A DNA stretch of 64,000 nucleotides from a bacterium (GTDB lineage: Bacteria > Desulfobacterota > Deferrisomatia > Deferrisomatales > BM512), in assembly GCA_004322275.1 (NCBI GenBank), contig SCTA01000021.1, positions 1 through 64,000 on the forward strand. The letters are read 5' to 3'. Shown piece after piece: positions 1 to 64,000 of this stretch. The notes below the pieces were generated by a model. The model saw only the letters and a program-made list of their open reading frames with translations, did not search any database and was not told where the DNA came from. Position numbers and translations under genes: made by a program. How positions within the stretch are numbered: the first letter of the stretch is position 1; each line of letters begins with the position of its first letter.

Positions 1-193
1 GCCCGTAGGTGACGCAGGGAGCGGAGGCGGAAAGGGCGGCGGGGGGGTCTTAGTGAGCGCAGCGAACGAGTGCCCCCTCACGCCCCCGCCGTAGCGACCG
101 GTCGCTCGTAGAGCGAGCGGAACCTCCCGGGCCGATTTCTTGGGTACTTCTTTCTAAAAGAAGTACCAAGGGGAGTGGGGCAGAGCCCCACAG
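1..193 (+). repeat. Dispersed element A, copy 1 (GC-rich body plus two 3' hairpins)
   Basis: About 190 bp repeated nearly verbatim at 13773-13964, 25550-25740 and, inverted, at 19626-19820. The 3' end carries a perfect 11-bp hairpin (arms 143-153 and 157-167, loop CTA) and then a 7-bp hairpin (175-181 and 185-191, loop AGA). No coding capacity is evident. The left edge of the window may cut the element. Confidence 0.85.
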
Positions 194-202
194 ACGTAGA
201 CC

Positions 203-308
203 GATGGGCTAAAGCCCATCCTACCTAGCTAACGGCACCCGAGAAAAACCATAGACCGATGGGCCAAAGCCCATCCTACATAACTGGATTCCCTCCGCGG
301 GAATGCCG
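203..308. repeat. Short palindromic repeats upstream of the capsid block
   Basis: There are two copies of a palindrome of the form GATGGGCYAAAGCCCATC at 203-220 and 258-275, followed by a CTGGATTCC..GCGGGAATG palindrome at 284-308. Related sequences recur at 36347-36363 (with the changed stem GGCGGGCC/GCCCGCC) and at 14037-14063, 25499-25526 and 25773-25800. They resemble short palindromic repeats widespread in proteobacterial intergenic DNA. No gene is seen in 1-517. Confidence 0.7.
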
Positions 309-332
309 ACCCGACCCCAGGCAATAAATCCT

Positions 333-420
333 CCTTCCCTCCTCTGACCCCGAAAAATCCTAACCCTCCGCCATCACTAATAAATCAATTTCACTTTTTA
401 GACCTCGTGACCCCGGTGGC
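333..420 (+). promoter_or_regulatory. Shared upstream element of the two phage-type blocks, copy 1
   Basis: Positions 333-360 are identical, base for base, to 14861-14888. The match continues without gaps to 420/14948 (66 of 88 positions identical), including the conserved blocks ATCACT, CTTTTTAG and GTGA. It lies 98 bp before the first gene of the capsid block, and the second copy lies upstream of the terminase block. A promoter or activator site is the natural reading. I cannot assign -35/-10 boxes with confidence. Confidence 0.7.
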
Positions 421-517
421 TTTCTAGACTTTCCTCCAATGACGGCGAGCGTCCCCTTACCCAGGCCGCTCAGTGCGAAATGGGCGGCCCGCCAAAGCCG
501 CCCGAGGAGGAAAAAAA

Positions 518-1189
518 GTGCCGGATGAAAGAAAGGCCGCTCAAGCGGCGAATGAAACTGCGAAAGGGCGCTTACAGGAAAGGCCGAAAGACAAGCCGAA
601 ATCCGCGTCCAAAACCCCTTCCCCCCGTCCCGCGTCGGTGATGGAGGCCGCCGAGTGCGGCTGCCACTTCGTCGCGGGGGCGCTCAGCGAGCACCTTTTG
701 CGCCTGAAAGTGCTCTTCGGCGACTCGGAGGAGCTTACGCCCCTGCTGGAATTCCTCGAAGACCTCACCCACTCGATCATTCTCATGCAGATGGTCACGG
801 CGGAGCACTCCTTTATCCACTCCCTCCTCTGCCACCACCCCGACGCCCTCTCCCTTCGCAAGGATGAATCCTTCATCGAGTGGGCGATGGGCCAGCCGCC
901 GGTGGTGCAGGCGTGCCTCGTCCATTCTGTGAACCCGGAGGACGCCGTCTGGGCAATCTCTCTTTACAAGGAGGAGATCGTGGGCAAGGGGCGCGACGAG
1001 GCCGCGAAGAAAGCTCTGGCGGGGCGCGAGGAGCGCCTGCGTGCGACCGCCGCTCCGCAGGGCGGCTCCGTTTCCGTCCCCTCCTCCTCCCGTTTCACGA
1101 GGGAGGATATCGCGAAGATGTCCGTCGCGGATTTCAAGAAGAACGAGTCTTCCATCAACGCCGCCCTGGCCTCGGGTCAGATAGGCTAA
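518..1189 (+). CDS. Phage scaffold-like protein
   Basis: This 223-residue protein directly precedes the major capsid gene, where tailed phages usually encode the head scaffold. The start chosen is GTG at 518, because GAGGAGG at 504-510 is an ideal ribosome binding site 7 bases upstream; the same frame opens at 473 without one. The N-terminus is Lys/Ala/Pro-rich and probably disordered. The middle holds a helical segment with a motif ending in QPPVVQACL then NPEDAVWAISLYK, a pattern I associate with scaffold proteins between portal and capsid in short-tailed phages. The basic C-terminus ends in a short helix, as scaffold capsid-binding tails do. The assignment rests mainly on position and composition. 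Its usual upstream partner, the portal gene, lies 16 kb away. Confidence 0.6.
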   Translation: MPDERKAAQAANETAKGRLQERPKDKPKSASKTPSPRPASVMEAAECGCHFVAGALSEHLLRLKVLFGDSEELTPLLEFLEDLTHSIILMQMVTAEHSFIHSLLCHHPDALSLRKDESFIEWAMGQPPVVQACLVHSVNPEDAVWAISLYKEEIVGKGRDEAAKKALAGREERLRATAAPQGGSVSVPSSSRFTREDIAKMSVADFKKNESSINAALASGQIG

Positions 1190-1213
1190 CAGGAAAAGGA
1201 GAGATTTAGACAA

Positions 1214-2275
1214 ATGGCTTACACCAAGACCCTTCAGAACTTCATCCCGGAGATATGGTCGAAGCAGCTCCTGAAGAACTGGGACGATTCCTTCGTGATG
1301 CGCAAACTCGTCAACACCCACTACGAGGGCGAGATCAAGTCCTTCGGCGACACCGTCCACGTCCCCTACCTCGGCAACATCACCGTGGCCGATTACGACA
1401 ACACCGCCGGAACCCCCGTCAGCTATCAGGACGTGGAGGATCTGACCGACACCCTCGCCATCGACCAGCGCAAGTACTGGGCCTTCAAGGTGGAGGACGT
1501 GGAGAAGGCGCAGGCTTCGGTGGAGGTGCGCGAGAACTACACCCGCCGCGCCGCGATAGCGATGAAGGACGAGATCGAGGAGTGGCTTCTCGGCCCGGCC
1601 TTCACCGGCGAGATAGGCCAGGTCGTCACCGCCCTTGCCGCCGTCGCCGCCCGCGCCAACACCACCGCTTACTCCCTCGGCGCTCTCGTAAAGCCCGCGA
1701 CCGCCAACGGCTTCGTCTACAAGTGCTCCACCGCAGGCACCTCGGGCGGCAGCGCTCCCGTCTTCCCCTCCATCGTCGGCGCTACCGTGACCGACGGCAC
1801 CGTTGTCTGGACCAACTTCGGCTACGTGGGCTTCGGAGCCCTCACCGCCGCCAATTTCTACAAGACCCTCGTGACGGCGAAGAAGGCCTTTCGCAAGTCC
1901 AACACCTGGATCGAGGGTGACATGTGGGCGGTGATTCCGCCGGAGGTCGAGGAACTCATCCTCACCTCCGAGGAGCTCATCCACGCCACCGACAGGGGCG
2001 ACAAGATCGTGGAGCAGGGGCTGATGGGCAAGCTCGCCGGGTTCAAGCTCTACTGCTCCAACAACGTCGCCGGGGCGGGCACCGGGGCCGACCCCTTCAT
2101 GATCCTCTGCGGCAGCAAGGAGACGATCACCTTCGCCGAACAGGTCACCGACACCGAGGCGCTGCGCCTCCCGAACGAATTCGCCACCGGCGTGCGGGGC
2201 CTCATGGTCTACGGCGGCAAGATCTTCGAGAGGAACAGGTACGCGGGCGTCGTCATCCGCGCCGAACTCGGCTAA
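1214..2275 (+). CDS. Phage major capsid protein with an inserted domain
   Basis: This 353-residue protein has the layout of HK97-fold coat proteins of the P22/gp5-like group. An N-terminal arm with NTHYEGEIKSFGDTVHVP is followed by a DQRKYWAFKVEDVEKAQ segment, a helix with Arg/Glu-rich residues, and a C-terminal part ending in a GLMVYGGKIF..R strand. Residues about 149-203 (YSLGALVKPATANGFVYKC through TDGTVVWTNFG) form a small beta-rich domain of a kind usually seen in tail fibres; here it interrupts the coat fold. The ribosome binding site AAAGGAGAG lies about 10 bases before ATG 1214. The reading frame is intact. Function as coat protein is well supported; the exact subfamily is not. Confidence 0.85.
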   Translation: MAYTKTLQNFIPEIWSKQLLKNWDDSFVMRKLVNTHYEGEIKSFGDTVHVPYLGNITVADYDNTAGTPVSYQDVEDLTDTLAIDQRKYWAFKVEDVEKAQASVEVRENYTRRAAIAMKDEIEEWLLGPAFTGEIGQVVTALAAVAARANTTAYSLGALVKPATANGFVYKCSTAGTSGGSAPVFPSIVGATVTDGTVVWTNFGYVGFGALTAANFYKTLVTAKKAFRKSNTWIEGDMWAVIPPEVEELILTSEELIHATDRGDKIVEQGLMGKLAGFKLYCSNNVAGAGTGADPFMILCGSKETITFAEQVTDTEALRLPNEFATGVRGLMVYGGKIFERNRYAGVVIRAELG

Positions 2276-2335
2276 CTCTCTTACCCGAAACAGGGGGAGG
2301 CAACGCGCCTCCCCCTCTTCCCCCCGGAGGGTAAA

Positions 2336-2896
2336 ATGCAGGGCCAGATTCATGAAAATCTGCACGGCAAAACCGTCACTCTCACCGGCGACGCCGAGCT
2401 TTTCGGCCCCTGCCGGGTGGCGAAGGTGACGACGAACGGTTTTTTGCTGACCGTCTCCACCCCGGCCCACCACGGAATTACCATCGACGGGTCGAAAAAC
2501 CCGGCTGACTGGGGGGCGAACGTCTTCTTCACCGTGCCGGTCTACCCGGAAAACGCCGCGCACATCCATATCGTGGAGGCACCCGACCCTTTCGCGCTTG
2601 AGTTCAGGGCGCGCGTCGAGGCAGCCAGCGGCGCGGACGGGCTGGCGGCTTTCGAGTGGCTGGTCGCCTTCCTGGGCGCCAACCCCCTCGCCGACCGGAC
2701 AGCGACGAAGGCGGCGTGGATAGCATGGGCGACGGAGGCGGGTAACAAAACCTACTTCGAGGCGGCCATCGATGCCGTCCTCACCGGGTTTTGCAACGGC
2801 TCCGGCCTCTGGGCCGATCTCGCGGGTTTCGTACTTTCCAGGACGCCCGAGGCGTGGGCCGGGTTGCCCGTTCCCACCGGGGAGGTGCTTGGCTGA
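2336..2896 (+). CDS. Phage structural protein of unknown function
   Basis: This 186-residue protein lies between the capsid and beta-helix genes and reads in the same direction. Its start follows GGAGG with good spacing, and its stop overlaps the next ATG by one base (TGATG). The first 75 residues look like a small beta-barrel. The rest is helical and rich in Trp and Ala, with a repeated pattern of aromatic residues. I do not recognise a family. Position suggests a head-completion or tail adaptor role. Confidence 0.55.
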   Translation: MQGQIHENLHGKTVTLTGDAELFGPCRVAKVTTNGFLLTVSTPAHHGITIDGSKNPADWGANVFFTVPVYPENAAHIHIVEAPDPFALEFRARVEAASGADGLAAFEWLVAFLGANPLADRTATKAAWIAWATEAGNKTYFEAAIDAVLTGFCNGSGLWADLAGFVLSRTPEAWAGLPVPTGEVLG

Positions 2897-3882
2897 TGGC
2901 CGTCGAAATCAAATTCATCTCCGCTACGGCTCCCGGCGGCGGCGACGGCTCTTCGGGTACTCCGTGGACCCTCGCGGAGGGAGTCGCGAAGGCGAAAGCC
3001 AACAGGCTCTTGAAGATACGGCCCGGAACCTACGCTCCGGCTTCCACCCTCGCCCTCGCGGTGGACACGACCGCCCCTTCCTCCTCAAGCCCCTGCGTCT
3101 TCGCCGCCGTGGACGGTTCGGACAACGCCGTCGCAAACCCCGCCGACATGATTCGGCTCGACTTCTCCGGCCTTTCAAGCGGCGTCGGCCTCAGCTACGG
3201 GGCGCTGGCCTATACCTTCTTTCACGGTCTCAAATTCGACAACGCTCCCTCTCACGGCTTTTCCTGCACCTCGGGAGCCTATAACTACAGCGCGGTAACC
3301 ATGTGCTCGGCAAGCGGGAACGGGGGAGCGGGTTTCAATCTCGCCAACGCGATAATCCTCATCGACTGCAAGGCGACGGACAACGCCGGGGGAGGAATCG
3401 TCAGAGGCAATTGGGTTTATACGGAGGGATGTTATACCTCCGGCAACACGGGCGCGGCGGGGCTTTCAGGTAACGGCGGGACCTTTGGCAATTGCATATT
3501 TCTTGACGGCGCTTCGGCTGCTGCCGGGATGCCTCTTATCGCCGTAAACAGTCTTATCGGGCCTTATAACAACGCAGGCGTTGCAAATACCGGAGCGGCG
3601 GGAGCTTACGCCTCCATCTTCGCGAACATGGCGACGGGGCTTTCTGCCGACGGGGTAATAGACCTCCACAACGATTTTTTCAACGTCACAAACCCGGTAG
3701 GGACCGACACCTTCCTTTCCGCCGGGAGACTGACCTCGGACCCGGCGATACAAAACACCATCGAAGCTCGCGCCGCGAACCTTCGGGACATTGCCTTCCC
3801 CCTCACCGGGATTAAGGCCCGCATAGGGGCGTGGCAGGGGCAGGAGTTCAAAAGCAGCGGCGTATTCGGAGGACTGAGATGA
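2896..3882 (+). CDS. Parallel beta-helix phage protein (tailspike or adhesin-like)
   Basis: This 328-residue protein starts MAVEIKFISATAPGGGDG and carries the motif GTPWTLAEGVAKAKA..IRPGTY. That is the typical entry to right-handed parallel beta-helix proteins of the pectate-lyase-like type, where cell-surface polysaccharide is the usual ligand or substrate. Residues about 60-270 are Gly/Asn/Ala-rich with regularly spaced hydrophobics, consistent with stacked rungs. I cannot point to catalytic residues. The start at 2896 is fixed by one-base overlap with the upstream stop. The likely role is a tailspike for receptor recognition, which is an inference. Confidence 0.6.
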   Translation: MAVEIKFISATAPGGGDGSSGTPWTLAEGVAKAKANRLLKIRPGTYAPASTLALAVDTTAPSSSSPCVFAAVDGSDNAVANPADMIRLDFSGLSSGVGLSYGALAYTFFHGLKFDNAPSHGFSCTSGAYNYSAVTMCSASGNGGAGFNLANAIILIDCKATDNAGGGIVRGNWVYTEGCYTSGNTGAAGLSGNGGTFGNCIFLDGASAAAGMPLIAVNSLIGPYNNAGVANTGAAGAYASIFANMATGLSADGVIDLHNDFFNVTNPVGTDTFLSAGRLTSDPAIQNTIEARAANLRDIAFPLTGIKARIGAWQGQEFKSSGVFGGLR

Positions 3883-5264
3883 TCTACCTTGGACTTTTCA
3901 CAGCCGGTAACAGCGTCTTTTACGCGGCGAACTTTCACAACGAGGCCGGGACGCTGGAGGACCCCGCGAGCCCGGAGGCGCAGATACGCGACCCTTCCGG
4001 GACGTGGAGCGCCCTGACCACGCCCGTAAAGCAGAACGGAAAGACGGGCCACTTCGGGGGAATCATCGACACTACGGGGTTCGCCGCCGGGCAGTATGCT
4101 ATACGGCTGGCGGGAACGGTGACTACGGGAAAGGCCCAGGCGGCGGAGTTCACCTTCACGGTGGACGCGGCGATAAAGAGTGTAGCAAACGACGTGGGCA
4201 TAACGCAGGCCGGGGCGGACAAGGTGTGGGGGAGCGCGGCGAGAAAGCTGACCGGGCCGGACAACATCACCTCGAACAACCTAAAGCTCACCCTCGACGG
4301 AAGCGGCAACGTCACCCTAAAGAGCGGCACGCACACCGGCGCGACTGTGCCGAACGTCACGACAACAACCACGGCAACCAACGTAGTGAACCTCACAGGA
4401 GAAATAGAGACGGGCTTCACATACGCCGAAGCCATCCGGCAGATAGCCCTCCAAACAATGCTCACGCACAGAGGCGCGATGCTCGTCCCCTCGTTTGCCG
4501 AGTGGCCCACTGTGACAGCCACGTACTCCCAGATTCTCGGGGTCGGAGCCTCCATCGAGGTTTGGGCGGCTGACCCCTCGGCGTTTTACCCAGGCGTGGA
4601 CACTGCGGATGACGTGCTTGTCGGCACACTCACAGGCTCCGGGTGGGTGCAAAATCCCGCTTGGCCTGTCGGCGGCAAGGACATGGTGCTCTACTTGAGG
4701 CAAACCGCAGGTGCAGCCACCATGAACGCAGGGGTGCTTACAATCACTGTGACTTCGTTGGCCGGAGTCTCGTTCACGCATAAGGTGAAGCTGCCCGGAA
4801 GAGGTGCGGGCACGGCCTCCACGTTCATGGGCTGGGACAGGGACGGGAATGTTTTAGACAACTTCGGTCTCTCCACCGTGGCTACTTACGGCTACTTCGA
4901 GACCAACTCCGACGGCCGGATAACGGAGTACGCGCCGGGCCTTTCCCCCGCCGAGCAGGTAAGCGCGCTGGGCCTCACCCAGGCGCGGGCGGCCAGACTC
5001 GACAATCTCGACGCGGCGGTTTCCTCCCGCTCCGTCTTCGACCCGGAAAGCGACCTCCTCGACTCCAACGGCGCGTCGGGGTGGACGTGGAAGCAGGCGT
5101 TCCGGCTGGTCTTCGCCTTCCTTCTCGGCGAGAGGAGCGGCGGAGGAAGAGCCGGGAACAAGTCCTTCAAGGTTCCGGGGGGCATAAAGACGAGGGTGGT
5201 CATGGCCACCGACGCCAACGGAAACAGCGCCGCCTCCCACACCTTCGATCACTCGGATTCATAA
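3879..5264 (+). CDS. Phage tail/fibre-like multidomain protein
   Basis: This 461-residue protein starts at ATG 3879, inside an ATGA overlap with the previous stop. Residues 1-95 look like an immunoglobulin-type beta-sandwich. A linker follows with ITQAGADKVWGSAARKLTG, a phrase common in phage tail proteins. A beta-rich central domain spans about 185-325, and a helical C-terminal region ends with RVVMATDANGNS. The central part uses codons such as TTG, TGT and TTT more often than its neighbours, which could mean domain exchange. No enzymatic motif is visible. Confidence 0.6.
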   Translation: MIYLGLFTAGNSVFYAANFHNEAGTLEDPASPEAQIRDPSGTWSALTTPVKQNGKTGHFGGIIDTTGFAAGQYAIRLAGTVTTGKAQAAEFTFTVDAAIKSVANDVGITQAGADKVWGSAARKLTGPDNITSNNLKLTLDGSGNVTLKSGTHTGATVPNVTTTTTATNVVNLTGEIETGFTYAEAIRQIALQTMLTHRGAMLVPSFAEWPTVTATYSQILGVGASIEVWAADPSAFYPGVDTADDVLVGTLTGSGWVQNPAWPVGGKDMVLYLRQTAGAATMNAGVLTITVTSLAGVSFTHKVKLPGRGAGTASTFMGWDRDGNVLDNFGLSTVATYGYFETNSDGRITEYAPGLSPAEQVSALGLTQARAARLDNLDAAVSSRSVFDPESDLLDSNGASGWTWKQAFRLVFAFLLGERSGGGRAGNKSFKVPGGIKTRVVMATDANGNSAASHTFDHSDS

Positions 5265-5498
5265 ATGTCATTCGATACCTTTCCTCACCTCTCCTTCCCG
5301 GGCCGGGTCTTTCCCATAGAGATCTGGCAGGGAAGGGAGCAAAAACCCGAGAAGGACGGAACCTGGGCGGAGCGCCTCGACTCGCGGAGCCTCGCGACCG
5401 CCCGCGCCCTGCCGGAACTGCGCGCAATCGCCCTTAACACCCGCCTCTCGGCGCGGGCAAAAACGAAACCCGGCTACCATGCGGAGAAACACAAATGA
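5265..5498 (+). CDS. Small phage protein, unknown
   Basis: The gene encodes 77 residues. The ATG follows the upstream TAA directly, and the 3' end overlaps the next start (ATGA at 5495-5498). The protein is Arg/Lys-rich with a helical segment about residues 33-60. Gene packing and direction support it being real and co-transcribed with the tail genes. I recognise no family. Confidence 0.5.
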   Translation: MSFDTFPHLSFPGRVFPIEIWQGREQKPEKDGTWAERLDSRSLATARALPELRAIALNTRLSARAKTKPGYHAEKHK

Positions 5499-5821
5499 GC
5501 GAAGTAATCTACGTCGGACACAACGCGGAAATATCCTTCGTCGTCCGGGACTCCTCGGGAGAGGAGCTGAACCTGACAACCCTCGGCGTGACGAGGGTTG
5601 TCTTCCACCTCGCCGGGGTCACCGTCGATTCCCTGGAGCGCCCCGGGTCCTTCGATTTCGTCACGGGAGGAGCGCTGGGAAGAATAGACATCGACCTCAC
5701 CGGCATAGCCTTCCCCTCGGGGAGCTTCGGGGCGAGGCTGGTAATCTACTACCCCGCAAAGGAGTTCGGAGTCGTCATCGCCGACGGCTATCCCGTAAAC
5801 GTCGGCGCGGCTATCCGCTGA
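5495..5821 (+). CDS. Phage tail/baseplate-type small beta protein
   Basis: This is a 108-residue, almost all-beta protein with the pattern GHNAEISFVVRDSSG followed by DIDLTGIAFPSGSFGARLVIY. It resembles the beta-sandwich fibre-base or adaptor domains that follow tail genes in many phages. It overlaps the previous gene by four bases and precedes the connector gene by 15 bases, where AAAGGAGAG provides the ribosome site for that next gene. The specific role is unknown. Confidence 0.5.
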   Translation: MSEVIYVGHNAEISFVVRDSSGEELNLTTLGVTRVVFHLAGVTVDSLERPGSFDFVTGGALGRIDIDLTGIAFPSGSFGARLVIYYPAKEFGVVIADGYPVNVGAAIR

Positions 5822-5836
5822 ATAAAGGAGAGAGGC

Positions 5837-6622
5837 ATGACGCTGGAAAAAGGGCTGTTCGCCACCGACCTCGCGGGAAGGGTCCTCACCGACCTTTCCG
5901 ACCCCAAACAGAGGCGGTGGTCCACGGATCAGATAACCGGCTTTTTCAACGAAGGGATGCGGGAGTTGGCGAGAGAGGGAATCTTGCGCCGCACAGACCT
6001 TCACGTGACGGCGGCGGGAAAAGCTCTCTACGAGACCTTCGCGGAGTGCGCCCTTATCCTCCGGGTGGAGCACGAGGGAAGAGAGCTTCCCGCGAAGACC
6101 GCGGAAGAGGCGCTCCGGCTCCTCGGCCCGAGCTGGCGCGCCAGAACCGGAATCCCCCGGTGCTACGTGCCGGGAAAGGGAGGTATTCTTCTCGCCCCCG
6201 CTCCCGCCCAGGACGGCGAACCGTTGCTCTTCGAGGGCGCTCCCGCCATCGAGGAGGCCGAGGGAGGCAAAATCTCCGGCGACGGCTACACCGGGGCGCT
6301 CCGGGACGGTTCGGTCGAGCATTTCCTTCCGGGAGACGGGTTTTGCCTCAACGAGACGACGGCAAAGGGGGTGCTCCGCATAGAGTACGGTTTCTATCCC
6401 CGCCCCTCCGAATCGGGCGATTCCATTCCCTCGCGCTACGCCGACGGCCTGGCTGCCTACGCCCTCTTTCGCTGCCTGACCCTCTCCGGCGTTGAGGAGG
6501 AGGCCGAGAGGGGCGCGTTCGCCTTTGCAAGGTGGAGAGACCTGAAAGAGCGGCTGAAGAACGAGGGCTCCGCGGAGTTCCTCTCCTCTCAGAAGCTCTT
6601 TTCTCCGGTGGAGGCGCTCTGA
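5837..6622 (+). CDS. Head-tail connector/adaptor-like phage protein
   Basis: This 261-residue protein begins with a segment typical of phage adaptor proteins: RVLTDLSDPKQRRWSTDQ then FFNEGMRELAREG, meaning a tryptophan-serine turn and a helix ending in Arg. A central beta region and a helical C-terminus (ARWRDLKERLKNE) follow. In short-tailed phages such proteins (DUF6682-like) join portal and tail tube or nozzle. The next gene, a long beta-rich nozzle-like protein, fits this pairing. AAAGGAGAG precedes the ATG. The family call is from pattern memory only. Confidence 0.55.
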   Translation: MTLEKGLFATDLAGRVLTDLSDPKQRRWSTDQITGFFNEGMRELAREGILRRTDLHVTAAGKALYETFAECALILRVEHEGRELPAKTAEEALRLLGPSWRARTGIPRCYVPGKGGILLAPAPAQDGEPLLFEGAPAIEEAEGGKISGDGYTGALRDGSVEHFLPGDGFCLNETTAKGVLRIEYGFYPRPSESGDSIPSRYADGLAAYALFRCLTLSGVEEEAERGAFAFARWRDLKERLKNEGSAEFLSSQKLFSPVEAL

Positions 6623-8478
6623 TGGCGAAGGGCTACTGCACCGAGCTCGACCCCCGGGTTATGCCTCCGGGGCTCTTCCCGGAGTTCACCCAGCTCACCC
6701 TTCGCGGCGGAGTGCTTCGCCCGAGGCCCTCCGACGAGGCTTACACCCCCGCGCCGGGCTCCCTCGAAGAGTGGAAACTCGGGAAGCTCGGGCAAAGCCG
6801 GGTGGCGGAGGTCTACAGCTCCGAGGCTGCGAAGAGCTTTTACGTCCACACTCCGAAGGGGGGCGGAACGCCGAGAATCTACGACCACGAAAGCGCGGCG
6901 GAAGCGGACCTTGTCCTGCCCACTCCCGGCGACGCCCCCGCCCTCGCGGAAGGCCACTCCTCGGTTGGCTTTACCGCTACGGGTTACGGCCCCGAGGCTG
7001 ACGTCACCGGGAGCGTTCCGGCGGGGGAAAGGGCGGTCTACGCGAAGACCTGGGTTGGAACCGTCGCCGGAGCCCGCTCGGGTTTCTCCCCGGTGTTCAA
7101 TTTCGAGAACACCGGCTATATGGCAATTTACATCAGGATGGCTCCCGGACTCTGGCTTCCCCCCGTCGCGGGCGACATCCTGACGAACTCGACCAAAACC
7201 GACACGGCGATAGTCAGGGATATCGCCCTTCTCAACTACTCTATGACGGAGCGCTTCTTTTGCATTCTCATAAAAGACAGCGAAAAGACCGCGAATCAGC
7301 TCTGGGCGACAAACGACATCGTGACCTGGCCGGGCGGACCGTTCAACCAGGGCTCGTTGAAACGCGACGAAACCCCCTCCGCCGTCACGCCCACGCTGGC
7401 TAACGGGACCGCTTTTCCGGCCGGGGTCGACGGGTGGGCGCTGAACCGCATGGAAGGCTCGACGGGAATCTGGCGCGAGACGGGGCTGACCTCCACGGAA
7501 ACGGAGCTTTCCGACTCGGATTATTTCCCTTACGAGGACGTAGGCCTCACAAAACTCTTCAAAGCATGGCCCGGCCCCCTGGACAACAACTATCTGCCCG
7601 AGACCCTGGCCGGACCTCTTTTAGCCGCCCAGACCCTCGCGGTCCACAAGGGGTGTCTCTTCGTGGCCCAGGGGTCGAAGATACGTTACTCGGAGGCGGA
7701 ACAGCCGCGCTATTTCCGGGAATGGGCGGCTCTGGACGCGGGCGGCGAGGTCCTCGCCATCATAAGCAGGGACGAGGTGGCGGAGGTCTACACGCCCACG
7801 GCGGTGAAGTACCTCACCGGCTCCGCCCCCTACTTCGAGCTTCGGGAGACGGGAATCAACGAGGGGCCGGTTTCCGGCGACTCCATCGTCCAGACGGACA
7901 TCGGCACCTTCGCTCTCTTCGACGACGGCCTCTACCTCGTAAGGAACTCGAACCGGGAGAACGTCACCTCCGGCGTAAACACCCCCTTTATCGAAGGGCT
8001 TTCGGATCGGGGTTCGGCGGTGGGGGGCGCTTCCAGGGGTGTATACTACCTCGTTGACGCGGACGGCTCCTGTCTCGCCTTCGACTGGGAGGAGGAGGAA
8101 TGGTTCCGGCGGGAGTTCCCGGCGCGGCCGGAGGGTTTTTTGTACCTCGACGATCCCCGCTCTCTGGTCGCGAAACTTCCGGGCTCGCCGGATTACTTCC
8201 GCAAGGTGGCCTCGGGAACCGGGAGCGTCTTATGGTCGGCGCTCTGGCCCGAGAAGGGCGACGGGAAGCTCCGGCCCGCCCCCTCGGCGGCCGTCATCGA
8301 TTCCGAAGGCGAAATGACCTTCACCTTTCTGGTGGACGGGGAAGTGGAGTCGGTCATGGCCGCCGGCGGCGCGGAGGAGATGCCGCTGCCCCTCGCGCGG
8401 GGACGCTACGTCTCTTTCATGCTCAGCGGCGAGGGGAGCGGCGTCGATACCGCGATTAGAAAAGCGGAGCTGCGCTGA
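6622..8478 (+). CDS. Tail nozzle/beta-propeller-like phage protein
   Basis: This 618-residue beta-rich protein starts within TGATG at the end of the adaptor gene. It opens with LDPRVMPPGLFPEFTQLTLRGG. The middle includes LAVHKGCLFVAQGSKIRYSEA and LAIISRDEVAEVYTP, which are repeated short strands typical of nozzle/tail-tube B proteins of podovirus-like phages. Residues about 170-310 are slightly less GC-rich and may be an inserted domain. The C-terminus is beta-rich. No enzymatic residues are apparent. With no tape-measure gene seen anywhere, this points to a short-tailed particle. Confidence 0.6.
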   Translation: MAKGYCTELDPRVMPPGLFPEFTQLTLRGGVLRPRPSDEAYTPAPGSLEEWKLGKLGQSRVAEVYSSEAAKSFYVHTPKGGGTPRIYDHESAAEADLVLPTPGDAPALAEGHSSVGFTATGYGPEADVTGSVPAGERAVYAKTWVGTVAGARSGFSPVFNFENTGYMAIYIRMAPGLWLPPVAGDILTNSTKTDTAIVRDIALLNYSMTERFFCILIKDSEKTANQLWATNDIVTWPGGPFNQGSLKRDETPSAVTPTLANGTAFPAGVDGWALNRMEGSTGIWRETGLTSTETELSDSDYFPYEDVGLTKLFKAWPGPLDNNYLPETLAGPLLAAQTLAVHKGCLFVAQGSKIRYSEAEQPRYFREWAALDAGGEVLAIISRDEVAEVYTPTAVKYLTGSAPYFELRETGINEGPVSGDSIVQTDIGTFALFDDGLYLVRNSNRENVTSGVNTPFIEGLSDRGSAVGGASRGVYYLVDADGSCLAFDWEEEEWFRREFPARPEGFLYLDDPRSLVAKLPGSPDYFRKVASGTGSVLWSALWPEKGDGKLRPAPSAAVIDSEGEMTFTFLVDGEVESVMAAGGAEEMPLPLARGRYVSFMLSGEGSGVDTAIRKAELR

Positions 8479-8675
8479 TGAAGCCTTTTTTGCCCCCCTC
8501 GACCCCTGCGGCGGCCCGCGACGAACTTAAAAACCTTCACGGGAAGCTCAAAAGGTTCGGTTCCGTCGCGCAACTGCCCGAAAACGCCTCCCCGGCGGAG
8601 GTACGGGAAAAAGTCAACGAACTAACCGCCCTCCTTTGCGAGATAACGAAGGCGGGAACAGTGAGGAGGATTTAG
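8478..8675 (+). CDS. Small coiled-coil phage protein
   Basis: The gene encodes 65 residues. ATG at 8478 overlaps the upstream stop by one base. Residues 12-60 form a predicted helix with heptad-like Leu spacing (ELKNLHGKLKRFG, EVREKVNELTALL). It is charged and probably acts as an assembly or chaperone-like partner of the neighbouring virion proteins. The family is unknown. Confidence 0.5.
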   Translation: MKPFLPPSTPAAARDELKNLHGKLKRFGSVAQLPENASPAEVREKVNELTALLCEITKAGTVRRI

Positions 8676-8677
8676 CG

Positions 8678-9094
8678 ATGAGTTTCTGGTCGGATCCCGC
8701 AGGCTCCACGCAGGCGGCGGTATTGAGAGTCCAGTCACGCGCGGAAAAGGGGCTGGACAAGATCTCCGGCTTAACCCGCGGCGAAGCGCTGGTGAGTTTT
8801 GAAAACCCGGCAGAGGAGGAACTGGCGGCGCTCCTTCGCCTCTCGCCCTCGCGGCAGAACCTCTCCCTCCGGCGCTCCCGCGAACTGGCCGAGGCGCGGC
8901 TCCGGGCCTCGGGCCTCAGCGGCGCGGCGGCGGCGACGGCGGGGGCGCGGCTTTACAACCGGGGGTTTCTCGGCTCGTCCCTCACAGCCGTTGACACCGC
9001 CGCGAAACTGTCGCGAATACGCCACGATCTGAAACAGGGCGCGGCGGGCACAGGCGTCCGCGACGATTTTTCGGCCTTCATGGGCGGAGTATAG
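8678..9094 (+). CDS. Phage internal/structural protein, unknown
   Basis: This 138-residue protein has its start at ATG 8678, preceded by GAGGA at 8663-8669. It is strongly helical and Ala/Arg/Leu-rich, with SLRRSRELAEARLRASG and AAATAGARLYNRG. This composition is like internal virion or ejection proteins of short-tailed phages. GGAGG lies before the following gene, so the two are translated together. No recognised domain. Confidence 0.5.
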   Translation: MSFWSDPAGSTQAAVLRVQSRAEKGLDKISGLTRGEALVSFENPAEEELAALLRLSPSRQNLSLRRSRELAEARLRASGLSGAAAATAGARLYNRGFLGSSLTAVDTAAKLSRIRHDLKQGAAGTGVRDDFSAFMGGV

Positions 9095-9102
9095 GAGGAA
9101 AA

Positions 9103-9624
9103 ATGACAGACGGCTATGCGGCAAACCTCACCTTCGGAACCGATCTTCTGTCGGGGCTCGGCGAAGTGCGCGACAACAACGACGCAAGAAAAACCAAAAA
9201 GGCTTACGAGAAGCGGGCGACCTACATCGGCGGGCTCCTCTCTTCGATTAAGCCGCCGCTCCTGAAGAATCTCGCCCCCGGCGGCTTCCTCCGGGAGGTT
9301 CTGGCGGGAGACAGGATGGAGCGCGCCGCTCTCGATTCCGCCGATGCCCTCGTCAAGGCCCGCAGGGCTTCGTCGAGGACCAGCGGCAGTTCCCGCGCCG
9401 GACTCGTAGGCGCAAGGATCGGCGAGATTCTCGGCCGGGAAGGCGGAAGGGGCGACGCGGAGATGAAGGCCGACTCGATGCTGGCCGACGGCGCGCTCTC
9501 CACCCTCGGCGGCGCGGTGACCTCCGTCCGCACCAATCCTTTTTACGACTACGCGAACGGAGTCCGTACGTTCGGAAACGACCTTCCCGCGATGATCATC
9601 GAGTGGAGCAAAAAGGATGGCTAA
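9103..9624 (+). CDS. Phage internal/ejection-like protein, unknown
   Basis: This 173-residue helical protein contains Gly/Ser/Ala-rich stretches (RRASSRTSGSSRAGLVGARI) and a hydrophobic mid-region. It sits between a helical structural protein and the lysis cassette, where podovirus-like phages encode ejection proteins. The last eight bases overlap the start of the next gene. Function is inferred from position and composition only. Confidence 0.5.
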   Translation: MTDGYAANLTFGTDLLSGLGEVRDNNDARKTKKAYEKRATYIGGLLSSIKPPLLKNLAPGGFLREVLAGDRMERAALDSADALVKARRASSRTSGSSRAGLVGARIGEILGREGGRGDAEMKADSMLADGALSTLGGAVTSVRTNPFYDYANGVRTFGNDLPAMIIEWSKKDG

Positions 9625-9868
9625 GAAGAAAGCGCCGGAGGTCTGCTCTATCGAAAACTGCGTCCTCCACTCCGGCCTGGAAGAAAAAATTCAAAACCTC
9701 GCCTCCGACGCCGCGGAGATAAAGGCCGACGTAAAGGCCCTCATCACCGCCAACGCCAAGGAGAGCGGCTTTCGCGCCCTCGGGCGGGCCTTCGCCGTCG
9801 GGGCGGGAGTGGCCACCCCGCTGACGGCCCTCGCCTGGGCGCTCTGGAAAGGAGTCTCCAATGGGTAA
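9617..9868 (+). CDS. Small membrane protein, holin-like
   Basis: This 83-residue protein has an N-terminal charged, Cys-containing part, a helix about residues 22-50 with a XhlA-like pattern (KIQNLASDAAEIKADVKALI), and one C-terminal transmembrane segment about residues 55-77 (ALGRAFAVGAGVATPLTAL). It overlaps the upstream gene by 8 bases and the endolysin gene by 8 bases. That placement makes it the likely holin or release factor that lets the peptidase reach the wall. Confidence 0.6.
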   Translation: MAKKKAPEVCSIENCVLHSGLEEKIQNLASDAAEIKADVKALITANAKESGFRALGRAFAVGAGVATPLTALAWALWKGVSNG

Positions 9869-10223
9869 TCTTTCCGCGCACTTTTCCCGCGAGGAGTTCG
9901 CCTGCCCCTGCGGCTGCGGACTTTGCGAGCCTAAAAAGGAACTTGTCGACCTCCTCGAAGAGATGAGAAAGACCCTCGGCGCGCCGGTGAGGATAAATTC
10001 CGGCCTTCGGTGCGAAGCGCACAATCAGGCCGTCGGGGGGAAGGATTCGAGCGCGCATCTTTGCGGCGAGGCGGCCGACGTAAGCGCCGAAGGGGGCGAA
10101 AAGCTCTTTAGCGCCGCGCGGGCGGGGTTTCTGGCGGGAGCAAAAAGAATCGGCATCGGCAAAAACTTCGTCCACGTAGACGTCTCCGGCGCGCTACCCT
10201 CCCCGCGCCTCTGGACCTACTGA
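9861..10223 (+). CDS. Endolysin, peptidase M15 family
   Basis: This 120-residue zinc peptidase resembles the D-Ala-D-Ala or L-Ala-D-Glu type M15 endolysins. The motif SAHLCGEAADV supplies H66 and D73, and FVHVDV supplies H105; these are the three expected zinc ligands. The N-terminal FSREEFACPCGCG segment is typical of the family. There is no signal peptide, so it needs the adjacent holin-like protein for export. The length is that of a single catalytic domain with no wall-binding domain. Confidence 0.85.
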   Translation: MGNLSAHFSREEFACPCGCGLCEPKKELVDLLEEMRKTLGAPVRINSGLRCEAHNQAVGGKDSSAHLCGEAADVSAEGGEKLFSAARAGFLAGAKRIGIGKNFVHVDVSGALPSPRLWTY

Positions 10224-10243
10224 ACCCGTACGAAAGGAAAAGC

Positions 10244-10396
10244 ATGGCAGACCTCGCGACACCGGAAAACATGAACATCCTTCTCGGAGGGCTCTTCGCC
10301 CTCTCGGAGGTGCTCGCCCTCACGCCGCTTCGCTCCAACAGCGTCTTCGAGCTCATCGCCGGAGTCCTCCGGACGCTGGCGCCGAAGAAGGCGTAA
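10244..10396 (+). CDS. Very short phage protein after the endolysin
   Basis: The gene encodes 50 residues, starting ATG 10244 after GAAAGGAAA. The sequence has a hydrophobic helix (NILLGGLFALSEVLAL) and an amphipathic end (NSVFELIAGVLRTLAPKK). Short proteins of this kind are common beside holin and endolysin genes in phages. It is the last gene before the terminator at 10422-10447. It may be a second holin or lysis accessory, but function is unproven. Confidence 0.55.
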   Translation: MADLATPENMNILLGGLFALSEVLALTPLRSNSVFELIAGVLRTLAPKKA

Positions 10397-10421
10397 AATT
10401 AAAACTTAGACAGCAGCAGTG

Positions 10422-10450
10422 AAGGCCGGCCAAAACCGGCCTTTTCTTTT
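10422..10450 (+). terminator. Rho-independent terminator closing the capsid/lysis block
   Basis: An 8-bp perfect stem AAGGCCGG / CCGGCCTT (10422-10429 and 10436-10443) with loop CCAAAA is followed by a T-rich run. It separates the phage-type genes from the host genes that follow. Confidence 0.85.
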
Positions 10451-10526
10451 CCCTCTGCTTCTTCCTTTGTCCCATAGGAATGTGGTAGTATTTTCTAAAT
10501 GAAATGTTGTCCTGAAAGTTTTGAAG

Positions 10527-10859
10527 ATGGCTGAAGGCGATACTGTTATAGAATTCAAAAAGCCGAGGCGATTCAATCCTTTCCGGCGGCGTGGAGGCGC
10601 GGGTTCTTTCGGGCTCGGCAAACGGGGGGTCGTGGGCTTTTTCCTGGCGGGGCTTTTGTTGTGCCTCGTCCTCACTGCGGCCCTTAACCCCGGCCTTATG
10701 TACGGGGCGTTTTTCGCTCCCGTAGTGGTTCTCTTGTCGCTCCTCTTCGCTCTCGGAGCCAAAAAAATCTTCCTGAAGATGGAGGTTCATCTCCTCCACA
10801 GGGAGCTTTCGAGGCGGGCCGGGCGCGAGGATAAAGGCGGGCGAGACCTTTTGCACTAG
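10527..10859 (+). CDS. Small two-TM membrane protein, unknown
   Basis: This 110-residue protein has a basic N-terminus (KKPRRFNPFRRR) and two hydrophobic segments, about residues 33-50 and 58-78. The C-terminus is charged and cytoplasmic. ATG 10527 is preferred over the in-frame TTG six bases earlier. It lies 18 bases ahead of the transpeptidase gene and likely shares its transcript, so a cell-envelope role is possible. No family recognised. Confidence 0.5.
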   Translation: MAEGDTVIEFKKPRRFNPFRRRGGAGSFGLGKRGVVGFFLAGLLLCLVLTAALNPGLMYGAFFAPVVVLLSLLFALGAKKIFLKMEVHLLHRELSRRAGREDKGGRDLLH

Positions 10860-10877
10860 AGCAGCAGATTGTGAGCG

Positions 10878-12152
10878 ATGCATAATTTTTTCAGCAGCCT
10901 CAAGGTAGAATCCGAACATAAAAAACCGATGCCCCGGAAGAGGAAGATTCTCGTCTTCTCCTCCTCTGTGCTCTTCGCCGTCGCGCTCGCCATAATCGCC
11001 CTTCGCCCCGGCATGGCCACGGGCGGCGGCGCCTTCTCCTCCCTTGGCCTCGCCTCCTCGGCGGAGGAGGAAAAGGTCGAGCGGTTCACCCCCGACATGA
11101 GCGTCCCCGAGCCCATCCTGGGCCCCGGCGGAAAATACATCCAGATAGTCAACGGCAACAAGTACACCTTCACCCTCGACCCGGAGCTTCAGGCCGAGGC
11201 CGAAGCCGTGCTCGCCAAACACAAGGTCCCCTACGGCGCGATAGTCGCCATAGAGCCCGCCACCGGCAGGGTTCTGGCCTTCGCCGAGCATTCACAGCGC
11301 GACAAAACGATAACCGGTCTCGCCCAGCGCGCCACCTACCCCGCCGCCAGCCTTATAAAGGTGGTCACCGCCGCCGCCGCCCTCGAAACCGGCAAGGTCT
11401 GCGCCGACACCGTCTTCACCTACGAAGGCAGCCCCTATGTGCTGACCAAGCGCAAGATACTGCCCGAAAACAGAAAGCGCGAGCGCAACGTAACGACGCT
11501 GGGGCAGGCCCTGGGCAAATCCAACAACATCGTTTTCGGCAAGCTAGGCGTCTACTGCATCGGCCCCGAGAAGATGCAGCAGACCACCACGGATTTCGGC
11601 TTCAACCGCGAGATACCCTTCGACTTTCCGCTCCAGCCCTCCTCCTCCGTCGTCCCCGTCGAGACCTTCGATCTCGCCCAGACCACGGCGGGTTTCATCG
11701 GCACCAAGATAAGCCCCGTCCACGCCGCCCTCATCGCCGCCGCCATCTCCAACAACGGCGTGATGATGCGCCCCTGGATGATAGAATCGGTAACGGACGC
11801 CACCGGCAAGGTAATCTACGAAGGAACCTCCGAAACCCTGCTCACCGCCTGCGAACCCAAAATCGCCGAAGAGCTTACCGGGATAATGCGCAACACCGTC
11901 ACGGAAGGCACGTCGAGCAAGATTTTCAAACGCCACGCGAAAAAACTCTTTGAAAACGTGGCCGTTTCGGGTAAAACCGGCAGCCTTACCGGCGACGACC
12001 CGCCGGGCAAATACGAATGGTTCATCGGCTTCGCCCCTGAAAAGAACCCGCAGATAGCCGTCGCGGGGATGGTGGTGAACCAGGGCAACAGGGGCCAGAT
12101 ACACGGCGCCTACGCCGCGATGACCGTATTCAAAAAACATTTCGGGATGTGA
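10878..12152 (+). CDS. Penicillin-binding protein transpeptidase
   Basis: This 424-residue D,D-transpeptidase has one N-terminal membrane anchor (about residues 24-43) and the three active-site motifs of serine transpeptidases: SLIK (SxxK), SNN (SxN) and SGKTGS (KTG). It lacks the long N-terminal pedestal of FtsI/PBP2, so it is a compact class B-like enzyme acting on peptidoglycan in the periplasm. The ribosome site is weak, and ATG 10929 is an alternative start that keeps the anchor. It looks like a normal host gene and separates the two phage-type blocks. Confidence 0.85.
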   Translation: MHNFFSSLKVESEHKKPMPRKRKILVFSSSVLFAVALAIIALRPGMATGGGAFSSLGLASSAEEEKVERFTPDMSVPEPILGPGGKYIQIVNGNKYTFTLDPELQAEAEAVLAKHKVPYGAIVAIEPATGRVLAFAEHSQRDKTITGLAQRATYPAASLIKVVTAAAALETGKVCADTVFTYEGSPYVLTKRKILPENRKRERNVTTLGQALGKSNNIVFGKLGVYCIGPEKMQQTTTDFGFNREIPFDFPLQPSSSVVPVETFDLAQTTAGFIGTKISPVHAALIAAAISNNGVMMRPWMIESVTDATGKVIYEGTSETLLTACEPKIAEELTGIMRNTVTEGTSSKIFKRHAKKLFENVAVSGKTGSLTGDDPPGKYEWFIGFAPEKNPQIAVAGMVVNQGNRGQIHGAYAAMTVFKKHFGM

Positions 12153-12165
12153 GAAAGGGCTATAG

Positions 12166-12549
12166 ATGACCGAAGAGCAGGAAGTCCATTACGACATAGA
12201 GGAAGCCGCGAAAGAAGTCGCCTCGCGCACCGGGCAGAAGATAGAGACGGTCGAGGACATCCTCGAAGCCGAATTTCTCTTCAACGCCGCCCTCGGCTTT
12301 TACGAGATACCCGACGACAAAGAAGGCGAAGAGTTCATGGAAGAGCTTCTCGTCCTTCGCCAGAAACACAGCGACATCCTTCCCCCCGCCGACGCCAACA
12401 TCGAAGAGTACGAAGATATCGAAGACCGCCTCGTCACCTTCATCACCCGGCTCACCGGCGCAGAGCCCACCGCCATCGAAGAAGTACTAGACGAGCATAT
12501 ACTCTATCTCGAAGAGAAGGGGATACTCGAACCGGTCGAAGAGGATTAG
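12166..12549 (+). CDS. Acidic protein, unknown
   Basis: This 127-residue, very acidic (Glu/Asp-rich), helical cytoplasmic protein sits 13 bases after the transpeptidase gene and probably shares its mRNA. The sequence has no signal peptide or metal motif. It does not resemble a family I know. Confidence 0.55.
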   Translation: MTEEQEVHYDIEEAAKEVASRTGQKIETVEDILEAEFLFNAALGFYEIPDDKEGEEFMEELLVLRQKHSDILPPADANIEEYEDIEDRLVTFITRLTGAEPTAIEEVLDEHILYLEEKGILEPVEED

Positions 12550-12561
12550 GTTTTCAGACGG

Positions 12562-12655
12562 CTTCGGCTTTTGCCGCGGGGCTTCGTCGCTACTCGCTCG
12601 CGCTCCTCGCCGTAGTCCCGCTACTGTCAGCGTCGCGCTCGCTGCGGGACTCCTC
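12562..12655 (+). repeat. Dispersed element B, copy 1
   Basis: The sequence around CTCGCCGTAGTCCCGCTACTGTC and a following GCTCGCTGCGGGACTCCTCG recurs, diverged, at 15079-15216, 28904-29003 and 34847-34975. All copies lie just outside coding genes, most right after a stop codon. Not coding. Confidence 0.5.
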
Positions 12656-12700
12656 GCCCGGCAGCAAAATCCTGTGCCGTAGGAAAATTAAAAAATGCGA

Positions 12701-12730
12701 AAGGCCGCCCAACCGGGCGGCCTTTTTTTT
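12701..12730 (+). terminator. Rho-independent terminator
   Basis: Arms AAGGCCGCCC (12701-12710) and GGGCGGCCTT (12715-12724) with loop AACC are followed by eight T. It would terminate the transpeptidase transcript. Confidence 0.85.
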
Positions 12731-12742
12731 GATTTGGAAATG

Positions 12743-12774
12743 TAGGGTGTGTTAGGCGCAAGCCGTAACGCACC
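12743..12774. repeat. Short palindromic repeat, TAGGGTGTGTTAG type
   Basis: A TAGGGTGTGTTAG..GTAACGCACC palindrome. The second copy at 25446-25482 has a longer, compensated stem (CCGC/GCGG). Repeats of this form are common in bacterial intergenic regions. Confidence 0.6.
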
Positions 12775-12794
12775 CGTAACTACGTTACTAGCAA

Positions 12795-13532
12795 TTAAAT
12801 ATCTCGCTCCCATAGTTCCCAGTTAAGAGGGGAGGAATAGCTATCTGATTTTTTAAATCCATTCCTTGATACAATATTGCGACCACTGTCTGTGGCTATA
12901 ATTGTAAATACTTTTTTTACGTTGCTATTATCTTTTTTTATTGTTGCAATTTTTGATTTTATTTTACGGATTAAGCTCGCCCCGGCATGGGCGCAACACT
13001 TGCTTCTGCATTTATTTGTATATGTCATTAGATCCATGATAAATAGTTCATTAAGCAAAGGATCATCAAAAGAGATTATTGCGGACTCTTTTATCTGGTA
13101 GTCTTGTATGGCACCACTTTTTAATAAATCAACAACAGGTTGCGTAAGAGGCAATAGACTGAAATAGCCGCAAGAAATGCATTCATTGCTACCGGCTACT
13201 AAGCATTCAGCAACATAGCAAACATCCTTATTTTTTCTGTGAATATTATTCATCGTTTCTACTGAAAATGCATGCCCTTTGCCCAAATAGTGTTCAGCTA
13301 TTTTATGGACATTATTAAAATCAGTAGTATTTGCTCTTCTGACTACAATTTTATTGGTAGCGCAAGGCTGTATGAAATCCTTGCAAAATAGTAAATTTCT
13401 AAAAAATTTTAAAACTTTAAGTAATTGGTCGCGTAGAGACGGGATTATTAAAATTAAAACACCAGAGAAACCCCATAACATAAAATTTATAATTTTCTCA
13501 GTGGTTATTGCCACAAAATTTATGAATAACAA
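12795..13532 (-). CDS. AT-rich GNAT-like acetyltransferase with N-terminal membrane segment
   Basis: This 245-residue protein has one hydrophobic segment (about residues 15-33). The soluble part resembles the GNAT N-acetyltransferase fold: VVRRANTTDFNNVHKIAEHYL as the first strand and helix, CGYFSLLPL and LFIMDLM as central strands, then an AGASLIRKIKSKI helix and VFTIIATDSGRNIVSRNGF near the end. The start is TTG 13532, supported by GAGGA seven bases upstream. A 120-bp sample (12901-13020) is about 33% GC, against well over 60% for neighbours, and the codons are AT-rich, so it is probably acquired. Its substrate is unknown. Repeats border it on both sides. Confidence 0.55.
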   Translation of the reverse strand: MLFINFVAITTEKIINFMLWGFSGVLILIIPSLRDQLLKVLKFFRNLLFCKDFIQPCATNKIVVRRANTTDFNNVHKIAEHYLGKGHAFSVETMNNIHRKNKDVCYVAECLVAGSNECISCGYFSLLPLTQPVVDLLKSGAIQDYQIKESAIISFDDPLLNELFIMDLMTYTNKCRSKCCAHAGASLIRKIKSKIATIKKDNSNVKKVFTIIATDSGRNIVSRNGFKKSDSYSSPLNWELWERDI

Positions 13533-13621
13533 TTTTCAGTCCTCAGGCTGGGTGAGCGAAGCGATACCCAACAATTACAAAACCTTGTTCGACCGCCTAC
13601 TGTGGAGAGCGTTGGGTACGA

Positions 13622-13760
13622 AAAGAAGGCTCGCACATGAGCAGGGTAATTTTTGCTCCTGTGCTCGAAGGTATTCTTTTTACAGCCATGCATACAATAA
13701 AAATTTACCTCCGAGTCCAAAAGCTCAAAGGTATTTCGTTTTTGGACGAGCCATCCTTTC
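13622..13760. repeat. Back-to-back hairpin pair H, copy 1
   Basis: Two divergently oriented hairpin elements share a central spacer. The minus-oriented one has arms 13633-13643 and 13654-13664 (GCACATGAGCA type). The plus-oriented one has arms TCCAAAA (13716-13722) and TTTTGGA (13740-13746). Conserved flanks (ACCTTCGAG before, CGAGCC(A/T)TC(C/T)TTTCGTC after) recur at 19838-19995 and 35955-36040, while the arm sequences differ. Confidence 0.7.
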
Positions 13761-13772
13761 GTCCTCCTCGTG

Positions 13773-13964
13773 GCCCGTAGGTGACGCAGGGAGCGGAGGC
13801 GGAAAGGGCGGCGGGGGGGGTCTTAGCGAGCTTTTGCGAGCGGGTGCCCCCTCACGCCCCCGCCGTAGCGACCGGTCGCTCGCAGAGCGAGCGGCTCCTC
13901 CCGGGCCGATTTCTTGGGTACTTCTTTATAAAAGAAGTACCAAGGGCGCGGGGCAAAGCCCCGC
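13773..13964 (+). repeat. Dispersed element A, copy 2
   Basis: Same body as copy 1. The terminal hairpins are GGTACTTCTTT / AAAGAAGTACC (13917-13927, 13931-13941) and GCGGGGC / GCCCCGC (13948-13954, 13958-13964). Compared with copy 1 the second stem changes a T-A pair to C-G on both arms. Positions 13965-14100 hold further short repeats with a TTTCGCTTCGCTCAA-like sequence and a CTGGATTCC palindrome at 14037-14063. No gene is present from 13533 to 14224. Confidence 0.85.
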
Positions 13965-14112
13965 AACTGTAAAATGGTTTTCACGAAATGGTTTTGTCGC
14001 CTTTCGCTATGCTCAAAGCGACCTACATAACTGCTACTGGATTCCGCCCTCGCGGGAATGACGGCGGATGTTTTGCCGGATTTCGCTTCGCTCAATAGCG
14101 CCCTGCGCAAAC

Positions 14113-14141
14113 TTGTACTCCGGAAAATTTAACCTTATAAT
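14113..14141 (+). promoter_or_regulatory. Sigma-70-type promoter of the beta-barrel gene
   Basis: TTGTAC at 14113 and TATAAT at 14136, 17 bases apart. The gene starts at 14225. Between them, a GCCTTC..GAAGGC hairpin (about 14183-14206) lies just upstream of the ribosome site; a similar hairpin precedes the paralogue at 40355. Confidence 0.65.
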
Positions 14142-14224
14142 TGGGAACCTTTTAAACACTCCGGAAATATCCCGGTGCTATCGCCTTCACGCATGGATCG
14201 CGAAGGCATTTGGAGGAAATCCTA

Positions 14225-14755
14225 ATGAAGAAGTTGAAGGTTCTTGCGGCGCTCGTCCTCGCCGCCCTCGTCTGCGCCCCGGTCTTCGCGGCCGACGGTT
14301 TCGCCACCCCCTACTTCGGCGGCACCCTGAACTTCCAGGAAATAGAGCCCGACGGCGGCGGCAGCGACGCCGACCCGATCGGTATCACGGCAATTCTGGG
14401 CGGTTTCGTCCACCGCAACATAGCCCTCGAAGGCCGCCTCGGCCTCGGCATCATCGACGATTCCGTCCAGGGCGTGGATGTCATCAACGACTACAACCTC
14501 GGCGTATACGCCCGCGGCGTCTTCTTCGCGGACAAGTTCATGCCCTACTTCCTGCTCGGCCTCTCCACCGCGAAGGTCTCCGTGGACTGGGACGGCGGCA
14601 GCGATTCCGAGACCGATTCCGGCCTTTCCATCGGCCTCGGCGCCGACTACAAGTTCCAGCCGAACATGGCCGCCAACATCGAGTGGATCAGCATTGTAAA
14701 CGGCGACGATTACGACCTTACCTCCCTCAACCTCGGCGTCAGATACTATTTCTAA
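14225..14755 (+). CDS. Outer-membrane beta-barrel protein (paralogue of 39798-40355)
   Basis: This 176-residue protein has a clear signal peptide ([19 protein letters not shown], cleavage after VFA) and a mature part of alternating strands ending in Phe (LGVRYYF), the C-terminal signature of outer-membrane barrels. The size suggests an eight-stranded, OmpW/OmpX-like barrel. It starts at ATG 14225 after GGAGGAAAT. It has its own promoter and terminator. The protein at 39798-40355 has the same layout and shared motifs, so the two are paralogues. Ligand unknown. Confidence 0.8.
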   Translation: MKKLKVLAALVLAALVCAPVFAADGFATPYFGGTLNFQEIEPDGGGSDADPIGITAILGGFVHRNIALEGRLGLGIIDDSVQGVDVINDYNLGVYARGVFFADKFMPYFLLGLSTAKVSVDWDGGSDSETDSGLSIGLGADYKFQPNMAANIEWISIVNGDDYDLTSLNLGVRYYF

Positions 14756-14800
14756 GGGTTTTGAAAGGCCGTAGCGGGCCTTCGCCTTTTACGGCTATTT

Positions 14801-14832
14801 AAAAGGCCGGGAGCTATCCCGGCCTTTTTTTG
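14801..14832 (+). terminator. Rho-independent terminator after the beta-barrel gene
   Basis: Arms AAAGGCCGGGA (14802-14812) and TCCCGGCCTTT (14817-14827) with loop GCTA, followed by a T run. Confidence 0.85.
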
Positions 14833-14860
14833 CCTCCGGTTTGCCCGCCAGCTCTCCCGC

Positions 14861-14948
14861 CCTTCCCTCCTCTGACCCCGAAAAATCCCAACCCCCTGTA
14901 ATCACTGCATAAAAATTTGCGCTTTTTAGGCGGGGTGAACCCGCCGGA
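14861..14948 (+). promoter_or_regulatory. Shared upstream element of the two phage-type blocks, copy 2
   Basis: Identical to 333-360 over 28 bases (14861-14888) and alignable without gaps to 14948 (66 of 88 identical). It lies between the beta-barrel terminator and the terminase block, about 300 bases ahead of the first terminase gene, so it is placed to drive that block. No gene is visible in 14756-15245 apart from this and element B. Confidence 0.7.
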
Positions 14949-15078
14949 AGAGGAGACTTGGTCTCGTGGCCGGTTGCAAAAACCGGCTGCAAACCGCCTC
15001 CCCGCGGTCCCTCGCGCCACTCTTTCTCAAAGACAGGCTCAAATGCCGACATGATGAGGGCGGACGGGCGCCGGGAGG

Positions 15079-15216
15079 CGGTTCCTCTTTAAAACTGTTG
15101 CGAGCCTCGTTTTCAGTGTCGCGTGCTCGCTCAAGGACTCGCCGTAGCGCTGCTACTGTCTCGTCCTTTCCCTGCGCGGCTCCTTGAAACCGAGGCTTCT
15201 CACAACGTTTTAACGA
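15079..15216 (+). repeat. Dispersed element B, copy 2 (long imperfect palindrome)
   Basis: The outer arms pair: TAAAACTGTTGCGAG plus CCTCGTTTTCA at the left matches the reverse complement of TGAAACCGAGGCTTCTC plus ACAACGTTTTA at the right. The spacer holds the CTCGCCGTAG..CTACTG core shared with the other copies. It lies in the leader of the terminase block. Confidence 0.6.
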
Positions 15217-15245
15217 CCTTTATCCACTGCTGGAGACCGACCAAA

Positions 15246-15512
15246 TTGGCGAAGCAAAACGACTCGGAAAGCGCCCCTTCGACCGACCGGGAAGCCGGGT
15301 CAAAGGAGCGGGTGCGCGAGGATTTCTGGTGGGTTTACGAGAAGCTGGGCGGGCGCGAGGCGCTCCACGGCTGGGCGGAGGAAAACATGAAGGAGTTCTT
15401 CAAGACCTTCTTCGCCCTCTTCCAGAAGGATTCCCCGCAGGGTGATTCGCCGGAGCTTCTTGTCCGCGCCCTTCGGGCAGTAGCCGGGGAAGAGGATGGC
15501 CCCGGTGAGTAA
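15246..15512 (+). CDS. Terminase small subunit-like protein
   Basis: The start is a TTG at 15246, with GGAGA ten bases before it, giving 88 residues. The core REDFWWVYEKLGGREALHGW then MKEFFKTFFALF is a pattern typically found directly upstream of large terminase genes. It overlaps the large-subunit gene by 17 bases. It likely contributes to DNA recognition or regulation of packaging. It is shorter than classical small terminases and has no visible helix-turn-helix, so the DNA-binding role is not shown. Confidence 0.6.
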   Translation: MAKQNDSESAPSTDREAGSKERVREDFWWVYEKLGGREALHGWAEENMKEFFKTFFALFQKDSPQGDSPELLVRALRAVAGEEDGPGE

Positions 15513-16890
15513 GGATTACGAAGAACTCCTCGGCAGGGCGCTGACGAAGGTCCAGAGCCCTCTGGAGTTCGCCGGGCGCGTGCTTTCGGCGAAGCCGACG
15601 GAGCAGCAGCGGGAGGTTCTTCTTGCCCTTGAGAGGGGCGAGCGGCGGATAGCGATACGCTCGGGTCACGGCGTGGGCAAGTCGGCGCTCCTTTCGTGGG
15701 TGCTTCTCTGGTGGCTCTCGGTGAAGCCCGGCGCTGTCATCCCCTGCACCGCGCCTACCGGCCATCAGCTTGAAGATATCCTCTGGGGGGAGGTTTCGCG
15801 CTGGCATCGGAAGATGAAGGAGCCGTTCAAGAGCATGATTTCGCTTGCAAAAGGCTCCGCCCGCCACCGCTTTTCGCCGGAGAGCTGGTTCGCCGTCGCG
15901 CGGACGGCGCGGCGCGAGAGCCCGGAAGCCCTTCAGGGCTTTCACGGCAAAAACCTCGCCTTCCTCATCGACGAGGCTTCGGGCATCCCGGAGGAGGTCT
16001 TCGAGGTGGCGGAGGGAGCCCTTTCGACCCCCGGCGCTCTGGTTGTGATGGCGGGAAACCCCACCCGCCTCGAAGGGGCCTTTTACCGCGCCTTCCACGA
16101 GGAGCGAAGCCACTTCTCCACCTTTCATTTCCCCTCTTTCGCCTCGCCGCTCGTCGATCCCTCCTACGGTACGAGAATGGCCGGGCGCTACGGGGAGGAT
16201 TCCGACGTCTACCGGGTGCGCGTCCTCGGGGAGTTCCCGAAGGCGGAGCCCGACACCCTCATCTCTCTTTCCCTCATCGAGCCCGCCCTTGAGCGGGAGA
16301 TTGAGCCCGCTACGGGCGATCTTACCGTCTTCGGGGTGGACGTGGCGCGTTTCGGCGACGACGAGACGGTGATCCTGCGCCGCCGGGGTGGACTTGTGGG
16401 GCAGATAGACGCCTACCGCGGGCTCGACACGATGGCGGTTGCGGGGAAGGTCGCCTGTTTCGCCAGGGCGGAGCGCCCGGCCCTCATCTTCGTGGACGTG
16501 GTTGGGCTCGGCGCGGGAGTGGCGGACAGGCTGCGGGAGCTTGGGTTCGCCGTCTACCCCGTCAGCGCGGGGAACCGCGCGGGGGACTCGGCCCGCTTCG
16601 ACGACCTTCGCAGCGAGCTTTGGTGGCGCGTCCGCGAGTGGCTGGAGAGCGGCTCAGCCTCGCTGCCGCCGGACGGCGAACTGGTTTCGCAGCTTTCTTC
16701 TATCAAGTACGGCGTCACCTCGCAGGGAAGAATACGGGTGGAATCGAAGCAGGAGCGCAAAAAGCGCGGCCTCTCCTCCCCCGACAGGGGCGACGCCCTG
16801 ATGATGACCTTCGCCTCGCAGGCGCTTCCCCCCTTGAACCTCGAAAGGGGGCGGGCGCACAGACCTTTTGACAGGGAGCTTGGATTCTGA
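15496..16890 (+). CDS. terL: Phage terminase large subunit
   Basis: This 464-residue packaging motor ATPase and nuclease has Walker A SGHGVGKS (56-63), Walker B LAFLIDE (154-160), the coupling motif VVMAGNPT (about 183-190) and an RNase H-like nuclease domain with GVDVARFGDDE (D282, D288/D289) and a later DRGDALMM acidic motif. All parts are present and in frame, so it is potentially active. Its stop overlaps the portal start (TGATG). In most tailed phages this gene would be followed by portal, scaffold and capsid; here scaffold and capsid lie 16 kb upstream. Confidence 0.92.
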   Translation: MAPVSKDYEELLGRALTKVQSPLEFAGRVLSAKPTEQQREVLLALERGERRIAIRSGHGVGKSALLSWVLLWWLSVKPGAVIPCTAPTGHQLEDILWGEVSRWHRKMKEPFKSMISLAKGSARHRFSPESWFAVARTARRESPEALQGFHGKNLAFLIDEASGIPEEVFEVAEGALSTPGALVVMAGNPTRLEGAFYRAFHEERSHFSTFHFPSFASPLVDPSYGTRMAGRYGEDSDVYRVRVLGEFPKAEPDTLISLSLIEPALEREIEPATGDLTVFGVDVARFGDDETVILRRRGGLVGQIDAYRGLDTMAVAGKVACFARAERPALIFVDVVGLGAGVADRLRELGFAVYPVSAGNRAGDSARFDDLRSELWWRVREWLESGSASLPPDGELVSQLSSIKYGVTSQGRIRVESKQERKKRGLSSPDRGDALMMTFASQALPPLNLERGRAHRPFDRELGF

Positions 16891-18548
16891 TGAAGAAAGA
16901 CACTTCTGAACTCGCGGGTTACGTCCTTGAACGGTTCGAGCGCTACAAAGAGGGGAGAAAGCCCTTCGAGGAGCGCTGGGAGGAGGCCTACTACAACACC
17001 ATCGGTGAATACTCCCCTTCGGTGCAGGGCCAGTGGCGCGGAAGGGAGGCGACCGGCTCGAAGCTCTTCGTCCGCCTCACCCGCCACAAGGTCAGGACCG
17101 CCTCGCGCCACCTCGAACCGGCCCTCCGGCAGCTACGCTTCGACCTGCGCGGCGAGGCGGGCGACGAAAGGGCGCTTTCGGAGCTCAAGGCCGAGATAGA
17201 GCGCATCCTCTCCTTCGCCCGGGCGGCGGACCACCTCGTGGATATGGCGTGGGAGGGCGCGTGGTCCGGGACGGGGATACTGCGCGTCCCGGTGCTGGCC
17301 GAGCGCGCCGAGACCGTCTTCGAGATCGATTCCGCGACGAAGCTCTGGACGGCGAGCGCCGAAAAGCGCCCCTACCCCGCCGTCAGAAACGTCCCCCTCT
17401 GGAACTTCTACCCCGACCCCGACTCGGGAAACGTGGAGGAGGGCGAGGGGGTAATCGAGCTTCACCGCCTCTATCCCCACCAGCTCCGGGCGATGGTCGG
17501 ACGCGCCGGTTGGGACTTTGCCGCCGTGGAGGCTCTGGTTAAAGAGGGTGACACCTCCTCCGAGGAGCGCTGGGAATCTTCGCTCCGTAGCGCCGTGGGC
17601 GGAAGCTTCGGAGCCGACTCTAAAAAGCTCCGCGTCCTCGAATACTGGGGCGTCGTCCCCGCGAGTCTGCTGAAAAAGGCGGGGATAGAACTCCCGGAGG
17701 GCGCGGGCGAGGACGTGGAGGCGCTCGTTATCGCCTCGAACGGCCGCGTCCTCAAGTGCTCGCCAAACCCGTGGGTCCCCGCGATGAGGCCCTACCTTCG
17801 CTTTCGCTGGGAGCCGGTTCCCCACCAGTTCTGGGGGGTAGGCGTGGCGGAAAACATCCGCGACTCGCAGAAAATGATAAACGGCGCGACGCGCCTTCTC
17901 GTTGACAACAAGGCGCTCGCGGGCAACTGCATGTTCGAGATAGACGCCGAGGCGCTCGTGCCCGGCCAGGACCTTTCGACGGTCTACCCCGGCAAGAAGT
18001 GGGTTCTTCGCCCCGGCGCGGCGGGTCCGGCGGTGCGGCCCGTCCCCGTCCCGGACGTGAGCCCCGTCCTCATCGAGATGATAAACCTCTTTACCGCCTT
18101 CGCCGACGAGACCAGCGGCGTGGCTATTGGGCTCGACAGCGCCGACGCCCTCGGCTCGCAGACCGCCACCGGCCTTTCCATAGCCCAGTCCGCCGCGCTC
18201 GAAGGGTACCGCTCGATAATCCGGCGCATCGACGACGAGGTTATCGAGCCGATGATCGAGCGCATCTACCGCTGGCTGATGGAGTACGGCGACACCGCCC
18301 TCCCCAAGGCCCCGGCGCGGGTCCGCGCCGTCTCCCAGACGGCGACGCAGGCAAAGGAGCTTCGCTCCCAGAGGCTGATGGAGTTCATAAACCTCCTCGG
18401 CGGCGGGTTCGGCGGTCTTCCGGCGAACCCCTCCGAAGAGACGCTAGCGGGAAAGATAGACCTCGGCAGGGTGCTTGAAGAGCTGGCCGACACCCTCGAA
18501 GTGAGAGAGATAATCAAGACGAAGGGAGGGGCCGATGGACACCGTTGA
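16890..18548 (+). CDS. Phage portal protein
   Basis: This 552-residue protein starts inside TGATG. Its layout fits portal proteins of short-tailed phages: an N-terminal helical region, a beta-rich wing with VRNVPLWNFYPDPDSG, a stem and clip region with FRWEPVPHQFWGVGVAENI, and a C-terminal crown-like helical part with TATGLSIAQSAALEGYRSI and EPMIERIYRWLMEYG. It forms the dodecameric entry ring for DNA. It overlaps the next small gene by 14 bases. No truncation is visible. Confidence 0.85.
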   Translation: MKKDTSELAGYVLERFERYKEGRKPFEERWEEAYYNTIGEYSPSVQGQWRGREATGSKLFVRLTRHKVRTASRHLEPALRQLRFDLRGEAGDERALSELKAEIERILSFARAADHLVDMAWEGAWSGTGILRVPVLAERAETVFEIDSATKLWTASAEKRPYPAVRNVPLWNFYPDPDSGNVEEGEGVIELHRLYPHQLRAMVGRAGWDFAAVEALVKEGDTSSEERWESSLRSAVGGSFGADSKKLRVLEYWGVVPASLLKKAGIELPEGAGEDVEALVIASNGRVLKCSPNPWVPAMRPYLRFRWEPVPHQFWGVGVAENIRDSQKMINGATRLLVDNKALAGNCMFEIDAEALVPGQDLSTVYPGKKWVLRPGAAGPAVRPVPVPDVSPVLIEMINLFTAFADETSGVAIGLDSADALGSQTATGLSIAQSAALEGYRSIIRRIDDEVIEPMIERIYRWLMEYGDTALPKAPARVRAVSQTATQAKELRSQRLMEFINLLGGGFGGLPANPSEETLAGKIDLGRVLEELADTLEVREIIKTKGGADGHR

Positions 18549-18798
18549 GTCCGCGAAACTCGACAAATTGCTGCTGAAGGCGGGAGTCGGCAGGGAGGGG
18601 AACGCGGCGGTGGACGCCCTGTGCTCCCTCATGAAGTCCCGCGCGGGCGAGATAACGCAGAAGATGCTGGTCGAGACCGACCCGATGAACCTGGCGAGGA
18701 TGCAGGGCGCGGCCCGGGAACTCCTGCGCTGGGCGGATTACCCGGCGGAGCTGGCGGAGAAGATGAAGTGGCTGAAAGTTGAGGATCAGGAGAGTTAA
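18535..18798 (+). CDS. Small phage head protein, unknown
   Basis: This 87-residue helical protein overlaps the portal gene by 14 bases and is the last gene of the block. Its stop overlaps the stop of the convergent hydrolase gene (shared TTAA, 18795-18798). Short helical proteins in this position are common between portal and scaffold. The function is unknown. Confidence 0.55.
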   Translation: MDTVESAKLDKLLLKAGVGREGNAAVDALCSLMKSRAGEITQKMLVETDPMNLARMQGAARELLRWADYPAELAEKMKWLKVEDQES

Positions 18799-19541
18799 AC
18801 AGCATCCCTGGTAAAGAAATCTTCAAGGGCGGCGGCCACGGCGGCGGGGTTTTCGAGGGCGCTCAGGTGGCCGCTGCCGGGTATCACGGCGAACTGCCCG
18901 CGCTTTGACTTTCGGGCCATCTCTTCGGCCAGCGCGGGAGGGGTCAGCGAGTCGTAGGCGCCCGCGAGGAAGAGAAGGGGGATCTCCGCTTCGGTCAGAA
19001 CATCAACGAAGTCGCCCCTGTCGCGGATCGCCGCGACCGAGCGACGGTAGCCCTCCGGCCCGATCTCACGGGCCATCGAGATAAGGAGTTCCCGCGCCCC
19101 CTTCGCCCGCTCGCCGCCAGCCCAGATCACCGAATCGGCGAAGGGCGAAAGCACCTGCTCGAACTTCCCCGCGTCGATAAGGGCTATAGTCTGGTCGCGC
19201 TTTAGCCTGCGCTCGGGGGTGTCGGGGAAAGCGGTGGTATCCAGCAGCGCGGCGGCCTTCACGAGGCCGGGAAACCGCCGGAGAAACTCGAAGGCCACGT
19301 AGCCGCCCATCGAAAGCCCCGCTACGAACACTTCGGCAATGCCCTCCGCTGCGAGACAGTCGCCGATGGATTTTGCAGCCTCCCCTATGGATTCGCATTC
19401 CCACGGCCGCGGAATGAAGATCCTGAAAGGAGCCGCAAGGCGCTCCATGACCGGCTCCCACATCCTCCCGTCGCAGGCCAGCGCGGGAATGAGGACAAGA
19501 GCAGGGCCTTCGCCAAAGATTTCACAGCGTCGGTTATTCAT
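18795..19541 (-). CDS. Alpha/beta hydrolase
   Basis: This 248-residue enzyme has the alpha/beta-hydrolase fold. The nucleophile elbow GLSMGG, a late Asp (GAYDSLTPP) and His (GSGHLSALENP) form the catalytic triad, and an ALVLIPALACDGRMW oxyanion segment lies near the N-terminus. It resembles small carboxylesterase or BioH/MhpC-like enzymes; the substrate cannot be told. It is a host gene whose 3' end meets the phage-type block. Confidence 0.85.
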   Translation of the reverse strand: MNNRRCEIFGEGPALVLIPALACDGRMWEPVMERLAAPFRIFIPRPWECESIGEAAKSIGDCLAAEGIAEVFVAGLSMGGYVAFEFLRRFPGLVKAAALLDTTAFPDTPERRLKRDQTIALIDAGKFEQVLSPFADSVIWAGGERAKGARELLISMAREIGPEGYRRSVAAIRDRGDFVDVLTEAEIPLLFLAGAYDSLTPPALAEEMARKSKRGQFAVIPGSGHLSALENPAAVAAALEDFFTRDAV

Positions 19542-19625
19542 GTTTCCTCAGGTTTTGACCGTTCGTCATTTCCGTAAAAGGCGGGAGACCAGTGACTTTT
19601 GGGTGCTTCGCAGGTTTTACAGCTA

Positions 19626-19820
19626 GCGGGGCTTGGCGCGCCCCGCACCCGCGCCCCACTTTTTGTCGAAAAAGTGGGACAAAACTCGGCCCGAAAGGTT
19701 CCGCTCGCTCTTCGAGCGACCGGTCGCTGCGACGGGGGCGTGAGGGGGCACCCGCTCGCTATGCTCGCTAAGACCCCCCCGCCGCCCTTTCCGCCTCCGC
19801 TCCCTGCGTCACCTACGGGC
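19626..19820 (-). repeat. Dispersed element A, copy 3 (inverted)
   Basis: Same body as copies 1 and 2 on the other strand. The first hairpin has a different sequence (CCCACTTTTT 19655-19664, AAAAAGTGGG 19669-19678) but keeps a perfect 10-bp pairing. The second is GCGGGGC / GCCCCGC with a longer loop. Element A copies thus lie ahead of the capsid block (copy 1) and around the region of the terminase block (copies 2 and 3). Confidence 0.85.
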
Positions 19821-19837
19821 CACGGGGGAGGACGAAA

Positions 19838-19995
19838 GGATGGCTCGTCCAAAAACGAAATTATGAAATGTTTTTGGACTCGAAGGTAGGTTTTTTACAC
19901 GTATGATTTGAATGAGTAGTTGTAAACAAACTACCTTCGAGCACACGAGATAATAACAGTCCTTCTCGTGTGCGAGCCTTCTTTTCGTCTCCCCA
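19838..19995. repeat. Back-to-back hairpin pair H, copy 2
   Basis: The minus-oriented hairpin has arms TCCAAAAAC (19848-19856) and GTTTTTGGA (19870-19878). The plus-oriented hairpin has arms GCACACGAGA (19941-19950) and TCTCGTGTGC (19964-19973). Conserved boxes GTAAACAAA and ACCTTCGAG precede the plus hairpin. The arrangement matches the pair at 13622-13760, with one TCCAAAA-type and one GCACA-type hairpin facing apart. Confidence 0.75.
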
Positions 19996-20178
19996 CGCCC
20001 TCCGGCGCCAGCGAGTGAGAGAGCGAGGATGTTCCGAGCGCGCCATGAGCCCGTGGCGATTTGCGCGCTCGCCGAGCGACGAACGAGCGCTTTGGCGCAA
20101 AGGGGGCGCGCCTTTTCTTTCCCCCATTTCTTTTGGTCGCTCAAAAGAAATGGGGCCCGGTGCGGGCGGGCAGCCCGC
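19991..20178 (+). repeat. Dispersed element A-like, copy 4 (divergent body)
   Basis: The body differs from the main type, but the 3' end has the same two-hairpin design: a perfect 13-bp stem CCCCATTTCTTTT / AAAAGAAATGGGG (20122-20134, 20143-20155), then GCGGGC / GCCCGC (20162-20167, 20173-20178). It directly follows hairpin pair H. The stretch 19542-20238 has only repeats. Confidence 0.65.
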
Positions 20179-20238
20179 AAACAACAAACGGATTTTCACA
20201 AAATTTTGGCAGCCGATACCATTTAAGAAATATCCCTT

Positions 20239-20406
20239 CTACCCCATCCCCATCTTCTCTTCGAGCCTGGCTATCTCCTCGACAAGAGAAGCCTTCTCGC
20301 TCTCCGGCAGATTCCCGGTCGAAAGACGCTTTTTCAGACCCAGGAGGCGCATCTCCTCCCGGTAATCGTTGCAGGTGTAGTTTTTAGAGGGCGGTTTGGC
20401 TGGCAT
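20239..20406 (-). CDS. Small conserved-type protein
   Basis: This 55-residue gene has ATG at 20406 (minus). The protein opens MPAKPPSKNYTCNDYREEM and continues as two charged helices (LLGLKKRLS.., SLVEEIARLEEKMGMG). I believe similar short proteins are found in other deltaproteobacteria, but this is from memory. No membrane segment or metal site apart from one Cys. Upstream on the coding strand there is no strong ribosome site, so confidence is moderate. Confidence 0.5.
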   Translation of the reverse strand: MPAKPPSKNYTCNDYREEMRLLGLKKRLSTGNLPESEKASLVEEIARLEEKMGMG

Positions 20407-20516
20407 GGCTGTGATTGTATTTTCCGCAGCCTCTTTCCGGCAACTTTAAAGTTGCCATAGCCGCCCGCGACCGTTAAAAAGGTGCGAAGACAAAATTATG
20501 GCGACGGAGAAATCAA

Positions 20517-20849
20517 ATGTTCTATAAAAGAGACGAAACCGGATACCGGGGGGCGATGAAGGGGGTTTCGCTGAAGACCCTGACCTACGGCGAAAAGACC
20601 CTTCTGGCCGAATTCCTTCTCACGGGCGGCGAAATTCTGCCAGCCCACGCCCACCCTCACGAGCAGATCGGTTATCTGGTCTCCGGGGCGCTTCTCCTCG
20701 ACATCGGTGGCGAAACCTTCGAGGTGAATCCCGGCGACAGCTGGTGCATTCCAGGAAACGTGGAGCACGGCGCGAAGATACTGAAAGATTCCGTCGCCAT
20801 AGAGGTCTTCTCCCCTGTGAGAGAAGATTTTCTGCCTGCGGGCGGGTAA
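20517..20849 (+). CDS. Cupin-domain protein
   Basis: This 110-residue single-cupin protein has motif 1 HAHPHEQIGYLVSG (His, His, Glu metal ligands) and motif 2 PGDSWCIPGNVEHGAKI (final His). It probably binds a divalent metal and acts as a small-molecule sensor, isomerase or dioxygenase-like protein. It lies 15 bases ahead of the glycosyltransferase gene. Confidence 0.75.
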   Translation: MFYKRDETGYRGAMKGVSLKTLTYGEKTLLAEFLLTGGEILPAHAHPHEQIGYLVSGALLLDIGGETFEVNPGDSWCIPGNVEHGAKILKDSVAIEVFSPVREDFLPAGG

Positions 20850-20864
20850 TTCCGGAGCGGCGCC

Positions 20865-22151
20865 TTGAAAAAACTTCCCCTCATGACGATACTCCTGCTT
20901 ATCGCGGCCAGCCTGCTCGTATCGGACAGGATCCGCCCGGGCCGTACTACCTCCGGAGGGACGGACTACACCGGTTACTGGGCGGGTGTTCAGTACGTGG
21001 ACAAACTCGGCGGCGGGGATTTTTATTCGGAAACAGGCGAGCGGAAAATCAATTCCTTTTACAAGGACCCGGCATACGGGGTCGATTCGGATGCGGTCTT
21101 TTCCCTGCGTACCAGGTCGCAGCTCAGAAACGTACAGACTCCCCTGATCTACGCCGTCATAGCGCCAATAACCTTAGGGAATTATTCTCTTGACCAGGGC
21201 CGCTTCGGCCTGTTCTCGACTGTGTTTTTCGTCGGGGGGATGCTGCTGCTCCTGCGTCTGTTCGGCTTCGACGCCGCTTATTCCCTCACGCTGCTGATTT
21301 TTGTTCTGCTTGTCTTCAATCCGTTTTTCAGTGATTACTTAAACAACAATTTCAGCCGCTTCCAGTTGGGATTCTTCGCTCTGGCGCTCTTCTCGCTGTC
21401 GCTGGGCGGCAAGCGATGGAGTTTTCTCGCGGGTTTCATCCTCTGGTTCGGGGTCCTGATAAAACCTTCCCTGGCCCTTGTCCCCGCCTTTCTGATTTTT
21501 TCGCGAATAGTCCGCCGACAGTGGGGCGAACTTAAGATCGAGGTTGCCGGAAGCCTGGCGGGAATCGCGGCAGGGCTGGCGATAGGGGCTCTCTATTTCG
21601 GCTACCCCGGAGTTTGGCTCGACTGGCTCTCGATGATTAAGGATTTTTCCTACTTAAATACGCCTTTCACCAGCTACAACCTGTCTTTCTCAAGCATGCT
21701 CAATTACCTGACGGGCAAGGATTTCGCCCTGCCCGCGCTGGCGGCCGGACTCCTCTTAACGGGCTACCGGATCTACCGGCTGGGGCTTCTGGCGAGGGAA
21801 ACGGACAGGGACGGAAAGGCGTCGTTTTTAGCCGATTTGCAGGTGGCGTCGCTCGGCCTCGCGGCCTATCTCCTCTGCGCGAAGCTGGCCTGGCTCCACT
21901 ACTTCGTCCTTGTGCTGCCGCTTGTTTTGCTCCTTTTCAGCCCCGTGTGGCAAAAGCGGGAAAAATGGTGGCTGACCGCCGCAAGCCTCGCCGGATTTCT
22001 GGCTCTTACTACGGTCCCGATGGAACTGGTTCCCAAGCCCCCGATGATGGTCAACTTCGCCTTGACCTGGGGAGGGACTCTCCTCCTCTTTGTGCTCGGC
22101 TCCCAGAGGCTCTTTACACCGGACGAAGCGGAAACCGGCCGGGAAGAGTAG
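20865..22151 (+). CDS. Membrane glycosyltransferase, GT87-like
   Basis: This 428-residue protein has about nine to ten hydrophobic helices. The N-terminal lumenal part after TM1 reads TDYTGYWAGVQYVDKLGGGDFY, the pattern of GT87 (DUF2029) polyprenyl-phosphate-dependent mannosyltransferase-like enzymes with an Asp/Tyr motif near the start. It would act at the outer face of the inner membrane on a glycan or lipid-linked sugar. The acceptor is unknown. No promoter is evident between it and the cupin gene. Confidence 0.65.
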   Translation: MKKLPLMTILLLIAASLLVSDRIRPGRTTSGGTDYTGYWAGVQYVDKLGGGDFYSETGERKINSFYKDPAYGVDSDAVFSLRTRSQLRNVQTPLIYAVIAPITLGNYSLDQGRFGLFSTVFFVGGMLLLLRLFGFDAAYSLTLLIFVLLVFNPFFSDYLNNNFSRFQLGFFALALFSLSLGGKRWSFLAGFILWFGVLIKPSLALVPAFLIFSRIVRRQWGELKIEVAGSLAGIAAGLAIGALYFGYPGVWLDWLSMIKDFSYLNTPFTSYNLSFSSMLNYLTGKDFALPALAAGLLLTGYRIYRLGLLARETDRDGKASFLADLQVASLGLAAYLLCAKLAWLHYFVLVLPLVLLLFSPVWQKREKWWLTAASLAGFLALTTVPMELVPKPPMMVNFALTWGGTLLLFVLGSQRLFTPDEAETGREE

Positions 22152-22258
22152 CGCCTTTCGCTTTTTTTCTCCGCAATCCTCCTTCCCCTCTTCTTTGGGC
22201 GGCCGATTTCGTTATATTATAGTTTTTTTAAAGTTTGCTTCCTTCCGGAGGATTTGCG

Positions 22259-23517
<1,259 letters not shown>

Positions 23518-23521
<4 letters not shown>

Positions 23522-24162
23522 CCCAGGCGCGCTTGACTATGGCCCTGCCCAAGGGCAGGATGCTGCTGGATATCGTCGATCTTTTCGAGGGCGCGGGGGT
23601 TAAGTGCCGCGACATCCTCGACGATTCGCGAAAGCTGGTCTTCGACCTCCCCGCGTGCCGGGTGCTGGTCGTCCGCTCGCAGGACGTATTGACCTACGTC
23701 GAGCACGGCGCGGCGGACATCGGCGTGGTGGGCAAAGACGTGCTGCTGGAAGAGGAGCCCGACGTCTACGAGCCGCTCGACCTCGGCCTCGGCTACTGCC
23801 GTCTGGCCGTGGCGGGCCCTGTCGGCGGCTTCGAGATGCAGCCGCGCGACGGAGCGCACCTTCGGGTCGCCACCAAGTACCCTCACCTCGCCGAAGCCCA
23901 CTTCCGCACCAAGGGCGTGCAGGTGGAGGTGATAAAACTCTACGGCTCCATCGAGCTTGCGCCCCTCACCGGCCTCGCCGACTGCATAGTCGATCTGGTT
24001 TCCACCGGCGAGACGCTGCGGCAGAACGGGATGCGCGAGATAGAAACGATAATGGAATCTACTTCGAGGCTCATCGTCAACCGCGCCTCGATGAAGACGA
24101 GAACCGAAGCTGTCATCGCCCTCGTCGAGGGCTTGCAGAAAGTCTTGGCGGAGAAGAAATGA
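23518..24162 (+). CDS. hisG: ATP phosphoribosyltransferase catalytic subunit, short form
   Basis: This 214-residue enzyme condenses ATP and PRPP, the first step of histidine synthesis. The N-terminus [13 protein letters not shown] and the PRPP site with [14 protein letters not shown] are present. The C-terminal regulatory domain is absent; such short HisG proteins normally work with HisZ, which is not in this window. It overlaps murA and hisD by four bases each. Confidence 0.93.
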
Positions 24163-25448
24163 GAAAAAAGGTAATTCATCGTACAGATAAGGATTTCCAT
24201 TTATTTTTCAATATAACTTGTCTTAGAAAGCAGGATGATAGGAACCACTTTCAAATTGAATCTATTGTTAGAAACATAATTATTGAAATTTGCAACAATG
24301 GAAACAACGCATTGCTTTCATACACCAAGGAATTCGATAATTCCGATAAGCCCATGATGGCTTCCAAAGAGGAGCTTGAAGCGAGCTATAACAAAATCCC
24401 GGAGGCAGATCGCAAGGCGCTTCATCTTGCTAAAGAACGCATTGAGTCCTTTCACGAGAAGCAGGTTCAGCAAAGCTGGGTTTCCGAGGAAGACGGAGTA
24501 ATTCTTGGTCAGAGAGTAACACCGCTCGATTCCGTCGGCCTCTATGTACCCGGCGGCAAGGCGAGCTACCCCTCTTCTGTGCTTATGAACGCCATTCCCG
24601 CGAAAGTCGCGGGGGTAAAGCGAATCGTAATGGTCAGCCCGACGCCGAATGGGGTCGTAAACCACCATGTGCAGGCGGCGGCGCACCTCTGTGGGGTTGA
24701 CGAGGTTTACCGCGTCGGCGGTGCCCAGGCAATAGCCGCGCTGGCCTACGGCACAGAGACTATTGAACCCGTGGATAAAATCGTTGGACCCGGCAATATC
24801 TATGTCGCCGTTGCCAAACAGATGGTTTTCGGCAAGGTGGATATAGACATGATCGCGGGACCGAGCGAAATCTTCATAGTCAACGACGGCTCCGGCGACC
24901 CCGCGCACATTGCTGCAGACCTGCTCTCGCAAGCCGAGCACGACGAGATGGCGACCTCTGCACTCGTAACGACAAGCGAGAAGTTCGCCAGCGCTGTATC
25001 CAAAGAAGTCGAAAGACAATTGGCGCTCCTCGACCGGCAGGAGATAGCCCAAAAGAGTTGGGACAAAAGGGGGGCAATCTTTGTTGTTGATACGATCGAG
25101 AAGGCCTGTGAACTTGCCAACGATTTCGCTTCCGAGCACCTTGAACTCGCGGTGGATAATCCCTTCGAGATTCTGGGGCTTATCCGCCACGCGGGAGCTA
25201 TCTTCCTCGGGCACAACACGCCCGAGGCGCTGGGCGACTACGCGGCGGGGCCGAACCACGTCCTTCCCACGGCTGGAACCGCGCGCTTCTCCTCCCCGCT
25301 GGGAGTCGAGGATTTCATCAAGCGCTCCAGCCTCATCTGCTACTCGAAGCCCGCGCTGGAAAAGATCGCGGGAACGGTGATGCACATCGCGAATATGGAA
25401 GGTCTCGACGCCCACGCCAAGGCCGTCGAGATACGGGTAAAAAAGTAG
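24159..25448 (+). CDS. hisD: Histidinol dehydrogenase
   Basis: This 429-residue zinc enzyme oxidises histidinol to histidine. GPGNIYVAVAK, the catalytic QAEHDE motif, and GPNHVLPT are all present. The start ATG 24159 overlaps the hisG stop (ATGA). Base composition is mosaic: 24181-24300 is about 28% GC, the middle is intermediate and 25201-25320 is about 68%, yet the frame is intact and the protein complete. This suggests that the 5' third came from another source. Confidence 0.93.
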   Translation: MRKKVIHRTDKDFHLFFNITCLRKQDDRNHFQIESIVRNIIIEICNNGNNALLSYTKEFDNSDKPMMASKEELEASYNKIPEADRKALHLAKERIESFHEKQVQQSWVSEEDGVILGQRVTPLDSVGLYVPGGKASYPSSVLMNAIPAKVAGVKRIVMVSPTPNGVVNHHVQAAAHLCGVDEVYRVGGAQAIAALAYGTETIEPVDKIVGPGNIYVAVAKQMVFGKVDIDMIAGPSEIFIVNDGSGDPAHIAADLLSQAEHDEMATSALVTTSEKFASAVSKEVERQLALLDRQEIAQKSWDKRGAIFVVDTIEKACELANDFASEHLELAVDNPFEILGLIRHAGAIFLGHNTPEALGDYAAGPNHVLPTAGTARFSSPLGVEDFIKRSSLICYSKPALEKIAGTVMHIANMEGLDAHAKAVEIRVKK

Positions 25449-25526
25449 GGTGTGTTAGCCGCGCAAGCGGCGTAACGCACCACACGATATTAAAGCCGCT
25501 GGATTCCCGCATTCGCGGGAATGACG
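25446..25526. repeat. Two short palindromic repeats after hisD
   Basis: A TAGGGTGTGTTAG..GTAACGCACC palindrome (25446-25482, beginning in the hisD stop) is followed by CTGGATTCCCGC..GCGGGAATGACG (25499-25526). Confidence 0.65.
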
Positions 25527-25549
25527 AAGGCTTTTCGTCTCCCTTCGTG

Positions 25550-25740
25550 GCCCGTAGGTGACGCAGGGAGCGGAGGCGGAAAGGGCGGCGGGGGGGTCTT
25601 AGTGAGCGCAGCGAACGGGTGCCCCCTCACGCCCCCGCCGTAGCGACCGGTCGCTCGAAGAGCGAGCGGCTCCTTCCGGGCCGATTTCTTGGGCACTTCT
25701 TTCTAAAAGAAGTGCCACGGGGTGCGGGGCAGAGCCCCGC
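25550..25740 (+). repeat. Dispersed element A, copy 5, inside the his operon
   Basis: Same body as copy 1. Hairpins are GGCACTTCTTT / AAAGAAGTGCC (25692-25702, 25706-25716) and GCGGGGC / GCCCCGC (25724-25730, 25734-25740). It sits between hisD and hisB. A further CTGGATTCCCGC palindrome is at 25773-25800. The 389-bp hisD-hisB gap has nothing else. Confidence 0.85.
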
Positions 25741-25837
25741 CAGGCGTAAAAGTGCGAAGCACACAAAAGTCTCTGGATTCCCGCATTCGCGGGAATGACG
25801 GGATTATTTGTGGGCTGTAGTTTATGAAAGGTGAAAA

Positions 25838-26422
25838 ATGAGAAGAGCCGAACTGGAACGCTCCACCAAGGAAACGCGGGTCAAGGTCTCCCTCGACATC
25901 GACGGTACCGGGGCGCACGAAATCGACACCGGCATCGGGTTTCTCGACCACATGCTGGCTCAGCTTTCCGCCCACGGCCTCTTCGACCTGAAGATCGAGG
26001 CGCTCGGCGACACCCACATCGACCTCCACCACACCGTGGAGGACGTGGGGATAACTCTCGGGACGGTCTTCTCGGACGCCCTCGGCCTTCGCGAGGGGAT
26101 AAACCGCTACGGTCACGGAGTGGTGCCGATGGACGAGGCGCTCGCGACCGTCGTTGTGGACCTTTCCGGGCGGGCGCACCTCACCTACGATGACACCCTC
26201 TCTTTCGGCAAGGTCGGGACGATGGACACCGAGCTTTTCCGCGAGTTTTTCGAGGCTTTCGTCCGCGCCTCGAAGTTCACCCTCCACGTAAAGGCCTCGG
26301 AGGGCAGAAACGCCCACCATATAATAGAGGCTATCTTCAAGGCTTTCGCGAGGGCGCTGCGGCAGGCGACGGAAAAAGACCCGCGCCGCACCGGCGTGCC
26401 TTCCACCAAGGGAAATCTATGA
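25838..26422 (+). CDS. hisB: Imidazoleglycerol-phosphate dehydratase
   Basis: This 194-residue monofunctional enzyme carries DHMLAQLSAHGLFDL, HIDLHHTVEDVGI and HHIIEAIFKAFARAL, the His-rich metal motifs of the family. There is no phosphatase domain. The ATG follows GAAAGGTGAAAA. It overlaps hisH by four bases, so translation of hisB to hisF is coupled. Confidence 0.94.
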   Translation: MRRAELERSTKETRVKVSLDIDGTGAHEIDTGIGFLDHMLAQLSAHGLFDLKIEALGDTHIDLHHTVEDVGITLGTVFSDALGLREGINRYGHGVVPMDEALATVVVDLSGRAHLTYDDTLSFGKVGTMDTELFREFFEAFVRASKFTLHVKASEGRNAHHIIEAIFKAFARALRQATEKDPRRTGVPSTKGNL

Positions 26423-27066
26423 GCCGACCGGTAGTGATAGTCGATTACGATTCGGGGAATCTCCATTCCGTCCACAAAGCGCTGGAATCGGTGGGCGCGC
26501 CCGCCGTCCTCACCCGCGACCCCGGCCTCATTAGAGAGGCGGGGGCGGTGGTGCTGCCGGGTCAGGGGGCCTTCCGCGACTGCATTACGAAGCTGGAGCA
26601 CTTCGGCCTTCTCGACCTCGTGATACAGAAAATTTACGAAGACGTGCCCTTTCTCGGCATCTGCGTCGGCTATCAGCTTCTCTTCGAGGAGAGCGAGGAG
26701 CACGGCACAACCCCCGGCTTCGGCGTCTTCAAGGGGAGAGTGGTGCGCTTCCCCCACGAGATGGAGCTTAAAGGCCAGCCGCTCAAGGTTCCGCACATGG
26801 GGTGGAACAGCCTGAAAAAAATCAAGGACGTTGACGTGCTGAAGGACGTTCAGGACGGCGATTTCGTCTACTTCGTCCACTCCTACTTCCCGGTACCTGA
26901 GGAAAGGGAGATCATCGCGACAACCACCACCCACGGGGTGGAGTTCGCCTCAAGCGTGGCGAGGGGGAACCTCTTCGCCTGCCAGTTTCACCCCGAGAAG
27001 AGCCAGAAGGTGGGGCTTTCCATATTGAAAGCCTTCTGGGAGAAGGCAAAGGTTTCAATAACATGA
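26419..27066 (+). CDS. hisH: Imidazole glycerol phosphate synthase glutaminase subunit
   Basis: This 215-residue class I glutamine amidotransferase has the nucleophile in GICVGYQLLFE and the His/Glu pair in CQFHPEKSQ. It supplies ammonia to HisF. ATGA overlaps with hisB and hisA. Confidence 0.94.
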   Translation: MSRPVVIVDYDSGNLHSVHKALESVGAPAVLTRDPGLIREAGAVVLPGQGAFRDCITKLEHFGLLDLVIQKIYEDVPFLGICVGYQLLFEESEEHGTTPGFGVFKGRVVRFPHEMELKGQPLKVPHMGWNSLKKIKDVDVLKDVQDGDFVYFVHSYFPVPEEREIIATTTTHGVEFASSVARGNLFACQFHPEKSQKVGLSILKAFWEKAKVSIT

Positions 27067-27800
27067 TTGTAATTCCCGCGATCGATCTCAAGGGCGGACA
27101 GTGCGTGCGCCTTCGTCAGGGGAGGATGGAGGACAACACCGTCTACTCCGCCAGCCCCGCCGACACCGCCCGCAGGTGGGTTGCCGCAGGGGCGGAGCGC
27201 CTCCACATCGTAGACCTCGACGGGGCTTTCTCCGGCAAGCCGGAGAACCTCGAAGCGATACGCGCCATACGAAAGGCCGTGGACATTGAGCTGGACCTCG
27301 GCGGAGGAATCCGTGACGAGGCCACCGCCAGCCGCCTGCTGGACGAGGGGCTGGATTTCGTCATCCTCGGCACGGCTGCTCTGGAAAACCCCGCTCTCGT
27401 GGGCTCGCTCTCCAAGCTCCATCCCGGCAAGATACTGGTCGGAATAGACGCGCGGGGCGGGATGGTGGCGGTGCGCGGCTGGGCGGACGTATCGAAGACC
27501 AGCGCCATCGACCTCGCGAAAGTGCTCAGCGACGAGGGCGCGGCGGGGTTCATCTTCACCGACATCGAGCGCGACGGGATGCAGACCGGGGTGAACGTAA
27601 AGGCCACCGCCGAATTCGCCCGCAGCGTAAGGGGGCAGGTGATAGCCTCCGGCGGCGTGAACGACATAACCGACATCGAAAACCTCCTTCCCTACGAGAA
27701 AGACGGAATAACCGGAGTAATCACCGGCAGGGCGATCTACGAGGGAACCCTCGACCTCGCCGCCGCGATAGCCCTCACGAAGAAAGGCAAAGTTTCCTGA
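27063..27800 (+). CDS. hisA: ProFAR isomerase
   Basis: This 245-residue TIM-barrel isomerase begins [16 protein letters not shown], with the catalytic Asp in AIDLK and a second Asp in FTDIERDG. The phosphate loops GGG.R and ASGGV are present. It overlaps hisH and hisF. Confidence 0.94.
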
Positions 27801-28579
27801 TGCTCGCCAAGAGAATAATTCCCTGTCTGGACGTGAACGCGGGGCGCGTGGTGAAGGGAACCAACTTCGTGAACCTGCGCGACGCGGGCGACCCTGTCGA
27901 AGCCGCGAAGCTTTACGACGCTCAGGGCGCGGACGAACTGACCTTCCTCGACATAACCGCCTCCAGCGACGCGCGCGACATAATAATCGACGTTGTGCGC
28001 ATGACCGCCGAGTGCGTCTTCATGCCGCTCACCGTGGGCGGAGGAGTCCGCGAGATAGCCGACGTGAGAAAGCTCCTCCTCGCGGGGGCCGACAAGGTCT
28101 CGATAAACACTGCCGCCGTCCACCGGCCCGATTTCGTCCGCGAGGCCTCGCTCAAGTTCGGCTCGCAGTGCATCGTCGTCGCCATAGACGCCAAAAGGCG
28201 CGGCGAGTGCCCCGAAGACGGCTGGGAGGTTTACACCCACGGCGGCAGAAACCCGACGGGGATCGACGCGGTAAAGTGGGCGGTTAAGATGATGGAGCTG
28301 GGGGCGGGCGAGATACTTCTCACCTCCATGGACTGCGACGGCACCAAGGACGGATTCGACATTCCCCTCACCGCGACGGTCTCGCGCTCCGTCGAGATAC
28401 CGGTAATCGCCTCGGGCGGGGCCGGAAACGCCGAGCACATGGTCAAGGCGCTGACGGCGGGGATGGCCGACGCGGCGCTTGCGGCCTCCATCTTCCACTT
28501 CCGCGAGACCACCGTGGGCGAGGTGAAGGAAAAGCTCCGCGCCCGGGGAGTCAGCGTGCGCATGGTGAGAGGTCAGTAA
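27800..28579 (+). CDS. hisF: Imidazole glycerol phosphate synthase cyclase subunit
   Basis: This 259-residue TIM-barrel partner of HisH begins [16 protein letters not shown] and has the second catalytic Asp in [10 protein letters not shown] and phosphate loops VGGGVR and ASGGAG. It overlaps hisA by one base (TGATG). Confidence 0.95.
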
Positions 28580-28582
28580 GTG

Positions 28583-28903
28583 ATGAAGCCAAACGTCATC
28601 GACGCCATCTACGGGATCATCGAGGAGCGCAAGGCGAACCCGAAGGAGAACTCCTACGTCTGCAAGCTGTTGGAAAAAGGCGAGGACAAGATACTCCAGA
28701 AGGTCGGCGAAGAGGCGGTAGAGGTGATTCTCGCCGCGAAATCGGGCGACGAAAAAGCCCTGGTATGCGAAATGGCCGATCTGGTCTTCCACTGCCTCGT
28801 CCTCCTCGGCTCGCGGGGGATTTCGCCGGAAGAGGTTGAAGCGGAGCTGCACAGGAGGTTCGGAATCTCGGGGATAGAGGAAAAGAATTCGCGCAAAAAG
28901 TAA
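28583..28903 (+). CDS. hisE: Phosphoribosyl-ATP pyrophosphatase
   Basis: This 106-residue alpha-helical pyrophosphatase has the conserved EEAVEVILAAK and EMADLVFHCLVLL metal-binding helices. It has only the HisE domain, so the HisI cyclohydrolase must be encoded elsewhere. The ATG follows directly after an in-frame GTG, and either could be used. Confidence 0.92.
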   Translation: MKPNVIDAIYGIIEERKANPKENSYVCKLLEKGEDKILQKVGEEAVEVILAAKSGDEKALVCEMADLVFHCLVLLGSRGISPEEVEAELHRRFGISGIEEKNSRKK

Positions 28904-29003
28904 CCCGGCTTCCTCTTTCGGCTAATGGCTTCGTCGTTTCTCGGGCACGGGTCTCGGCGTATAAACGATACTGCCTTCGACCGCGCGCCCTGCGGACTCC
29001 TCG
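28904..29003 (+). repeat. Dispersed element B, copy 3
   Basis: The sequence starting right after the hisE stop (CCTCTTTCGGCTAATGGC, then CGTCGTTTCTCGGGC and CGGGTCTCGGCGTA) matches 34847-34903, right after the glutamate synthase operon, in about nine of ten bases. The right part is more diverged. Confidence 0.6.
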
Positions 29004-29086
29004 CCATTCACCGAAATAGTTTGCCGGAAGGATCTAAAAAAACGACAATTTTTGCATACCAACCTTAAATTTTCAGGGGAAGCTAG

Positions 29087-29395
29087 ATGGACATCAAGAA
29101 TATAAAAGATATATCGAATTTCTCCGACACCGGGCCGGGCAAGAACCTCGCCTCCTCCGGCACGCATGCCCGCGTCACCGTCTGGTGCCTAAAAAAAGGG
29201 CAGGACATACACCCCCACATCCACGAGGGCGACCACGTCTGGGTAGTCGAAGAGGGGACGGGGTACTATCTGAACGACAAGGGCGAGCACAAGGTGGCCG
29301 CCGGGCAGATAATTTTCGCCCCCGAAGGCGAACCGCACGGCATGAGGGCCGAAACCGACCTGGTTTTCGTCTCCGTCAGCGCCGGGGACCACTAA
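29087..29395 (+). CDS. Cupin-domain protein
   Basis: This 102-residue single-domain cupin has HPHIHEGDHVWVVEEG as motif 1 and PEGEPHGMRAE as motif 2, giving three His and one Glu as metal ligands. The N-terminus (MDIKNIKDISNFSDTG) is short. It is monocistronic, with its own AT-rich upstream region. Enzyme or sensor role not known. Confidence 0.75.
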   Translation: MDIKNIKDISNFSDTGPGKNLASSGTHARVTVWCLKKGQDIHPHIHEGDHVWVVEEGTGYYLNDKGEHKVAAGQIIFAPEGEPHGMRAETDLVFVSVSAGDH

Positions 29396-29434
29396 GCGAG
29401 TTACAAAAAAGTAACAAATTCAAGGGTTTTTTCG

Positions 29435-29455
29435 ATTGCCCAAAAGCTGGGCAAT
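29435..29455. promoter_or_regulatory. Inverted repeat upstream of the sigma-54-type promoter
   Basis: ATTGCCCA and TGGGCAAT (29435-29442 and 29448-29455), separated by 5 bases, lie 155 bases ahead of the -24 box at 29611. That is the usual distance for an enhancer-binding activator site. It does not match the canonical NtrC consensus. The 332-bp gap 29396-29727 holds only these control elements. Confidence 0.4.
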
Positions 29456-29609
29456 GATTATTATTGTAATAATTACTGAGGTTTCCACAGGAAGCGCCGC
29501 TTCGGGAAATGCCTCTGTGTACGTTATTTAGGCAGGCTGTTTTCCCGGTTTCAGCGCTTTTCACGCTGTTTCCCTGTAATTACAATAGCTTATGAATCTT
29601 TTGCTCGCC

Positions 29610-29625
29610 GGGCACGGCGATTGCA
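29610..29625 (+). promoter_or_regulatory. Sigma-54 (-24/-12) promoter for glutamate synthase
   Basis: GGGCACGGCGATTGCA fits TGGCACG-N4-TTGCA with one mismatch at the first base, and GG to GC spacing is the required 12 bases. The first glt gene starts about 100 bases downstream. Confidence 0.65.
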
Positions 29626-29727
29626 AATAACTGGCCTGCCGGAACGCCGGAAAACCGTGTCTGTGGCGTTGTGGTAAGCTTTCGTTTTTAAAATGAATAA
29701 TTTCCTTAAACCAGGGAGCCAGAAAAT

Positions 29728-30876
29728 ATGTGTCGTTTGAGCGCAATCATCTCAGCCGAGTATATCTCCCCGATGGAGCCGATACTCGCGCTGGAGACGA
29801 TGAAGGAAGGCCACGACGGTTCGGGACTCGGCCTTATGATGCGTTCCCTCGGCGGCGAGTTCGAGGCGCTACGCGAGTATCCGATTCTTTCGGCCATAAC
29901 AACCCATCAAGGGTACCTCACGCTTCAGGACTACATGCAGGAGAAGGGCTTTCGCGTGAAATACCGCTGGGAGCCCCAGATAAAGCTCACCCCCGGCATG
30001 AAGATCCAGAAACGCGACCGCTACCTGGTGAACGCCTACGAGTACCCCGAGAGTTTCGAGAGCGCGACCCAGGCCGAGAAGGAAGCCCTTCTCACCGCGA
30101 CGAGGCTTGAGCTTCGCGCCATAGGCGAGAGGGACAAGGTCAACCCGCCGATTACCGTCTTCAGCTTCTGGCCGGACGTGGTCACCCTCAAGGAAGTGGG
30201 CGACCCCCTTGAGGTCGGCGAGTTCTTCGGGCTGGACAAACACCCGATAATGGCGAAGACGATCTTCTCGCAGGGCAGGCAGAACACCAACTACGCCATC
30301 AACCTCTACGCCTGCCACCCCTTCTTCATCCAGGGGTTTTTCACGATGACGAACGGTGAGAACACCGCCTTCGTTCCGATTCGCCAGTACCTTGAGAGCA
30401 GGGGCAACCCCGCCTACGTCGGCTACAACTCCGACTCCGAGGTCTTCGCCCACATCCTGCACTACTCAAGAAGGACTCTGGGCTACCCTCTTCATTACTA
30501 CAAGGACGTGATTACCCCGCTGGCCGAAACCGAAACCGGCAGGCGCAAGGACGCGGAGGCGCTTCGACTCATGCGCCGCAGCCTTCGCATGCTCACCATC
30601 GACGGCCCCAACTGCGTTATAGGCTGCGACGCGGACGGCACGGTTTTCATGGTTCAGGACACAAAGAAGCTCCGGCCCGGCGTCGTCGGCGGAGTAAAGG
30701 GCAAGGTCGGCTTCATGAGCGAGCCTTGCGGCATAGGCAGCGCGATTCCCGGCCGGGATTCCGACAGGGACGTGTATCCGATGAAGTATGATTTCGTTAT
30801 GGTAAGGCCGGGCGCCAAGGAGATAGAGGTATGGAATCAGCTGGACGGCTCGACGTCAATCATCAGCTTATCTTAA
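29728..30876 (+). CDS. Glutamate synthase, class II glutamine amidotransferase subunit
   Basis: This 382-residue protein begins with Met-Cys-Arg, with the N-terminal Cys2 being the nucleophile after Met removal. It represents the amidotransferase domain of GltB as a separate protein, as in archaeal-type split glutamate synthases. EGHDGSGLGLMMRS near the start and GYNSDSEVFAHILHY later match this group. It frees ammonia from glutamine for the FMN-domain subunit. It overlaps the next gene by 46 bases. Confidence 0.85.
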   Translation: MCRLSAIISAEYISPMEPILALETMKEGHDGSGLGLMMRSLGGEFEALREYPILSAITTHQGYLTLQDYMQEKGFRVKYRWEPQIKLTPGMKIQKRDRYLVNAYEYPESFESATQAEKEALLTATRLELRAIGERDKVNPPITVFSFWPDVVTLKEVGDPLEVGEFFGLDKHPIMAKTIFSQGRQNTNYAINLYACHPFFIQGFFTMTNGENTAFVPIRQYLESRGNPAYVGYNSDSEVFAHILHYSRRTLGYPLHYYKDVITPLAETETGRRKDAEALRLMRRSLRMLTIDGPNCVIGCDADGTVFMVQDTKKLRPGVVGGVKGKVGFMSEPCGIGSAIPGRDSDRDVYPMKYDFVMVRPGAKEIEVWNQLDGSTSIISLS

Positions 30877-32486
30877 ACGATCTGCCCTACGTCATAACCT
30901 GGCGTCAGGACAGGTGTCTGCGCTGCGGACGTTGCACCTCCGTATGCCCGGTGAAGGCTATCGAGCCGGGTGTGGAGGAGCGCCGTATCGTCGAATCCGC
31001 CGGGTCTACCCCGGCTCCCGCGTCGATCCGCAAGGTGGTAAGCGTCGTAAAGCAGTCCACCATCGTGGAGAGGAGGTGCATCGGCTGCGCTACCTGCCGG
31101 CTGGTCTGCCCCAACGACGCCATCGAACCGGTCTACAACCCGGCCAACAAGTTCTTCTGGCACGCCAACAGGGGCGGAGAGCCCTACAAGCGCGGCGGCA
31201 GGAGAAACGACCCGGACGTCTCGGTGCTCGACAGGCTCAAGTTCACCCGTATCTCGATGCTCACCGACCCGGCTCTCGACGCGGCCCGCCACGAATTTCG
31301 CGTACGCACCCTCCTCGGCAGGAACCTTCCCCCGGAAAAGCTTCCCCTGAAGCTCTCCGGCGACGGCCTCATCCCCGAAGGGATGGCCTTCGTTCCCCCG
31401 GTGAGGGAGATATTCCCCATCCGCATCGGCGGCATGTCCATCGGCGCTCTTTCCCCGACGATGTGGGAGGGGCTCGCGATGGGCATAGCCTACCTGAACG
31501 AGGTGGAGAAAATCCCCGTAGTGATGTGCACCGGCGAGGGCGGCATGCCCGCGCGCCTTTTGAAGAGCCCCTTCCTCAAGTACTTCATCCTCCAGATAGC
31601 CTCGGGCTACTTCGGGTGGGACGAGATAATCCGCGCGATACCCCACATGCAGTGCGACCCCGCGGCCATCGAGATCAAGTATGGGCAGGGCGCGAAGCCG
31701 GGCGACGGCGGCCTTCTCATGGCCTCGAAGGTCATCGGCCACATCGCCAAGATTCGCGGCGTCCCCGAGTTCGTCGAACTCTCCTCTCCGCCCACCCACC
31801 AGACCAAGTACTCCATCGAGGAAGCGGTGGCGAAGATGATAACGGCGATGTCGATGGCCTGGGGATTCAGGGTCCCGGTCTACCCGAAGATCTCCGGCAC
31901 CAAGACGGCGCTGGCGGTGCTCAACAACCTCGCCAGAAACCCCTTCGCGGCGGCGCTGGGCATCGACGGCGAGGACGGCGGCACCGGCGCGGCCTACAAC
32001 GTCTCCCTCGACAAGATGGGCCACCCGATAGCCTCCAACCTCCGCGAGTGCTACCTCAACCTCGTCAAGCTGGGGGCGCAGAACGAATTGCCTATCTTCG
32101 CGGCGGGCGGCGTCGGCAAGCACGGCAATCTCGCGGCGAACGCAGCTTCGCTGATCATGCTCGGCGCTTCCGGCGTGGACAGCGGCAAGTACGTTATGCA
32201 GGCCACGGCGGGGTGCCTCGGCGACGAGCGCAACCGCTGCAACATCTGCAACACCGGCAAGTGCCCGCGCGGCATAACCACCCAGGATCCGAAGCTCTAC
32301 CGAAGGCTCGATCCCGACGTGGTCGCCCAGAGGGTGGTGGATATCTTCCTCTCCGCCGACAAGGAACTGAAAAAGATCTTCGCTCCGATGGGCAGGTCCA
32401 CCGAACTTCCCATCGGCATGTCCGACGGTCTCTCCGTGGCTGACCAGGCCATTGCGGAGCGTCTCGGAATCAGCTACGCCTGCTAG
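30831..32486 (+). CDS. Glutamate synthase, FMN-binding synthase subunit with two ferredoxin clusters
   Basis: This 551-residue protein starts at ATG 30831 (AAGGAGATAGAGGT upstream). It has an N-terminal pair of 4Fe-4S motifs (CLRCGRCTSVCP, CIGCATCRLVCP) and then the GltB central/FMN TIM barrel. EIKYGQGAKPGDGG, DGEDGGTGAA and the 3Fe-4S-type CNICNTGKCPRG are all present. It makes glutamate from 2-oxoglutarate and ammonia. The extra ferredoxin domain suggests reduced ferredoxin or a partner protein as electron donor. Confidence 0.88.
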   Translation: MESAGRLDVNHQLILNDLPYVITWRQDRCLRCGRCTSVCPVKAIEPGVEERRIVESAGSTPAPASIRKVVSVVKQSTIVERRCIGCATCRLVCPNDAIEPVYNPANKFFWHANRGGEPYKRGGRRNDPDVSVLDRLKFTRISMLTDPALDAARHEFRVRTLLGRNLPPEKLPLKLSGDGLIPEGMAFVPPVREIFPIRIGGMSIGALSPTMWEGLAMGIAYLNEVEKIPVVMCTGEGGMPARLLKSPFLKYFILQIASGYFGWDEIIRAIPHMQCDPAAIEIKYGQGAKPGDGGLLMASKVIGHIAKIRGVPEFVELSSPPTHQTKYSIEEAVAKMITAMSMAWGFRVPVYPKISGTKTALAVLNNLARNPFAAALGIDGEDGGTGAAYNVSLDKMGHPIASNLRECYLNLVKLGAQNELPIFAAGGVGKHGNLAANAASLIMLGASGVDSGKYVMQATAGCLGDERNRCNICNTGKCPRGITTQDPKLYRRLDPDVVAQRVVDIFLSADKELKKIFAPMGRSTELPIGMSDGLSVADQAIAERLGISYAC

Positions 32487-32512
32487 GGCCGGCGAGGAGA
32501 ACATACAAACCC

Positions 32513-34846
32513 ATGCAGACAAAAGAGATAAAAGGAACTGAAGCAGGCCACCGCGTCACCTCCAGGGAACTCGACATCCGCATCCAGACGGCGGTTAAGG
32601 AGGGGACGAGAACGCTTAAGATTACGGCCGACGGCCAGCACGGCATCGGCGGCCGCATCTGGCCCGTCGAGGGCGGCGTCGAGGTAGAGGTTTTCGGCGT
32701 TCCCGGCCAGCGCATCGGCGGAATGGGGATGGAGGGGACGAAGATAACCGTCCACTCCACCGGTTCCGACGACGTGGGCTGGATAAACTGCGGCGCGACG
32801 ATAACCGTCCTCGGAGACGTTGCCAACGGCGCGCACAACGCGGGCGCGCAGGGCAAGCTCTACGTGCAGGGCGGCGGCGGCGCGCGCTGCGACACCCTCA
32901 CCAAGTTCAACCCCCGCTTCGAGCCTATCCAGTCGTGGTATTTCCGCGACGTGGGCGACTCCTTCGCGGAGTTCAAGGCGGGCGGCATCTCGGTGGTGTG
33001 CGGCGTGAATCCGCGCAACCCCTCGAACATCCTCGGCTACCGCTCTTGCGTGGGCATGGTCGGCGGCGCCATCTACTTCCGCGGCCCTGCCGAGGGAGTG
33101 AGCCAGTCCGACGCCCGCGTCACCGAACTGACCGACGCCGACTGGGAATGGCTCACCGAAAACATGAAGCCCTACCTCTCGGCGATAGACAGGATGAGCT
33201 TCTATCAGGGGCTCACCCGCAGCAGGGAGGAGTGGCGCAAGGTAGTCGCCCTCACCCCCGCCGAGAACGCGAAAGCCAGGAAAAAGGGGATGAGCCTCTC
33301 GCAGTTCCGCACCGGAACCTGGGAGAAGGCCGTAGGACAGGGCGGCATCTTCGGCGATTACATCATCCACGAGAGGACGAACCTCCCCTACATAACCACC
33401 GGCGACAACCGCCGCGCGGTGCCGAAGTGGGAAAACGAGAAATACTCTCCGCCGTGCGCCTTCAACTGCCCGACGGGGATACCCACCCACGAGCGCACCC
33501 GCCTCATCCGCGAAAACAAGGAAGAGGAAGCGCAGGACCTTGTCCTCAAATACTCCCCCTTCCCCGGAACCGTCTGCGGCTACGTCTGTCCGAACATCTG
33601 CATGGACGCCTGCTCGCGCACCGTCTTCCTCAAGGACCCGGTTGACGTTTCCATGCTGGGGAGAATCTCCATAAACCGCCCCGCCCCGAAAAAGGAGCCG
33701 AAACGGCCCGGCGTCATCTCCATCATCGGCGGCGGCCCAGCCGGTCTCTCCGCCGCCTGGCAGCTCTCCCTAAGCGGCTACTCCGTCACCCTCTACGAGC
33801 GCGAGGCGAAACTCGGCGGCAAGATATACTACTGCATCCCGGAGGAGCGCCTCCCCGCCGAAGTCCTCGAAGCGGAGATGGAGAGGTTCAAGTCCCTCGG
33901 GATAGAGATAAAAACCGGCGTAAAGGTGGACGACAAGCTCTACAAGGAGATTTACAAGAAGAGCGACGCCGTAATCCTCGCCACGGGAAGCCACGCCCCG
34001 AGGACGATACCCTTCCCCGGCTACGAGCACGTCCTCCCAGGCATAGTCTTTTTGAAGGAGATAACCTCGGGCCTCAGCCGCGATCTCACCGGCAAGAACG
34101 TGGTCGTAATCGGCGCGGGCAACGTCGGCATGGACATCTGCGTCGAGGCCTTCAACCAGGGCGCGAAGACCGTCACCGCCGTAGACATCCAGAAACCCGC
34201 CTCCTTCGGCAAAGAGCAGAAGATGGCGGCGGAACGCGGTGCGAAGATACTCTACCCCAAGTTCACCGACCGCTACGACAACGCCACGAAGACGATTCAC
34301 TTCAAGGACGGCACCTCGCTGCCCGCCGATCTCGCCATCATCTCCATCGGCGAGACGCCGGAGCTTGAATACCTCCCCAAAGAGATCGACCTCGAACGCG
34401 GCCACGTAAGGGTAGACCCGATAGGCCAGACCACCGATCCAAAGGTCTTCGCGGTGGGCGACGTGACCCGCCCCGGCCTCATCACAAACGCCATAGGCGC
34501 GGGCGTAAAGGCGGCACGCTACGTCCACTCGATGATCTCCAAGACCGAGTTCGAGACCGACGACAAGACAGTAATCCCCTACGAAAAGCTCAAATTCCAG
34601 TGGTACGAGCGCGAAAGGTCCAAAAACGGGAAAACCTGCGACAAGGAAGCTGGCAAGTGCATGAGCTGCGGCTCCTGCCGCGACTGCGGAATCTGCGAGG
34701 AATCCTGCTACTTCTACGCCATCTCCCGCGTCGATCTCCCCGGCGGCGGCTACAGCTACGAAGTAGACCCCGAAAAGTGCATCGGGTGCGGGTTTTGCGC
34801 TGGCGTCTGCCCGTGCGGGATATGGTCTATGTTCGACAACGACTGA
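32513..34846 (+). CDS. Glutamate synthase GXGXG-domain/GltD-type oxidoreductase fusion
   Basis: This 777-residue fusion has three parts. About 1-230 is the GXGXG beta-helix domain of GltB (GIGGRIWPVEGGV, GDVANGAHNAGAQGKLYV). About 310-690 is a GltD-like FAD/NAD(P)H oxidoreductase with Cys-rich entry and IIGGGPAGLSAAWQL and VVIGAGNVGMD nucleotide-binding loops. The end is a ferredoxin-like region (CMSCGSCRDCGICEESC, CIGCGFCAGVCPCG). It passes electrons from NAD(P)H and/or ferredoxin to the synthase subunit. With the two genes before it, it forms a three-gene operon. Confidence 0.85.
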   Translation: MQTKEIKGTEAGHRVTSRELDIRIQTAVKEGTRTLKITADGQHGIGGRIWPVEGGVEVEVFGVPGQRIGGMGMEGTKITVHSTGSDDVGWINCGATITVLGDVANGAHNAGAQGKLYVQGGGGARCDTLTKFNPRFEPIQSWYFRDVGDSFAEFKAGGISVVCGVNPRNPSNILGYRSCVGMVGGAIYFRGPAEGVSQSDARVTELTDADWEWLTENMKPYLSAIDRMSFYQGLTRSREEWRKVVALTPAENAKARKKGMSLSQFRTGTWEKAVGQGGIFGDYIIHERTNLPYITTGDNRRAVPKWENEKYSPPCAFNCPTGIPTHERTRLIRENKEEEAQDLVLKYSPFPGTVCGYVCPNICMDACSRTVFLKDPVDVSMLGRISINRPAPKKEPKRPGVISIIGGGPAGLSAAWQLSLSGYSVTLYEREAKLGGKIYYCIPEERLPAEVLEAEMERFKSLGIEIKTGVKVDDKLYKEIYKKSDAVILATGSHAPRTIPFPGYEHVLPGIVFLKEITSGLSRDLTGKNVVVIGAGNVGMDICVEAFNQGAKTVTAVDIQKPASFGKEQKMAAERGAKILYPKFTDRYDNATKTIHFKDGTSLPADLAIISIGETPELEYLPKEIDLERGHVRVDPIGQTTDPKVFAVGDVTRPGLITNAIGAGVKAARYVHSMISKTEFETDDKTVIPYEKLKFQWYERERSKNGKTCDKEAGKCMSCGSCRDCGICEESCYFYAISRVDLPGGGYSYEVDPEKCIGCGFCAGVCPCGIWSMFDND

Positions 34847-34975
34847 TTACGGCTCCTCTTTCGGCGAATGGCAGCGTCGTTTCTCGGGCGCGGGTCTCGG
34901 CGTAGTCCCGCTACTGCCTCGCCCTCTCGCTGCGCGGCTCCTTGAAACCGGGGCTTCTCGCGACGCTTTTTAAAA
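34847..34975 (+). repeat. Dispersed element B, copy 4
   Basis: The first half matches copy 3 (after hisE); the second half (CGTAGTCCCGCTACTGCC, then GCGCGGCTCCTTGAAACCG) matches copy 2 in the terminase leader. It follows the stop codon of the glutamate synthase operon and precedes its terminator. Confidence 0.65.
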
Positions 34976-34993
34976 TTCCTCGATAAACAAGAG

Positions 34994-35023
34994 AAGGCGG
35001 TTCCGAAAGGAGCCGCCTTTTTT
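34994..35023 (+). terminator. Rho-independent terminator of the glutamate synthase operon
   Basis: Arms AAGGCGGTTCC (34994-35004) and GGAGCCGCCTT (35009-35019), with one G-U pair and a GAAA tetraloop, followed by T6. Confidence 0.85.
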
Positions 35024-35052
35024 GGTAGTTTTCATAGCATTACAAATTTAGA

Positions 35053-35618
35053 TTACCGACACAGTTTTGAGATCATGTCGCCATCTATCTCAAACCTATC
35101 ATCACACGCATCCCACAGCTCTTTATGTACTGTATTTTTTTGACCAGATCTAATTGGGCCATGCCAAAGGACAGTCAGTACACCATGCTGCTTTACGGCC
35201 TCAATTGCAGGAACAAAATCACTGTCACCTGCAAGTAATACAGCTCGCGTAATTTGCCTCGTTGCAGCAAGTTGAACCATATCCACACCAAGCATAATAT
35301 CTACGCGCTTTTGCACAAATATTGGTTGGCCCCCAACTGTTGTACCGCGAAAGGCCAGTTTGCCAAGACGTACTTGGTAGCGAGATAACCTTGATAGTGC
35401 ATTAAAATATTTGTCGCTCGAGGCCACTCTAGCCCGTTCTTCTTCGGTTGGCGGATTTCCTTGGTAAGGTGGGCAGTGTAATAGTAAGAACGCAGAATTT
35501 CGGTGCCGTTCGCTAGGTGTCTAGCGAAGGCTTGCATATCTAGGCGTGCCCCCCTAAACTCATTGCAAAGAAGTTTGTCAAGATAAGCTCCGTCAATGAA
35601 AATGGCCGAACGATCCAT
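35053..35618 (-). pseudogene. NYN-domain (LabA/DUF88-like) nuclease, frameshifted
   Basis: The gene starts at ATG 35618 (minus) after GGGAGGG and reads MDRSAIFIDGAYLDKLLCNE through ILRSYYY. The homologous continuation CPPYQGNPPTEEERARVASS is only found in another frame, which runs to the stop at 35053 through KRVDIMLGVDMV and AGDSDFVPAIE. A missing base near 35470-35480 explains the break. NYN proteins are PIN-like RNases whose Asp residues (FIDGA, GVD, GDSDF) bind metal; all are retained across the two pieces. Composition is less GC-rich than neighbours. It is either a real pseudogene or a sequencing error. Confidence 0.8.
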
Positions 35619-35644
35619 GTCAAGCCCTCCCGAAGCCAGAAAGA

Positions 35645-35667
35645 GGAAAAGGGCCGTAAAGGCCCTT
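35645..35667. other. Hairpin upstream of the NYN gene
   Basis: Arms AAAAGGGCC and GGCCCTTTT around GTAAA, followed on the minus strand by a T-rich stretch and lying just before the NYN ribosome site. It could be an attenuator or the end of a lost upstream gene. Positions 35700-35800 hold two more short inverted repeats (CCACCGT/ACGGTGG and TTGTTTCAT/ATGAAACAA). No other gene is present in 35619-36403. Confidence 0.45.
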
Positions 35668-35954
35668 TTCCAAGCATTATCAAAAATACTTTCCAACATC
35701 CTCTGTGAATGCTGGAGAAGACACTCTCCACCGTCCTATTGAGAACGGTGGTGAACTTTGCATGAAGTATACCATTGTTTCATAATGAAACAACAATAAA
35801 ATTTCCTGAGTGTTTAAAGGTAATTTGTTTGAACGTATGCCTTATATCCGCAGCCTCCCTCCCTTTGCTCCTTGACCCCGAAGCCGCGGATGGGTGGAGC
35901 ATAGCGATCCCCATAAAAGGAAAAAAGACTGTTCCTCCGCTCGTTCGGAGGTGC

Positions 35955-36040
35955 TTTTTGATAGCTGTAAACAAATTACCTTCGAGTCCAAAAACATTTC
36001 ATTACCCCGTTTTGGACGAGCCTTCTTTTCGTCTCCTCTT
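35955..36040 (+). repeat. Hairpin H, single copy
   Basis: GTAAACAAA and ACCTTCGAG boxes, arms TCCAAAAAC (35987-35995) and GTTTTGGA (36009-36016), then CGAGCCTTCTTTTCGTC. Same design as the plus-oriented hairpins at 13.7 and 19.9 kb. Confidence 0.7.
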
Positions 36041-36044
36041 CGTG

Positions 36045-36234
36045 GCCCGTACGCGGCGCAACGAGTGTAGGCGTCGGGCCGGCGCGGGGTCTTAACGGAG
36101 CGAAGCGAAGTGGGTGACCCGTACGGCCCAGCCGGAACGAAGTGGTCGCTCGTAGAGCGAGCGACGGGTCCGGGCCGATTTTTTGGGCACTTTTTTCTAA
36201 AAAAAGTGCCGTGGGGAGTGGGGCGGAGCCCCAC
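36045..36234 (+). repeat. Dispersed element A, copy 6 (diverged body)
   Basis: The body is clearly related but diverged. Hairpins GGCACTTTTTT / AAAAAAGTGCC (36186-36196, 36200-36210) and GTGGGGC / GCCCCAC (36218-36224, 36228-36234) are both perfect. A partial 3' end (GCGAGGC / GCCTCGC) follows near 36318-36334, then a GGCGGGCC..GCCCGCC palindrome at 36347-36363. Confidence 0.8.
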
Positions 36235-36403
36235 AACTATAGAACTACATTAGTGTTTTGTCGGATTTTCGCTTCGCTCAATCACGACCTACACAGCTAA
36301 AAGAAGTACCAAGGAGCGCGAGGCAAAGCCTCGCAAGCTGTAGATTGGCGGGCCTAGCCCGCCCTACATTCTGGATTACAAGAGACGGAAAGTAGGAACA
36401 GAG

Positions 36404-36928
36404 TTATTGCCCGGCTTTGCCGTTCTTTCTCGGCGGGCGGAGGGATTCCTCAAGGGGGGAGGAGATGTTCAGGCTGGTCTGGAAAAAATTTCCCATGAAA
36501 CCTATCGAAGTGGTGTCGAAGTCGGGAATTTCCTTGCTGTAGAGCGACACTGAGGCGCTGTAGACGCTGAAAAAGAGCAGATTGGTACGGTCGATGCTGT
36601 TTTCAACGTCGTCGATTATCTTTTTATAGAGGACCTTGTTGAAAAAGCGTTCCTTTATCTCGCCCGTATTGAGCTTTTGAGAAATTTTCATGTTGAGGTG
36701 CTTTTTGTAGTCCTCTTCGGAGGGGTTGGAGAACATCCCGATGAGGAGCAACACCCCGAACCCCGCCAAAACGAATTTCTCCCGCTTCGTAAGCACTCTC
36801 TTCTTGTCGTAAAGCTCCATTACATCGGTGAAAAGGTCCACTACCTGATAGGGCAGGCGGCGCATGAGCTTCTGCGAGAGGCCGTCCTTCTTCTTCCCCG
36901 AAGGCCTTTTCTTCGGCTGAGCGTTCAA
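36404..36928 (-). CDS. Membrane-anchored protein in the Kor operon, unknown
   Basis: This 174-residue protein has a basic N-terminus (KKRPSGKKKDGLS), one hydrophobic segment about residues 50-66 and a charged C-terminal region. Its start overlaps the korC stop (ATGA), so it is translated with the oxidoreductase. I do not recognise it. It could be an accessory or membrane tether, but nothing in the sequence proves that. Confidence 0.55.
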   Translation of the reverse strand: MNAQPKKRPSGKKKDGLSQKLMRRLPYQVVDLFTDVMELYDKKRVLTKREKFVLAGFGVLLLIGMFSNPSEEDYKKHLNMKISQKLNTGEIKERFFNKVLYKKIIDDVENSIDRTNLLFFSVYSASVSLYSKEIPDFDTTSIGFMGNFFQTSLNISSPLEESLRPPRKNGKAGQ

Positions 36929-37491
36929 AGGTCGGCCTCGGCAAGGGCGGCCACCGGCGTGGGCACGGCGTTCTTTCCGGCTTCGAGTCCGACGGCGAAG
37001 GCGACAAGTCCCTGATCGTAGGCCTTCGGAGACAGGTGCTTTGCCATTCCCGCCATTACGCTCTCAGGGTCCACAGGGTTTGCGATGGAGATAAGTGCGC
37101 CGAGGGCGACCAGATTCGGCGGGGCCTGCCCTCCGAAGTGGCTTCTGGAGAGCTCGGTTATGGGGATCCTGTAGGCGGGCCCCTGCGGCGGCGTGGCTAC
37201 GAGGCCGGAATCCAGGATGAGTATTCCGCCTTCCTTCAGGTCGCGGTAGCAGTTGTCGCAGGCGCTCTGTGTCATGGCCAGCAGGATATCTATTTTTCGC
37301 GTCTTTGGAAAGTGAATCGGGCTGTCGGAGAGTATCACGTCCACCCGGCTCGTCCCTCCCCTCGTCTCAGGGCCGTAGGACTGCGAGCAAAGGACGTGGT
37401 TCCACTCCTCCACCGCCGCTTCGGCGAGGATTACACCGGCGGTCACGAGGCCCTGCCCTCCAAAGCCCGCAAGGCGAAATTCAAGCCTCAT
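36925..37491 (-). CDS. korC: 2-oxoacid:ferredoxin oxidoreductase, gamma subunit
   Basis: This 188-residue protein begins RLEFRLAGFGGQGLVTAG, the hallmark of the gamma domain. With KorA, KorB and KorD it forms a four-subunit enzyme converting a 2-oxoacid (most likely 2-oxoglutarate) and CoA to acyl-CoA with reduction of ferredoxin. It overlaps korB by four bases. Confidence 0.88.
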   Translation of the reverse strand: MRLEFRLAGFGGQGLVTAGVILAEAAVEEWNHVLCSQSYGPETRGGTSRVDVILSDSPIHFPKTRKIDILLAMTQSACDNCYRDLKEGGILILDSGLVATPPQGPAYRIPITELSRSHFGGQAPPNLVALGALISIANPVDPESVMAGMAKHLSPKAYDQGLVAFAVGLEAGKNAVPTPVAALAEADL

Positions 37492-38321
37492 TTCTCCCTC
37501 TTCCCGTCGAGCGTCGCCCGGTATTTTTCAGTCCAGCCGGGGACCTCGCGCTCGGCGATAATCCCGGTGATTATCATCTTTTTTCTCTCTTCGGGGGACA
37601 GCGCCGCAGCCTTGTCAACCGGTACGGAGTATTCCTTTTGCCACCGCATCATCTCCACCGGGGTTTTCGCCCCGTTGTTGGCGCCGTAATGGGCGGGGCA
37701 GGAGGAGATTACCTCCACCATAGAAAAGCCGTCGCGGGAGAGCGCCTTGAAGATAAGGGATTCCATCTCGCGCACGTGGAAGGTGGTCGCCCTGGCGCTG
37801 AAGGAGGCCCCGGCGCAGGCGGCGAGGTCCGCGATGTGGAAGGGCTCCTCTATGGAGCCTCCCGGCGAGGTAGGCGTCCTCGCCCCTTCCGGGGTGGTGG
37901 GCGACATCTGGCCGCCGGTCATGCCGTAGTTGAAATTATTTACCACGAGGGCAGTCACGTCGATGTTTCTCCGGCAGGCGTGGATGAGGTGGTTGCCCCC
38001 TATGGCCACGGCGTCGCCGTCACCCATTATCGCGATGACCTTGAGGGCGGGGTTCGCGGCCTTGATCCCCGTGGCGAAGGGGAGCGCCCGCCCGTGCGCG
38101 GTGTGGACGGTGTTGAAATCCACATAGGAGGTGGCCCGGCCTATGCACCCTATCCCGCCGACGAGAACTATCTGGTCGCGGTGATATCCAGTCCTCTCGA
38201 TGGCGCGAAGGAGCGCCCCGAGGAAGATGCCGTTGCCGCACCCCGGACACCAGATGTGGGGAAAGTGGACGTTGTGGCGAAGGTATTTTTGCAGGATGAG
38301 GCGGTTCGGAAGGGTGTTCAT
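37488..38321 (-). CDS. korB: 2-oxoacid:ferredoxin oxidoreductase, beta subunit
   Basis: This 277-residue TPP-binding subunit has HIWCPGCGNG near the N-terminus, the GDGDAVAIGGNH Mg/TPP motif and NNFNYGMTGGQ. The start is ATG 38321, overlapping the korA stop. There is no extra ferredoxin domain in this subunit. Confidence 0.9.
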   Translation of the reverse strand: MNTLPNRLILQKYLRHNVHFPHIWCPGCGNGIFLGALLRAIERTGYHRDQIVLVGGIGCIGRATSYVDFNTVHTAHGRALPFATGIKAANPALKVIAIMGDGDAVAIGGNHLIHACRRNIDVTALVVNNFNYGMTGGQMSPTTPEGARTPTSPGGSIEEPFHIADLAACAGASFSARATTFHVREMESLIFKALSRDGFSMVEVISSCPAHYGANNGAKTPVEMMRWQKEYSVPVDKAAALSPEERKKMIITGIIAEREVPGWTEKYRATLDGKREK

Positions 38322-39457
38322 TTCCCGCCTCCCCTGACCGCCCGCGCGATTTTCTCCGGCGTAAAGAGCTCGCCGTAGGGGGCGAGAACCTTTCCGACCT
38401 CCCACCTTCCGCGCCCCACCCGAAGCGTCTCCCGGTAGACCTGCCCCCGGTTCATCTCACAGACCACCATCCTCTGCGCCTTTCCGGCGAAGCGCTCAAG
38501 CGCCGCCCTCGGAAAGGGCCAGAGCGTTTTCAGCTTCAGAAGACCGGCCTTCATCCCCTCGGCCCTGAGCGCATCCACCGCCTCCCGCGCCGAACGCGCG
38601 GGCGACCCGTAGGAGATGAGGATGGTCTCCGCGTCGTCGCAAAGGTACTCTTCGGTGAGGCAGATATCCCCGAAGCCTCGCCGCATCTTGTCGAAGAGCC
38701 TGTCGGTGGAGGCGCGGATAACTTCCGGGTCGGAGGTTGGAAGCCCCATTTTGTCGTGAAGAAGGCCGGTGACGTTGTGGCGGTAACCTCCGCCGAGGGC
38801 GGACATCGGCGGCACCCCGTTCGAGGCTCCGGCGTAGGGTTCGTACCACTCCGGCGGCATCTCGGGCGCAGCGCGGTTTTTCACGGCGAGTTCTCCGGCG
38901 GCGGGAAGGGTGACCTTCTCCCGCAGGTGGCCTATTATCTCGTCGATGAGGAGTATCACCGGAACCCGGTAGAGTTCCGAAAAATTGAAGGCCCGCACCG
39001 TCATCTCGAAACACTCGGCCACCGAATCGGCGGTGAGCGCTATGATGGGGTGGTCGCCGTGGGTTCCCCAGCGGGCCTGCATCACATCTCCCTGAGAGGG
39101 AGAGGTGGGAACGCCGGTAGAGGGCCCCAGCCGCATCACGTCCACTATCACCACGGGAATCTCGGCCCCGCTGCCGAAGCCTATAAGCTCCTGCATGAGG
39201 GAGAACCCCGGCCCCGAGGTAGCCGTCATCGCCTTCGCCCCGGCCAGAGAAGCGCCGAGACAGGCCCCGAGGGAGGCGATCTCGTCTTCCATCTGGATGA
39301 AGACTCCGCCCTCTTCGGGAAGAAGACCGGAAAGAAGCTCCGCGATTTCGGTGGAAGGGGTTATCGGGTAGCCCGCGAAGAAGGACATGCCCGCGTAGAG
39401 CGCCCCCCTGGCCACCGCCTCGTTTCCCTGGAGAAGCACTGCCTGCGGACCTTCCAT
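38318..39457 (-). CDS. korA: 2-oxoacid:ferredoxin oxidoreductase, alpha subunit
   Basis: This 379-residue subunit has QGNEAVARGALYAGMSFFAGYPITPSTEI at its start (described here as the conserved Glu-Ala and YPITPSTE motif), SGPGFSLMQE and the later ISYGSPARSAREAVDALR domain. The start ATG 39457 overlaps the ferredoxin stop. Substrate preference for 2-oxoglutarate is inferred from the KorDABC order. Confidence 0.9.
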   Translation of the reverse strand: MEGPQAVLLQGNEAVARGALYAGMSFFAGYPITPSTEIAELLSGLLPEEGGVFIQMEDEIASLGACLGASLAGAKAMTATSGPGFSLMQELIGFGSGAEIPVVIVDVMRLGPSTGVPTSPSQGDVMQARWGTHGDHPIIALTADSVAECFEMTVRAFNFSELYRVPVILLIDEIIGHLREKVTLPAAGELAVKNRAAPEMPPEWYEPYAGASNGVPPMSALGGGYRHNVTGLLHDKMGLPTSDPEVIRASTDRLFDKMRRGFGDICLTEEYLCDDAETILISYGSPARSAREAVDALRAEGMKAGLLKLKTLWPFPRAALERFAGKAQRMVVCEMNRGQVYRETLRVGRGRWEVGKVLAPYGELFTPEKIARAVRGGGK

Positions 39458-39666
39458 CAGCCCTCCTCCTCTACGCAGATGGCGAAATCGGGGCAATGAA
39501 GCTCGCAGCTCCGGCACCCGATGCACTTTGAAAAATCGACTGCGTACGGATACCCTTCGACGTCGCGAAGAATTATCTTCTGGGGGCAAAAGGCCGAGCA
39601 GAGCCCGCACCGTTTGCAAAAATCCCTGTAGAAGAGAACTTTTCTCACCGCCTGCCCCTGTTCCAT
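39457..39666 (-). CDS. korD: 2-oxoacid:ferredoxin oxidoreductase, ferredoxin-like delta subunit
   Basis: This 69-residue protein has two 4Fe-4S motifs (CKRCGLCSAFCP and CIGCRSCELHCP). ATG 39666 follows AGGAG. It is the first gene of the operon and passes electrons to free ferredoxin. Confidence 0.88.
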   Translation of the reverse strand: MEQGQAVRKVLFYRDFCKRCGLCSAFCPQKIILRDVEGYPYAVDFSKCIGCRSCELHCPDFAICVEEEG

Positions 39667-39750
39667 CCGCTTTTCTCCTGAGAATCCAGTACTTAACATA
39701 CAATATACATTACTGCGGGAAAGGGGCAACCGGAGGGTTTCAAAACGAAG

Positions 39751-39778
39751 AAAGGGCCGGGACTTCTCCCGGCCCTTT
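39751..39778 (-). terminator. Terminator-like hairpin after the beta-barrel gene
   Basis: AAAGGGCCGGGA / TCCCGGCCCTTT stem lies just past the stop of the minus-strand beta-barrel gene. It also lies in the leader of the Kor operon. Confidence 0.65.
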
Positions 39779-39797
39779 AGCTTGACCCCTGATTTAT

Positions 39798-40355
39798 TTA
39801 GAAGAGGTACTTGACGCCAAGGCTGATGGCGGAAAGATCGAAGTCGTCGCCGTTCACGAGCTGAGCATATTCGAGGTTGGCGGCGAGGTTGTCCATGAAC
39901 TTGTAGTCAAGACCGAGGCCGAAGGAGAGGCTGGAATTGGTCTCGGAGTCTTCGCCGAAGGCGCCGGCGTCGGCCGTTACCTCGGCGGAGGTGAAACCGA
40001 GGAGGATGTAGGGCATGAAGTTGTCGACGGTGTAGACGCCACGGGCGTAGATGCCGTAGTTGATGTCGTTGATGATGTCGACGTCGGTGCCTCCAACGTC
40101 AATGGAGTCGTCCACGATGCCGAAGCCGAGGCGGGCTTCAAGGGCCACGTACTGGTGAACGAAAGCGCCGCCCACGAGAGTGATCGCCATCGGATTTACA
40201 TCGTCGCCGCCTTCGTCGGCCTCGATGGTCTGGAAATTGATGGTGGCTCCCGCATAGGGGGAGGTAAAGACTCCCATGCCCATATCGGCGGCGAAGACGG
40301 GGGCGCTGACTACGGTGGCTACGACGAGAGCCGCAAGTACGTTCATCTTCTTCAT
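39798..40355 (-). CDS. Outer-membrane beta-barrel protein (paralogue of 14225-14755)
   Basis: This 185-residue protein has a signal peptide MKKMNVLAALVVATVVSAP ending VFA. The mature barrel shares VHQYVALEARLGFGIVDDS, YGIYARGVY and the end SLGVKYLF with the 14-kb protein. ATG 40355 follows GGAGGGAAC. A GCCTTCGC/GCGAGGGC hairpin (40373-40394) lies in the 5' leader, as for the paralogue. It is probably an eight-stranded OmpW/OmpX-like barrel. Ligand unknown. Confidence 0.8.
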   Translation of the reverse strand: MKKMNVLAALVVATVVSAPVFAADMGMGVFTSPYAGATINFQTIEADEGGDDVNPMAITLVGGAFVHQYVALEARLGFGIVDDSIDVGGTDVDIINDINYGIYARGVYTVDNFMPYILLGFTSAEVTADAGAFGEDSETNSSLSFGLGLDYKFMDNLAANLEYAQLVNGDDFDLSAISLGVKYLF

Positions 40356-40587
40356 TTCTGTTCCCTCCGAAGCGCCCTCGCTGTGACGCGAAGGCAAAAT
40401 CCCCAGTAGTAAACCGGGGGGTTATAGAATGTTGCAATTATAAAACCAAATGTTACAGGGCACAAGAAAGGGTGTCAAATTATGCTCCGGAGTCCTCAGG
40501 CTCAGGGTTTACTCTACTGTGGCCGGTTTTTTTTGATTTGCGCGGAGCCGGGTTGTTTGAAGAGCGGCGAGGGGGTAAAGTAAGGCT

Positions 40588-41661
40588 ATGATTTTTCATA
40601 AAAGCAGCGACTCTTCGCCGAAATCATGGCTCCTCTTCGCCTTCCTCGTCCTTTCCGTGGAAACGCAGCTTTTCCTCTCGCCCGCGCCCGCCAGGGCCGG
40701 GGAAGACGTAATTTTGGCCCCGGTCCGGGGAGTCGGCGACTATACCCACGTCTTTCTCTCCGAAAGCATAGAAAAAACCGCGCTCTGGCTCGATACCTTC
40801 CTCGGCGGCGAGGAAGCCTACGAAGGCAACACCGGATCGCTCATACAGGCGGGAACCAGGACCGTTTTTTCCCAGTACGGCGGGGTCAAGAGCGAATCCT
40901 CCGTCCGCGCCCGCCTGGTCTTGCCCCGCACCCAGGAGAGGCTGAACCTCGTTTTACAGAGCGACGCGGAAGAGGAGGTGGAGTCGAAGGATACGGCCCT
41001 TGACGGAGACCTGATTCCCGTGGAAAAGGTCTCGGGGTTCGCGGCCGCGCTCGAAGGGATTTTTGTGGAAACCTCACAGTGGAGGGCGGCCATCCGGGGC
41101 GGCATCAAGACGAAGATTCCTCCCGACGCTTTCGTGCGCTTCGACCTTCGGCGGCGTTGGCATCCCGAAAACGCGGGCCGGATAACCATAGACGAAAAAG
41201 CCTACTGGTACGCAGTTGAGGGCTACGTAAACAAACTGCGCCTGTACTGGGACATACCGGGGGGAGACGGCCTTCTTTTCCGCCCTTCGGCGGGGGCGAC
41301 CTGGAAATGGAAAGAACCCGGCTACCGCTGGGACGGCGGGCTGGGGGTTTTCCAGCGGATGAGCGAGATCGACGTGCTGGCTTACAACGCCAGACTAAAC
41401 GGTGAAGGCGACGGCTACGTAAGGACAAACGCCTACGTAATTTCCGCCGAACTTCGCCACAAGCTTTACAAGAACTGGGTTTACGCAGGCGTAGGCCCCG
41501 GTTTTTCCTGGAAAAGAGAACTGGACTTCAGGCCGGAGGCGTTTCTGGCGGTCCGGCTCGACCTTATCTTCTCAAAGAAGCTTTCCGACGAGGGCAAAAT
41601 GTCTGAAGAAGGGCTGGAACCCCCCTCGATGGAGATCGGAACCCCGCCGGTACAACAATAG
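40588..41661 (+). CDS. Outer-membrane beta-barrel-like protein
   Basis: This 357-residue protein has a signal peptide (hydrophobic 14-30, ending PARAG). After it come amphipathic strands with frequent aromatic ends (FDLRRRWHPENAG, YWYAVEGYVNKLRLYW, LRHKLYKNWVYAGVGPGFSW). The barrel seems to end at AVRLDLIF, and a polar tail follows. It is monocistronic and convergent with the agmatinase gene. No named family. Confidence 0.55.
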   Translation: MIFHKSSDSSPKSWLLFAFLVLSVETQLFLSPAPARAGEDVILAPVRGVGDYTHVFLSESIEKTALWLDTFLGGEEAYEGNTGSLIQAGTRTVFSQYGGVKSESSVRARLVLPRTQERLNLVLQSDAEEEVESKDTALDGDLIPVEKVSGFAAALEGIFVETSQWRAAIRGGIKTKIPPDAFVRFDLRRRWHPENAGRITIDEKAYWYAVEGYVNKLRLYWDIPGGDGLLFRPSAGATWKWKEPGYRWDGGLGVFQRMSEIDVLAYNARLNGEGDGYVRTNAYVISAELRHKLYKNWVYAGVGPGFSWKRELDFRPEAFLAVRLDLIFSKKLSDEGKMSEEGLEPPSMEIGTPPVQQ

Positions 41662-41675
41662 CTCCAGAATATTAT

Positions 41676-42563
41676 TTAAACGTCGCGCAGCAGTTTTTTC
41701 ATTCCCCACCTGAACGAAATCATCTTCTGGATTATTTTGGCGGCTGAAAACTCGGTGATGACGCTTGATTCAAGCGGCATCGCCTCGACAAGGTCAAAGC
41801 CGCGCACGTTTGCCTTCGCGTTCCCGAAAACGGCGCGCAAAACCTCCATCAGCCGCCCCCATTCGAGGCCTCCGGGTATCGGCGTGCCCACTCCCGGCAT
41901 GTAGGAAAGGGAAAGGCCGTCGGCGTCCAGCGAGAGGTAGACGTTGCCCTCCACTTCGCCGAGCCGCTTTAAAAGCCGCGCGAAATTTTCCGGTTTTTCC
42001 AGTTCCCAGGCCCAGAACTGCTCTATTCTCCCGGCGCTTTTCAAAAACTCCCTCTCCTCGGGGGAGATCGTCCCGAGAGCTATCTGGATGAGGTTCATCC
42101 CCGCCGAGTGGACCCGGCGGGAGGCGCAGGCGTGGCTGTGGCCGGACTCGCCGTAGTAATCCCGAAGGTCGGGATGAGCGTCTATGACTATGAAGGTATC
42201 GCCGGGGCGAAGACGGTTTTTGACAAGCGGAACGGAAACCGAGTGCTCGCCCCCGATGCCGAGCAGGACGGCGCTTTCGGGCACCGGCGCAAGCGCCTCC
42301 TCGATTTTTTTAAGATACTCCTCCGGGGTTTCGGAGGGCGAGGAGGGGCGGACCGGTGGAAGGGAGTGGACGCGAAGCTCGTAAAGAGGACGCCACGAAA
42401 GCTCCTCCTCCATATCCTCAAGCTGGTCCGAGGCCCCGATAATCGCCTCCGGCCCTTTCGCCGTCCCGGCGAGGAAAGAAGTGGTGCCGTCGTAGGGGAG
42501 CGGGACGATGACGAGATCGGCCTCTTCGAGGGGCGACTGAAAATGCGACTGAAAATGTATCAT
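41676..42563 (-). CDS. Agmatinase/arginase-family ureohydrolase
   Basis: This 295-residue dinuclear Mn enzyme has GGEHS, DAHPDLRD, then SLDADGLSLSYMPGVGTPIP; these are the metal motifs of the family, with one substitution in the usual DxDxxDP stretch (DADGLSL). It most likely hydrolyses agmatine to putrescine and urea. ATG 42563 is preferred, with GGAAGG just upstream; an ATG six codons earlier lacks a site. Substrate is inferred from the family and could be another guanidino compound. Confidence 0.8.
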   Translation of the reverse strand: MIHFQSHFQSPLEEADLVIVPLPYDGTTSFLAGTAKGPEAIIGASDQLEDMEEELSWRPLYELRVHSLPPVRPSSPSETPEEYLKKIEEALAPVPESAVLLGIGGEHSVSVPLVKNRLRPGDTFIVIDAHPDLRDYYGESGHSHACASRRVHSAGMNLIQIALGTISPEEREFLKSAGRIEQFWAWELEKPENFARLLKRLGEVEGNVYLSLDADGLSLSYMPGVGTPIPGGLEWGRLMEVLRAVFGNAKANVRGFDLVEAMPLESSVITEFSAAKIIQKMISFRWGMKKLLRDV

Positions 42564-42702
42564 TTCACGCCTTCCATGCATCTAATGGTTATGTTGAAGG
42601 TATAGCAAAAACCGCCAGCTATATCCACAGCGCACTTCCCGTGGCCTTACGGTTCTACTATCAAAAGAGTAAAGTATAATTTTCACAAATGGCTAATGCG
42701 GG

Positions 42703-42731
42703 TTGACAAAGTCATAATTCGTTTTTAATAT
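42703..42731 (+). promoter_or_regulatory. Sigma-70 promoter of the sigma-factor gene
   Basis: TTGACA (42703-42708) and TAATAT (42726-42731) with a 17-base spacer. The gene starts at 42792 after AAGGAG. Confidence 0.7.
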
Positions 42732-42791
42732 ATACTCGTCAGGTAATAATTAACCCGAACGGGCAATCGCCAACGGGTGGAAGGAGCAAAT

Positions 42792-43664
42792 ATGTTCTCC
42801 CAATCCGCGACGATAAACAGGGGCGAGCGAGAAGACGCCAGCGCGAAGGGTTCAAACCTCATAGCCGCTTACCTCCGGGAAGTGAGGAAGACTCCTCTGC
42901 TGACCCCCGAGGAAGAAATAGAGTTGTCCTATCTGATCGCGAAGGGCGACGAGGCCGCCCGCGAGAGGATGATAAAATCCAACCTTCGCCTCGTGGTGAA
43001 GATAGCCAAGGCCTACCTTAACAGGGGCCTTTCCTTTCTGGACCTTATCGAAGAGGGCAATATCGGCCTCATGCGCGGCGTCGAGCGCTTCAAGGCTGAA
43101 AAGGAATGCAGGTTCTCCACCTACGGAGCCTGGTGGATACGTCAGGCCATAGAGAGAGCCCTGCACAAGCAGACCTCGACCATCCGCGTGCCGGTGCATG
43201 TCCTTGAGCATCTCGACAAGATGCTCCGCGTCCACAAAAGGCTCGAAATATCCCTCGGGAGAGAGCCCACCGACGACGAAATAGCCTTGGATTGCGGCAT
43301 GAAGCCGGGCTACGTGGCCAAACTCCGCTGGGTGAGGCAGTCGATCTGCTCGCTGGACAGCGCCATCGATCTGGACGGCGACCTCAGCGTGAAAGAGACC
43401 CTCTCCGACCCTGATTCGCCCGACCCCTTCAAGGATATCTACCAGAGCGAGAGGACGGAGCTTCTGAAAAAGGCCCTCGGAAGACTCGACGAGAGGGAAA
43501 GAACGGTTCTTGAGATGCGCTTCGGCATCGGCGAACACACCTCGATGACTTTAAAAGAGGTAGGCGAAGAACTCGGCGTCACCCGCGAGCGCATCCGCCA
43601 GATAGAAAGAAAGGCTTTCGTGAATCTGACCCGGGCGCTTAAGGCTGAGCGCCTCGACGGGTAA
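42792..43664 (+). CDS. rpoS: RpoS-like group 2 sigma factor
   Basis: This 290-residue sigma-70-family protein has region 1.2 ([16 protein letters not shown]), region 2 ([43 protein letters not shown]), region 3 and region 4.2 ([14 protein letters not shown]). It lacks the long 1.1 region of RpoD, so it is an alternative housekeeping-like factor for stationary-phase or stress genes. The symbol is by analogy with deltaproteobacterial RpoS. Start chosen at ATG 42792 because of AAGGAG. Confidence 0.85.
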
Positions 43665-43692
43665 GAAAACTACTGCGAGCCCCGGATTCGAC

Positions 43693-43806
43693 ATGGTTGA
43701 AAAGATAAAAGAAATCATCAGAAAGATACTGGATTCACTCCCCTCCCCGCAGCCCGCACTGGCTCCGGCGAGGGTAAAAAAAGCAAAAACCGGCTCCGGA
43801 CGGTAA
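43693..43806 (+). CDS. Possible 37-residue protein
   Basis: ATG 43693 opens a short frame: an amphipathic helix (VEKIKEIIRKILDSLPSP) then a Lys/Ala/Pro tail. No strong ribosome site is present. Gene status is uncertain. The rest of 43665-43963 shows no clear feature. Confidence 0.25.
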   Translation: MVEKIKEIIRKILDSLPSPQPALAPARVKKAKTGSGR

Positions 43807-43963
43807 TAACCGGAACCCCCATTTCCTCCCCTCCTTAGGGGTCACTGTTGCGGAAACGCCGTAGCAAGTGACTCCATTTTTTTGCCCGAAGTCCGGGCTG
43901 CCCGCTTGCCAAATCGCCCAATGTGAGTTACATTGTATCTCAGGCTTTCAAAGAGGAGATTGC

Positions 43964-44224
43964 ATGTCGACTACGACGATGGTTCACGTAAGGGTGGACG
44001 AAGAAGTTAAAGAGAAGGCGGCCGAGGCTCTCGAAGCGATGGGGCTTTCTGTCTCGGATGCCGTCCGCGTATTCCTCACCCGCGTGGCGATCGAAAAAGC
44101 GCTCCCTTTTGAGGTTCGCGTACCGAATGCGCTGACGGCCAAGACTCTGGAAAAGAGCGAGCGCGGCGAAGAGGTGACGGTAGCCGCGGACAAGAAAGAC
44201 CTTTTCAAAAAACTCGGAATCTAG
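43964..44224 (+). CDS. dinJ: DinJ/RelB-family antitoxin
   Basis: This 86-residue protein starts at ATG 43964 after AGAGGAGA. VHVRVDEEVKEKAAEALEAMG is the ribbon-helix-helix DNA-binding start of DinJ/RelB antitoxins, followed by SVSDAVRVFLTRVAIEKALPF. The C-terminal tail would neutralise the toxin. A TTACATTGTATC sequence in the upstream region may be its operator. It forms an operon with the toxin three bases downstream. Confidence 0.85.
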   Translation: MSTTTMVHVRVDEEVKEKAAEALEAMGLSVSDAVRVFLTRVAIEKALPFEVRVPNALTAKTLEKSERGEEVTVAADKKDLFKKLGI

Positions 44225-44227
44225 GCC

Positions 44228-44506
44228 GTGTCCCGCACGCCCTCTTTTACCGGGCAGTTCAGGCGCGACGTCAAACTGATGAAAAAGCGCGGGAGGGAGG
44301 TGTCCGCGTTGGAGACCGTCTTGGGATTACTCATAGATGGGGAACAACTTCCCGCCAGATACAGGGACCACTCGTTATCAGGCAACTGGATCAGGCACCG
44401 GGAGTGCCACATCGAGCCGGACTGGCTTTTAATCTACCGGATTTTTGAGGGCGACGCCTCAATATGTTTCGAGCGCACAGGAACCCACTCCGACCTCTTC
44501 CGCTGA
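44228..44506 (+). CDS. yafQ: YafQ-family mRNA interferase toxin
   Basis: This 92-residue RelE-superfamily toxin uses a GTG start at 44228. It has ARYRDHSLSGNW, RHRECHIEPDWLLIY and FERTGTHSDLF, matching the His/His/Asp/His catalytic layout of YafQ, so it is likely active in cleaving ribosome-bound mRNA. Confidence 0.85.
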   Translation: MSRTPSFTGQFRRDVKLMKKRGREVSALETVLGLLIDGEQLPARYRDHSLSGNWIRHRECHIEPDWLLIYRIFEGDASICFERTGTHSDLFR

Positions 44507-44626
44507 AGCCCGGCAAGTTGTAAATTGACGGACCGAGCCCGCCCTGCACAACTGACTAATCCCTGTCGCCGTCTCTTTCCTAAGTGCTAAACTTTGGCGT
44601 GCACTGTTCATGTCAAGGGAGGCGGG

Positions 44627-47524
44627 ATGGCTACTTTACGAAGGTTTGCGGCGGCGGCGCTTTTCGCTCTTCTCCTGGCGGGTAACGGGTTTTGCGCGGT
44701 TTACGACCCCGCCCTCGAATGGCGCACCGTTTCGACGACCCATTTTTTCATCAATTACCCAGAGCCCCTCGCACCGGAGGCTTTTCACCTCGCGGGAGCG
44801 GCGGAGGGTATCTACAACTCTCTGGAGGCCGCTTACGGCTTTCCCCTTTCCTCTCCGGTGGAAGTCACCCTCGTTGACAACACCGATCTCGCCAACGGCT
44901 ACGCGACCGTCCTGCCCTTCAAGCAGATCGTCATTTACGCGGTAGACCCGGAGTTTCTCTCCCCCATAGCGGACTACAACGACTGGCTAAAGTCGGTCTT
45001 TTCCCACGAACTGGCGCACATCTTCACGATGAGCGCGAGACGCGGCTACTCGAAGGTCACGGGAAGGATCTTCGGCGAGGGACCCATTCCGCCCCTTTCC
45101 GGCGTGGGGATTCTCTCGTGGCTTGTAGCGGCTCCGCCAAATATCTTTTTGCCCTCCTGGTTTCACGAGGGCGCGGCGGTGAACGCCGAGTCGGACCTCG
45201 ACGGCGCGGGGAGGCGCAATTCTACTTATTACGGGATGATCTTTAGAAACGCGGTGGCCGAGAACAACGTCCCGCCGCTAGACCGCTTCATCGGCTACTA
45301 CCCGGAGTGGCCCTCCTGGTCCGCGCCTTACGTCTACGGCGAACGGCTGCTTGATACCGCCGGGGAAAACCACGGCGAGAAGACCATCGGCTCCCTCACC
45401 AGACAGCACTCCGGCCGTGTCCCCTACGCCATCGACCGGGCGGTGAGGGACGTTACCGGCAAGGAGTACCCCGGCCTCTACGACGAGATGGTCGCGGGTC
45501 TCTACGCGGAGTATTCGCCCGTTGTCGAAAGTCTGACAAAAGAGGGGCTGACCCCGGTGACTCCCCTCACCCGTTCGGCTTACGGCGCGGGAGCGCCGCG
45601 CTACCTCCCCGACGGCAGGATTGTCTACTCGCAGAGAAACCCCGAGGAGTCGATGCGGCTGAGTCTCCTAGACCCTGCAACCGGCGAGACCGGAATTCTG
45701 GCTCTTCGCCCCCACTCCTCCTTCACCACAACTTCCGGCCCGGAGGGTTCGATCCTTTACACCCGGCAGGAGCTTCAAAAGCCCTGGGCGGGAGGGCTCC
45801 TTTATTCAGACCTGTACTCGGTAAAACCCGGCGGGGACGAAGTGCGTCTCACCGCCGGAGAGCGCATCCGCTACGTTACAAGCGCAAACGGCGGGAAACT
45901 GCTGGCGGGAGTCTTTCTCGACGGGCCGAACCAGCACCTCTCGACCTTCACCGTCGAAATGGGGAAGGCGGTGGAAAAGGTTCTTCTTTCGGAGTCCGGA
46001 GCCCGCTACGACGGCCCCGCCCTCTCCCCCGACGGCAGCTTCCTCGCCTTCTCCCGCAAGCTCCCCGGAGAAAAAGACCGGCTGGCCCTCATGAACATGG
46101 AGACCGGGAAAACCTATCTGCTGACCCCTCCGGATTCACGGGCGGGTTTCCCCTCCTTCAGCCCGGACTCTAAAAAACTCCTCTTCAGCTGGGACAAGAC
46201 CGGCGTTTTCGACCTCTACGAAATGACTGTTCACGAGGATAATTTCAGGAGGCTCACGCGGCTGGTCGGCGGGGCTTTCGAGGGCGGCTGGTCGCCGGAC
46301 GGGGCAAATATAGTGTTTTCCTCCTACTCCTCGAAGGGTTTCGACCTCGCGCTTCTCAAATACTCCGACGCGCTGAACGAAAACGCGGGCAAGGTGCTGC
46401 TCGAAGGGCTTCCCATGGGGGGCCAGGCGGCTTTGCCCAGGGAACTTCCCCCCGGAGCCAGCGACGAACCCTATTCGCCTCTAAGAAAGCTCCCTCCCCA
46501 TTTCTGGCTGCCCGACATGGCCTTCGACAACGCGGGGAACGCCCCCGGCCTCTTCACCGCCGGTCAGGACTCCCTCGGGAAACAGGCTTACGGACTCTCG
46601 GCGTTCTGGTCCAGCGGCCTCGATCGCCCCTACTACCTTTTTACCTACATAAACGACGTCTGGTACCCGAAGTTCACCCTCTCGGCGGTCAAACTGCCCG
46701 CCGCCTACGCGGGACTCCTCGAAACCTCCTCCGCAGACTACGACTACTGGGAGGAGAACATCCTCGTAGACCTGACCGGAGAGCTGAGCCTTTCAAATGT
46801 CTTTCGAGACACCAGCGTGAGTCTGGGTTTCGCTTACGAGAGGGTGGGGTCGCTGAGCCGCGTCGAGGAAGACCTCGGCGGGAACGGTTCCCTTCTCGAC
46901 CGGCCCTTCAGGGGGAGGCAGAGCTATCTTCACGCCGGACTTGCCTACGATTCCACCCTTCCCTACGCTACCTTCTATACCCTCGGGCCGCTGGGCGGGA
47001 GGCGCGTCGAGCTTGAGGCGAGGGTGCGAGGCGAAGCGCTCGGCTCCGAGCGGGACAGCCGGGAGGGACTGGTCAAATGGAGCGAGTATTTTCGCCTTCC
47101 CTACCGCACCGCCTTCGACCTCAAGGGAATTTTGGGGATAGGGCGCGGCGACCAGACCCTCCAGTCTCTCTTCCAGCTCGGAGGCGAAGGTGAATTTCCC
47201 CTGCGCGGCTACGGGTACAAGGTTGACGAAGGCACGGCGGTCTTCGCGGGAAGCGCCGAATACCTCTTCCCGCTCGCGAAAATCTACAGGGGGATAGACG
47301 ACGCACCTTTCTTCCTGGACAGGTTTTACGGGGCAATATTCTACGACGCCGGGAGGGTGCTTGAAGGCGGGGACGGCCAGTGGCGGCGAAGCGCGGGGGG
47401 TGAGGCCAGAATAGAGACGGTGCTCGGCTACTACCTTCCCATCACCGTCGCGGTCGGCTACGCCCACGGCTTTGACGAGGACGGGGAGGAGGGAATTTAT
47501 TTCCGCGTCCTCATCCCTTATTGA
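44627..47524 (+). CDS. Exported metallopeptidase-like/beta-propeller/barrel fusion
   Basis: This 965-residue protein starts at ATG 44627 after AGGGAGG. A signal peptide (MATLRRFAAAALFALLLAGN, cut near FCA) is followed by a domain with HELAH at 127-131 and a later WFHEGAA, the gluzincin zinc-peptidase pattern. A TolB/WD40-like propeller follows (about 320-600, repeated SPDG/SPDS motifs). The final ~330 residues are a barrel with alternating strands ending in FRVLIPY, consistent with an Omp85-like or surface-antigen fold. It is probably anchored in the outer membrane with the peptidase-like part on the periplasmic side. Function unknown. Confidence 0.65.
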   Translation: MATLRRFAAAALFALLLAGNGFCAVYDPALEWRTVSTTHFFINYPEPLAPEAFHLAGAAEGIYNSLEAAYGFPLSSPVEVTLVDNTDLANGYATVLPFKQIVIYAVDPEFLSPIADYNDWLKSVFSHELAHIFTMSARRGYSKVTGRIFGEGPIPPLSGVGILSWLVAAPPNIFLPSWFHEGAAVNAESDLDGAGRRNSTYYGMIFRNAVAENNVPPLDRFIGYYPEWPSWSAPYVYGERLLDTAGENHGEKTIGSLTRQHSGRVPYAIDRAVRDVTGKEYPGLYDEMVAGLYAEYSPVVESLTKEGLTPVTPLTRSAYGAGAPRYLPDGRIVYSQRNPEESMRLSLLDPATGETGILALRPHSSFTTTSGPEGSILYTRQELQKPWAGGLLYSDLYSVKPGGDEVRLTAGERIRYVTSANGGKLLAGVFLDGPNQHLSTFTVEMGKAVEKVLLSESGARYDGPALSPDGSFLAFSRKLPGEKDRLALMNMETGKTYLLTPPDSRAGFPSFSPDSKKLLFSWDKTGVFDLYEMTVHEDNFRRLTRLVGGAFEGGWSPDGANIVFSSYSSKGFDLALLKYSDALNENAGKVLLEGLPMGGQAALPRELPPGASDEPYSPLRKLPPHFWLPDMAFDNAGNAPGLFTAGQDSLGKQAYGLSAFWSSGLDRPYYLFTYINDVWYPKFTLSAVKLPAAYAGLLETSSADYDYWEENILVDLTGELSLSNVFRDTSVSLGFAYERVGSLSRVEEDLGGNGSLLDRPFRGRQSYLHAGLAYDSTLPYATFYTLGPLGGRRVELEARVRGEALGSERDSREGLVKWSEYFRLPYRTAFDLKGILGIGRGDQTLQSLFQLGGEGEFPLRGYGYKVDEGTAVFAGSAEYLFPLAKIYRGIDDAPFFLDRFYGAIFYDAGRVLEGGDGQWRRSAGGEARIETVLGYYLPITVAVGYAHGFDEDGEEGIYFRVLIPY

Positions 47525-50500
47525 TTGGCCTTGTCGATGCCTGAGCGGACTGCGGCGGCAAGTTCCGCCATGCGGAGGGGCTTGTAGAGGAAGGCCGAGG
47601 CGCCAAGCTGTGCGGCGCGCTCCCCGGAGAGCCTGTCCGAGAAGCCGGTGACGATTATCACCGGCGTCCGGGGCCGAAGAGCCAGTATTTCACGGGTCAG
47701 CCGGTCGCCCGTGATTCCCGGCATCGTCATGTCGGTGATTACCGCCTTGAAGAGGTCCGGATCCGCCCTGAAAGCATCGAGGGCGCTTGCGGAACTGGTA
47801 AAACCCGTCACGTCGTAGCCGTACCCTTTCAGCGCCTCGACTGAAAGCTCGGTCAGGGATTTTTCGTCGTCTACCAGCATTACCCTCTCTTTACCGCCGA
47901 AAGGCTGGACTTTTTTGCCTTCCTTTGATTTTGGCATCCGCTCCACCGCAGGCAGGTAGACGTAAAACTTCGATCCTTGCCCCACTTCGCTTTCGACCTT
48001 GAAGGAGCCGCCGTTACCGGTGACTATGCCGTGGACCACCGCCAGCCCCATGCCCGTCCCTTCGCCTCCCTCACGGGTGGTGAAGAAGGGGTCGAAGATG
48101 CGGTCCAGGGTCCCCGGCGGTATTCCGCACCCGGTATCCGAGACGGTTATCCGCACGTACCCCCAGCCGCTTTCCTGTGCCCCGGCGGCGGCCTCGCTCA
48201 CGCAGTCCACCGCGACCCGGAGGATGCCCCCGGACTTTCGCATCGCCAGCCCGGCGTTCGCGCAGAGATTGGTGATGACCTGATGGAGCTGGACAGGATC
48301 GATAAAGACGCTTTTGGGGCAGTTGAAGTATGTCTCTATCTCCACCGTGGAGGGAAGGGTGGCGCGCATGAAGCTCAGGGCTTCGATGGCGATCTCGGCG
48401 GGATCGGCTATCTCTTTTTGGGTGCTGCGGGAACGGCTGAAGGCGAGAATCTGCCTCACCAACTGCTCGGCGCGACCGCCGGCAGCCAGTATCGACGAGA
48501 GGTTTTTGTGCAGCCTCTCTCCCGTGGGGGCGTCCTTAAGCTCCAGTTCGGCGTAGCCGATTATCGCGGAGAGTATGTTGTTGAAGTCGTGAGCGATTCC
48601 GCCCGCGAGGGTGCCGAGCGCCTCCATCTTCTTTGACTGGGCCATGAGGTTTTCAAGCTCGACCTCCTCGGTCACGTCCCGCTTGATGCCCGCGTAGCCC
48701 GTTATCTCCCCCGAAAGGGAGCGTATGGGGAAGATGACCGCGTCCTCGTAAAAGAGTTTTCCATCCTTCCTGCGGTTGTGAAATCTCCCGGCCCACTCCC
48801 TGCCCGCCTTTATGGTCGTCCAGAGATCTTTGTAAAAGGCGTCGTCGTGTTCCCCGCTCTTTAAAACCGAGGGGGACTTGCCGAGAACCTCCGCAGCCAC
48901 GTAGCCGGTCGTCTTTTCAAAGGAGGAGTTTACGTAGGTTATAACCCCTCTCGCGTCGGTGATCACCACCTCTTCGGTGGCCTGCTCCACCACCTGCGCC
49001 AGCTGGGAAAGGCGCTCTTCGGTGCGCTTCCTGCCGGTTATGTCGATCATTACCCCGCGCACGCCGACGGTTCGGTCCTCCTCTACGATAGGTATGGCAT
49101 AGGCCAGAGCGTCCACGAAGGATTTGTTCTTCATCAAGAGCCGGTATTCCCTCGGTTCGCCAAGCTCGCCCCTGAGCCTTCCGGCGAAATTCCGCATGAC
49201 CTCGTCTTTTTTCCCCTCCTCGACGACGTCAAAAATCTTCAGCCCTTTTCTGATGTCCTCGGGCGTGTAGTCGAAAAGGTGAAAGGTGAAGCGGTTGAGA
49301 TAGGTTATGCGGCCCCGAAGATCGGTTTCAAAGACCACCAGGGGCAGGAGTTCGGCCAGCTCGCGGTACCTCTTTTCGCTACGGAGCAGCGCTTTTTCGG
49401 CTCTCGAACGCCTGCCGATGTTTACCCCAAGCACGACGACCAGGAGAAAGAGGAGAGTTATGACCGTGACGGCCACGGCGGTCTCCAGCGCGAACTCGGC
49501 CAGTATGGTCTTCGGCCTGAAATAGATGGTGCTTCCCTTTGGAAGCCCGAAAGCGCTTATTCCGAAGCGGTCGAGCTGCCTCTGATCGAAGCTCGGCGGG
49601 TTAATGCCGTTTTCGACCACCGGTATGGACGAGGGCTTTTCGCCGTGAAGCACGCGCAAGGCCATCTTCGCCGTCTCAAGGCCGTGGCTCATTCCCTCGC
49701 TGACGCAGCCTCCGACAGCCCCGTAGCCGACCTTCCCGTCGGTACAGGTATAGATTGGGAGCGGGGCCGCCTCTGAAAGCATGGCGGTGGCCGCCTGCTG
49801 GTTGTAAACCTGCCCCAGCCGGTCCCGGGTGAAGCTGTGGAGGATTATGACGCCGCCGGGCGGGAGGCTCGCGAGCTTCCGGATAAGCTCGTCCATCGAA
49901 TAGTCGCGCAAAAACTCGACTTTTACCGGACGGCTCAGGTTTTTGACGGCCGAAAGGTACTGCTCCTGCCTGCTTTCGCCGGTCTGCGTGCGGTCATTGA
50001 TTATGTATAGGGAATTGGCCGACGGGTGCGTGGAGAGCGCCAGCTCCAGGGTCTCCCTTACGCCGAGAGCCTGGACTATTCCCGTAAGCTCTGGAATTTT
50101 TTCCCGGTACCGCGGGCTGTAACCGCTCAGGCCGCAGAAAACAACGGGGACGCCGGGGAAGAGCCGGTGAGCCCGGTTGTACAAAAAATTCAGGGCGTCG
50201 TCGTCGGCCGTGATTATCAGGTCGAACTTCATTTTCCGGAATTTGTTGGCGAAGAGCGTTTCGATATGGTCGAAGTGGAGTTCGCCGCTGATTCTTTTGG
50301 TGTCGAGATATTCGGTGAAAAGGCTGATTTCAGGGGTGCTTTCGGAAAGCCCCTTTTCGATGCCCCCGGTCAGCCGGTCGGTCCACTCGAACCCTTTGTG
50401 GTAGGAATTAATCAGAAGGACATTTTTTTGCGAGGCGCGGGCCTGCCCCGCAAAAAGGAAAAGCGCGGCGGTAAACGCCGCGACAAAAACACAGAAGAGA

Positions 50501-50640
50501 ACCTTCCGCTCACCCTGCAAACCGCGCCCCTGTAAAAAGCAATGCGCCAAAAAAACCTGTGCAGGATAATTGTAACAGAACTTTTTTTGTTCGTTACCGG
50601 ATAACTCCTTTTTTGTTCCTGTTTCGTAAATTCCGTCCAA
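47518..50640 (-). CDS. Hybrid sensor histidine kinase with ABC-substrate-binding-like sensor
   Basis: The frame is open from 50640, but the likely start is a TTG near 50520. The upstream part overlaps the nuo terminator, and from there the protein begins with a signal peptide (VLFCVFVAAFTAALFLFAG). It then has a periplasmic binding-protein-like sensor (NVLLINSYHKGFEWTD, of the ABC_sub_bind type), a TM segment about residues 385-410, two PAS domains, a HisKA/HATPase pair (GGIAHDFNNILSAIIGYAE, VITNLCANAG, DTGCGIPPG), and a receiver domain with D in ITDMTMPG. The 3' end overlaps the 44627-47524 gene by seven bases. The signal is not known. Confidence 0.8.
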   Translation of the reverse strand: MDGIYETGTKKELSGNEQKKFCYNYPAQVFLAHCFLQGRGLQGERKVLFCVFVAAFTAALFLFAGQARASQKNVLLINSYHKGFEWTDRLTGGIEKGLSESTPEISLFTEYLDTKRISGELHFDHIETLFANKFRKMKFDLIITADDDALNFLYNRAHRLFPGVPVVFCGLSGYSPRYREKIPELTGIVQALGVRETLELALSTHPSANSLYIINDRTQTGESRQEQYLSAVKNLSRPVKVEFLRDYSMDELIRKLASLPPGGVIILHSFTRDRLGQVYNQQAATAMLSEAAPLPIYTCTDGKVGYGAVGGCVSEGMSHGLETAKMALRVLHGEKPSSIPVVENGINPPSFDQRQLDRFGISAFGLPKGSTIYFRPKTILAEFALETAVAVTVITLLFLLVVVLGVNIGRRSRAEKALLRSEKRYRELAELLPLVVFETDLRGRITYLNRFTFHLFDYTPEDIRKGLKIFDVVEEGKKDEVMRNFAGRLRGELGEPREYRLLMKNKSFVDALAYAIPIVEEDRTVGVRGVMIDITGRKRTEERLSQLAQVVEQATEEVVITDARGVITYVNSSFEKTTGYVAAEVLGKSPSVLKSGEHDDAFYKDLWTTIKAGREWAGRFHNRRKDGKLFYEDAVIFPIRSLSGEITGYAGIKRDVTEEVELENLMAQSKKMEALGTLAGGIAHDFNNILSAIIGYAELELKDAPTGERLHKNLSSILAAGGRAEQLVRQILAFSRSRSTQKEIADPAEIAIEALSFMRATLPSTVEIETYFNCPKSVFIDPVQLHQVITNLCANAGLAMRKSGGILRVAVDCVSEAAAGAQESGWGYVRITVSDTGCGIPPGTLDRIFDPFFTTREGGEGTGMGLAVVHGIVTGNGGSFKVESEVGQGSKFYVYLPAVERMPKSKEGKKVQPFGGKERVMLVDDEKSLTELSVEALKGYGYDVTGFTSSASALDAFRADPDLFKAVITDMTMPGITGDRLTREILALRPRTPVIIVTGFSDRLSGERAAQLGASAFLYKPLRMAELAAAVRSGIDKANQ

Positions 50641-50670
50641 TAAAAAAGGGCTCCGCGAGGGAGCCCTTTA
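50641..50670 (-). terminator. Terminator of the nuo operon
   Basis: Stem AAGGGCTCC / GGAGCCCTT with a short loop (CTCGC on the minus strand), followed on the minus strand by a T run, 20 bases after the nuoN stop. Confidence 0.8.
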
Positions 50671-50689
50671 AAACCGGGGTAAAGTGAAG

Positions 50690-52138
50690 CTAGAACTTTG
50701 AAGCCGCCGCCTGCGCCAACTCCACCATCGCGCCCGGAACCATGCCGAGGAGGAGGATAACCACGACGGCTATGGTTGTGGCAAGGGCGATGAGACCTCC
50801 GGCGCGAAGGGGCTCGTCCGCCTTTTCGCCGGGCTCCTTGAAGTACATGTACACGAGCACCCGAAGGTAGTAGTAGACGCTGGCGGCGGAGTTAAGCACG
50901 CCGAGGACGGCCAGCCAGATGTAGCCCTGCTTGATGGCCGCCTTGAAGATCAGGAACTTGCCGATGAAACCCGCCGTCGGGGGTATTCCCGCCATCGAGA
51001 ACATGAAGACGGTGAGGGCGGCGGCTAAAAGGGGCTTTTTAAAGCCGATTCCGGCGTAGTCGTCGAGCGTGGTCCTCTGGTCGCCCTTCCTGCCGAGCAT
51101 GATTACGCAGGCAAAAGCGCCGATGTTCATGAAGGCGTAGGAGAAGAGGTAGAAGAGAAGCCCCGTTCCTGCGTCGGCGGTGGCCGTGACCATCGCGACC
51201 AGCAGATACCCGGCGTGCGCGATGGAGGAGTAGGCGAGCATGCGCTTTATGTCTTTTTGCACCAGCGCGGCGAGGTTGCCCATCGTCATGGTGAGAACCG
51301 CGATAATCCAGAGCGCCCCGCTCCAGCTTTCGACGGAGGCAGGGAAGGCGACGAGGAAAATGCGGAAGAAAGCCGCGAAGGCCGCAGCCTTGACGCCGGT
51401 GGCCATGAAGGCGGTCACGGGGGTGGGCGCTCCCTGATAGACGTCGGGTGTCCAGACGTGGAAGGGGAAGGCCGCCACCTTGAAGGCGAAACCTCCGGCG
51501 ATGAGGGCTATTCCCGCCAGCGCCATCGGGGAATGGGTCATCCCGCCCTGCGCGGCGAAATGGTTGAAGAGAAGGTCTATCTGCGTGGTGCCGGTGGAGG
51601 CGTAGAGAAGCGCGATCCCGTAAAGGAGAAAGGCCGAGGAAGCGCCGCCGAGGAGAAAGTACTTGAAGCTCGACTCCATGCCCTCTTTGGTTCTCATGTA
51701 ACCGGCCAGGGCGTAGATGGCTATCGACATCGTCTCCAGGCCGAGGAACATCATGAGGAGGTGGTTGGAGCTTGCCATCAGCATCATGCCCGTCATGGAC
51801 ATGAGCATCAGGGCGTGAAACTCGCCGTGCTCGTATTCCTCGCTCTTCATGAACCCGTCGGAGATAAGGAAACAGAGGAGACCGATGGAGCAGAAGATCA
51901 GCTTGAAGAAGGCCGAGTAGCTGTCGATTGAAAGCATCCCGGAAAAGCCGAGCTTCTTCTCCCCGAACTGGCCGAGGGCGAAGGCGGCGGCGACAAGAAC
52001 GCCGATGATCGAGAGCCAGGTCGTGTCGCTTCTGCCCGCGCCGGGGCGGAAGGCTTCGACGAGGAGCACCAGAAGCGCCGTCAGAGTGAGGACGATTTCC
52101 GGCGTTATCAGTGAAATATCCGACATCTGAAAGGTCAT
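50690..52138 (-). CDS. nuoN: NADH-quinone oxidoreductase subunit N
   Basis: This 482-residue antiporter-like membrane subunit has about 13-14 helices. It carries LETMSIAIYALAGYMR, PFHVWTPDVYQGAPTPVTAF and KRMLAYSSIAHAGYLL, the conserved Glu/Lys proton-channel motifs. It is the last gene of the operon. Confidence 0.93.
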   Translation of the reverse strand: MTFQMSDISLITPEIVLTLTALLVLLVEAFRPGAGRSDTTWLSIIGVLVAAAFALGQFGEKKLGFSGMLSIDSYSAFFKLIFCSIGLLCFLISDGFMKSEEYEHGEFHALMLMSMTGMMLMASSNHLLMMFLGLETMSIAIYALAGYMRTKEGMESSFKYFLLGGASSAFLLYGIALLYASTGTTQIDLLFNHFAAQGGMTHSPMALAGIALIAGGFAFKVAAFPFHVWTPDVYQGAPTPVTAFMATGVKAAAFAAFFRIFLVAFPASVESWSGALWIIAVLTMTMGNLAALVQKDIKRMLAYSSIAHAGYLLVAMVTATADAGTGLLFYLFSYAFMNIGAFACVIMLGRKGDQRTTLDDYAGIGFKKPLLAAALTVFMFSMAGIPPTAGFIGKFLIFKAAIKQGYIWLAVLGVLNSAASVYYYLRVLVYMYFKEPGEKADEPLRAGGLIALATTIAVVVILLLGMVPGAMVELAQAAASKF

Positions 52139-52152
52139 AAAAATCCCTCCCG

Positions 52153-53703
52153 TTACTTGCGGAGCGTTTCGGCGCCGCTAAAGAGAGAAGCGACGGGGTT
52201 TTTGACGGGCTCAAGTTCCATGCAGGCTATCTTCTTCGTCTCGATATGTGAAAGCCACGCGGTAATCGTGGGCTCCATCTTCGAGGTGAAGGTCGCGGGG
52301 TAGATTCCCATCCAGAAGGCCAGAATCACCATCGGCATGAGATAGCCCCACTCAAGACCGGTAAGGTCCGTAAGGTTCTTGTTGGCCTCGTTTTCAAGCG
52401 GTCCGAAAAACACCCTGCGGTACATCCACAGCATGTAGCCCGCCGCCAGTATGACGCCCGAGGCGGCGAAGATGGCTGCTATCGGCGATGAGAGGTAAGC
52501 TCCCATCATTATGAGGAACTCGCCCACGAAGCCGTTTAGCCCGGGAAGGCCGATCGAGCTCATGGTGATTATGAGGAAGATCGTCGCGTAGTAGGGCATC
52601 TGGCGGGCCAGCCCGCCGAAATCCTCTATCATGCGGGTGTGCCTGCGCTCGTAGATTACGCCGACCAGAAGGAAGAGCGCGCCGGTGGAGATGCCGTGGT
52701 TCAGCGACTGGTAGAGGCCGCCGACCACTCCTTGCGCGTTCAGGGCGAAGATGCCGAGCATGACGTACCCGAGGTGGGAGACGGAGGAGTAGGCGACCAG
52801 CTTCTTTACGTCTTTTTGCACCATCGCGACGAGGGCGCCGTAGATTATGCCGACAACGGCCAGCGTCATCATGAAGGGGGTGGCGGCGACGACCGCGTTG
52901 GGAAAGAGCGGCATGGCGAAGCGAAGGAAGCCGTAGCACCCCATCTTCAGAAGGACGCCCGCCAGAATGACGGAGCCCGCCGTCGGGGCCTGCGTGTGGG
53001 CGTCGGGCAGCCAGGTGTGGACAGGCCACATCGGCACCTTTATGGCAAAGGCGAGCGCGAAGGCCATGAACATCACCATCTGGACGCTCGGGGCTATCGG
53101 CAGCTTGTAGAGTTCCAGAATGTTGAAGGTGGCCGGGTTGCCCGCCTTTATATTGAGGTAGTAGAGGGCGATTATCGCGACCAGCATCAGCAGCGAGCCG
53201 ACCATCGTGAAGATGAAGAACTTCACGGCGGCGTAAATGCGCTCCTTGCCCCCCCAGACGCCAATGAGAAAGTACATCGGGATGAGCATCGCCTCCCAGA
53301 AGATGTAGAAGAGGAAGAGGTCGAGGCTCGCAAGCGCTCCGATCATCCCGGTTTCGAGGAGAAGGAAGAAGAACATGTACTGTTTCAGCTTCTTTTCCAC
53401 CGACCCGGAAGAGAGGATGCAGATGACCGAGAGGAAGGTGGTCAGCATCACCAGCCAGAGGCTTATGCCGTCTATGCCGAGGTGATACGAGATGCCCAGC
53501 GAGGGTATCCAGTCGACTTTCTCCACGTACTGCATCCCGGCCTTCGCGCTGTCGAAACCGAAGAGCAGCGGAAGGCTGATTACAAAATTGACGCAGGCCG
53601 TGAAGAGGGCGAACCCCCGTATCGCGCCGGTAGATTCCTCCTTCATCAGGAGGATGGCTATTGCGCCTATCAGCGGCAAAAAGGCGAGTATCGTCAGGAT
53701 CAT
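52153..53703 (-). CDS. nuoM: NADH-quinone oxidoreductase subunit M
   Basis: This 516-residue antiporter-like subunit has WEAMLIPMYFLIGVWGG, PVHTWLPDAHTQAPTAGSVI and KKLVAYSSVSHLGYVMLG. It lies 14 bases ahead of nuoN. Fully intact with conserved Glu and Lys proton-path residues. Confidence 0.94.
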   Translation of the reverse strand: MILTILAFLPLIGAIAILLMKEESTGAIRGFALFTACVNFVISLPLLFGFDSAKAGMQYVEKVDWIPSLGISYHLGIDGISLWLVMLTTFLSVICILSSGSVEKKLKQYMFFFLLLETGMIGALASLDLFLFYIFWEAMLIPMYFLIGVWGGKERIYAAVKFFIFTMVGSLLMLVAIIALYYLNIKAGNPATFNILELYKLPIAPSVQMVMFMAFALAFAIKVPMWPVHTWLPDAHTQAPTAGSVILAGVLLKMGCYGFLRFAMPLFPNAVVAATPFMMTLAVVGIIYGALVAMVQKDVKKLVAYSSVSHLGYVMLGIFALNAQGVVGGLYQSLNHGISTGALFLLVGVIYERRHTRMIEDFGGLARQMPYYATIFLIITMSSIGLPGLNGFVGEFLIMMGAYLSSPIAAIFAASGVILAAGYMLWMYRRVFFGPLENEANKNLTDLTGLEWGYLMPMVILAFWMGIYPATFTSKMEPTITAWLSHIETKKIACMELEPVKNPVASLFSGAETLRK

Positions 53704-53725
53704 TCTCTCTCTCCTTATCCCGCGG

Positions 53726-55741
53726 CTAGAACGCGGCCACCAGCAGGACGAGGGCCACCGCGCCGGCGGCTATCGTCAGGGCATAGGCCTGTACCTGGCC
53801 GTTTTGTAGTTTGGCTAAGATCGATCCCACCGTGCGCACCGCGCCGGCGACGCCGTTTACGAGGCCGTCGATGACCACCACGTCCCAGAACTTCCAGAAG
53901 TGGTTGGCGAGCCCGACGCAGCCGCCTACGAAGACCGCTCCGTATATCTCGTCCACGAAATACTTGTTGTAGAGGAGGGTGTAGACGCCCTTGGCGGAGG
54001 CCGCGATCTTCGCGGGTATCTCGGGGCGCTTTATGTAGAGGTAGACGGCGACGAGTATTCCGGCGAGGGCGTAGCCGACGGACATGAACATCAGAAGGTA
54101 CTCGGTGAAGTCGTGGCCGCCGCCCGCCGCTGCCGCGTGTCCGGCTTCCGCGGCCGCTTCGTGGCCACCCGCGAAGGCCGAGGCCACTCCGAGCCCGCCG
54201 CTGCCGACCATGTTGGCCGCTTCCCTAACCGCGACGTGGGCTGCGCTGGAATCGAGCACCGGGGCCAGCCAGTGGTGAAACATGTTGGAGCCGCCGAGGG
54301 CCTCGGGAATCCCCACCCAGCCGCCGACTATCGAGAGCCCGGCAAGCACGTAGAGGGGAACGTACATCGAGGCGGGAGACTCGTGCGGATGGACGTGGTG
54401 GTGGTCGAACTTCTCCTTGCCGAAGAAGGTCATGAAGACCAGGCGGAACATGTAGAAGGCCGTTACGCCCGCCGCGATGAAGCCGAGCAGCCACTGGAGC
54501 TTGAAGCCGCGGGAGAAGGCCATCCAGAGAATCTCGTCCTTGGAGAAGAAGCCCGCCAGCGGAGGTATGCCCGCAATCGCTATCGTCGCGATGAGGAAGG
54601 TCTTGTAGGTGTGAGGCATGTACTTCCGAAGGTTGCCCATGTGCCTCATGTCCTGCTGGTCGTGCATCCCGTGGATTACGGAGCCGGAGCCGAGGAAAAG
54701 GCAGGCCTTGAAGAAGGCGTGGGTCATCAGGTGGAAGATGCCCGCGACGTAAGCCCCGACGCCCATTGCGAGAAACATGTAGCCGAGCTGGCTTACCGTC
54801 GAGTAGGCGAGGACCTTCTTTATGTCGTTTTGCACCAGCGCTATCGACCCCGCGAAGAGGGCGGTGAGCGCGCCGACGGTGGCTACGGTGGCCATCGCCG
54901 CCGGTGCCATAGAGAACATGATGTTGCAGCGGCCTATCATGTAGACGCCCGCGGTGACCATCGTGGCGGCGTGGATGAGGGCGGAGACCGGGGTGGGGCC
55001 CGCCATCGCGTCGGGAAGCCATACGTAGAGGGGAATCTGCGCGGACTTGCCGGTCGCGCCGACGAAGAGGAGAAGGCAGATCGCCGTGACCGTCGCTCCG
55101 CCGTAGAGAAGGACGTTGGGTGCGCTGTTCATCACCTCGCGGAAGTTAAGGGTGCCGAAGTTCTGGAAGATCATGAACATCGCGATGAGAAAGCCGAAGT
55201 CGCCTATGCGGTTGACCACGAAGGCCTTCATGCCCGCAGTGGCCTTGGCCATATCGTCGAACCAGAAGCCGATGAGGAGGTAGGAGCAGAGGCCGACGCC
55301 TTCCCAACCCACGAAGAGGACCAGAAAGGAGTTGCCCAGCACCAGCGTGAGCATCGCGAAGCAAAAGAGGTTGAGGTAGGTGAAGAAGCGGGTGTACCCC
55401 TTGTCGTGGTGCATGTAGCCGGTGGAGTAGACGTGGATCAGAAAGCCGACGCCGGTGACGATCAGGGTCATTACCGAGCTTAAGGGATCGATAAGATACC
55501 CGAGGTCGATCTTCGTGGAGCCCGCCTGTATCCAGGTGAAGAGAACCTGTTCGTGGAACCTGTGGGACGGGTCGAGCCCCATAAGCCCTATGAAGGCCCC
55601 CACCGAGACGAGGAAGGAAAGGAAGATGGAGCCGCAGGCGACCGCGTTGACCGCGCCGTGACCCCACTTCTTGCCGAAGACGCCGTTTATGAACGCCCCA
55701 AGCATGGGAAAAAATGGAATGAGCCAGATATACTCAAGCAT
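53726..55741 (-). CDS. nuoL: NADH-quinone oxidoreductase subunit L
   Basis: This 671-residue subunit has the long C-terminal lateral helix. FVGWEGVGLCSYLLIGFW, PLYVWLPDAMAGPTPVSALIH and KKVLAYSTVSQLGYM are present. A His-rich stretch (FDHHHVHPHES) sits about residue 440, and an Ala/Gly/His-rich loop lies near 530-545. Confidence 0.94.
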   Translation of the reverse strand: MLEYIWLIPFFPMLGAFINGVFGKKWGHGAVNAVACGSIFLSFLVSVGAFIGLMGLDPSHRFHEQVLFTWIQAGSTKIDLGYLIDPLSSVMTLIVTGVGFLIHVYSTGYMHHDKGYTRFFTYLNLFCFAMLTLVLGNSFLVLFVGWEGVGLCSYLLIGFWFDDMAKATAGMKAFVVNRIGDFGFLIAMFMIFQNFGTLNFREVMNSAPNVLLYGGATVTAICLLLFVGATGKSAQIPLYVWLPDAMAGPTPVSALIHAATMVTAGVYMIGRCNIMFSMAPAAMATVATVGALTALFAGSIALVQNDIKKVLAYSTVSQLGYMFLAMGVGAYVAGIFHLMTHAFFKACLFLGSGSVIHGMHDQQDMRHMGNLRKYMPHTYKTFLIATIAIAGIPPLAGFFSKDEILWMAFSRGFKLQWLLGFIAAGVTAFYMFRLVFMTFFGKEKFDHHHVHPHESPASMYVPLYVLAGLSIVGGWVGIPEALGGSNMFHHWLAPVLDSSAAHVAVREAANMVGSGGLGVASAFAGGHEAAAEAGHAAAAGGGHDFTEYLLMFMSVGYALAGILVAVYLYIKRPEIPAKIAASAKGVYTLLYNKYFVDEIYGAVFVGGCVGLANHFWKFWDVVVIDGLVNGVAGAVRTVGSILAKLQNGQVQAYALTIAAGAVALVLLVAAF

Positions 55742-55765
55742 CTAAATATCCTCCCGGGGCCTGGT

Positions 55766-56068
55766 TCAACCCTTTAAAAGGTTGATGTCCTCGGCGTAGA
55801 CCGTCTTGCGGTACCGGTACAGGTTCACGACTATTGCAAGCCCCACCGCCGCCTCGGCTGCGGCCACCGTTATCACGAAGAAGACGTAGATCAGCCCCTC
55901 CGCGGAATCGAGGTGGTCGGAAGCTGCGACGAAGGCGAGGTTCACGGCGTTCAGCATCAGTTCGACGCACATCAGAAGAACCAGAATGTTTCTCCTGACG
56001 AAGAGGCCGATAGCGCCTATACCGAAGAGCAGGGCGGAGAGCAGCATCGAGTGTTCAAAAGGTATCAT
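55766..56068 (-). CDS. nuoK: NADH-quinone oxidoreductase subunit K
   Basis: This 100-residue three-helix subunit has MCVELMLNAVNLAFVA with the conserved buried Glu, and a second Glu in AAAEAAVGLAIVV. It sits between nuoJ and nuoL. Confidence 0.94.
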   Translation of the reverse strand: MIPFEHSMLLSALLFGIGAIGLFVRRNILVLLMCVELMLNAVNLAFVAASDHLDSAEGLIYVFFVITVAAAEAAVGLAIVVNLYRYRKTVYAEDINLLKG

Positions 56069-56083
56069 CGTTATTCTCCCGCC

Positions 56084-56581
56084 TTAGAGTTTCTTCTTGG
56101 CCAGGGCGACCGCGCCCACGAGGCCTACGAGCAGCAGGATCGAGGCGACCTCGAAGGGAAGGAGGTACGGCCCGAAGAGCTTGTCGGCAAGAAATTCGAC
56201 GCTCCCCTGCTTTAGCAGCGCCGCTTCGCTCATGTCGCCCCTGCCGGTGAAGGGCGCCTTGACGAAAGCCGTCAGCACGCCGAAGACCATGAGGCCGGTA
56301 AGTATCCCTATGCCGAGGAAGGCGTTGGCGCGCTTTCTGTCCGACTCCTGCCCCATGTCTATGAGGAAGATGACGAAGATGACCAGCATCATCACCGCCC
56401 CGGCGTAGACCGCTATCTGAACGGCGGCAATGAAGTCGGCGTGGTTCAGGAGGAAGATGACCGCGAGGCAGATCATCGTTCCCAGCATGCAGAGGGCGGA
56501 GTGCAGGGGCTGCTTCGAGATAAGGACCCCTACCGCCGCGATCACCGCAAGGGCGGCGAAAATATAGAAAAGCACTATCAT
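56084..56581 (-). CDS. nuoJ: NADH-quinone oxidoreductase subunit J
   Basis: This 165-residue five-helix subunit contains LNHADFIAAVQIAVYAGAVMMLVIF, here seen as the Tyr-Ala-Gly-Ala motif of TM3. ATGA overlaps with nuoI. It follows nuoI and precedes nuoK, as in standard operons. Confidence 0.92.
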   Translation of the reverse strand: MIVLFYIFAALAVIAAVGVLISKQPLHSALCMLGTMICLAVIFLLNHADFIAAVQIAVYAGAVMMLVIFVIFLIDMGQESDRKRANAFLGIGILTGLMVFGVLTAFVKAPFTGRGDMSEAALLKQGSVEFLADKLFGPYLLPFEVASILLLVGLVGAVALAKKKL

Positions 56582-57003
56582 CGCTTACTCTCCGTAGCGA
56601 CAAGCTGGTCGCGCGTCATGTGAAAATCCTGACGCCTGTAATCGCAGAACTCGTAGTTGCGGGTAAGTTCGATCGCGTCCTTGGGGCAGGCTTCCTGGCA
56701 GTAGCCGCAGAAGATGCACCGGGTGACCTCTACGTCGAAGCGCGACGGGAAGGAGCGCCCGTCGTCGGTCATTTTCCTGTCCACCGAGATGACGTTGGCG
56801 GGGCAAACCACCTCGCAAAGGCCGCAGGCGACGCACTTTATCTTGCCGTTTTCGGTCTTGAGCCGGTGAAGTCCGCGCCATCTGTCGCTAACTTCCCTTT
56901 TCTGCTCCGGGTACTGGTAGGTTATGGGCTTTGTGAAGATGTACCCGAAGGTCTTCATCATCCCCTTTATGAGCGGGATGAGGGTATCGAATATGGCCTT
57001 CAT
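56578..57003 (-). CDS. nuoI: NADH-quinone oxidoreductase subunit I
   Basis: This 141-residue 8Fe ferredoxin-like subunit has CVACGLCEVVCP and CIFCGYCQEACP (clusters N6a and N6b). ATG at 57003. These clusters connect the peripheral arm to the quinone site, so this subunit is needed whatever the electron donor is. Confidence 0.92.
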   Translation of the reverse strand: MKAIFDTLIPLIKGMMKTFGYIFTKPITYQYPEQKREVSDRWRGLHRLKTENGKIKCVACGLCEVVCPANVISVDRKMTDDGRSFPSRFDVEVTRCIFCGYCQEACPKDAIELTRNYEFCDYRRQDFHMTRDQLVATESKR

Positions 57004-57023
57004 CTTTTTCTCTCTCCTTCCGC

Positions 57024-58022
57024 TTACGCTGTAAAGAGGCTGACAGCCGCAGTCAGGAGAAGGTTTATGATCGCGATGGGCATCATCCACTTCCACCCGA
57101 GGTGCATTATCTGGTCGTAGCGGAGGCGCGGGAAGGTGCCGCGCTCCCAGATGAAGAAGAAGACCAGAGCGAAGACCTTGCCCATGAAGATCAGTATCTT
57201 GGGCACGAAGGGAAGCTCTATGCCGAAGGGGAGGTTCCAGCCGCCCAGGAAGAGGCAGGTGGTTATCGCCGCCAGGGAAATCATGTGCGCGTATTCCGCC
57301 ATGAAGAAGAGGGCGAACTTCATCGAGGAGTACTCGATGTTGAAGCCGCAGGCCAGCTCCGCCTCCGCCTCCGACATGTCGAAGGGGGTGCGGTTTATCT
57401 CGGCGAGGCCGCAGATGATGAGGAGAACGAAGGCCACCGGCTGCTTGAAGATGAGCCACCACTCGCGCTGGTAAGCGACGATCTTGGTCAGCGACATCGT
57501 GCCCGTGATCATTATCACGCTTACGAGGGTTAGACCCATCGCCAGTTCGTAGCTGATGCCCTGCGCCGCGCTTCTCATCGCACCCAGAAGGCCGTAGCGG
57601 TTGCGGGAGGACCAGCCGCCCAGCATCGGCCCGTAGGCGCTGATTCCGGCGAGTCCTATTATGTAGATTATTCCGATGTTTATGTCCGCTATCGCCAGCC
57701 GTATCTCGCGGCCGAAAACGGTGACGGTGTCGCCGAAGGGTATCGCGCCGACGATTAAAATAGCCGGAATGAGCGAGATAACCGGGGCGAGGATGAAGAC
57801 CGGCTTGTCCACGTTTGCCGGGACGAGGTCCTCCTTGAAGAAGAACTTCAGGCCGTCGCAGACCGGCTGCAAAAGACCCCAGGGGCCGACGCGGTTTGGC
57901 CCGTGGCGGACCTGAATCCAGCCGAGCACCTTTCTTTCAAGAAGCGTGGTGTAAGCGACGCAGCCGAGCAGCACCGCGAAGACCACGACGACTTTTATAA
58001 GGCTTACGATCACATATTCCAC
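57024..58022 (-). CDS. nuoH: NADH-quinone oxidoreductase subunit H
   Basis: This 332-residue membrane subunit has RKVLGWIQVRHGPNRVGPWG, the GWSSRNRYGLLGAMRSAAQ quinone-site loop and EINRTPFDMSEAEAELACGF. It links the peripheral and membrane arms. It lies 13 bases after the selenocysteine gene. Confidence 0.94.
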   Translation of the reverse strand: MEYVIVSLIKVVVVFAVLLGCVAYTTLLERKVLGWIQVRHGPNRVGPWGLLQPVCDGLKFFFKEDLVPANVDKPVFILAPVISLIPAILIVGAIPFGDTVTVFGREIRLAIADINIGIIYIIGLAGISAYGPMLGGWSSRNRYGLLGAMRSAAQGISYELAMGLTLVSVIMITGTMSLTKIVAYQREWWLIFKQPVAFVLLIICGLAEINRTPFDMSEAEAELACGFNIEYSSMKFALFFMAEYAHMISLAAITTCLFLGGWNLPFGIELPFVPKILIFMGKVFALVFFFIWERGTFPRLRYDQIMHLGWKWMMPIAIINLLLTAAVSLFTA

Positions 58023-58035
58023 CGTAAAACCCTCC

Positions 58036-60711
58036 TTATACCTTGCGGACGCTGACGGCGGTAACCTTCAGCTCCGGTATTTTCGCCGTGGGACAGCTAG
58101 CGGTGTTGGTCAGGACGTTGACCGGCGATTCGCAGTAATGGAACGTCATAAAGAGCTTGCCTTTGCCGATGGTGTCCACCACCTTCACCTTCGAGGTTAT
58201 CTCCCCTCGCCTTGAAGAGAGGGAGACTATGTCTCCGGTGACGATGGAGAGCGCCTTTGCGTCGGCGGGGTTCATTTCGAGGAAACCCTCGCGGTAGACC
58301 TCGCTCAGTTTCTTCGAGTTGCGGGTCATGGTGCCGGAATGGTAATGGGCCTGCTCCCTCCCGGTGGTCAGGATGAAGGGGTACTGCTCGTCCGGCGCTT
58401 CCGCCGGGCCCTCGAAGGAGACCACCGAGAAGAGACCCTTGCCTCGGGCTATCTTGCCGACGTGGAGTATCTCCGTGCCTGGATGCGCCTTGTCCGGGCA
58501 GGGCCACTGTATGCCCTCTTTTTCGAGCCGCCCGTAATCCAGTCCGGCGTAGCTGGGAGTGAGGGAGGTTATCTCGGCGAAGACGTCCTGTCCCCTCGGG
58601 GAACCCAGGTCGTAGCCCATCCGGGAGGAAAGGGCGCAGATGATTTCGGAATCGTTTCGCGCGCTCCCCGGCGGCTCCACCACCTTGCGCACGCGCTGGA
58701 CGCGCCGCTCGGTGTTGGAGAAGGTGCCCTCCTTCTCGGGGAAGGCGGTGGAGGGGAAGACGACGTGGGCTTTCGCGGCGGTCTCGGTGAGGAAGATGTC
58801 CTGCACGACGAAAAGATCGAGCGAATCGAAGCCCTTTTCGATGTGGCTGAGATCGGGGTCGGTGAGCATCGGGTTTTCGCCCATCACGTAGAGGGCCTTT
58901 ATCTTCTTGCCCAGCTCGTGGCCGACCTCCGTCAGCTTCAGGCCCTGCTTCGCGGGAAGAGAGACGCCCCAAGCCTTCTCGAACTTCGCCCGGAGGGTTT
59001 CGTCCTCGACGGACTGGTAGCCGGAAAAGACGTTGGGAAGTCCGCCCATGTCGCAGGCGCCCTGGACGTTGTTTTGCCCGCGCAGCGGGTTCACTCCGCC
59101 GCCGGGTTTCCCGACGTTGCCGCAGAGCATGGCGAGATTCGCCAGATTTCGCACCGAGGCGGTGCCCTCGGTGAACTGGGTGACGCCCATCGCGTAGAGA
59201 ATCGCGGCGGGGGCGCTCTCGGCATAGATTCTGGCGGCTTTTCTGATGTCTTCGGCGGGGATGGCGGTGAGCGCCGCCACCGATTCGGGCGTGAACTTCT
59301 CTATGGAGGCCCGAAATTCCTCGAAACCCTCGCAGCGCTCGGCGATGTACGCCTTGTCTTCCAGCCCTTCGGCCAGAATCACGTTCATCATCGCCGCGAT
59401 TACCGGGATGTTGTAGCCGGGCGGCACCTGGAGGTAGACGTTGGCGTATTTGACCAGAGGTATGCGCCTCGGGTCTATGACGATGAGCTTCGCGCCCCTC
59501 TTGGTGATAGCCTTCTTTACCCTGTCGCCGATGATCGGGTGGTTTTCCGTGGTGTTCGAGCCGATGACGAGGAAGGTGCCGGTATTGTCGGCCAGATCGT
59601 CTATCGAGTTCGTCATCGCGCCGCTTCCGAAGCTTGTGGCCAGACCGGCCACGGTAGAGCTGTGTCAGAGGCGTGCGCAGTGGTCGACGTTGTTCGTCCC
59701 TACCACCGCGCGGATGAATTTCTGGAAGAGGTAATTGTCTTCATTGGTGCAGCGGGCGCTGGTGAACCCCGCAATCGCGTCGGGGCCGTGCTTTTCCTTT
59801 ATTTCGCCGAGCCTTCCGGCGACGTAGGTAAGCGCCTCGTCCCAGCTTACGGGGGTAAGCTCCCCGTTCTTGCGTATCAGCGGCTCTTTGAGCCGGTCCT
59901 CGTGGCCGACGAACTCCCATCCGAAACGCCCCTTTACGCAGAGGCTCCCGTAGTTGGGCTTTCTGGAGAACTCGGTGGTGGTGACGCGCAGTATCCTGTT
60001 GTTGCGGGCGTTGAACTGGAACTGGCAGCCGACGCCGCAGTAGCCGCAGGTAGTCGTGGTTCTCTTGGACTGCCAGATTCTGGCCTTCTCCTCGATTACC
60101 GCGTCGGTCAGCGCCCCTACCGGGCAGACGGAGAGGCATTCGCCGCAGCAGATGCAGTCAACTCCCTCCACCGGGCCTATGTAGGACTTAAAGCCGTTGT
60201 CCGTGATCTTTATGCACCCTATCCCCTTTACCTCCTTGCAGGCCCGCACGCAGCGGCCGCAGAGGATGCAGCGGTCCTGCCACTGCTTGATGAAGGGGGA
60301 GATGTAGTGATCGGGCATGTTGCGGTTCGGCGGGGGCGCCCTGAAAGGCAGGTCGGTTATCCCGAACTCCCAGACGATGTCCTGAAGGTCGCACTCGCCG
60401 CCCTTGTCGCAAACCGGGCATTCGAGCGGGTGGTTGATCAGCAGCAGCTTGAGGGCGTCCTGCCGCATCTTGTGGAGGGCGGAGGACTCGGTGGTGACCG
60501 CCATCCCTTCCGCCGCCAGAGTGTCGCAGGCGCCGACGGGCTTTCTGAGCCCCTCGATCTCCACCATGCACATTCTGCACGAGCCGAGCGGGCTCAGCTT
60601 CGCGAGCCAGCAAAGAGTCGGGATTTTGATATTCGCCCCGTTCGCCGCTTCGAGTATCGTGCGGCCCTCTTCCACCTTTATTGGCGTACCGTTTATCGTA
60701 AGATTTATCAT
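58036..60711 (-). CDS. NuoG-like formate dehydrogenase with in-frame UGA (selenocysteine)
   Basis: Two collinear frames meet at one TGA (59665-59667, minus strand). Read through, they give an 891-residue protein with selenocysteine at 349, in NVDHCARL-U-HSSTVAGL, the exact catalytic position of formate dehydrogenase. A hairpin with arms GTGGCC and GGCCAC around a GGTCT loop starts 12 bases after the TGA and matches the bacterial SECIS pattern. Order of domains: 2Fe-2S (C34, C45, C48, C62), His-ligated 4Fe-4S (H94, C98, C101, C107), two 4Fe-4S (CILCGRCVRAC, CICCGECLSVC), then FDH 4Fe-4S (C222, C225, C229, C258) and the molybdopterin domain with NPLRGQNNVQGACDMG. It occupies the nuoG position. 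It is probably a formate-oxidising module docked to complex I. Confidence 0.9.
59636..59667 (-). promoter_or_regulatory. SECIS-like element with UGA selenocysteine codon
   Basis: UGA at 59667-59665, then 12 bases, then arms GTGGCC and GGCCAC with the loop GGTCT (59652-59636). The GGTCU loop and the spacing resemble the fdhF SECIS of E. coli. Confidence 0.85.
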
Positions 60712-60741
60712 GGTTCCTTCCCCAAAGCTCGCCAAGGACCG

Positions 60742-62688
60742 TCAGGCCTTCGCGGCTACCAGTAAACGGTAGCAACGCAGGCACCTTTCGGCCTCCCGGA
60801 TCGCTTCCTCATGGGTAAACCCGATTTCCACTTCTCTTGTGTTCGTCACCCGGTCGGCCACCGGAAGGTGGTGGATCTTCGCGGGTTCGGAGTTCTTCGG
60901 CTGCCCTACGTCCTCTTTTTTGGAATAGGGCTTGAGTGATTCGACGTATTTGTTTATGACCCACTCCCGTATCGGCTGGGTCGAGCCTTCGAGCAGGAAG
61001 CGGTCTATCTGGAAGGCTGCTTCCTTGCCCGCCGCGAGCCCCGCTATAAGGGTGAGAGGCCCGGTCTCGCAGTCGCCGCCGGAAAAGACGCCGACGTTGC
61101 CGCGGACCGCCGCGAGCTTGTTGAGCCCCTGCACCGAAATCGTCTTCCACTTCGTAGTCTTGATGTCCTCGGCTCCGGACAGAAGGCCAAGATCGATCGC
61201 CTGACCGATGGCCATGATGCAGCAGTCGGCTTCGATTATGTGCTCGGAGCCCGCCTTTTCGATGGGGCTTCTCCTGCCGGAGGCGTCGGGCGGGCCGAGT
61301 TCCATGTCTATGACCTCGACGCCGGTGACCTTGCCGCTTTCGGAGACTATCTTCTTGGGGTTGGTGAGGACCACCATCTCGATGTTTTCCGCCTTCGCGT
61401 CGGTTATCTCGACCTTGTCGGCGGGCATCTCGGCCTCGGAGCGGCGATAGACTATCTTCACCTTCTTAAAGCCGGTGCGAAGGGCGGTGCGGGCGCAGTC
61501 GATGGCCACGTTGCCGCCCCCGACGATTATCGCGGTATCGCCTACGTACACTTTCTTGCCGAGGGCCACGTCGCGCAGGTAGTCGGCGCCCTTGTAAAAG
61601 CCGGTGATTTCGTCGCCCTCGCCGGGAACGCCCATCGAGGTGCCGAGGCGGGCGCCTATCGCGATGAAGACCGAGCGGTATTCGCCGCCGGTGAGGTCTT
61701 CAAGCGAGATATCCTTGCCCACGTCGGTGTTGTAGCGTATCTCGACGCCGAGGTCTTTTATGATGTCCACCTCGTGGCGGAGCAACTCGCGGGGAAGGCG
61801 GTAATCCGGTATGCCCACGGCGGCCATGCCGCCGGGCTCGCCGAGAGCCTCGAAGATAACGGGAGCGTAGCCGAGCTGCGCGAGGAAGTAGGCGCAGGAG
61901 AGTCCCGCCGGGCCCGCGCCGACAATCGCGATCTTCGCGCCCTTCTTCTCGGGAGCGGTGATGCGCACCGGGCGGTTTCTCTCTATCTCGTAGTCGGCGA
62001 CGAAGCGTTTGAGGAACTTTATCTGGATGGGGCCGTCGACGTTTTGCCTCCTGCAGTTGAATTCGCAGGGGCGTACGCAGATTCTGCCGATGGTGCCGGG
62101 CAGGCAGTTGTCGCGCCGGACAAGGTTCAGGCTCTCCTCGAACTGGCCCTTCTTGATGAGCTCGACGTATTCGGGTATTTCGAGGTGCGCCGGGCAGGCG
62201 GACTTGCAGGGGGCGGTGGTGGCGACCACGTAGTCGCCCTTCTTCGCGGGCTTTTTCTGGGCCACGCGCTCCAGCATTTCGTCCCTGAAGTTCTCGTAGA
62301 GGTCTAAAAGGGCTTTGCCCGAAGACTGGCCGAGGTCGCACATAGCCTGGACCCTGAGGTTTCCGGCGAGGTGTCCCACCGCTTCTACGTCTTCGTTCGT
62401 GCCCGTTCCATCGCAGATTCTTCCGAGGGCGGCTTCGATAACCGAGGAGCCTATCCTGCACGGGACGCACTGCCCGCAGGAGTTTTTCGAGAGCCCTTCG
62501 GCGTAGGCCCTGGCGAGATCGACCACGTCGGCCCCGCCCCAGACGGCTATGCCGTCCCACCCCATTACGGCGGAGAGGGCGGTGCCGTCGCCGAGGTCTT
62601 TTGGAAGCGCTACCGAGTCGGCAGTCGCGGGGGATTTCCTGCTGTCTACCCCTGCGCCGGCCCAGCTTGAAAAGACGAGTTCGCTCAT
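60742..62688 (-). CDS. NuoF C-terminal fragment fused to a GltD-type NAD(P)H oxidoreductase
   Basis: This 648-residue protein has two parts. Residues about 68-125 match the N3-cluster end of NuoF (SCGQCVPCRIG with C71, C74, C77, and C117). The NADH/FMN-binding first half of NuoF is absent. The rest is GltD-like: Cys-rich entry (C161, C165, C195, C204, C208, C212), FAD loop GAGPAG (257-262), NAD(P)H loop GGGNVA (390-395) and YRRSEAEMP. It resembles the beta subunit of Geobacter NADPH oxidoreductase SfrAB as I remember it. It probably feeds electrons from NAD(P)H to the cluster chain, or the reverse. No nuoE is present. Confidence 0.82.
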   Translation of the reverse strand: MSELVFSSWAGAGVDSRKSPATADSVALPKDLGDGTALSAVMGWDGIAVWGGADVVDLARAYAEGLSKNSCGQCVPCRIGSSVIEAALGRICDGTGTNEDVEAVGHLAGNLRVQAMCDLGQSSGKALLDLYENFRDEMLERVAQKKPAKKGDYVVATTAPCKSACPAHLEIPEYVELIKKGQFEESLNLVRRDNCLPGTIGRICVRPCEFNCRRQNVDGPIQIKFLKRFVADYEIERNRPVRITAPEKKGAKIAIVGAGPAGLSCAYFLAQLGYAPVIFEALGEPGGMAAVGIPDYRLPRELLRHEVDIIKDLGVEIRYNTDVGKDISLEDLTGGEYRSVFIAIGARLGTSMGVPGEGDEITGFYKGADYLRDVALGKKVYVGDTAIIVGGGNVAIDCARTALRTGFKKVKIVYRRSEAEMPADKVEITDAKAENIEMVVLTNPKKIVSESGKVTGVEVIDMELGPPDASGRRSPIEKAGSEHIIEADCCIMAIGQAIDLGLLSGAEDIKTTKWKTISVQGLNKLAAVRGNVGVFSGGDCETGPLTLIAGLAAGKEAAFQIDRFLLEGSTQPIREWVINKYVESLKPYSKKEDVGQPKNSEPAKIHHLPVADRVTNTREVEIGFTHEEAIREAERCLRCYRLLVAAKA

Positions 62689-62704
62689 GGATGTCTCTCC
62701 TTGC

Positions 62705-63883
62705 CTACCGGTCGATTTCGCCGAGAACGATGTCGACTGAACCGATGATGGCTATTACGTCCGCGACCATGCCCCCCAGGCACATATCCTTTAACGACTG
62801 GAGGTTGATGAGGCTCGGCGGACGAACGCGGAAGCGGTAGGGTTTCTCGCTGCCGTCCGAAACCAGGTAAAAACCGAGTTCGCCCTTGGTGGCTTCGATC
62901 GACATGTAAACGTCGCCCACGGGGGCCTTGTAGCCCGCGCTCATCTGCTTGAAGTGGCGGATGAGCGACTCGATGCAGGTGTAGACTTCCTCCTTGGGCG
63001 GGGGAGTGTAGCGGAAGTCGTCGAGCATGTACGGCCCGGGGGGCAGCCTGTCGAGAGCCTGCTCCACGATGCGGTTTGACTGGCGCATCTCGGCGAGGCG
63101 GACGAGGTAACGCTCGAAAACGTCGCCCACCGTTCCGGTCGGAATCTCGAAATCGTAGGTCTCGTAACCGCAGTAGGGCATGACCTTGCGAAGATCCCAC
63201 TTGATGCCCGCCGCGCGAAGGACCGGGCCGGTGATGGCGTACTGGACGCAGGCCTCTTTCGAGAGAATGCCGATGCCCTCGGTGCGCTTGCGCCATATCT
63301 TGTTGTTGGTGAGGAGCCCCTCGTACTCGTCCACCCTGCCGGGGAATTCCTTTACGAACTTCCTGGCCTTCTCGATGAACTTCGGGGTGATGTCCTGAGC
63401 GATGCCGCCGGGCCTTATGAAGCTGGGGGTCAGGCGCGCTCCGGAAACCTCCTCGATCATCTCGTGGACGAGCTCGCGCTCGCGGAAGGCGTAGAAAAGG
63501 ACTGTCATCGCGCCCATGTCGAGCGCGTGGGCCGCTATCCAGATCAGGTGGCCGGCGATGCGCTGAAGCTCGCAGAGCATGACGCGGGCGACCGTGGCGC
63601 GCTCGGGTATGTCGCCTTCTATGTCGAGAAGTTTCTCGACCGCCAGGGTGTACCCGAGGTTGTTCAGGAGCGCGCCGGTGTAATCCATGCGGTCGGTAAG
63701 TGGCAGGGCCTGCAGGTAGGTCTTGGACTCGGCGAGCTTTTCAAGCCCCCTGTGCAGGTGCCCCAGGTGCGGAATAACGTCGCGCACCGTCTCGCCCTCC
63801 AGCTCCAGCACCACGCGAAGGACGCCGTGGGTGGCCGGATGGGAGGGACCGAGGTTGAGAATCATATTCTTGGGCTCGGACAT
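62705..63883 (-). CDS. nuoD: NADH-quinone oxidoreductase subunit D
   Basis: This 392-residue subunit (49-kDa type) has LGPSHPATHGVLRV, the TDRMDYTGALLNNLGY region and the C-terminal LGEIDR. It forms much of the quinone-binding cavity. A nuoC gene precedes it, so the two are separate and not fused. Confidence 0.95.
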   Translation of the reverse strand: MSEPKNMILNLGPSHPATHGVLRVVLELEGETVRDVIPHLGHLHRGLEKLAESKTYLQALPLTDRMDYTGALLNNLGYTLAVEKLLDIEGDIPERATVARVMLCELQRIAGHLIWIAAHALDMGAMTVLFYAFRERELVHEMIEEVSGARLTPSFIRPGGIAQDITPKFIEKARKFVKEFPGRVDEYEGLLTNNKIWRKRTEGIGILSKEACVQYAITGPVLRAAGIKWDLRKVMPYCGYETYDFEIPTGTVGDVFERYLVRLAEMRQSNRIVEQALDRLPPGPYMLDDFRYTPPPKEEVYTCIESLIRHFKQMSAGYKAPVGDVYMSIEATKGELGFYLVSDGSEKPYRFRVRPPSLINLQSLKDMCLGGMVADVIAIIGSVDIVLGEIDR

Positions 63884-63905
63884 CTTTTTCTCCCGTGGAG
63901 GGGTG

Positions 63906-64000
63906 TTACCGGTAAACCGCTTTTTGCGGGATACCGCAAAGCGGGAAATCCTTGCGTAGCGGGTGGCCTTCGTAGCCGTCCCAGGTCATTATCCTTCTAA
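63906..64000 (-). CDS. nuoC: NADH-quinone oxidoreductase subunit C, 3' end only
   Basis: Only the last 31 residues are inside the window. They read RRIMTWDGYEGHPLRKDFP, the conserved ending of NuoC, followed by LCGIPQKAVYR and the stop at 63906-63908. The rest lies beyond the window edge. Confidence 0.85.
   Translation of the reverse strand, partial: RRIMTWDGYEGHPLRKDFPLCGIPQKAVYR

Follow-up and report, generated by a model that had tools for sequence, protein, structure and literature searches.

Intact Short-Tailed Phage Particle and Packaging Genes, Retained across a Deltaproteobacterial Family at Separate Loci with a Shared Promoter-Like Element, Most Likely Represent a Gene Transfer Agent

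Gene transfer agents (GTAs) have been described in several bacterial lineages. FpGTA of Faecalibacterium, a podovirus-like GTA-like element widespread in its lineage, lies in two separate operons with a holin and an endolysin, has a TerS without an obvious DNA-binding domain, and has been shown experimentally to form particles containing packaged DNA (PMC12946183). RcGTA of Rhodobacter and CcGTA of Caulobacter have dispersed, co-regulated loci under activator-controlled promoters, a short TerS, and vertical inheritance (PMC9638019, PMC11150451), and Dd1 of Desulfovibrio desulfuricans is a deltaproteobacterial GTA with a predicted short TerS (PMC6854486). Here, we present two blocks of short-tailed phage genes that are kept intact across a family of deltaproteobacteria as separate units carrying one shared DNA signal, and that most likely serve to move the bacterium's own DNA between cells, although no particle, packaged DNA, or transfer has been observed.

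Gene content

The window analyzed is the first 64 kb of an 80.6-kb contig (C21) of a 2.88-Mb, 45-contig genome, referred to as G000. Genes were assigned by searches against Pfam and PHROGs, with BLASTP and PDB searches for selected proteins. An earlier note described a phage late module split into two intact, permuted blocks around host genes, and this observation is confirmed. All block A and block B genes are on the forward strand. Block B (473 to 10223) runs in frame from scaffold to endolysin and contains a scaffold gene (473 to 1189, with an internal GTG start possible at about 521; phrog_13678, E 1e-16), the major capsid gene (1214 to 2275; phrog_267, 7e-53; PDB 8e16 major capsid protein, E 9e-23), four virion-associated genes (2336 to 2896, 2893 to 3882, 3876 to 5264, and 5495 to 5821), and a head-tail/tail structural gene (5837 to 6622; phrog_399, 6e-11). 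These are followed by a gene for a 619-aa protein (6619 to 8478), probably a tail tube/nozzle as inferred from position, two small genes (8678 to 9094 and 9103 to 9624), a weak holin/antiholin candidate (9617 to 9868; phrog_10340, E 0.009), and an M15 peptidase endolysin gene (9861 to 10223; PF08291, 2e-20; phrog_894, 3e-31). Tail fibers were not recognized, no tape measure was found, and a structure model of the 619-aa protein was too poor for fold searches (pLDDT 38). Block A (15246 to 18798) contains a small open reading frame (ORF) of 88 aa, assigned as terS by position only (15246 to 15512), terL (15496 to 16890; phrog_2, 8e-46), in which a Walker A motif, GHGVGKSA, and acidic nuclease-domain motifs were read by eye, the portal gene (16890 to 18548; phrog_332, 7e-44; Pfam SU10_portal), and a small conserved gene (18535 to 18798).

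Between the blocks lie host genes on the forward strand (10521 to 12549) for a 112-aa protein, a transpeptidase (Pfam, 1e-41), and a conserved 127-aa protein, followed by an AT-rich ORF (12795 to 13532, reverse strand; about 33% GC locally against a window mean of 60%), which has no Pfam family above the cutoff and is probably a recent acquisition, and an OMP beta-barrel gene. The gene that the earlier note called GNAT-like has no GNAT match and only a sub-threshold NIP7 pre-PUA hit. The GC and GC3 of both blocks are like those of neighboring host genes. The remainder of the window, read by eye, is host metabolism (his, glutamate synthase, nuo, and a sigma factor), with no integrase, repressor, or replication gene recognized in it.

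The window begins at base 1 of the contig within a dispersed repeat of about 190 bp (1 to 189), so the left neighbor of block B is not visible. Other copies lie at 13775 to 13963, 19683 to 19820 (reverse strand), and 25550 to 25738, and 34 copies were counted in the genome by the 25-bp core, several of them at contig ends, which is a possible cause of assembly breaks and rearrangements. Both blocks lie in intervals bounded by this repeat, and their relative order in G000 is therefore not certain, but separation by host genes is seen independently on single contigs of two relatives (G002 and G004). The arrangement that the earlier note called permuted is better read as two separate operons, each with its own copy of a promoter-like element.

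Conservation and inheritance

Five genomes of the family, representing three genera, were compared (G000 and the relatives G001 to G004), several of which are fragmented metagenome-assembled genomes (MAGs) in which some linkages are cut by contig ends. Three of the relatives match the named MAG contigs PKTT01000060 and PKTU01000123 (Deltaproteobacteria bacterium BM512 and BM525) and SRXB01000206 by length and match position. Capsid, terL, and portal are single copy and intact, without internal stops, in 5 of 5 genomes at 62 to 82% identity. Among 99 genomes searched, terL matched the five family genomes at 68 to 76% and otherwise only a few distant relatives, while the portal matched the family at 62 to 70% and the next best matches among 395 genomes of the phylum were 25 to 32%. 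Identities to G000 in G001, G002, G004, and G003, respectively, are 82, 78, 78, and 66% for capsid, 76, 68, 68, and 65% for terL, and 70, 62, 63, and 62% for portal, and follow those of the host protein MurA (80, 70, and 68%; not found in G003). Between G002 and G004, dN/dS is 0.052 for terL, 0.047 for portal, 0.013 for capsid, 0.09 for scaffold, and 0.19 for terS, against 0.04 to 0.06 for MurA, HisG, TatD, ThiF, PilZ, and a response regulator, with overlapping dS ranges; dS values above 1 are near saturation, so the ratios are approximate. The scaffold and small genes evolve fast. The TerL proteins of the family form one clade (support, 99/99) apart from phages, and capsid, portal, terL, and a host gene give the same unrooted topology for the five taxa.

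Partial homologs of the four virion-associated genes are present at the same positions in G001, G003, and G004. The structural gene at 5837 to 6622 is conserved in G003 and G004, where the 619-aa protein is 42 to 44% identical and the two small genes have diverged homologs. The holin candidate is 65% identical in G004, and the endolysin was not found at the end of block B in G003. The small gene that ends block A has a homolog after the portal gene in all four relatives. In G002 and G004, portal and the small gene are followed by host genes (TatD-like, ThiF-like, PilZ-like, and a response regulator on the opposite strand) and then, about 4 kb on, by block B. Block B lies next to that response regulator in G001 to G004, which include all three genera, so the two-locus state is old. 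The 112-aa, transpeptidase, and 127-aa genes follow block B in the same order in G000 and G004. In G000, the response regulator lies on another contig (C23) without block B, and the present order in G000 is inferred to be a later, probably repeat-mediated change. The neighborhoods of block A and of a third locus, described below, share an alpha/beta hydrolase and agmatinase-like, sigma-factor, and oxidoreductase genes between G000 and G002 or G004, though gene order differs.

Shared upstream element

A 28-bp string occurs exactly twice in the G000 genome, just upstream of blocks A and B. Alignment of nine upstream regions from the five genomes gives an element of about 100 bp, consisting of a TGACCC box, TAAC, an AATCACT core, a T-run, a second TGACCC box, and a −10-like A-ACT. 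Upstream of block B (335 to 432, forward strand), the boxes are TGACCCC (345 to 351) and TGACCCC (408 to 414), with an AT-rich core between them and a −10-like TAGACT at 425 to 430. Upstream of block A (14863 to 14961, forward strand), they are TGACCCC (14873 to 14879) and TGAACCC (14936 to 14942), with a −10-like AGACT at 14954 to 14958. The boxes are 63 bp apart in both G000 copies. An IHF-like site between the boxes was tested, and the best mismatches averaged 1.76 against 2.02 in mononucleotide shuffles (5% as low), too weak to claim.

A sequence-only model built from these nine regions found eight further copies (E 2e-10 to 1e-3 per genome, with rough calibration). Two of these, at E 1e-8 and 5e-6, precede a homologous gene for a proline-rich protein in G002 and G004 (locus C), and an iterated 17-sequence model then found the element before the G000 homolog of that gene (C21:67220 to 67310; 4e-5). 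In G000, the element also precedes genes for a 137-aa and a secreted 136-aa protein, for an NlpC/P60-like protein (phrog_329 minor tail, E 2e-4) found only in G000, and for two 72-aa membrane proteins; a structure model of the 137-aa protein was too poor for fold searches (pLDDT 43). The extracted region L062 (2717 to 3419; G000 contig C40) is an apparent degenerate copy of the NlpC-like locus in which the element and the start of the gene are kept, followed by two paralogous 72-aa membrane proteins. In G001, the element precedes what looks like a partly deleted version of the first of these loci. Copies in G003 (contig C16) and G004 (contig C102) precede unassigned genes, although in the G003 region (L065, 2717 to 3272) a small proline-rich ORF that may be a diverged locus C gene follows the element. 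A leader hairpin such as TCACTCTTTGGAGTGA lies a few tens of bases after the element at accessory loci (extracted regions L060, L061, L062, L064, and L067), raising the possibility of leader RNA control. The element was found only in this family, with no strong hit in seven genomes of other families of the order or in related phage loci. Activation by a common regulator is inferred, and none was found.

Interpretation and relation to known systems

The TerS-position protein is 74 to 96 aa in the family, with no DNA-binding domain or helix-turn-helix (HTH) detected, the state reported for known GTAs (PMC11841831, PMC6854486), whereas most ORFs read upstream of terL in related phages are longer (about 120 to 300 aa), many with HTH-type sequence by eye. 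A TerS profile gave no hit against related phage ORFs, and PDB hits for this protein (calmodulin and designed proteins) look like helical composition matches. Together with lineage-wide retention under selection, phylogeny matching the host, dispersed loci with one element, and lysis genes, this makes a domesticated, vertically inherited, podovirus-derived GTA the best explanation, and we consider it likely. The domesticated particle of the GTA kind suggested by the earlier note is thus supported, with the carriage of host DNA between cells remaining an inference. We infer that a single activator, perhaps with DNA bending between the two boxes, switches on loci A, B, and C and a few accessory loci, probably in a subset of cells; that TerL and TerS load host DNA without a specific start site until the head is full; that holin and endolysin release the particles; and that recipients take up the DNA.

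Sequence cannot tell delivery from killing, and a domesticated particle that packages host DNA but acts as a bacteriocin-like killer is possible but unlikely. PBSX-type particles also appear to keep capsid, terminase, and lysis genes, and an NlpC/P60-like protein is in the putative regulon, but no large contractile tail module or obvious killing gene was seen, and the short TerS-position protein is as reported for known GTAs. The main alternative in the earlier note, a prophage rearranged through flanking repeats, is very doubtful. The repeat-bounded intervals and the position of the response regulator on another contig than block B in G000 are in its favor, but it explains at most the present order in this one genome, given that the units are already separated by host genes in G002 and G004, that block B has the same neighbor in G001 to G004, that purifying selection is strong over host-level divergence, and that each block has its own copy of the element. 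No integrase or other prophage genes were recognized beside the blocks in the relatives, where flanks were read by eye as far as the contigs reach and without a separate search for att sites. A helper system for another mobile element, such as a satellite, or a capsid kept for a role other than gene transfer is similarly improbable; no replication genes were recognized nearby, but terminase, portal, and capsid are retained under selection in all five genomes, with no linked mobile element seen.

Portal, capsid, and scaffold are closest to those of HMO-2011-type podophages (Roseobacter CRP-345 and Puniceispirillum HMO-2011), with the scaffold matching the gene upstream of the coat gene in CRP-345 (BLASTP, 2e-8), and the order terS-terL-portal-scaffold-coat-tail in these phages matches block A followed by block B. 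A short-tailed particle is therefore likely. Identity is only about 30%, however, and those are phages of roughly 53 to 55 kb with a 711-aa portal and further large proteins not found here. TerL resembles a broader phage group, and the capsid query found only one weak partial locus in viral contigs. The closest published parallel is FpGTA, from a different phylum, in which operon I carries terminase through capsid and operon II carries tail and lysis genes, whereas here the split falls between portal and scaffold. RcGTA and CcGTA, which appear to be siphovirus-like, have one main cluster, whereas the core itself is split in this podovirus-like system. An independent domestication, fixed across a deltaproteobacterial family, is the probable reading, and it would add to the known GTAs one in which a promoter-like element of about 100 bp can reveal, from DNA alone, scattered loci that homology searches miss, giving a way to detect whole GTA regulons computationally.

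What the first reader, a model, noticed from the sequence alone, without database searches (positions are those of the whole stretch)
60742..62688. NuoF truncated and fused to a GltD-type module; nuoE missing
Only the N3-cluster end of NuoF is kept, the FMN/NADH half being replaced by a GltD-like FAD/NAD(P)H domain. No nuoE is found between nuoD and nuoH. With the FDH gene it forms a pair similar to SfrAB of Geobacter as I recall it, here built into nuo. This predicts a complex I with NADPH and/or formate input rather than classic NADH input.
Basis: partly seen in the sequence, partly recalled or inferred. Interest (0 to 1): 0.75.

Follow-up and report, generated by a model that had tools for sequence, protein, structure and literature searches.

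The report
Complex I with NADPH/formate input module
In a deep-branching group of anaerobic bacteria (Deferrisomatia), the respiratory proton pump "complex I" has lost its usual NADH-reading part and carries in its place the two genes of an NADPH-linked, selenium-containing formate dehydrogenase, so it is predicted to run on formate and NADPH instead of NADH.

Summary
ORF 60742-62688 (-) encodes a 648-aa protein: the C-terminal [4Fe-4S] (N3) part of NuoF, without the FMN/NADH half, joined to a complete GltD-type Fe-S/FAD/NAD(P)H unit. It sits between nuoD and a NuoG-type protein whose C-terminal part is an intact formate dehydrogenase with a conserved in-frame UGA (selenocysteine). nuoE is absent; nuoABCD and nuoH-N are complete. 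All 10 class genomes in which this stretch is assembled carry the fusion (63-79% identity); the other two contigs break right after nuoD. The same pair occurs free-standing in Nitrospirota, and once inside a nuo operon of an unrelated lineage. Nearest characterised enzymes: NADPH-dependent formate dehydrogenase of Moorella (SfrB-type beta subunit), SfrAB, FdsA, NfnABC/Stn. Best reading: a soluble NADP-linked formate dehydrogenase has replaced the NADH module of complex I, giving a reversible proton-pumping formate/NADPH:quinone oxidoreductase. Physical assembly, NADPH rather than NADH, and direction are inferred. A new variant of a known kind; no description found in the open literature held.

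The parts
60742..62688 (-). NuoF'-GltD fusion, 648 aa: end of the NuoF soluble-ligand-binding domain + N3 [4Fe-4S] bundle (C71,C74,C77,C117), then a GltD-type unit (Fe-S ligands C161,C165,C204,C208,C212 plus C-terminal C636,C639; FAD fold about 250-300; NAD(P)H fold about 385-460 with YRRxxxEMPA)
   Evidence: Cys positions; all these Cys invariant in 13 homologues
58036..60735 (-). NuoG-type N-terminus fused to a complete formate dehydrogenase catalytic subunit with selenocysteine; probable ATG at 60711; naive ORFs split at the UGA
   Evidence: TIGR01591 Fdh-alpha 834.5 bits over its cut-off of 666; NuoG 2Fe-2S, N5-type and dicluster domains; collinear with FdsA of Rhodobacter capsulatus 6tg9 over aa 6-896, 755 bits
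59665..59667 (-). in-frame UGA (selenocysteine, ...DHCARL-U-HSSTV), followed by a 6-bp hairpin with GGUCU loop
   Evidence: UGA in 9 of 9 nuo-linked copies; hairpin kept, with paired changes in L053; tRNA-Sec in genome, 70.1 bits over cut-off 47. Folding energy alone is not significant (z -0.7)
62705..63883 (-). nuoD
   Evidence: TIGR01962 543.5 bits over cut-off 459; orthologue in 12 of 12 class genomes at 76-81%
63906..64000 (-). nuoC (cut by window end); nuoB and nuoA follow beyond the window on the same contig (C21 64401-65254)
   Evidence: ORFs in L012; matches to orthologues
57024..58022 (-). nuoH
   Evidence: ORF; orthologues in the same place, 62-76%
56578..57003 (-). nuoI (N6a/N6b ferredoxin subunit)
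   Evidence: sequence in ORF; orthologues
56084..56581 (-). nuoJ
55766..56068 (-). nuoK
53726..55741 (-). nuoL
52153..53703 (-). nuoM
50690..52138 (-). nuoN

Best explanation
The operon encodes a 13-gene complex I in which the NADH module (NuoE, NuoF, NuoG) is replaced by a two-subunit NADPH-linked selenocysteine formate dehydrogenase of the SfrAB/Moorella type. Predicted wiring: NADPH reduces FAD in the GltD part; electrons run through its two Fe-S sites to the N3 cluster of the NuoF remnant, then to the NuoG-type clusters. Formate is oxidised at the Mo/W-selenocysteine site and feeds the same NuoG-type clusters. From there both streams pass NuoI and NuoB to the quinone, driving proton pumping by NuoH-N. 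Because formate and NADPH have nearly equal potentials, the module can also interconvert formate + NADP+ and CO2 + NADPH, and with a proton gradient it may run backward to reduce CO2 or NADP+. Shown: gene content, domain architecture, intact catalytic and Fe-S motifs, operon position, conservation, absence of any other NuoEF. Inferred: physical assembly, cofactor choice, direction, coupling.
For: Architecture of both subunits. Exact position of nuoF-nuoG between nuoD and nuoH in every assembled case: 8 of 8 named contigs have the fusion directly after nuoD, 6 of 6 that reach further have nuoH next, and 10 of 12 class genomes carry the fusion, the other two contigs ending right after nuoD. Host genome has no NuoF FMN domain, no other N3 domain, no true NuoE. 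FDH site intact: Sec-His and the LRGQNNVQG stretch, selenocysteine conserved 9/9, tRNA-Sec present. NuoG-type N-terminus has all eight Cys of the two-cluster ferredoxin, as in FdsA, so the wire from the Mo site to the chain is complete. GltD part nearest to NADPH-using NfnABC, Stn, NfnB, GltD, with GGGNxAxDxxR...YRRxxxEMPA invariant. The same pair exists as a stand-alone unit (L128), so it is a self-contained FDH module. Precedent: Moorella NADPH-dependent FDH has an SfrB2 beta subunit; its potentials are given in PMC13040438. Precedent for swapped input modules: NuoXY of Campylobacterota (PMC6682613).
Against: No biochemistry, expression or structure of the complex exists. Physical binding of the module to NuoI/NuoD/NuoC is not tested; gene order alone supports it. 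NADPH over NADH rests on homology and motif. In the tree of the FDH subunit the nuo-linked copy of L053 groups with a stand-alone Nitrospirota copy (100/100), so the module moves in and out of nuo operons, which leaves room for loose association. The fusion model has mean pLDDT 74.8, with low confidence in the Fe-S loop at 202-221.
Confidence: 0.7

Rival explanations
1. The two genes make a soluble NADP-dependent formate dehydrogenase that is merely co-transcribed with an 11-subunit complex I. The latter would take electrons from ferredoxin or another donor.
For: The same pair stands alone in Nitrospirota (L128). 11-subunit complex I without NuoEFG is common (PMC11238625), and this genome has a second such cluster.
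Against: The pair lies exactly in the nuoF-nuoG slot, between nuoD and nuoH, in every assembled class member and again in unrelated L053. It retains NuoF N3 and NuoG domains. The separate 11-subunit cluster in the same genome has no such genes.
Confidence: 0.17
2. Same integrated complex, but it works mainly in reverse: menaquinol plus proton gradient drives CO2 to formate and NADP+ to NADPH for the Wood-Ljungdahl pathway and biosynthesis. (A sub-case of the best explanation, not exclusive of it.)
For: CdhC (acetyl-CoA synthase) is present in 12 of 12 class genomes. Formate/CO2 and NADPH are too negative to be reached from menaquinol without energy. Own genome lacks PF01512, a domain also found in RnfC, and hence any recognised Rnf, while at least one relative has an rnf operon just upstream of nuo.
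Against: No expression or growth data. Forward use as an entry point for formate and NADPH in metal or sulfur respiration explains the same genes.
Confidence: 0.3
3. The GltD part uses NADH, so the complex is a cryptic NADH:quinone oxidoreductase with an additional formate input.
For: NADH specificity cannot be excluded from sequence; GltD-like units are described as NAD(P)H oxidising (PMC8097209).
Against: The closest solved relatives with known cofactor use NADPH at this unit (NfnABC, Stn, NfnB, GltD, mammalian DPD), and the arginine pair of the NADPH-type motif is invariant.
Confidence: 0.12
4. Chimera, misassembly or decaying gene.
For: The FDH gene looks broken in naive ORF calls.
Against: The break is a conserved UGA in 9/9 copies with a conserved hairpin. 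The fusion is intact in at least 10 genomes at 63-79% identity with 78% mean column identity.
Confidence: 0.01

Closest known systems
NADPH-dependent formate dehydrogenase of Moorella thermoacetica (SfrB2 beta; SfrA2 + FdhF3 alpha; PMC13040438)
   Same: SfrB-type subunit paired with a NuoG-like/FDH catalytic subunit; NADPH and formate as substrates
   Different: Moorella enzyme is a soluble tetramer with the alpha part split in two genes; not in a nuo operon. Sequence not compared directly here
SfrAB of Geobacter sulfurreducens
   Same: GltD-like SfrB and NuoG/FDH-like SfrA; NADPH oxidising (PMC7483475, PMC13186404)
   Different: Soluble, linked to acetate metabolism/NADP regeneration; not inserted in nuo as far as the papers read say; I could not fetch its sequence
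FdsABG formate dehydrogenase of Rhodobacter capsulatus (6tg9)
   Same: Alpha subunit collinear with the window's NuoG/Fdh protein over its whole length (755 bits)
   Different: Soluble NAD+-linked enzyme with complete NuoF- and NuoE-like subunits; catalytic Cys aligned where the window has Sec
NfnABC / Stn bifurcating transhydrogenases (9bov, 9n5u, 8oh5)
   Same: Combine NuoF-, NuoG- and GltD-type parts; closest solved GltD parts
   Different: GltD is fused to NuoG, NuoF keeps FMN; StnC tested without formate activity (PMC7483475); soluble
Campylobacterota complex I with NuoXY (PMC6682613)
   Same: NuoE and NuoF replaced inside an otherwise complete nuo operon, giving a different electron donor
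   Different: Donor is flavodoxin/ferredoxin; no GltD or FDH part
Fdh-Ech / formate hydrogenlyase
   Same: Formate dehydrogenase feeding a complex I-like pump
   Different: Ends in a [NiFe] hydrogenase rather than a quinone site

Membership tests
Respiratory complex I (NADH:quinone oxidoreductase, 14 subunits) | Membrane arm and Q-module NuoA,B,C,D,H,I,J-N | tested here: met
   All eleven present and collinear
Respiratory complex I (NADH:quinone oxidoreductase, 14 subunits) | NuoF with FMN/NADH domain (PF01512) | tested here: not met
   Absent from the gene and from the whole genome
Respiratory complex I (NADH:quinone oxidoreductase, 14 subunits) | NuoE thioredoxin-like 2Fe-2S subunit | tested here: not met
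   No nuoE in the operon; only a nif-linked ferredoxin-like ORF elsewhere
Respiratory complex I (NADH:quinone oxidoreductase, 14 subunits) | NuoG Fe-S N-terminus | tested here: met
   Fer2_4, NADH-G_4Fe-4S_3, Fer4_Nqo3 above cut-off; TIGR01973 421.9 bits, under its cut-off of 470
SfrAB / NADPH-dependent formate dehydrogenase module | NuoF-N3 + GltD fusion subunit | tested here: met
SfrAB / NADPH-dependent formate dehydrogenase module | FDH catalytic subunit with intact active site | tested here: met
   TIGR01591 over cut-off, Sec-His, LRGQNNVQG
SfrAB / NADPH-dependent formate dehydrogenase module | NADPH oxidation | not testable with these tools
   motif and homology only
SfrAB / NADPH-dependent formate dehydrogenase module | direct sequence kinship to Geobacter SfrAB or Moorella SfrB2 | not tested
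NfnABC/Stn electron-bifurcating transhydrogenase | second flavin site (NuoF-type FMN/NADH) for bifurcation | tested here: not met
   no PF01512 in genome
Selenoprotein | in-frame UGA conserved, downstream hairpin, tRNA-Sec | tested here: met

The most novel reading that the evidence does not exclude
A complex I whose input module is a bidirectional NADPH-formate enzyme, used in reverse as a proton-gradient-driven CO2 reductase and NADP+ reductase, so that the first step of carbon fixation is directly coupled to the membrane potential through complex I.
Probability: 0.25. Interest if true: 0.85.

Novelty: new variant of a known kind. Interest (0 to 1): 0.64.

Why it matters
The electron donor of complex I is usually taken as fixed (NADH) or unknown (11-subunit forms). 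Here the donors are readable from the genes: NADPH and formate. It is a natural exchange of the NADH module for a stand-alone enzyme that still exists free in other bacteria, which makes the modular-evolution model of complex I directly testable. Annotation pipelines would call this "NADH dehydrogenase", split the selenoprotein, and derive a wrong energy budget for a whole class of anaerobes.

Tried and rejected
Hidden normal NuoE/NuoF in the genome: rejected. Contig artefact: rejected. Frameshift or pseudogene for the FDH gene: rejected, conserved UGA. Bifurcating Nfn/Stn-type enzyme: not supported, no second flavin site. The PF01512 hits of about 450 aa near nuo in relatives looked like normal NuoF; in the one case read (L046) it is RnfC inside an rnf operon upstream of nuoA. 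Folding energy of the UGA hairpin alone is not significant, so only conservation is used. Attempts to reach Geobacter genomes by handle failed: a centre for the genome search must be a genome handle and none of mine lies there. Literature searches found no description of this arrangement, but subscription journals and preprints are not held.

Full report
WHAT IS THERE. The ORF 60742-62688 on the minus strand is real and complete (648 aa). Pfam finds the NuoF Fe-S region (aa 57-140), the two-cluster Fer4_20 region (157-237) and the FAD/NAD(P)H pyridine-nucleotide fold (252-544), and no PF01512 FMN/NADH domain. The NuoF model TIGR01959 matches only its last 100 positions. The protein begins near the end of NuoF's soluble-ligand-binding domain (VMGWDGIAVWGGADVVDLARAYAEGL), runs through the N3 motif SCGQCVPCRIG...C117, and continues into a full GltD-type unit. 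In 13 homologues the N3 cysteines (71, 74, 77, 117), C161, C165, C204, C208, C212 and the C-terminal C636 and C639 are invariant. The RCLRC motif at the very end probably supplies two Fe-S ligands that ordinary GltD carries at its N-terminus; that is my inference. AlphaFold2 gives mean pLDDT 74.8. The best structural neighbours are NfnABC, Stn, NfnB and GltD.

THE PARTNER. Directly downstream lies a NuoG-type protein (58036-60735) with an in-frame UGA at 59665-59667. With UGA read as selenocysteine it scores 834.5 bits as formate dehydrogenase alpha, above the curated cut-off of 666, and aligns over aa 6-896 with FdsA of Rhodobacter capsulatus (6tg9, 755 bits). UGA is conserved in 9 of 9 nuo-linked copies. 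The hairpin after it has a 6-bp stem and GGUCU loop; in L053 the stem changes on both sides and still pairs. tRNA-Sec is in the genome at 70.1 bits. The N-terminus has eight cysteines for two 4Fe-4S clusters in the ferredoxin part, as in FdsA, so the wire from the Mo/W site is intact.

OPERON AND GENOME. Order on the minus strand: nuoA, B, C, D, [NuoF'-GltD], [NuoG-Fdh], H, I, J, K, L, M, N. nuoE is missing. In the whole genome (2.88 Mb, rated 100% complete) PF01512 has no match, PF10589 matches only this gene, and the single weak PF01257 hit is a ferredoxin-like ORF beside nifH. A second, 11-subunit nuo cluster without any E, F or G lies on contig C35, so the module is specific to the cluster in the window.

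DISTRIBUTION. In the 12 class genomes held, nuoD of this cluster is present in 12 (76-81% identity). The fusion follows it in 10 (63-79%). In the other two the contig ends within about 110 bases after nuoD. Named records include Deferrisomatales, which places the window in that group. Outside it, MAG SKW176 (L053), from a lineage with only three genomes held, carries the same arrangement in a full nuo operon, next to a second nuo cluster. Its genome too lacks PF01512. In Nitrospirota, 28 of 295 genomes have close relatives: the fusion plus NuoG-Fdh alone (L128), the fusion plus a short NuoG-like ferredoxin protein (L055, L056, L130-L132), the fusion between two NuoG/Fdh-type genes (L135-L139), and complete NuoF-GltD fusions of about 1060 aa (L141). 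The last form shows what the window protein could have looked like before losing its FMN half, although the direction of change is not established. Trees: Deferrisomatia form one clade for the fusion protein. The nuo-linked L053 FDH subunit groups with the free-standing L128 (100/100). So the module joined nuo twice, or joined once and left again.

HOW IT PROBABLY WORKS. NADPH to FAD to the GltD clusters to N3 to the NuoG-type clusters; formate to Mo/W-Sec to the same clusters; then NuoI, NuoB, quinone, with proton pumping. Direct support for the chemistry is the NADPH-dependent formate dehydrogenase of Moorella, whose beta subunit is SfrB2. In that paper the potentials are E0' CO2/formate -432 mV and cellular NADPH -370 mV, close enough for easy reversal (PMC13040438). 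All 12 class genomes have CdhC of the Wood-Ljungdahl pathway, so formate is probably a central intermediate and reverse operation is plausible. Motif and kinship favour NADPH over NADH, without proof.

WHAT IS KNOWN. Swapped input modules exist: Campylobacterota NuoXY with flavodoxin or ferredoxin (PMC6682613). Many anaerobes have 11-subunit complexes with unknown donors (PMC11238625; PMC12142623). Modules mixing NuoF, NuoG and GltD exist in soluble NfnABC/Stn (PMC7483475). I found no account of a NADPH-linked formate dehydrogenase as the N-module of complex I in the open-access library; subscription papers and preprints were not searchable. Hence: new variant of a known kind.

Noticed in passing
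L013 (own genome contig C35, about 88.5-100.4 kb): A second nuo cluster, nuoABCDHIJKLMN plus an extra NuoL-like gene, with no E, F or G: an 11-subunit complex I with unknown donor, in the same cell as the NADPH/formate type.
   Followed up: partly
L015:6093-13317 (own genome contig C19): A complex I-like/group 4 hydrogenase-like cluster with a NuoD-type subunit, possibly of the Ehr kind; not checked for metal ligands.
   Followed up: no
L046:2154-7251: An rnf operon (rnfA,B,C,D,G,E) lies directly upstream of nuoA in a relative; other relatives have a PF01512 ORF of RnfC-like size at the same distance. The window's genome has no PF01512 at all, so apparently no Rnf.
   Followed up: partly
L141:8138-9952 and similar Nitrospirota loci L110-L122: Complete NuoF (with FMN domain) fused to GltD in one protein of about 1060 aa: a possible NADH/NADPH transhydrogenase and possible precursor state of the truncated fusion.
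   Followed up: partly
L135:4089-11096 (also L136, L137, L139): The fusion sits between two NuoG/Fdh-type genes, the first with Cys instead of Sec, the second with the active-site motif lost (read in L135).
   Followed up: no
L053:1-21739: Two nuo clusters in tandem in one small-genome MAG, only the second seen with the NADPH/formate module (the first is cut by the locus end).
   Followed up: no
L012:5744-7090 (contig C21 about 65.7-67.1 kb): A multihaem cytochrome c-like gene just upstream of nuoA, same strand.
   Followed up: no
L014:4143-8805: nif cluster (nifH, two PII-type regulators, nifE/N-like) with a small 2Fe-2S thioredoxin-like ferredoxin ORF.
   Followed up: no
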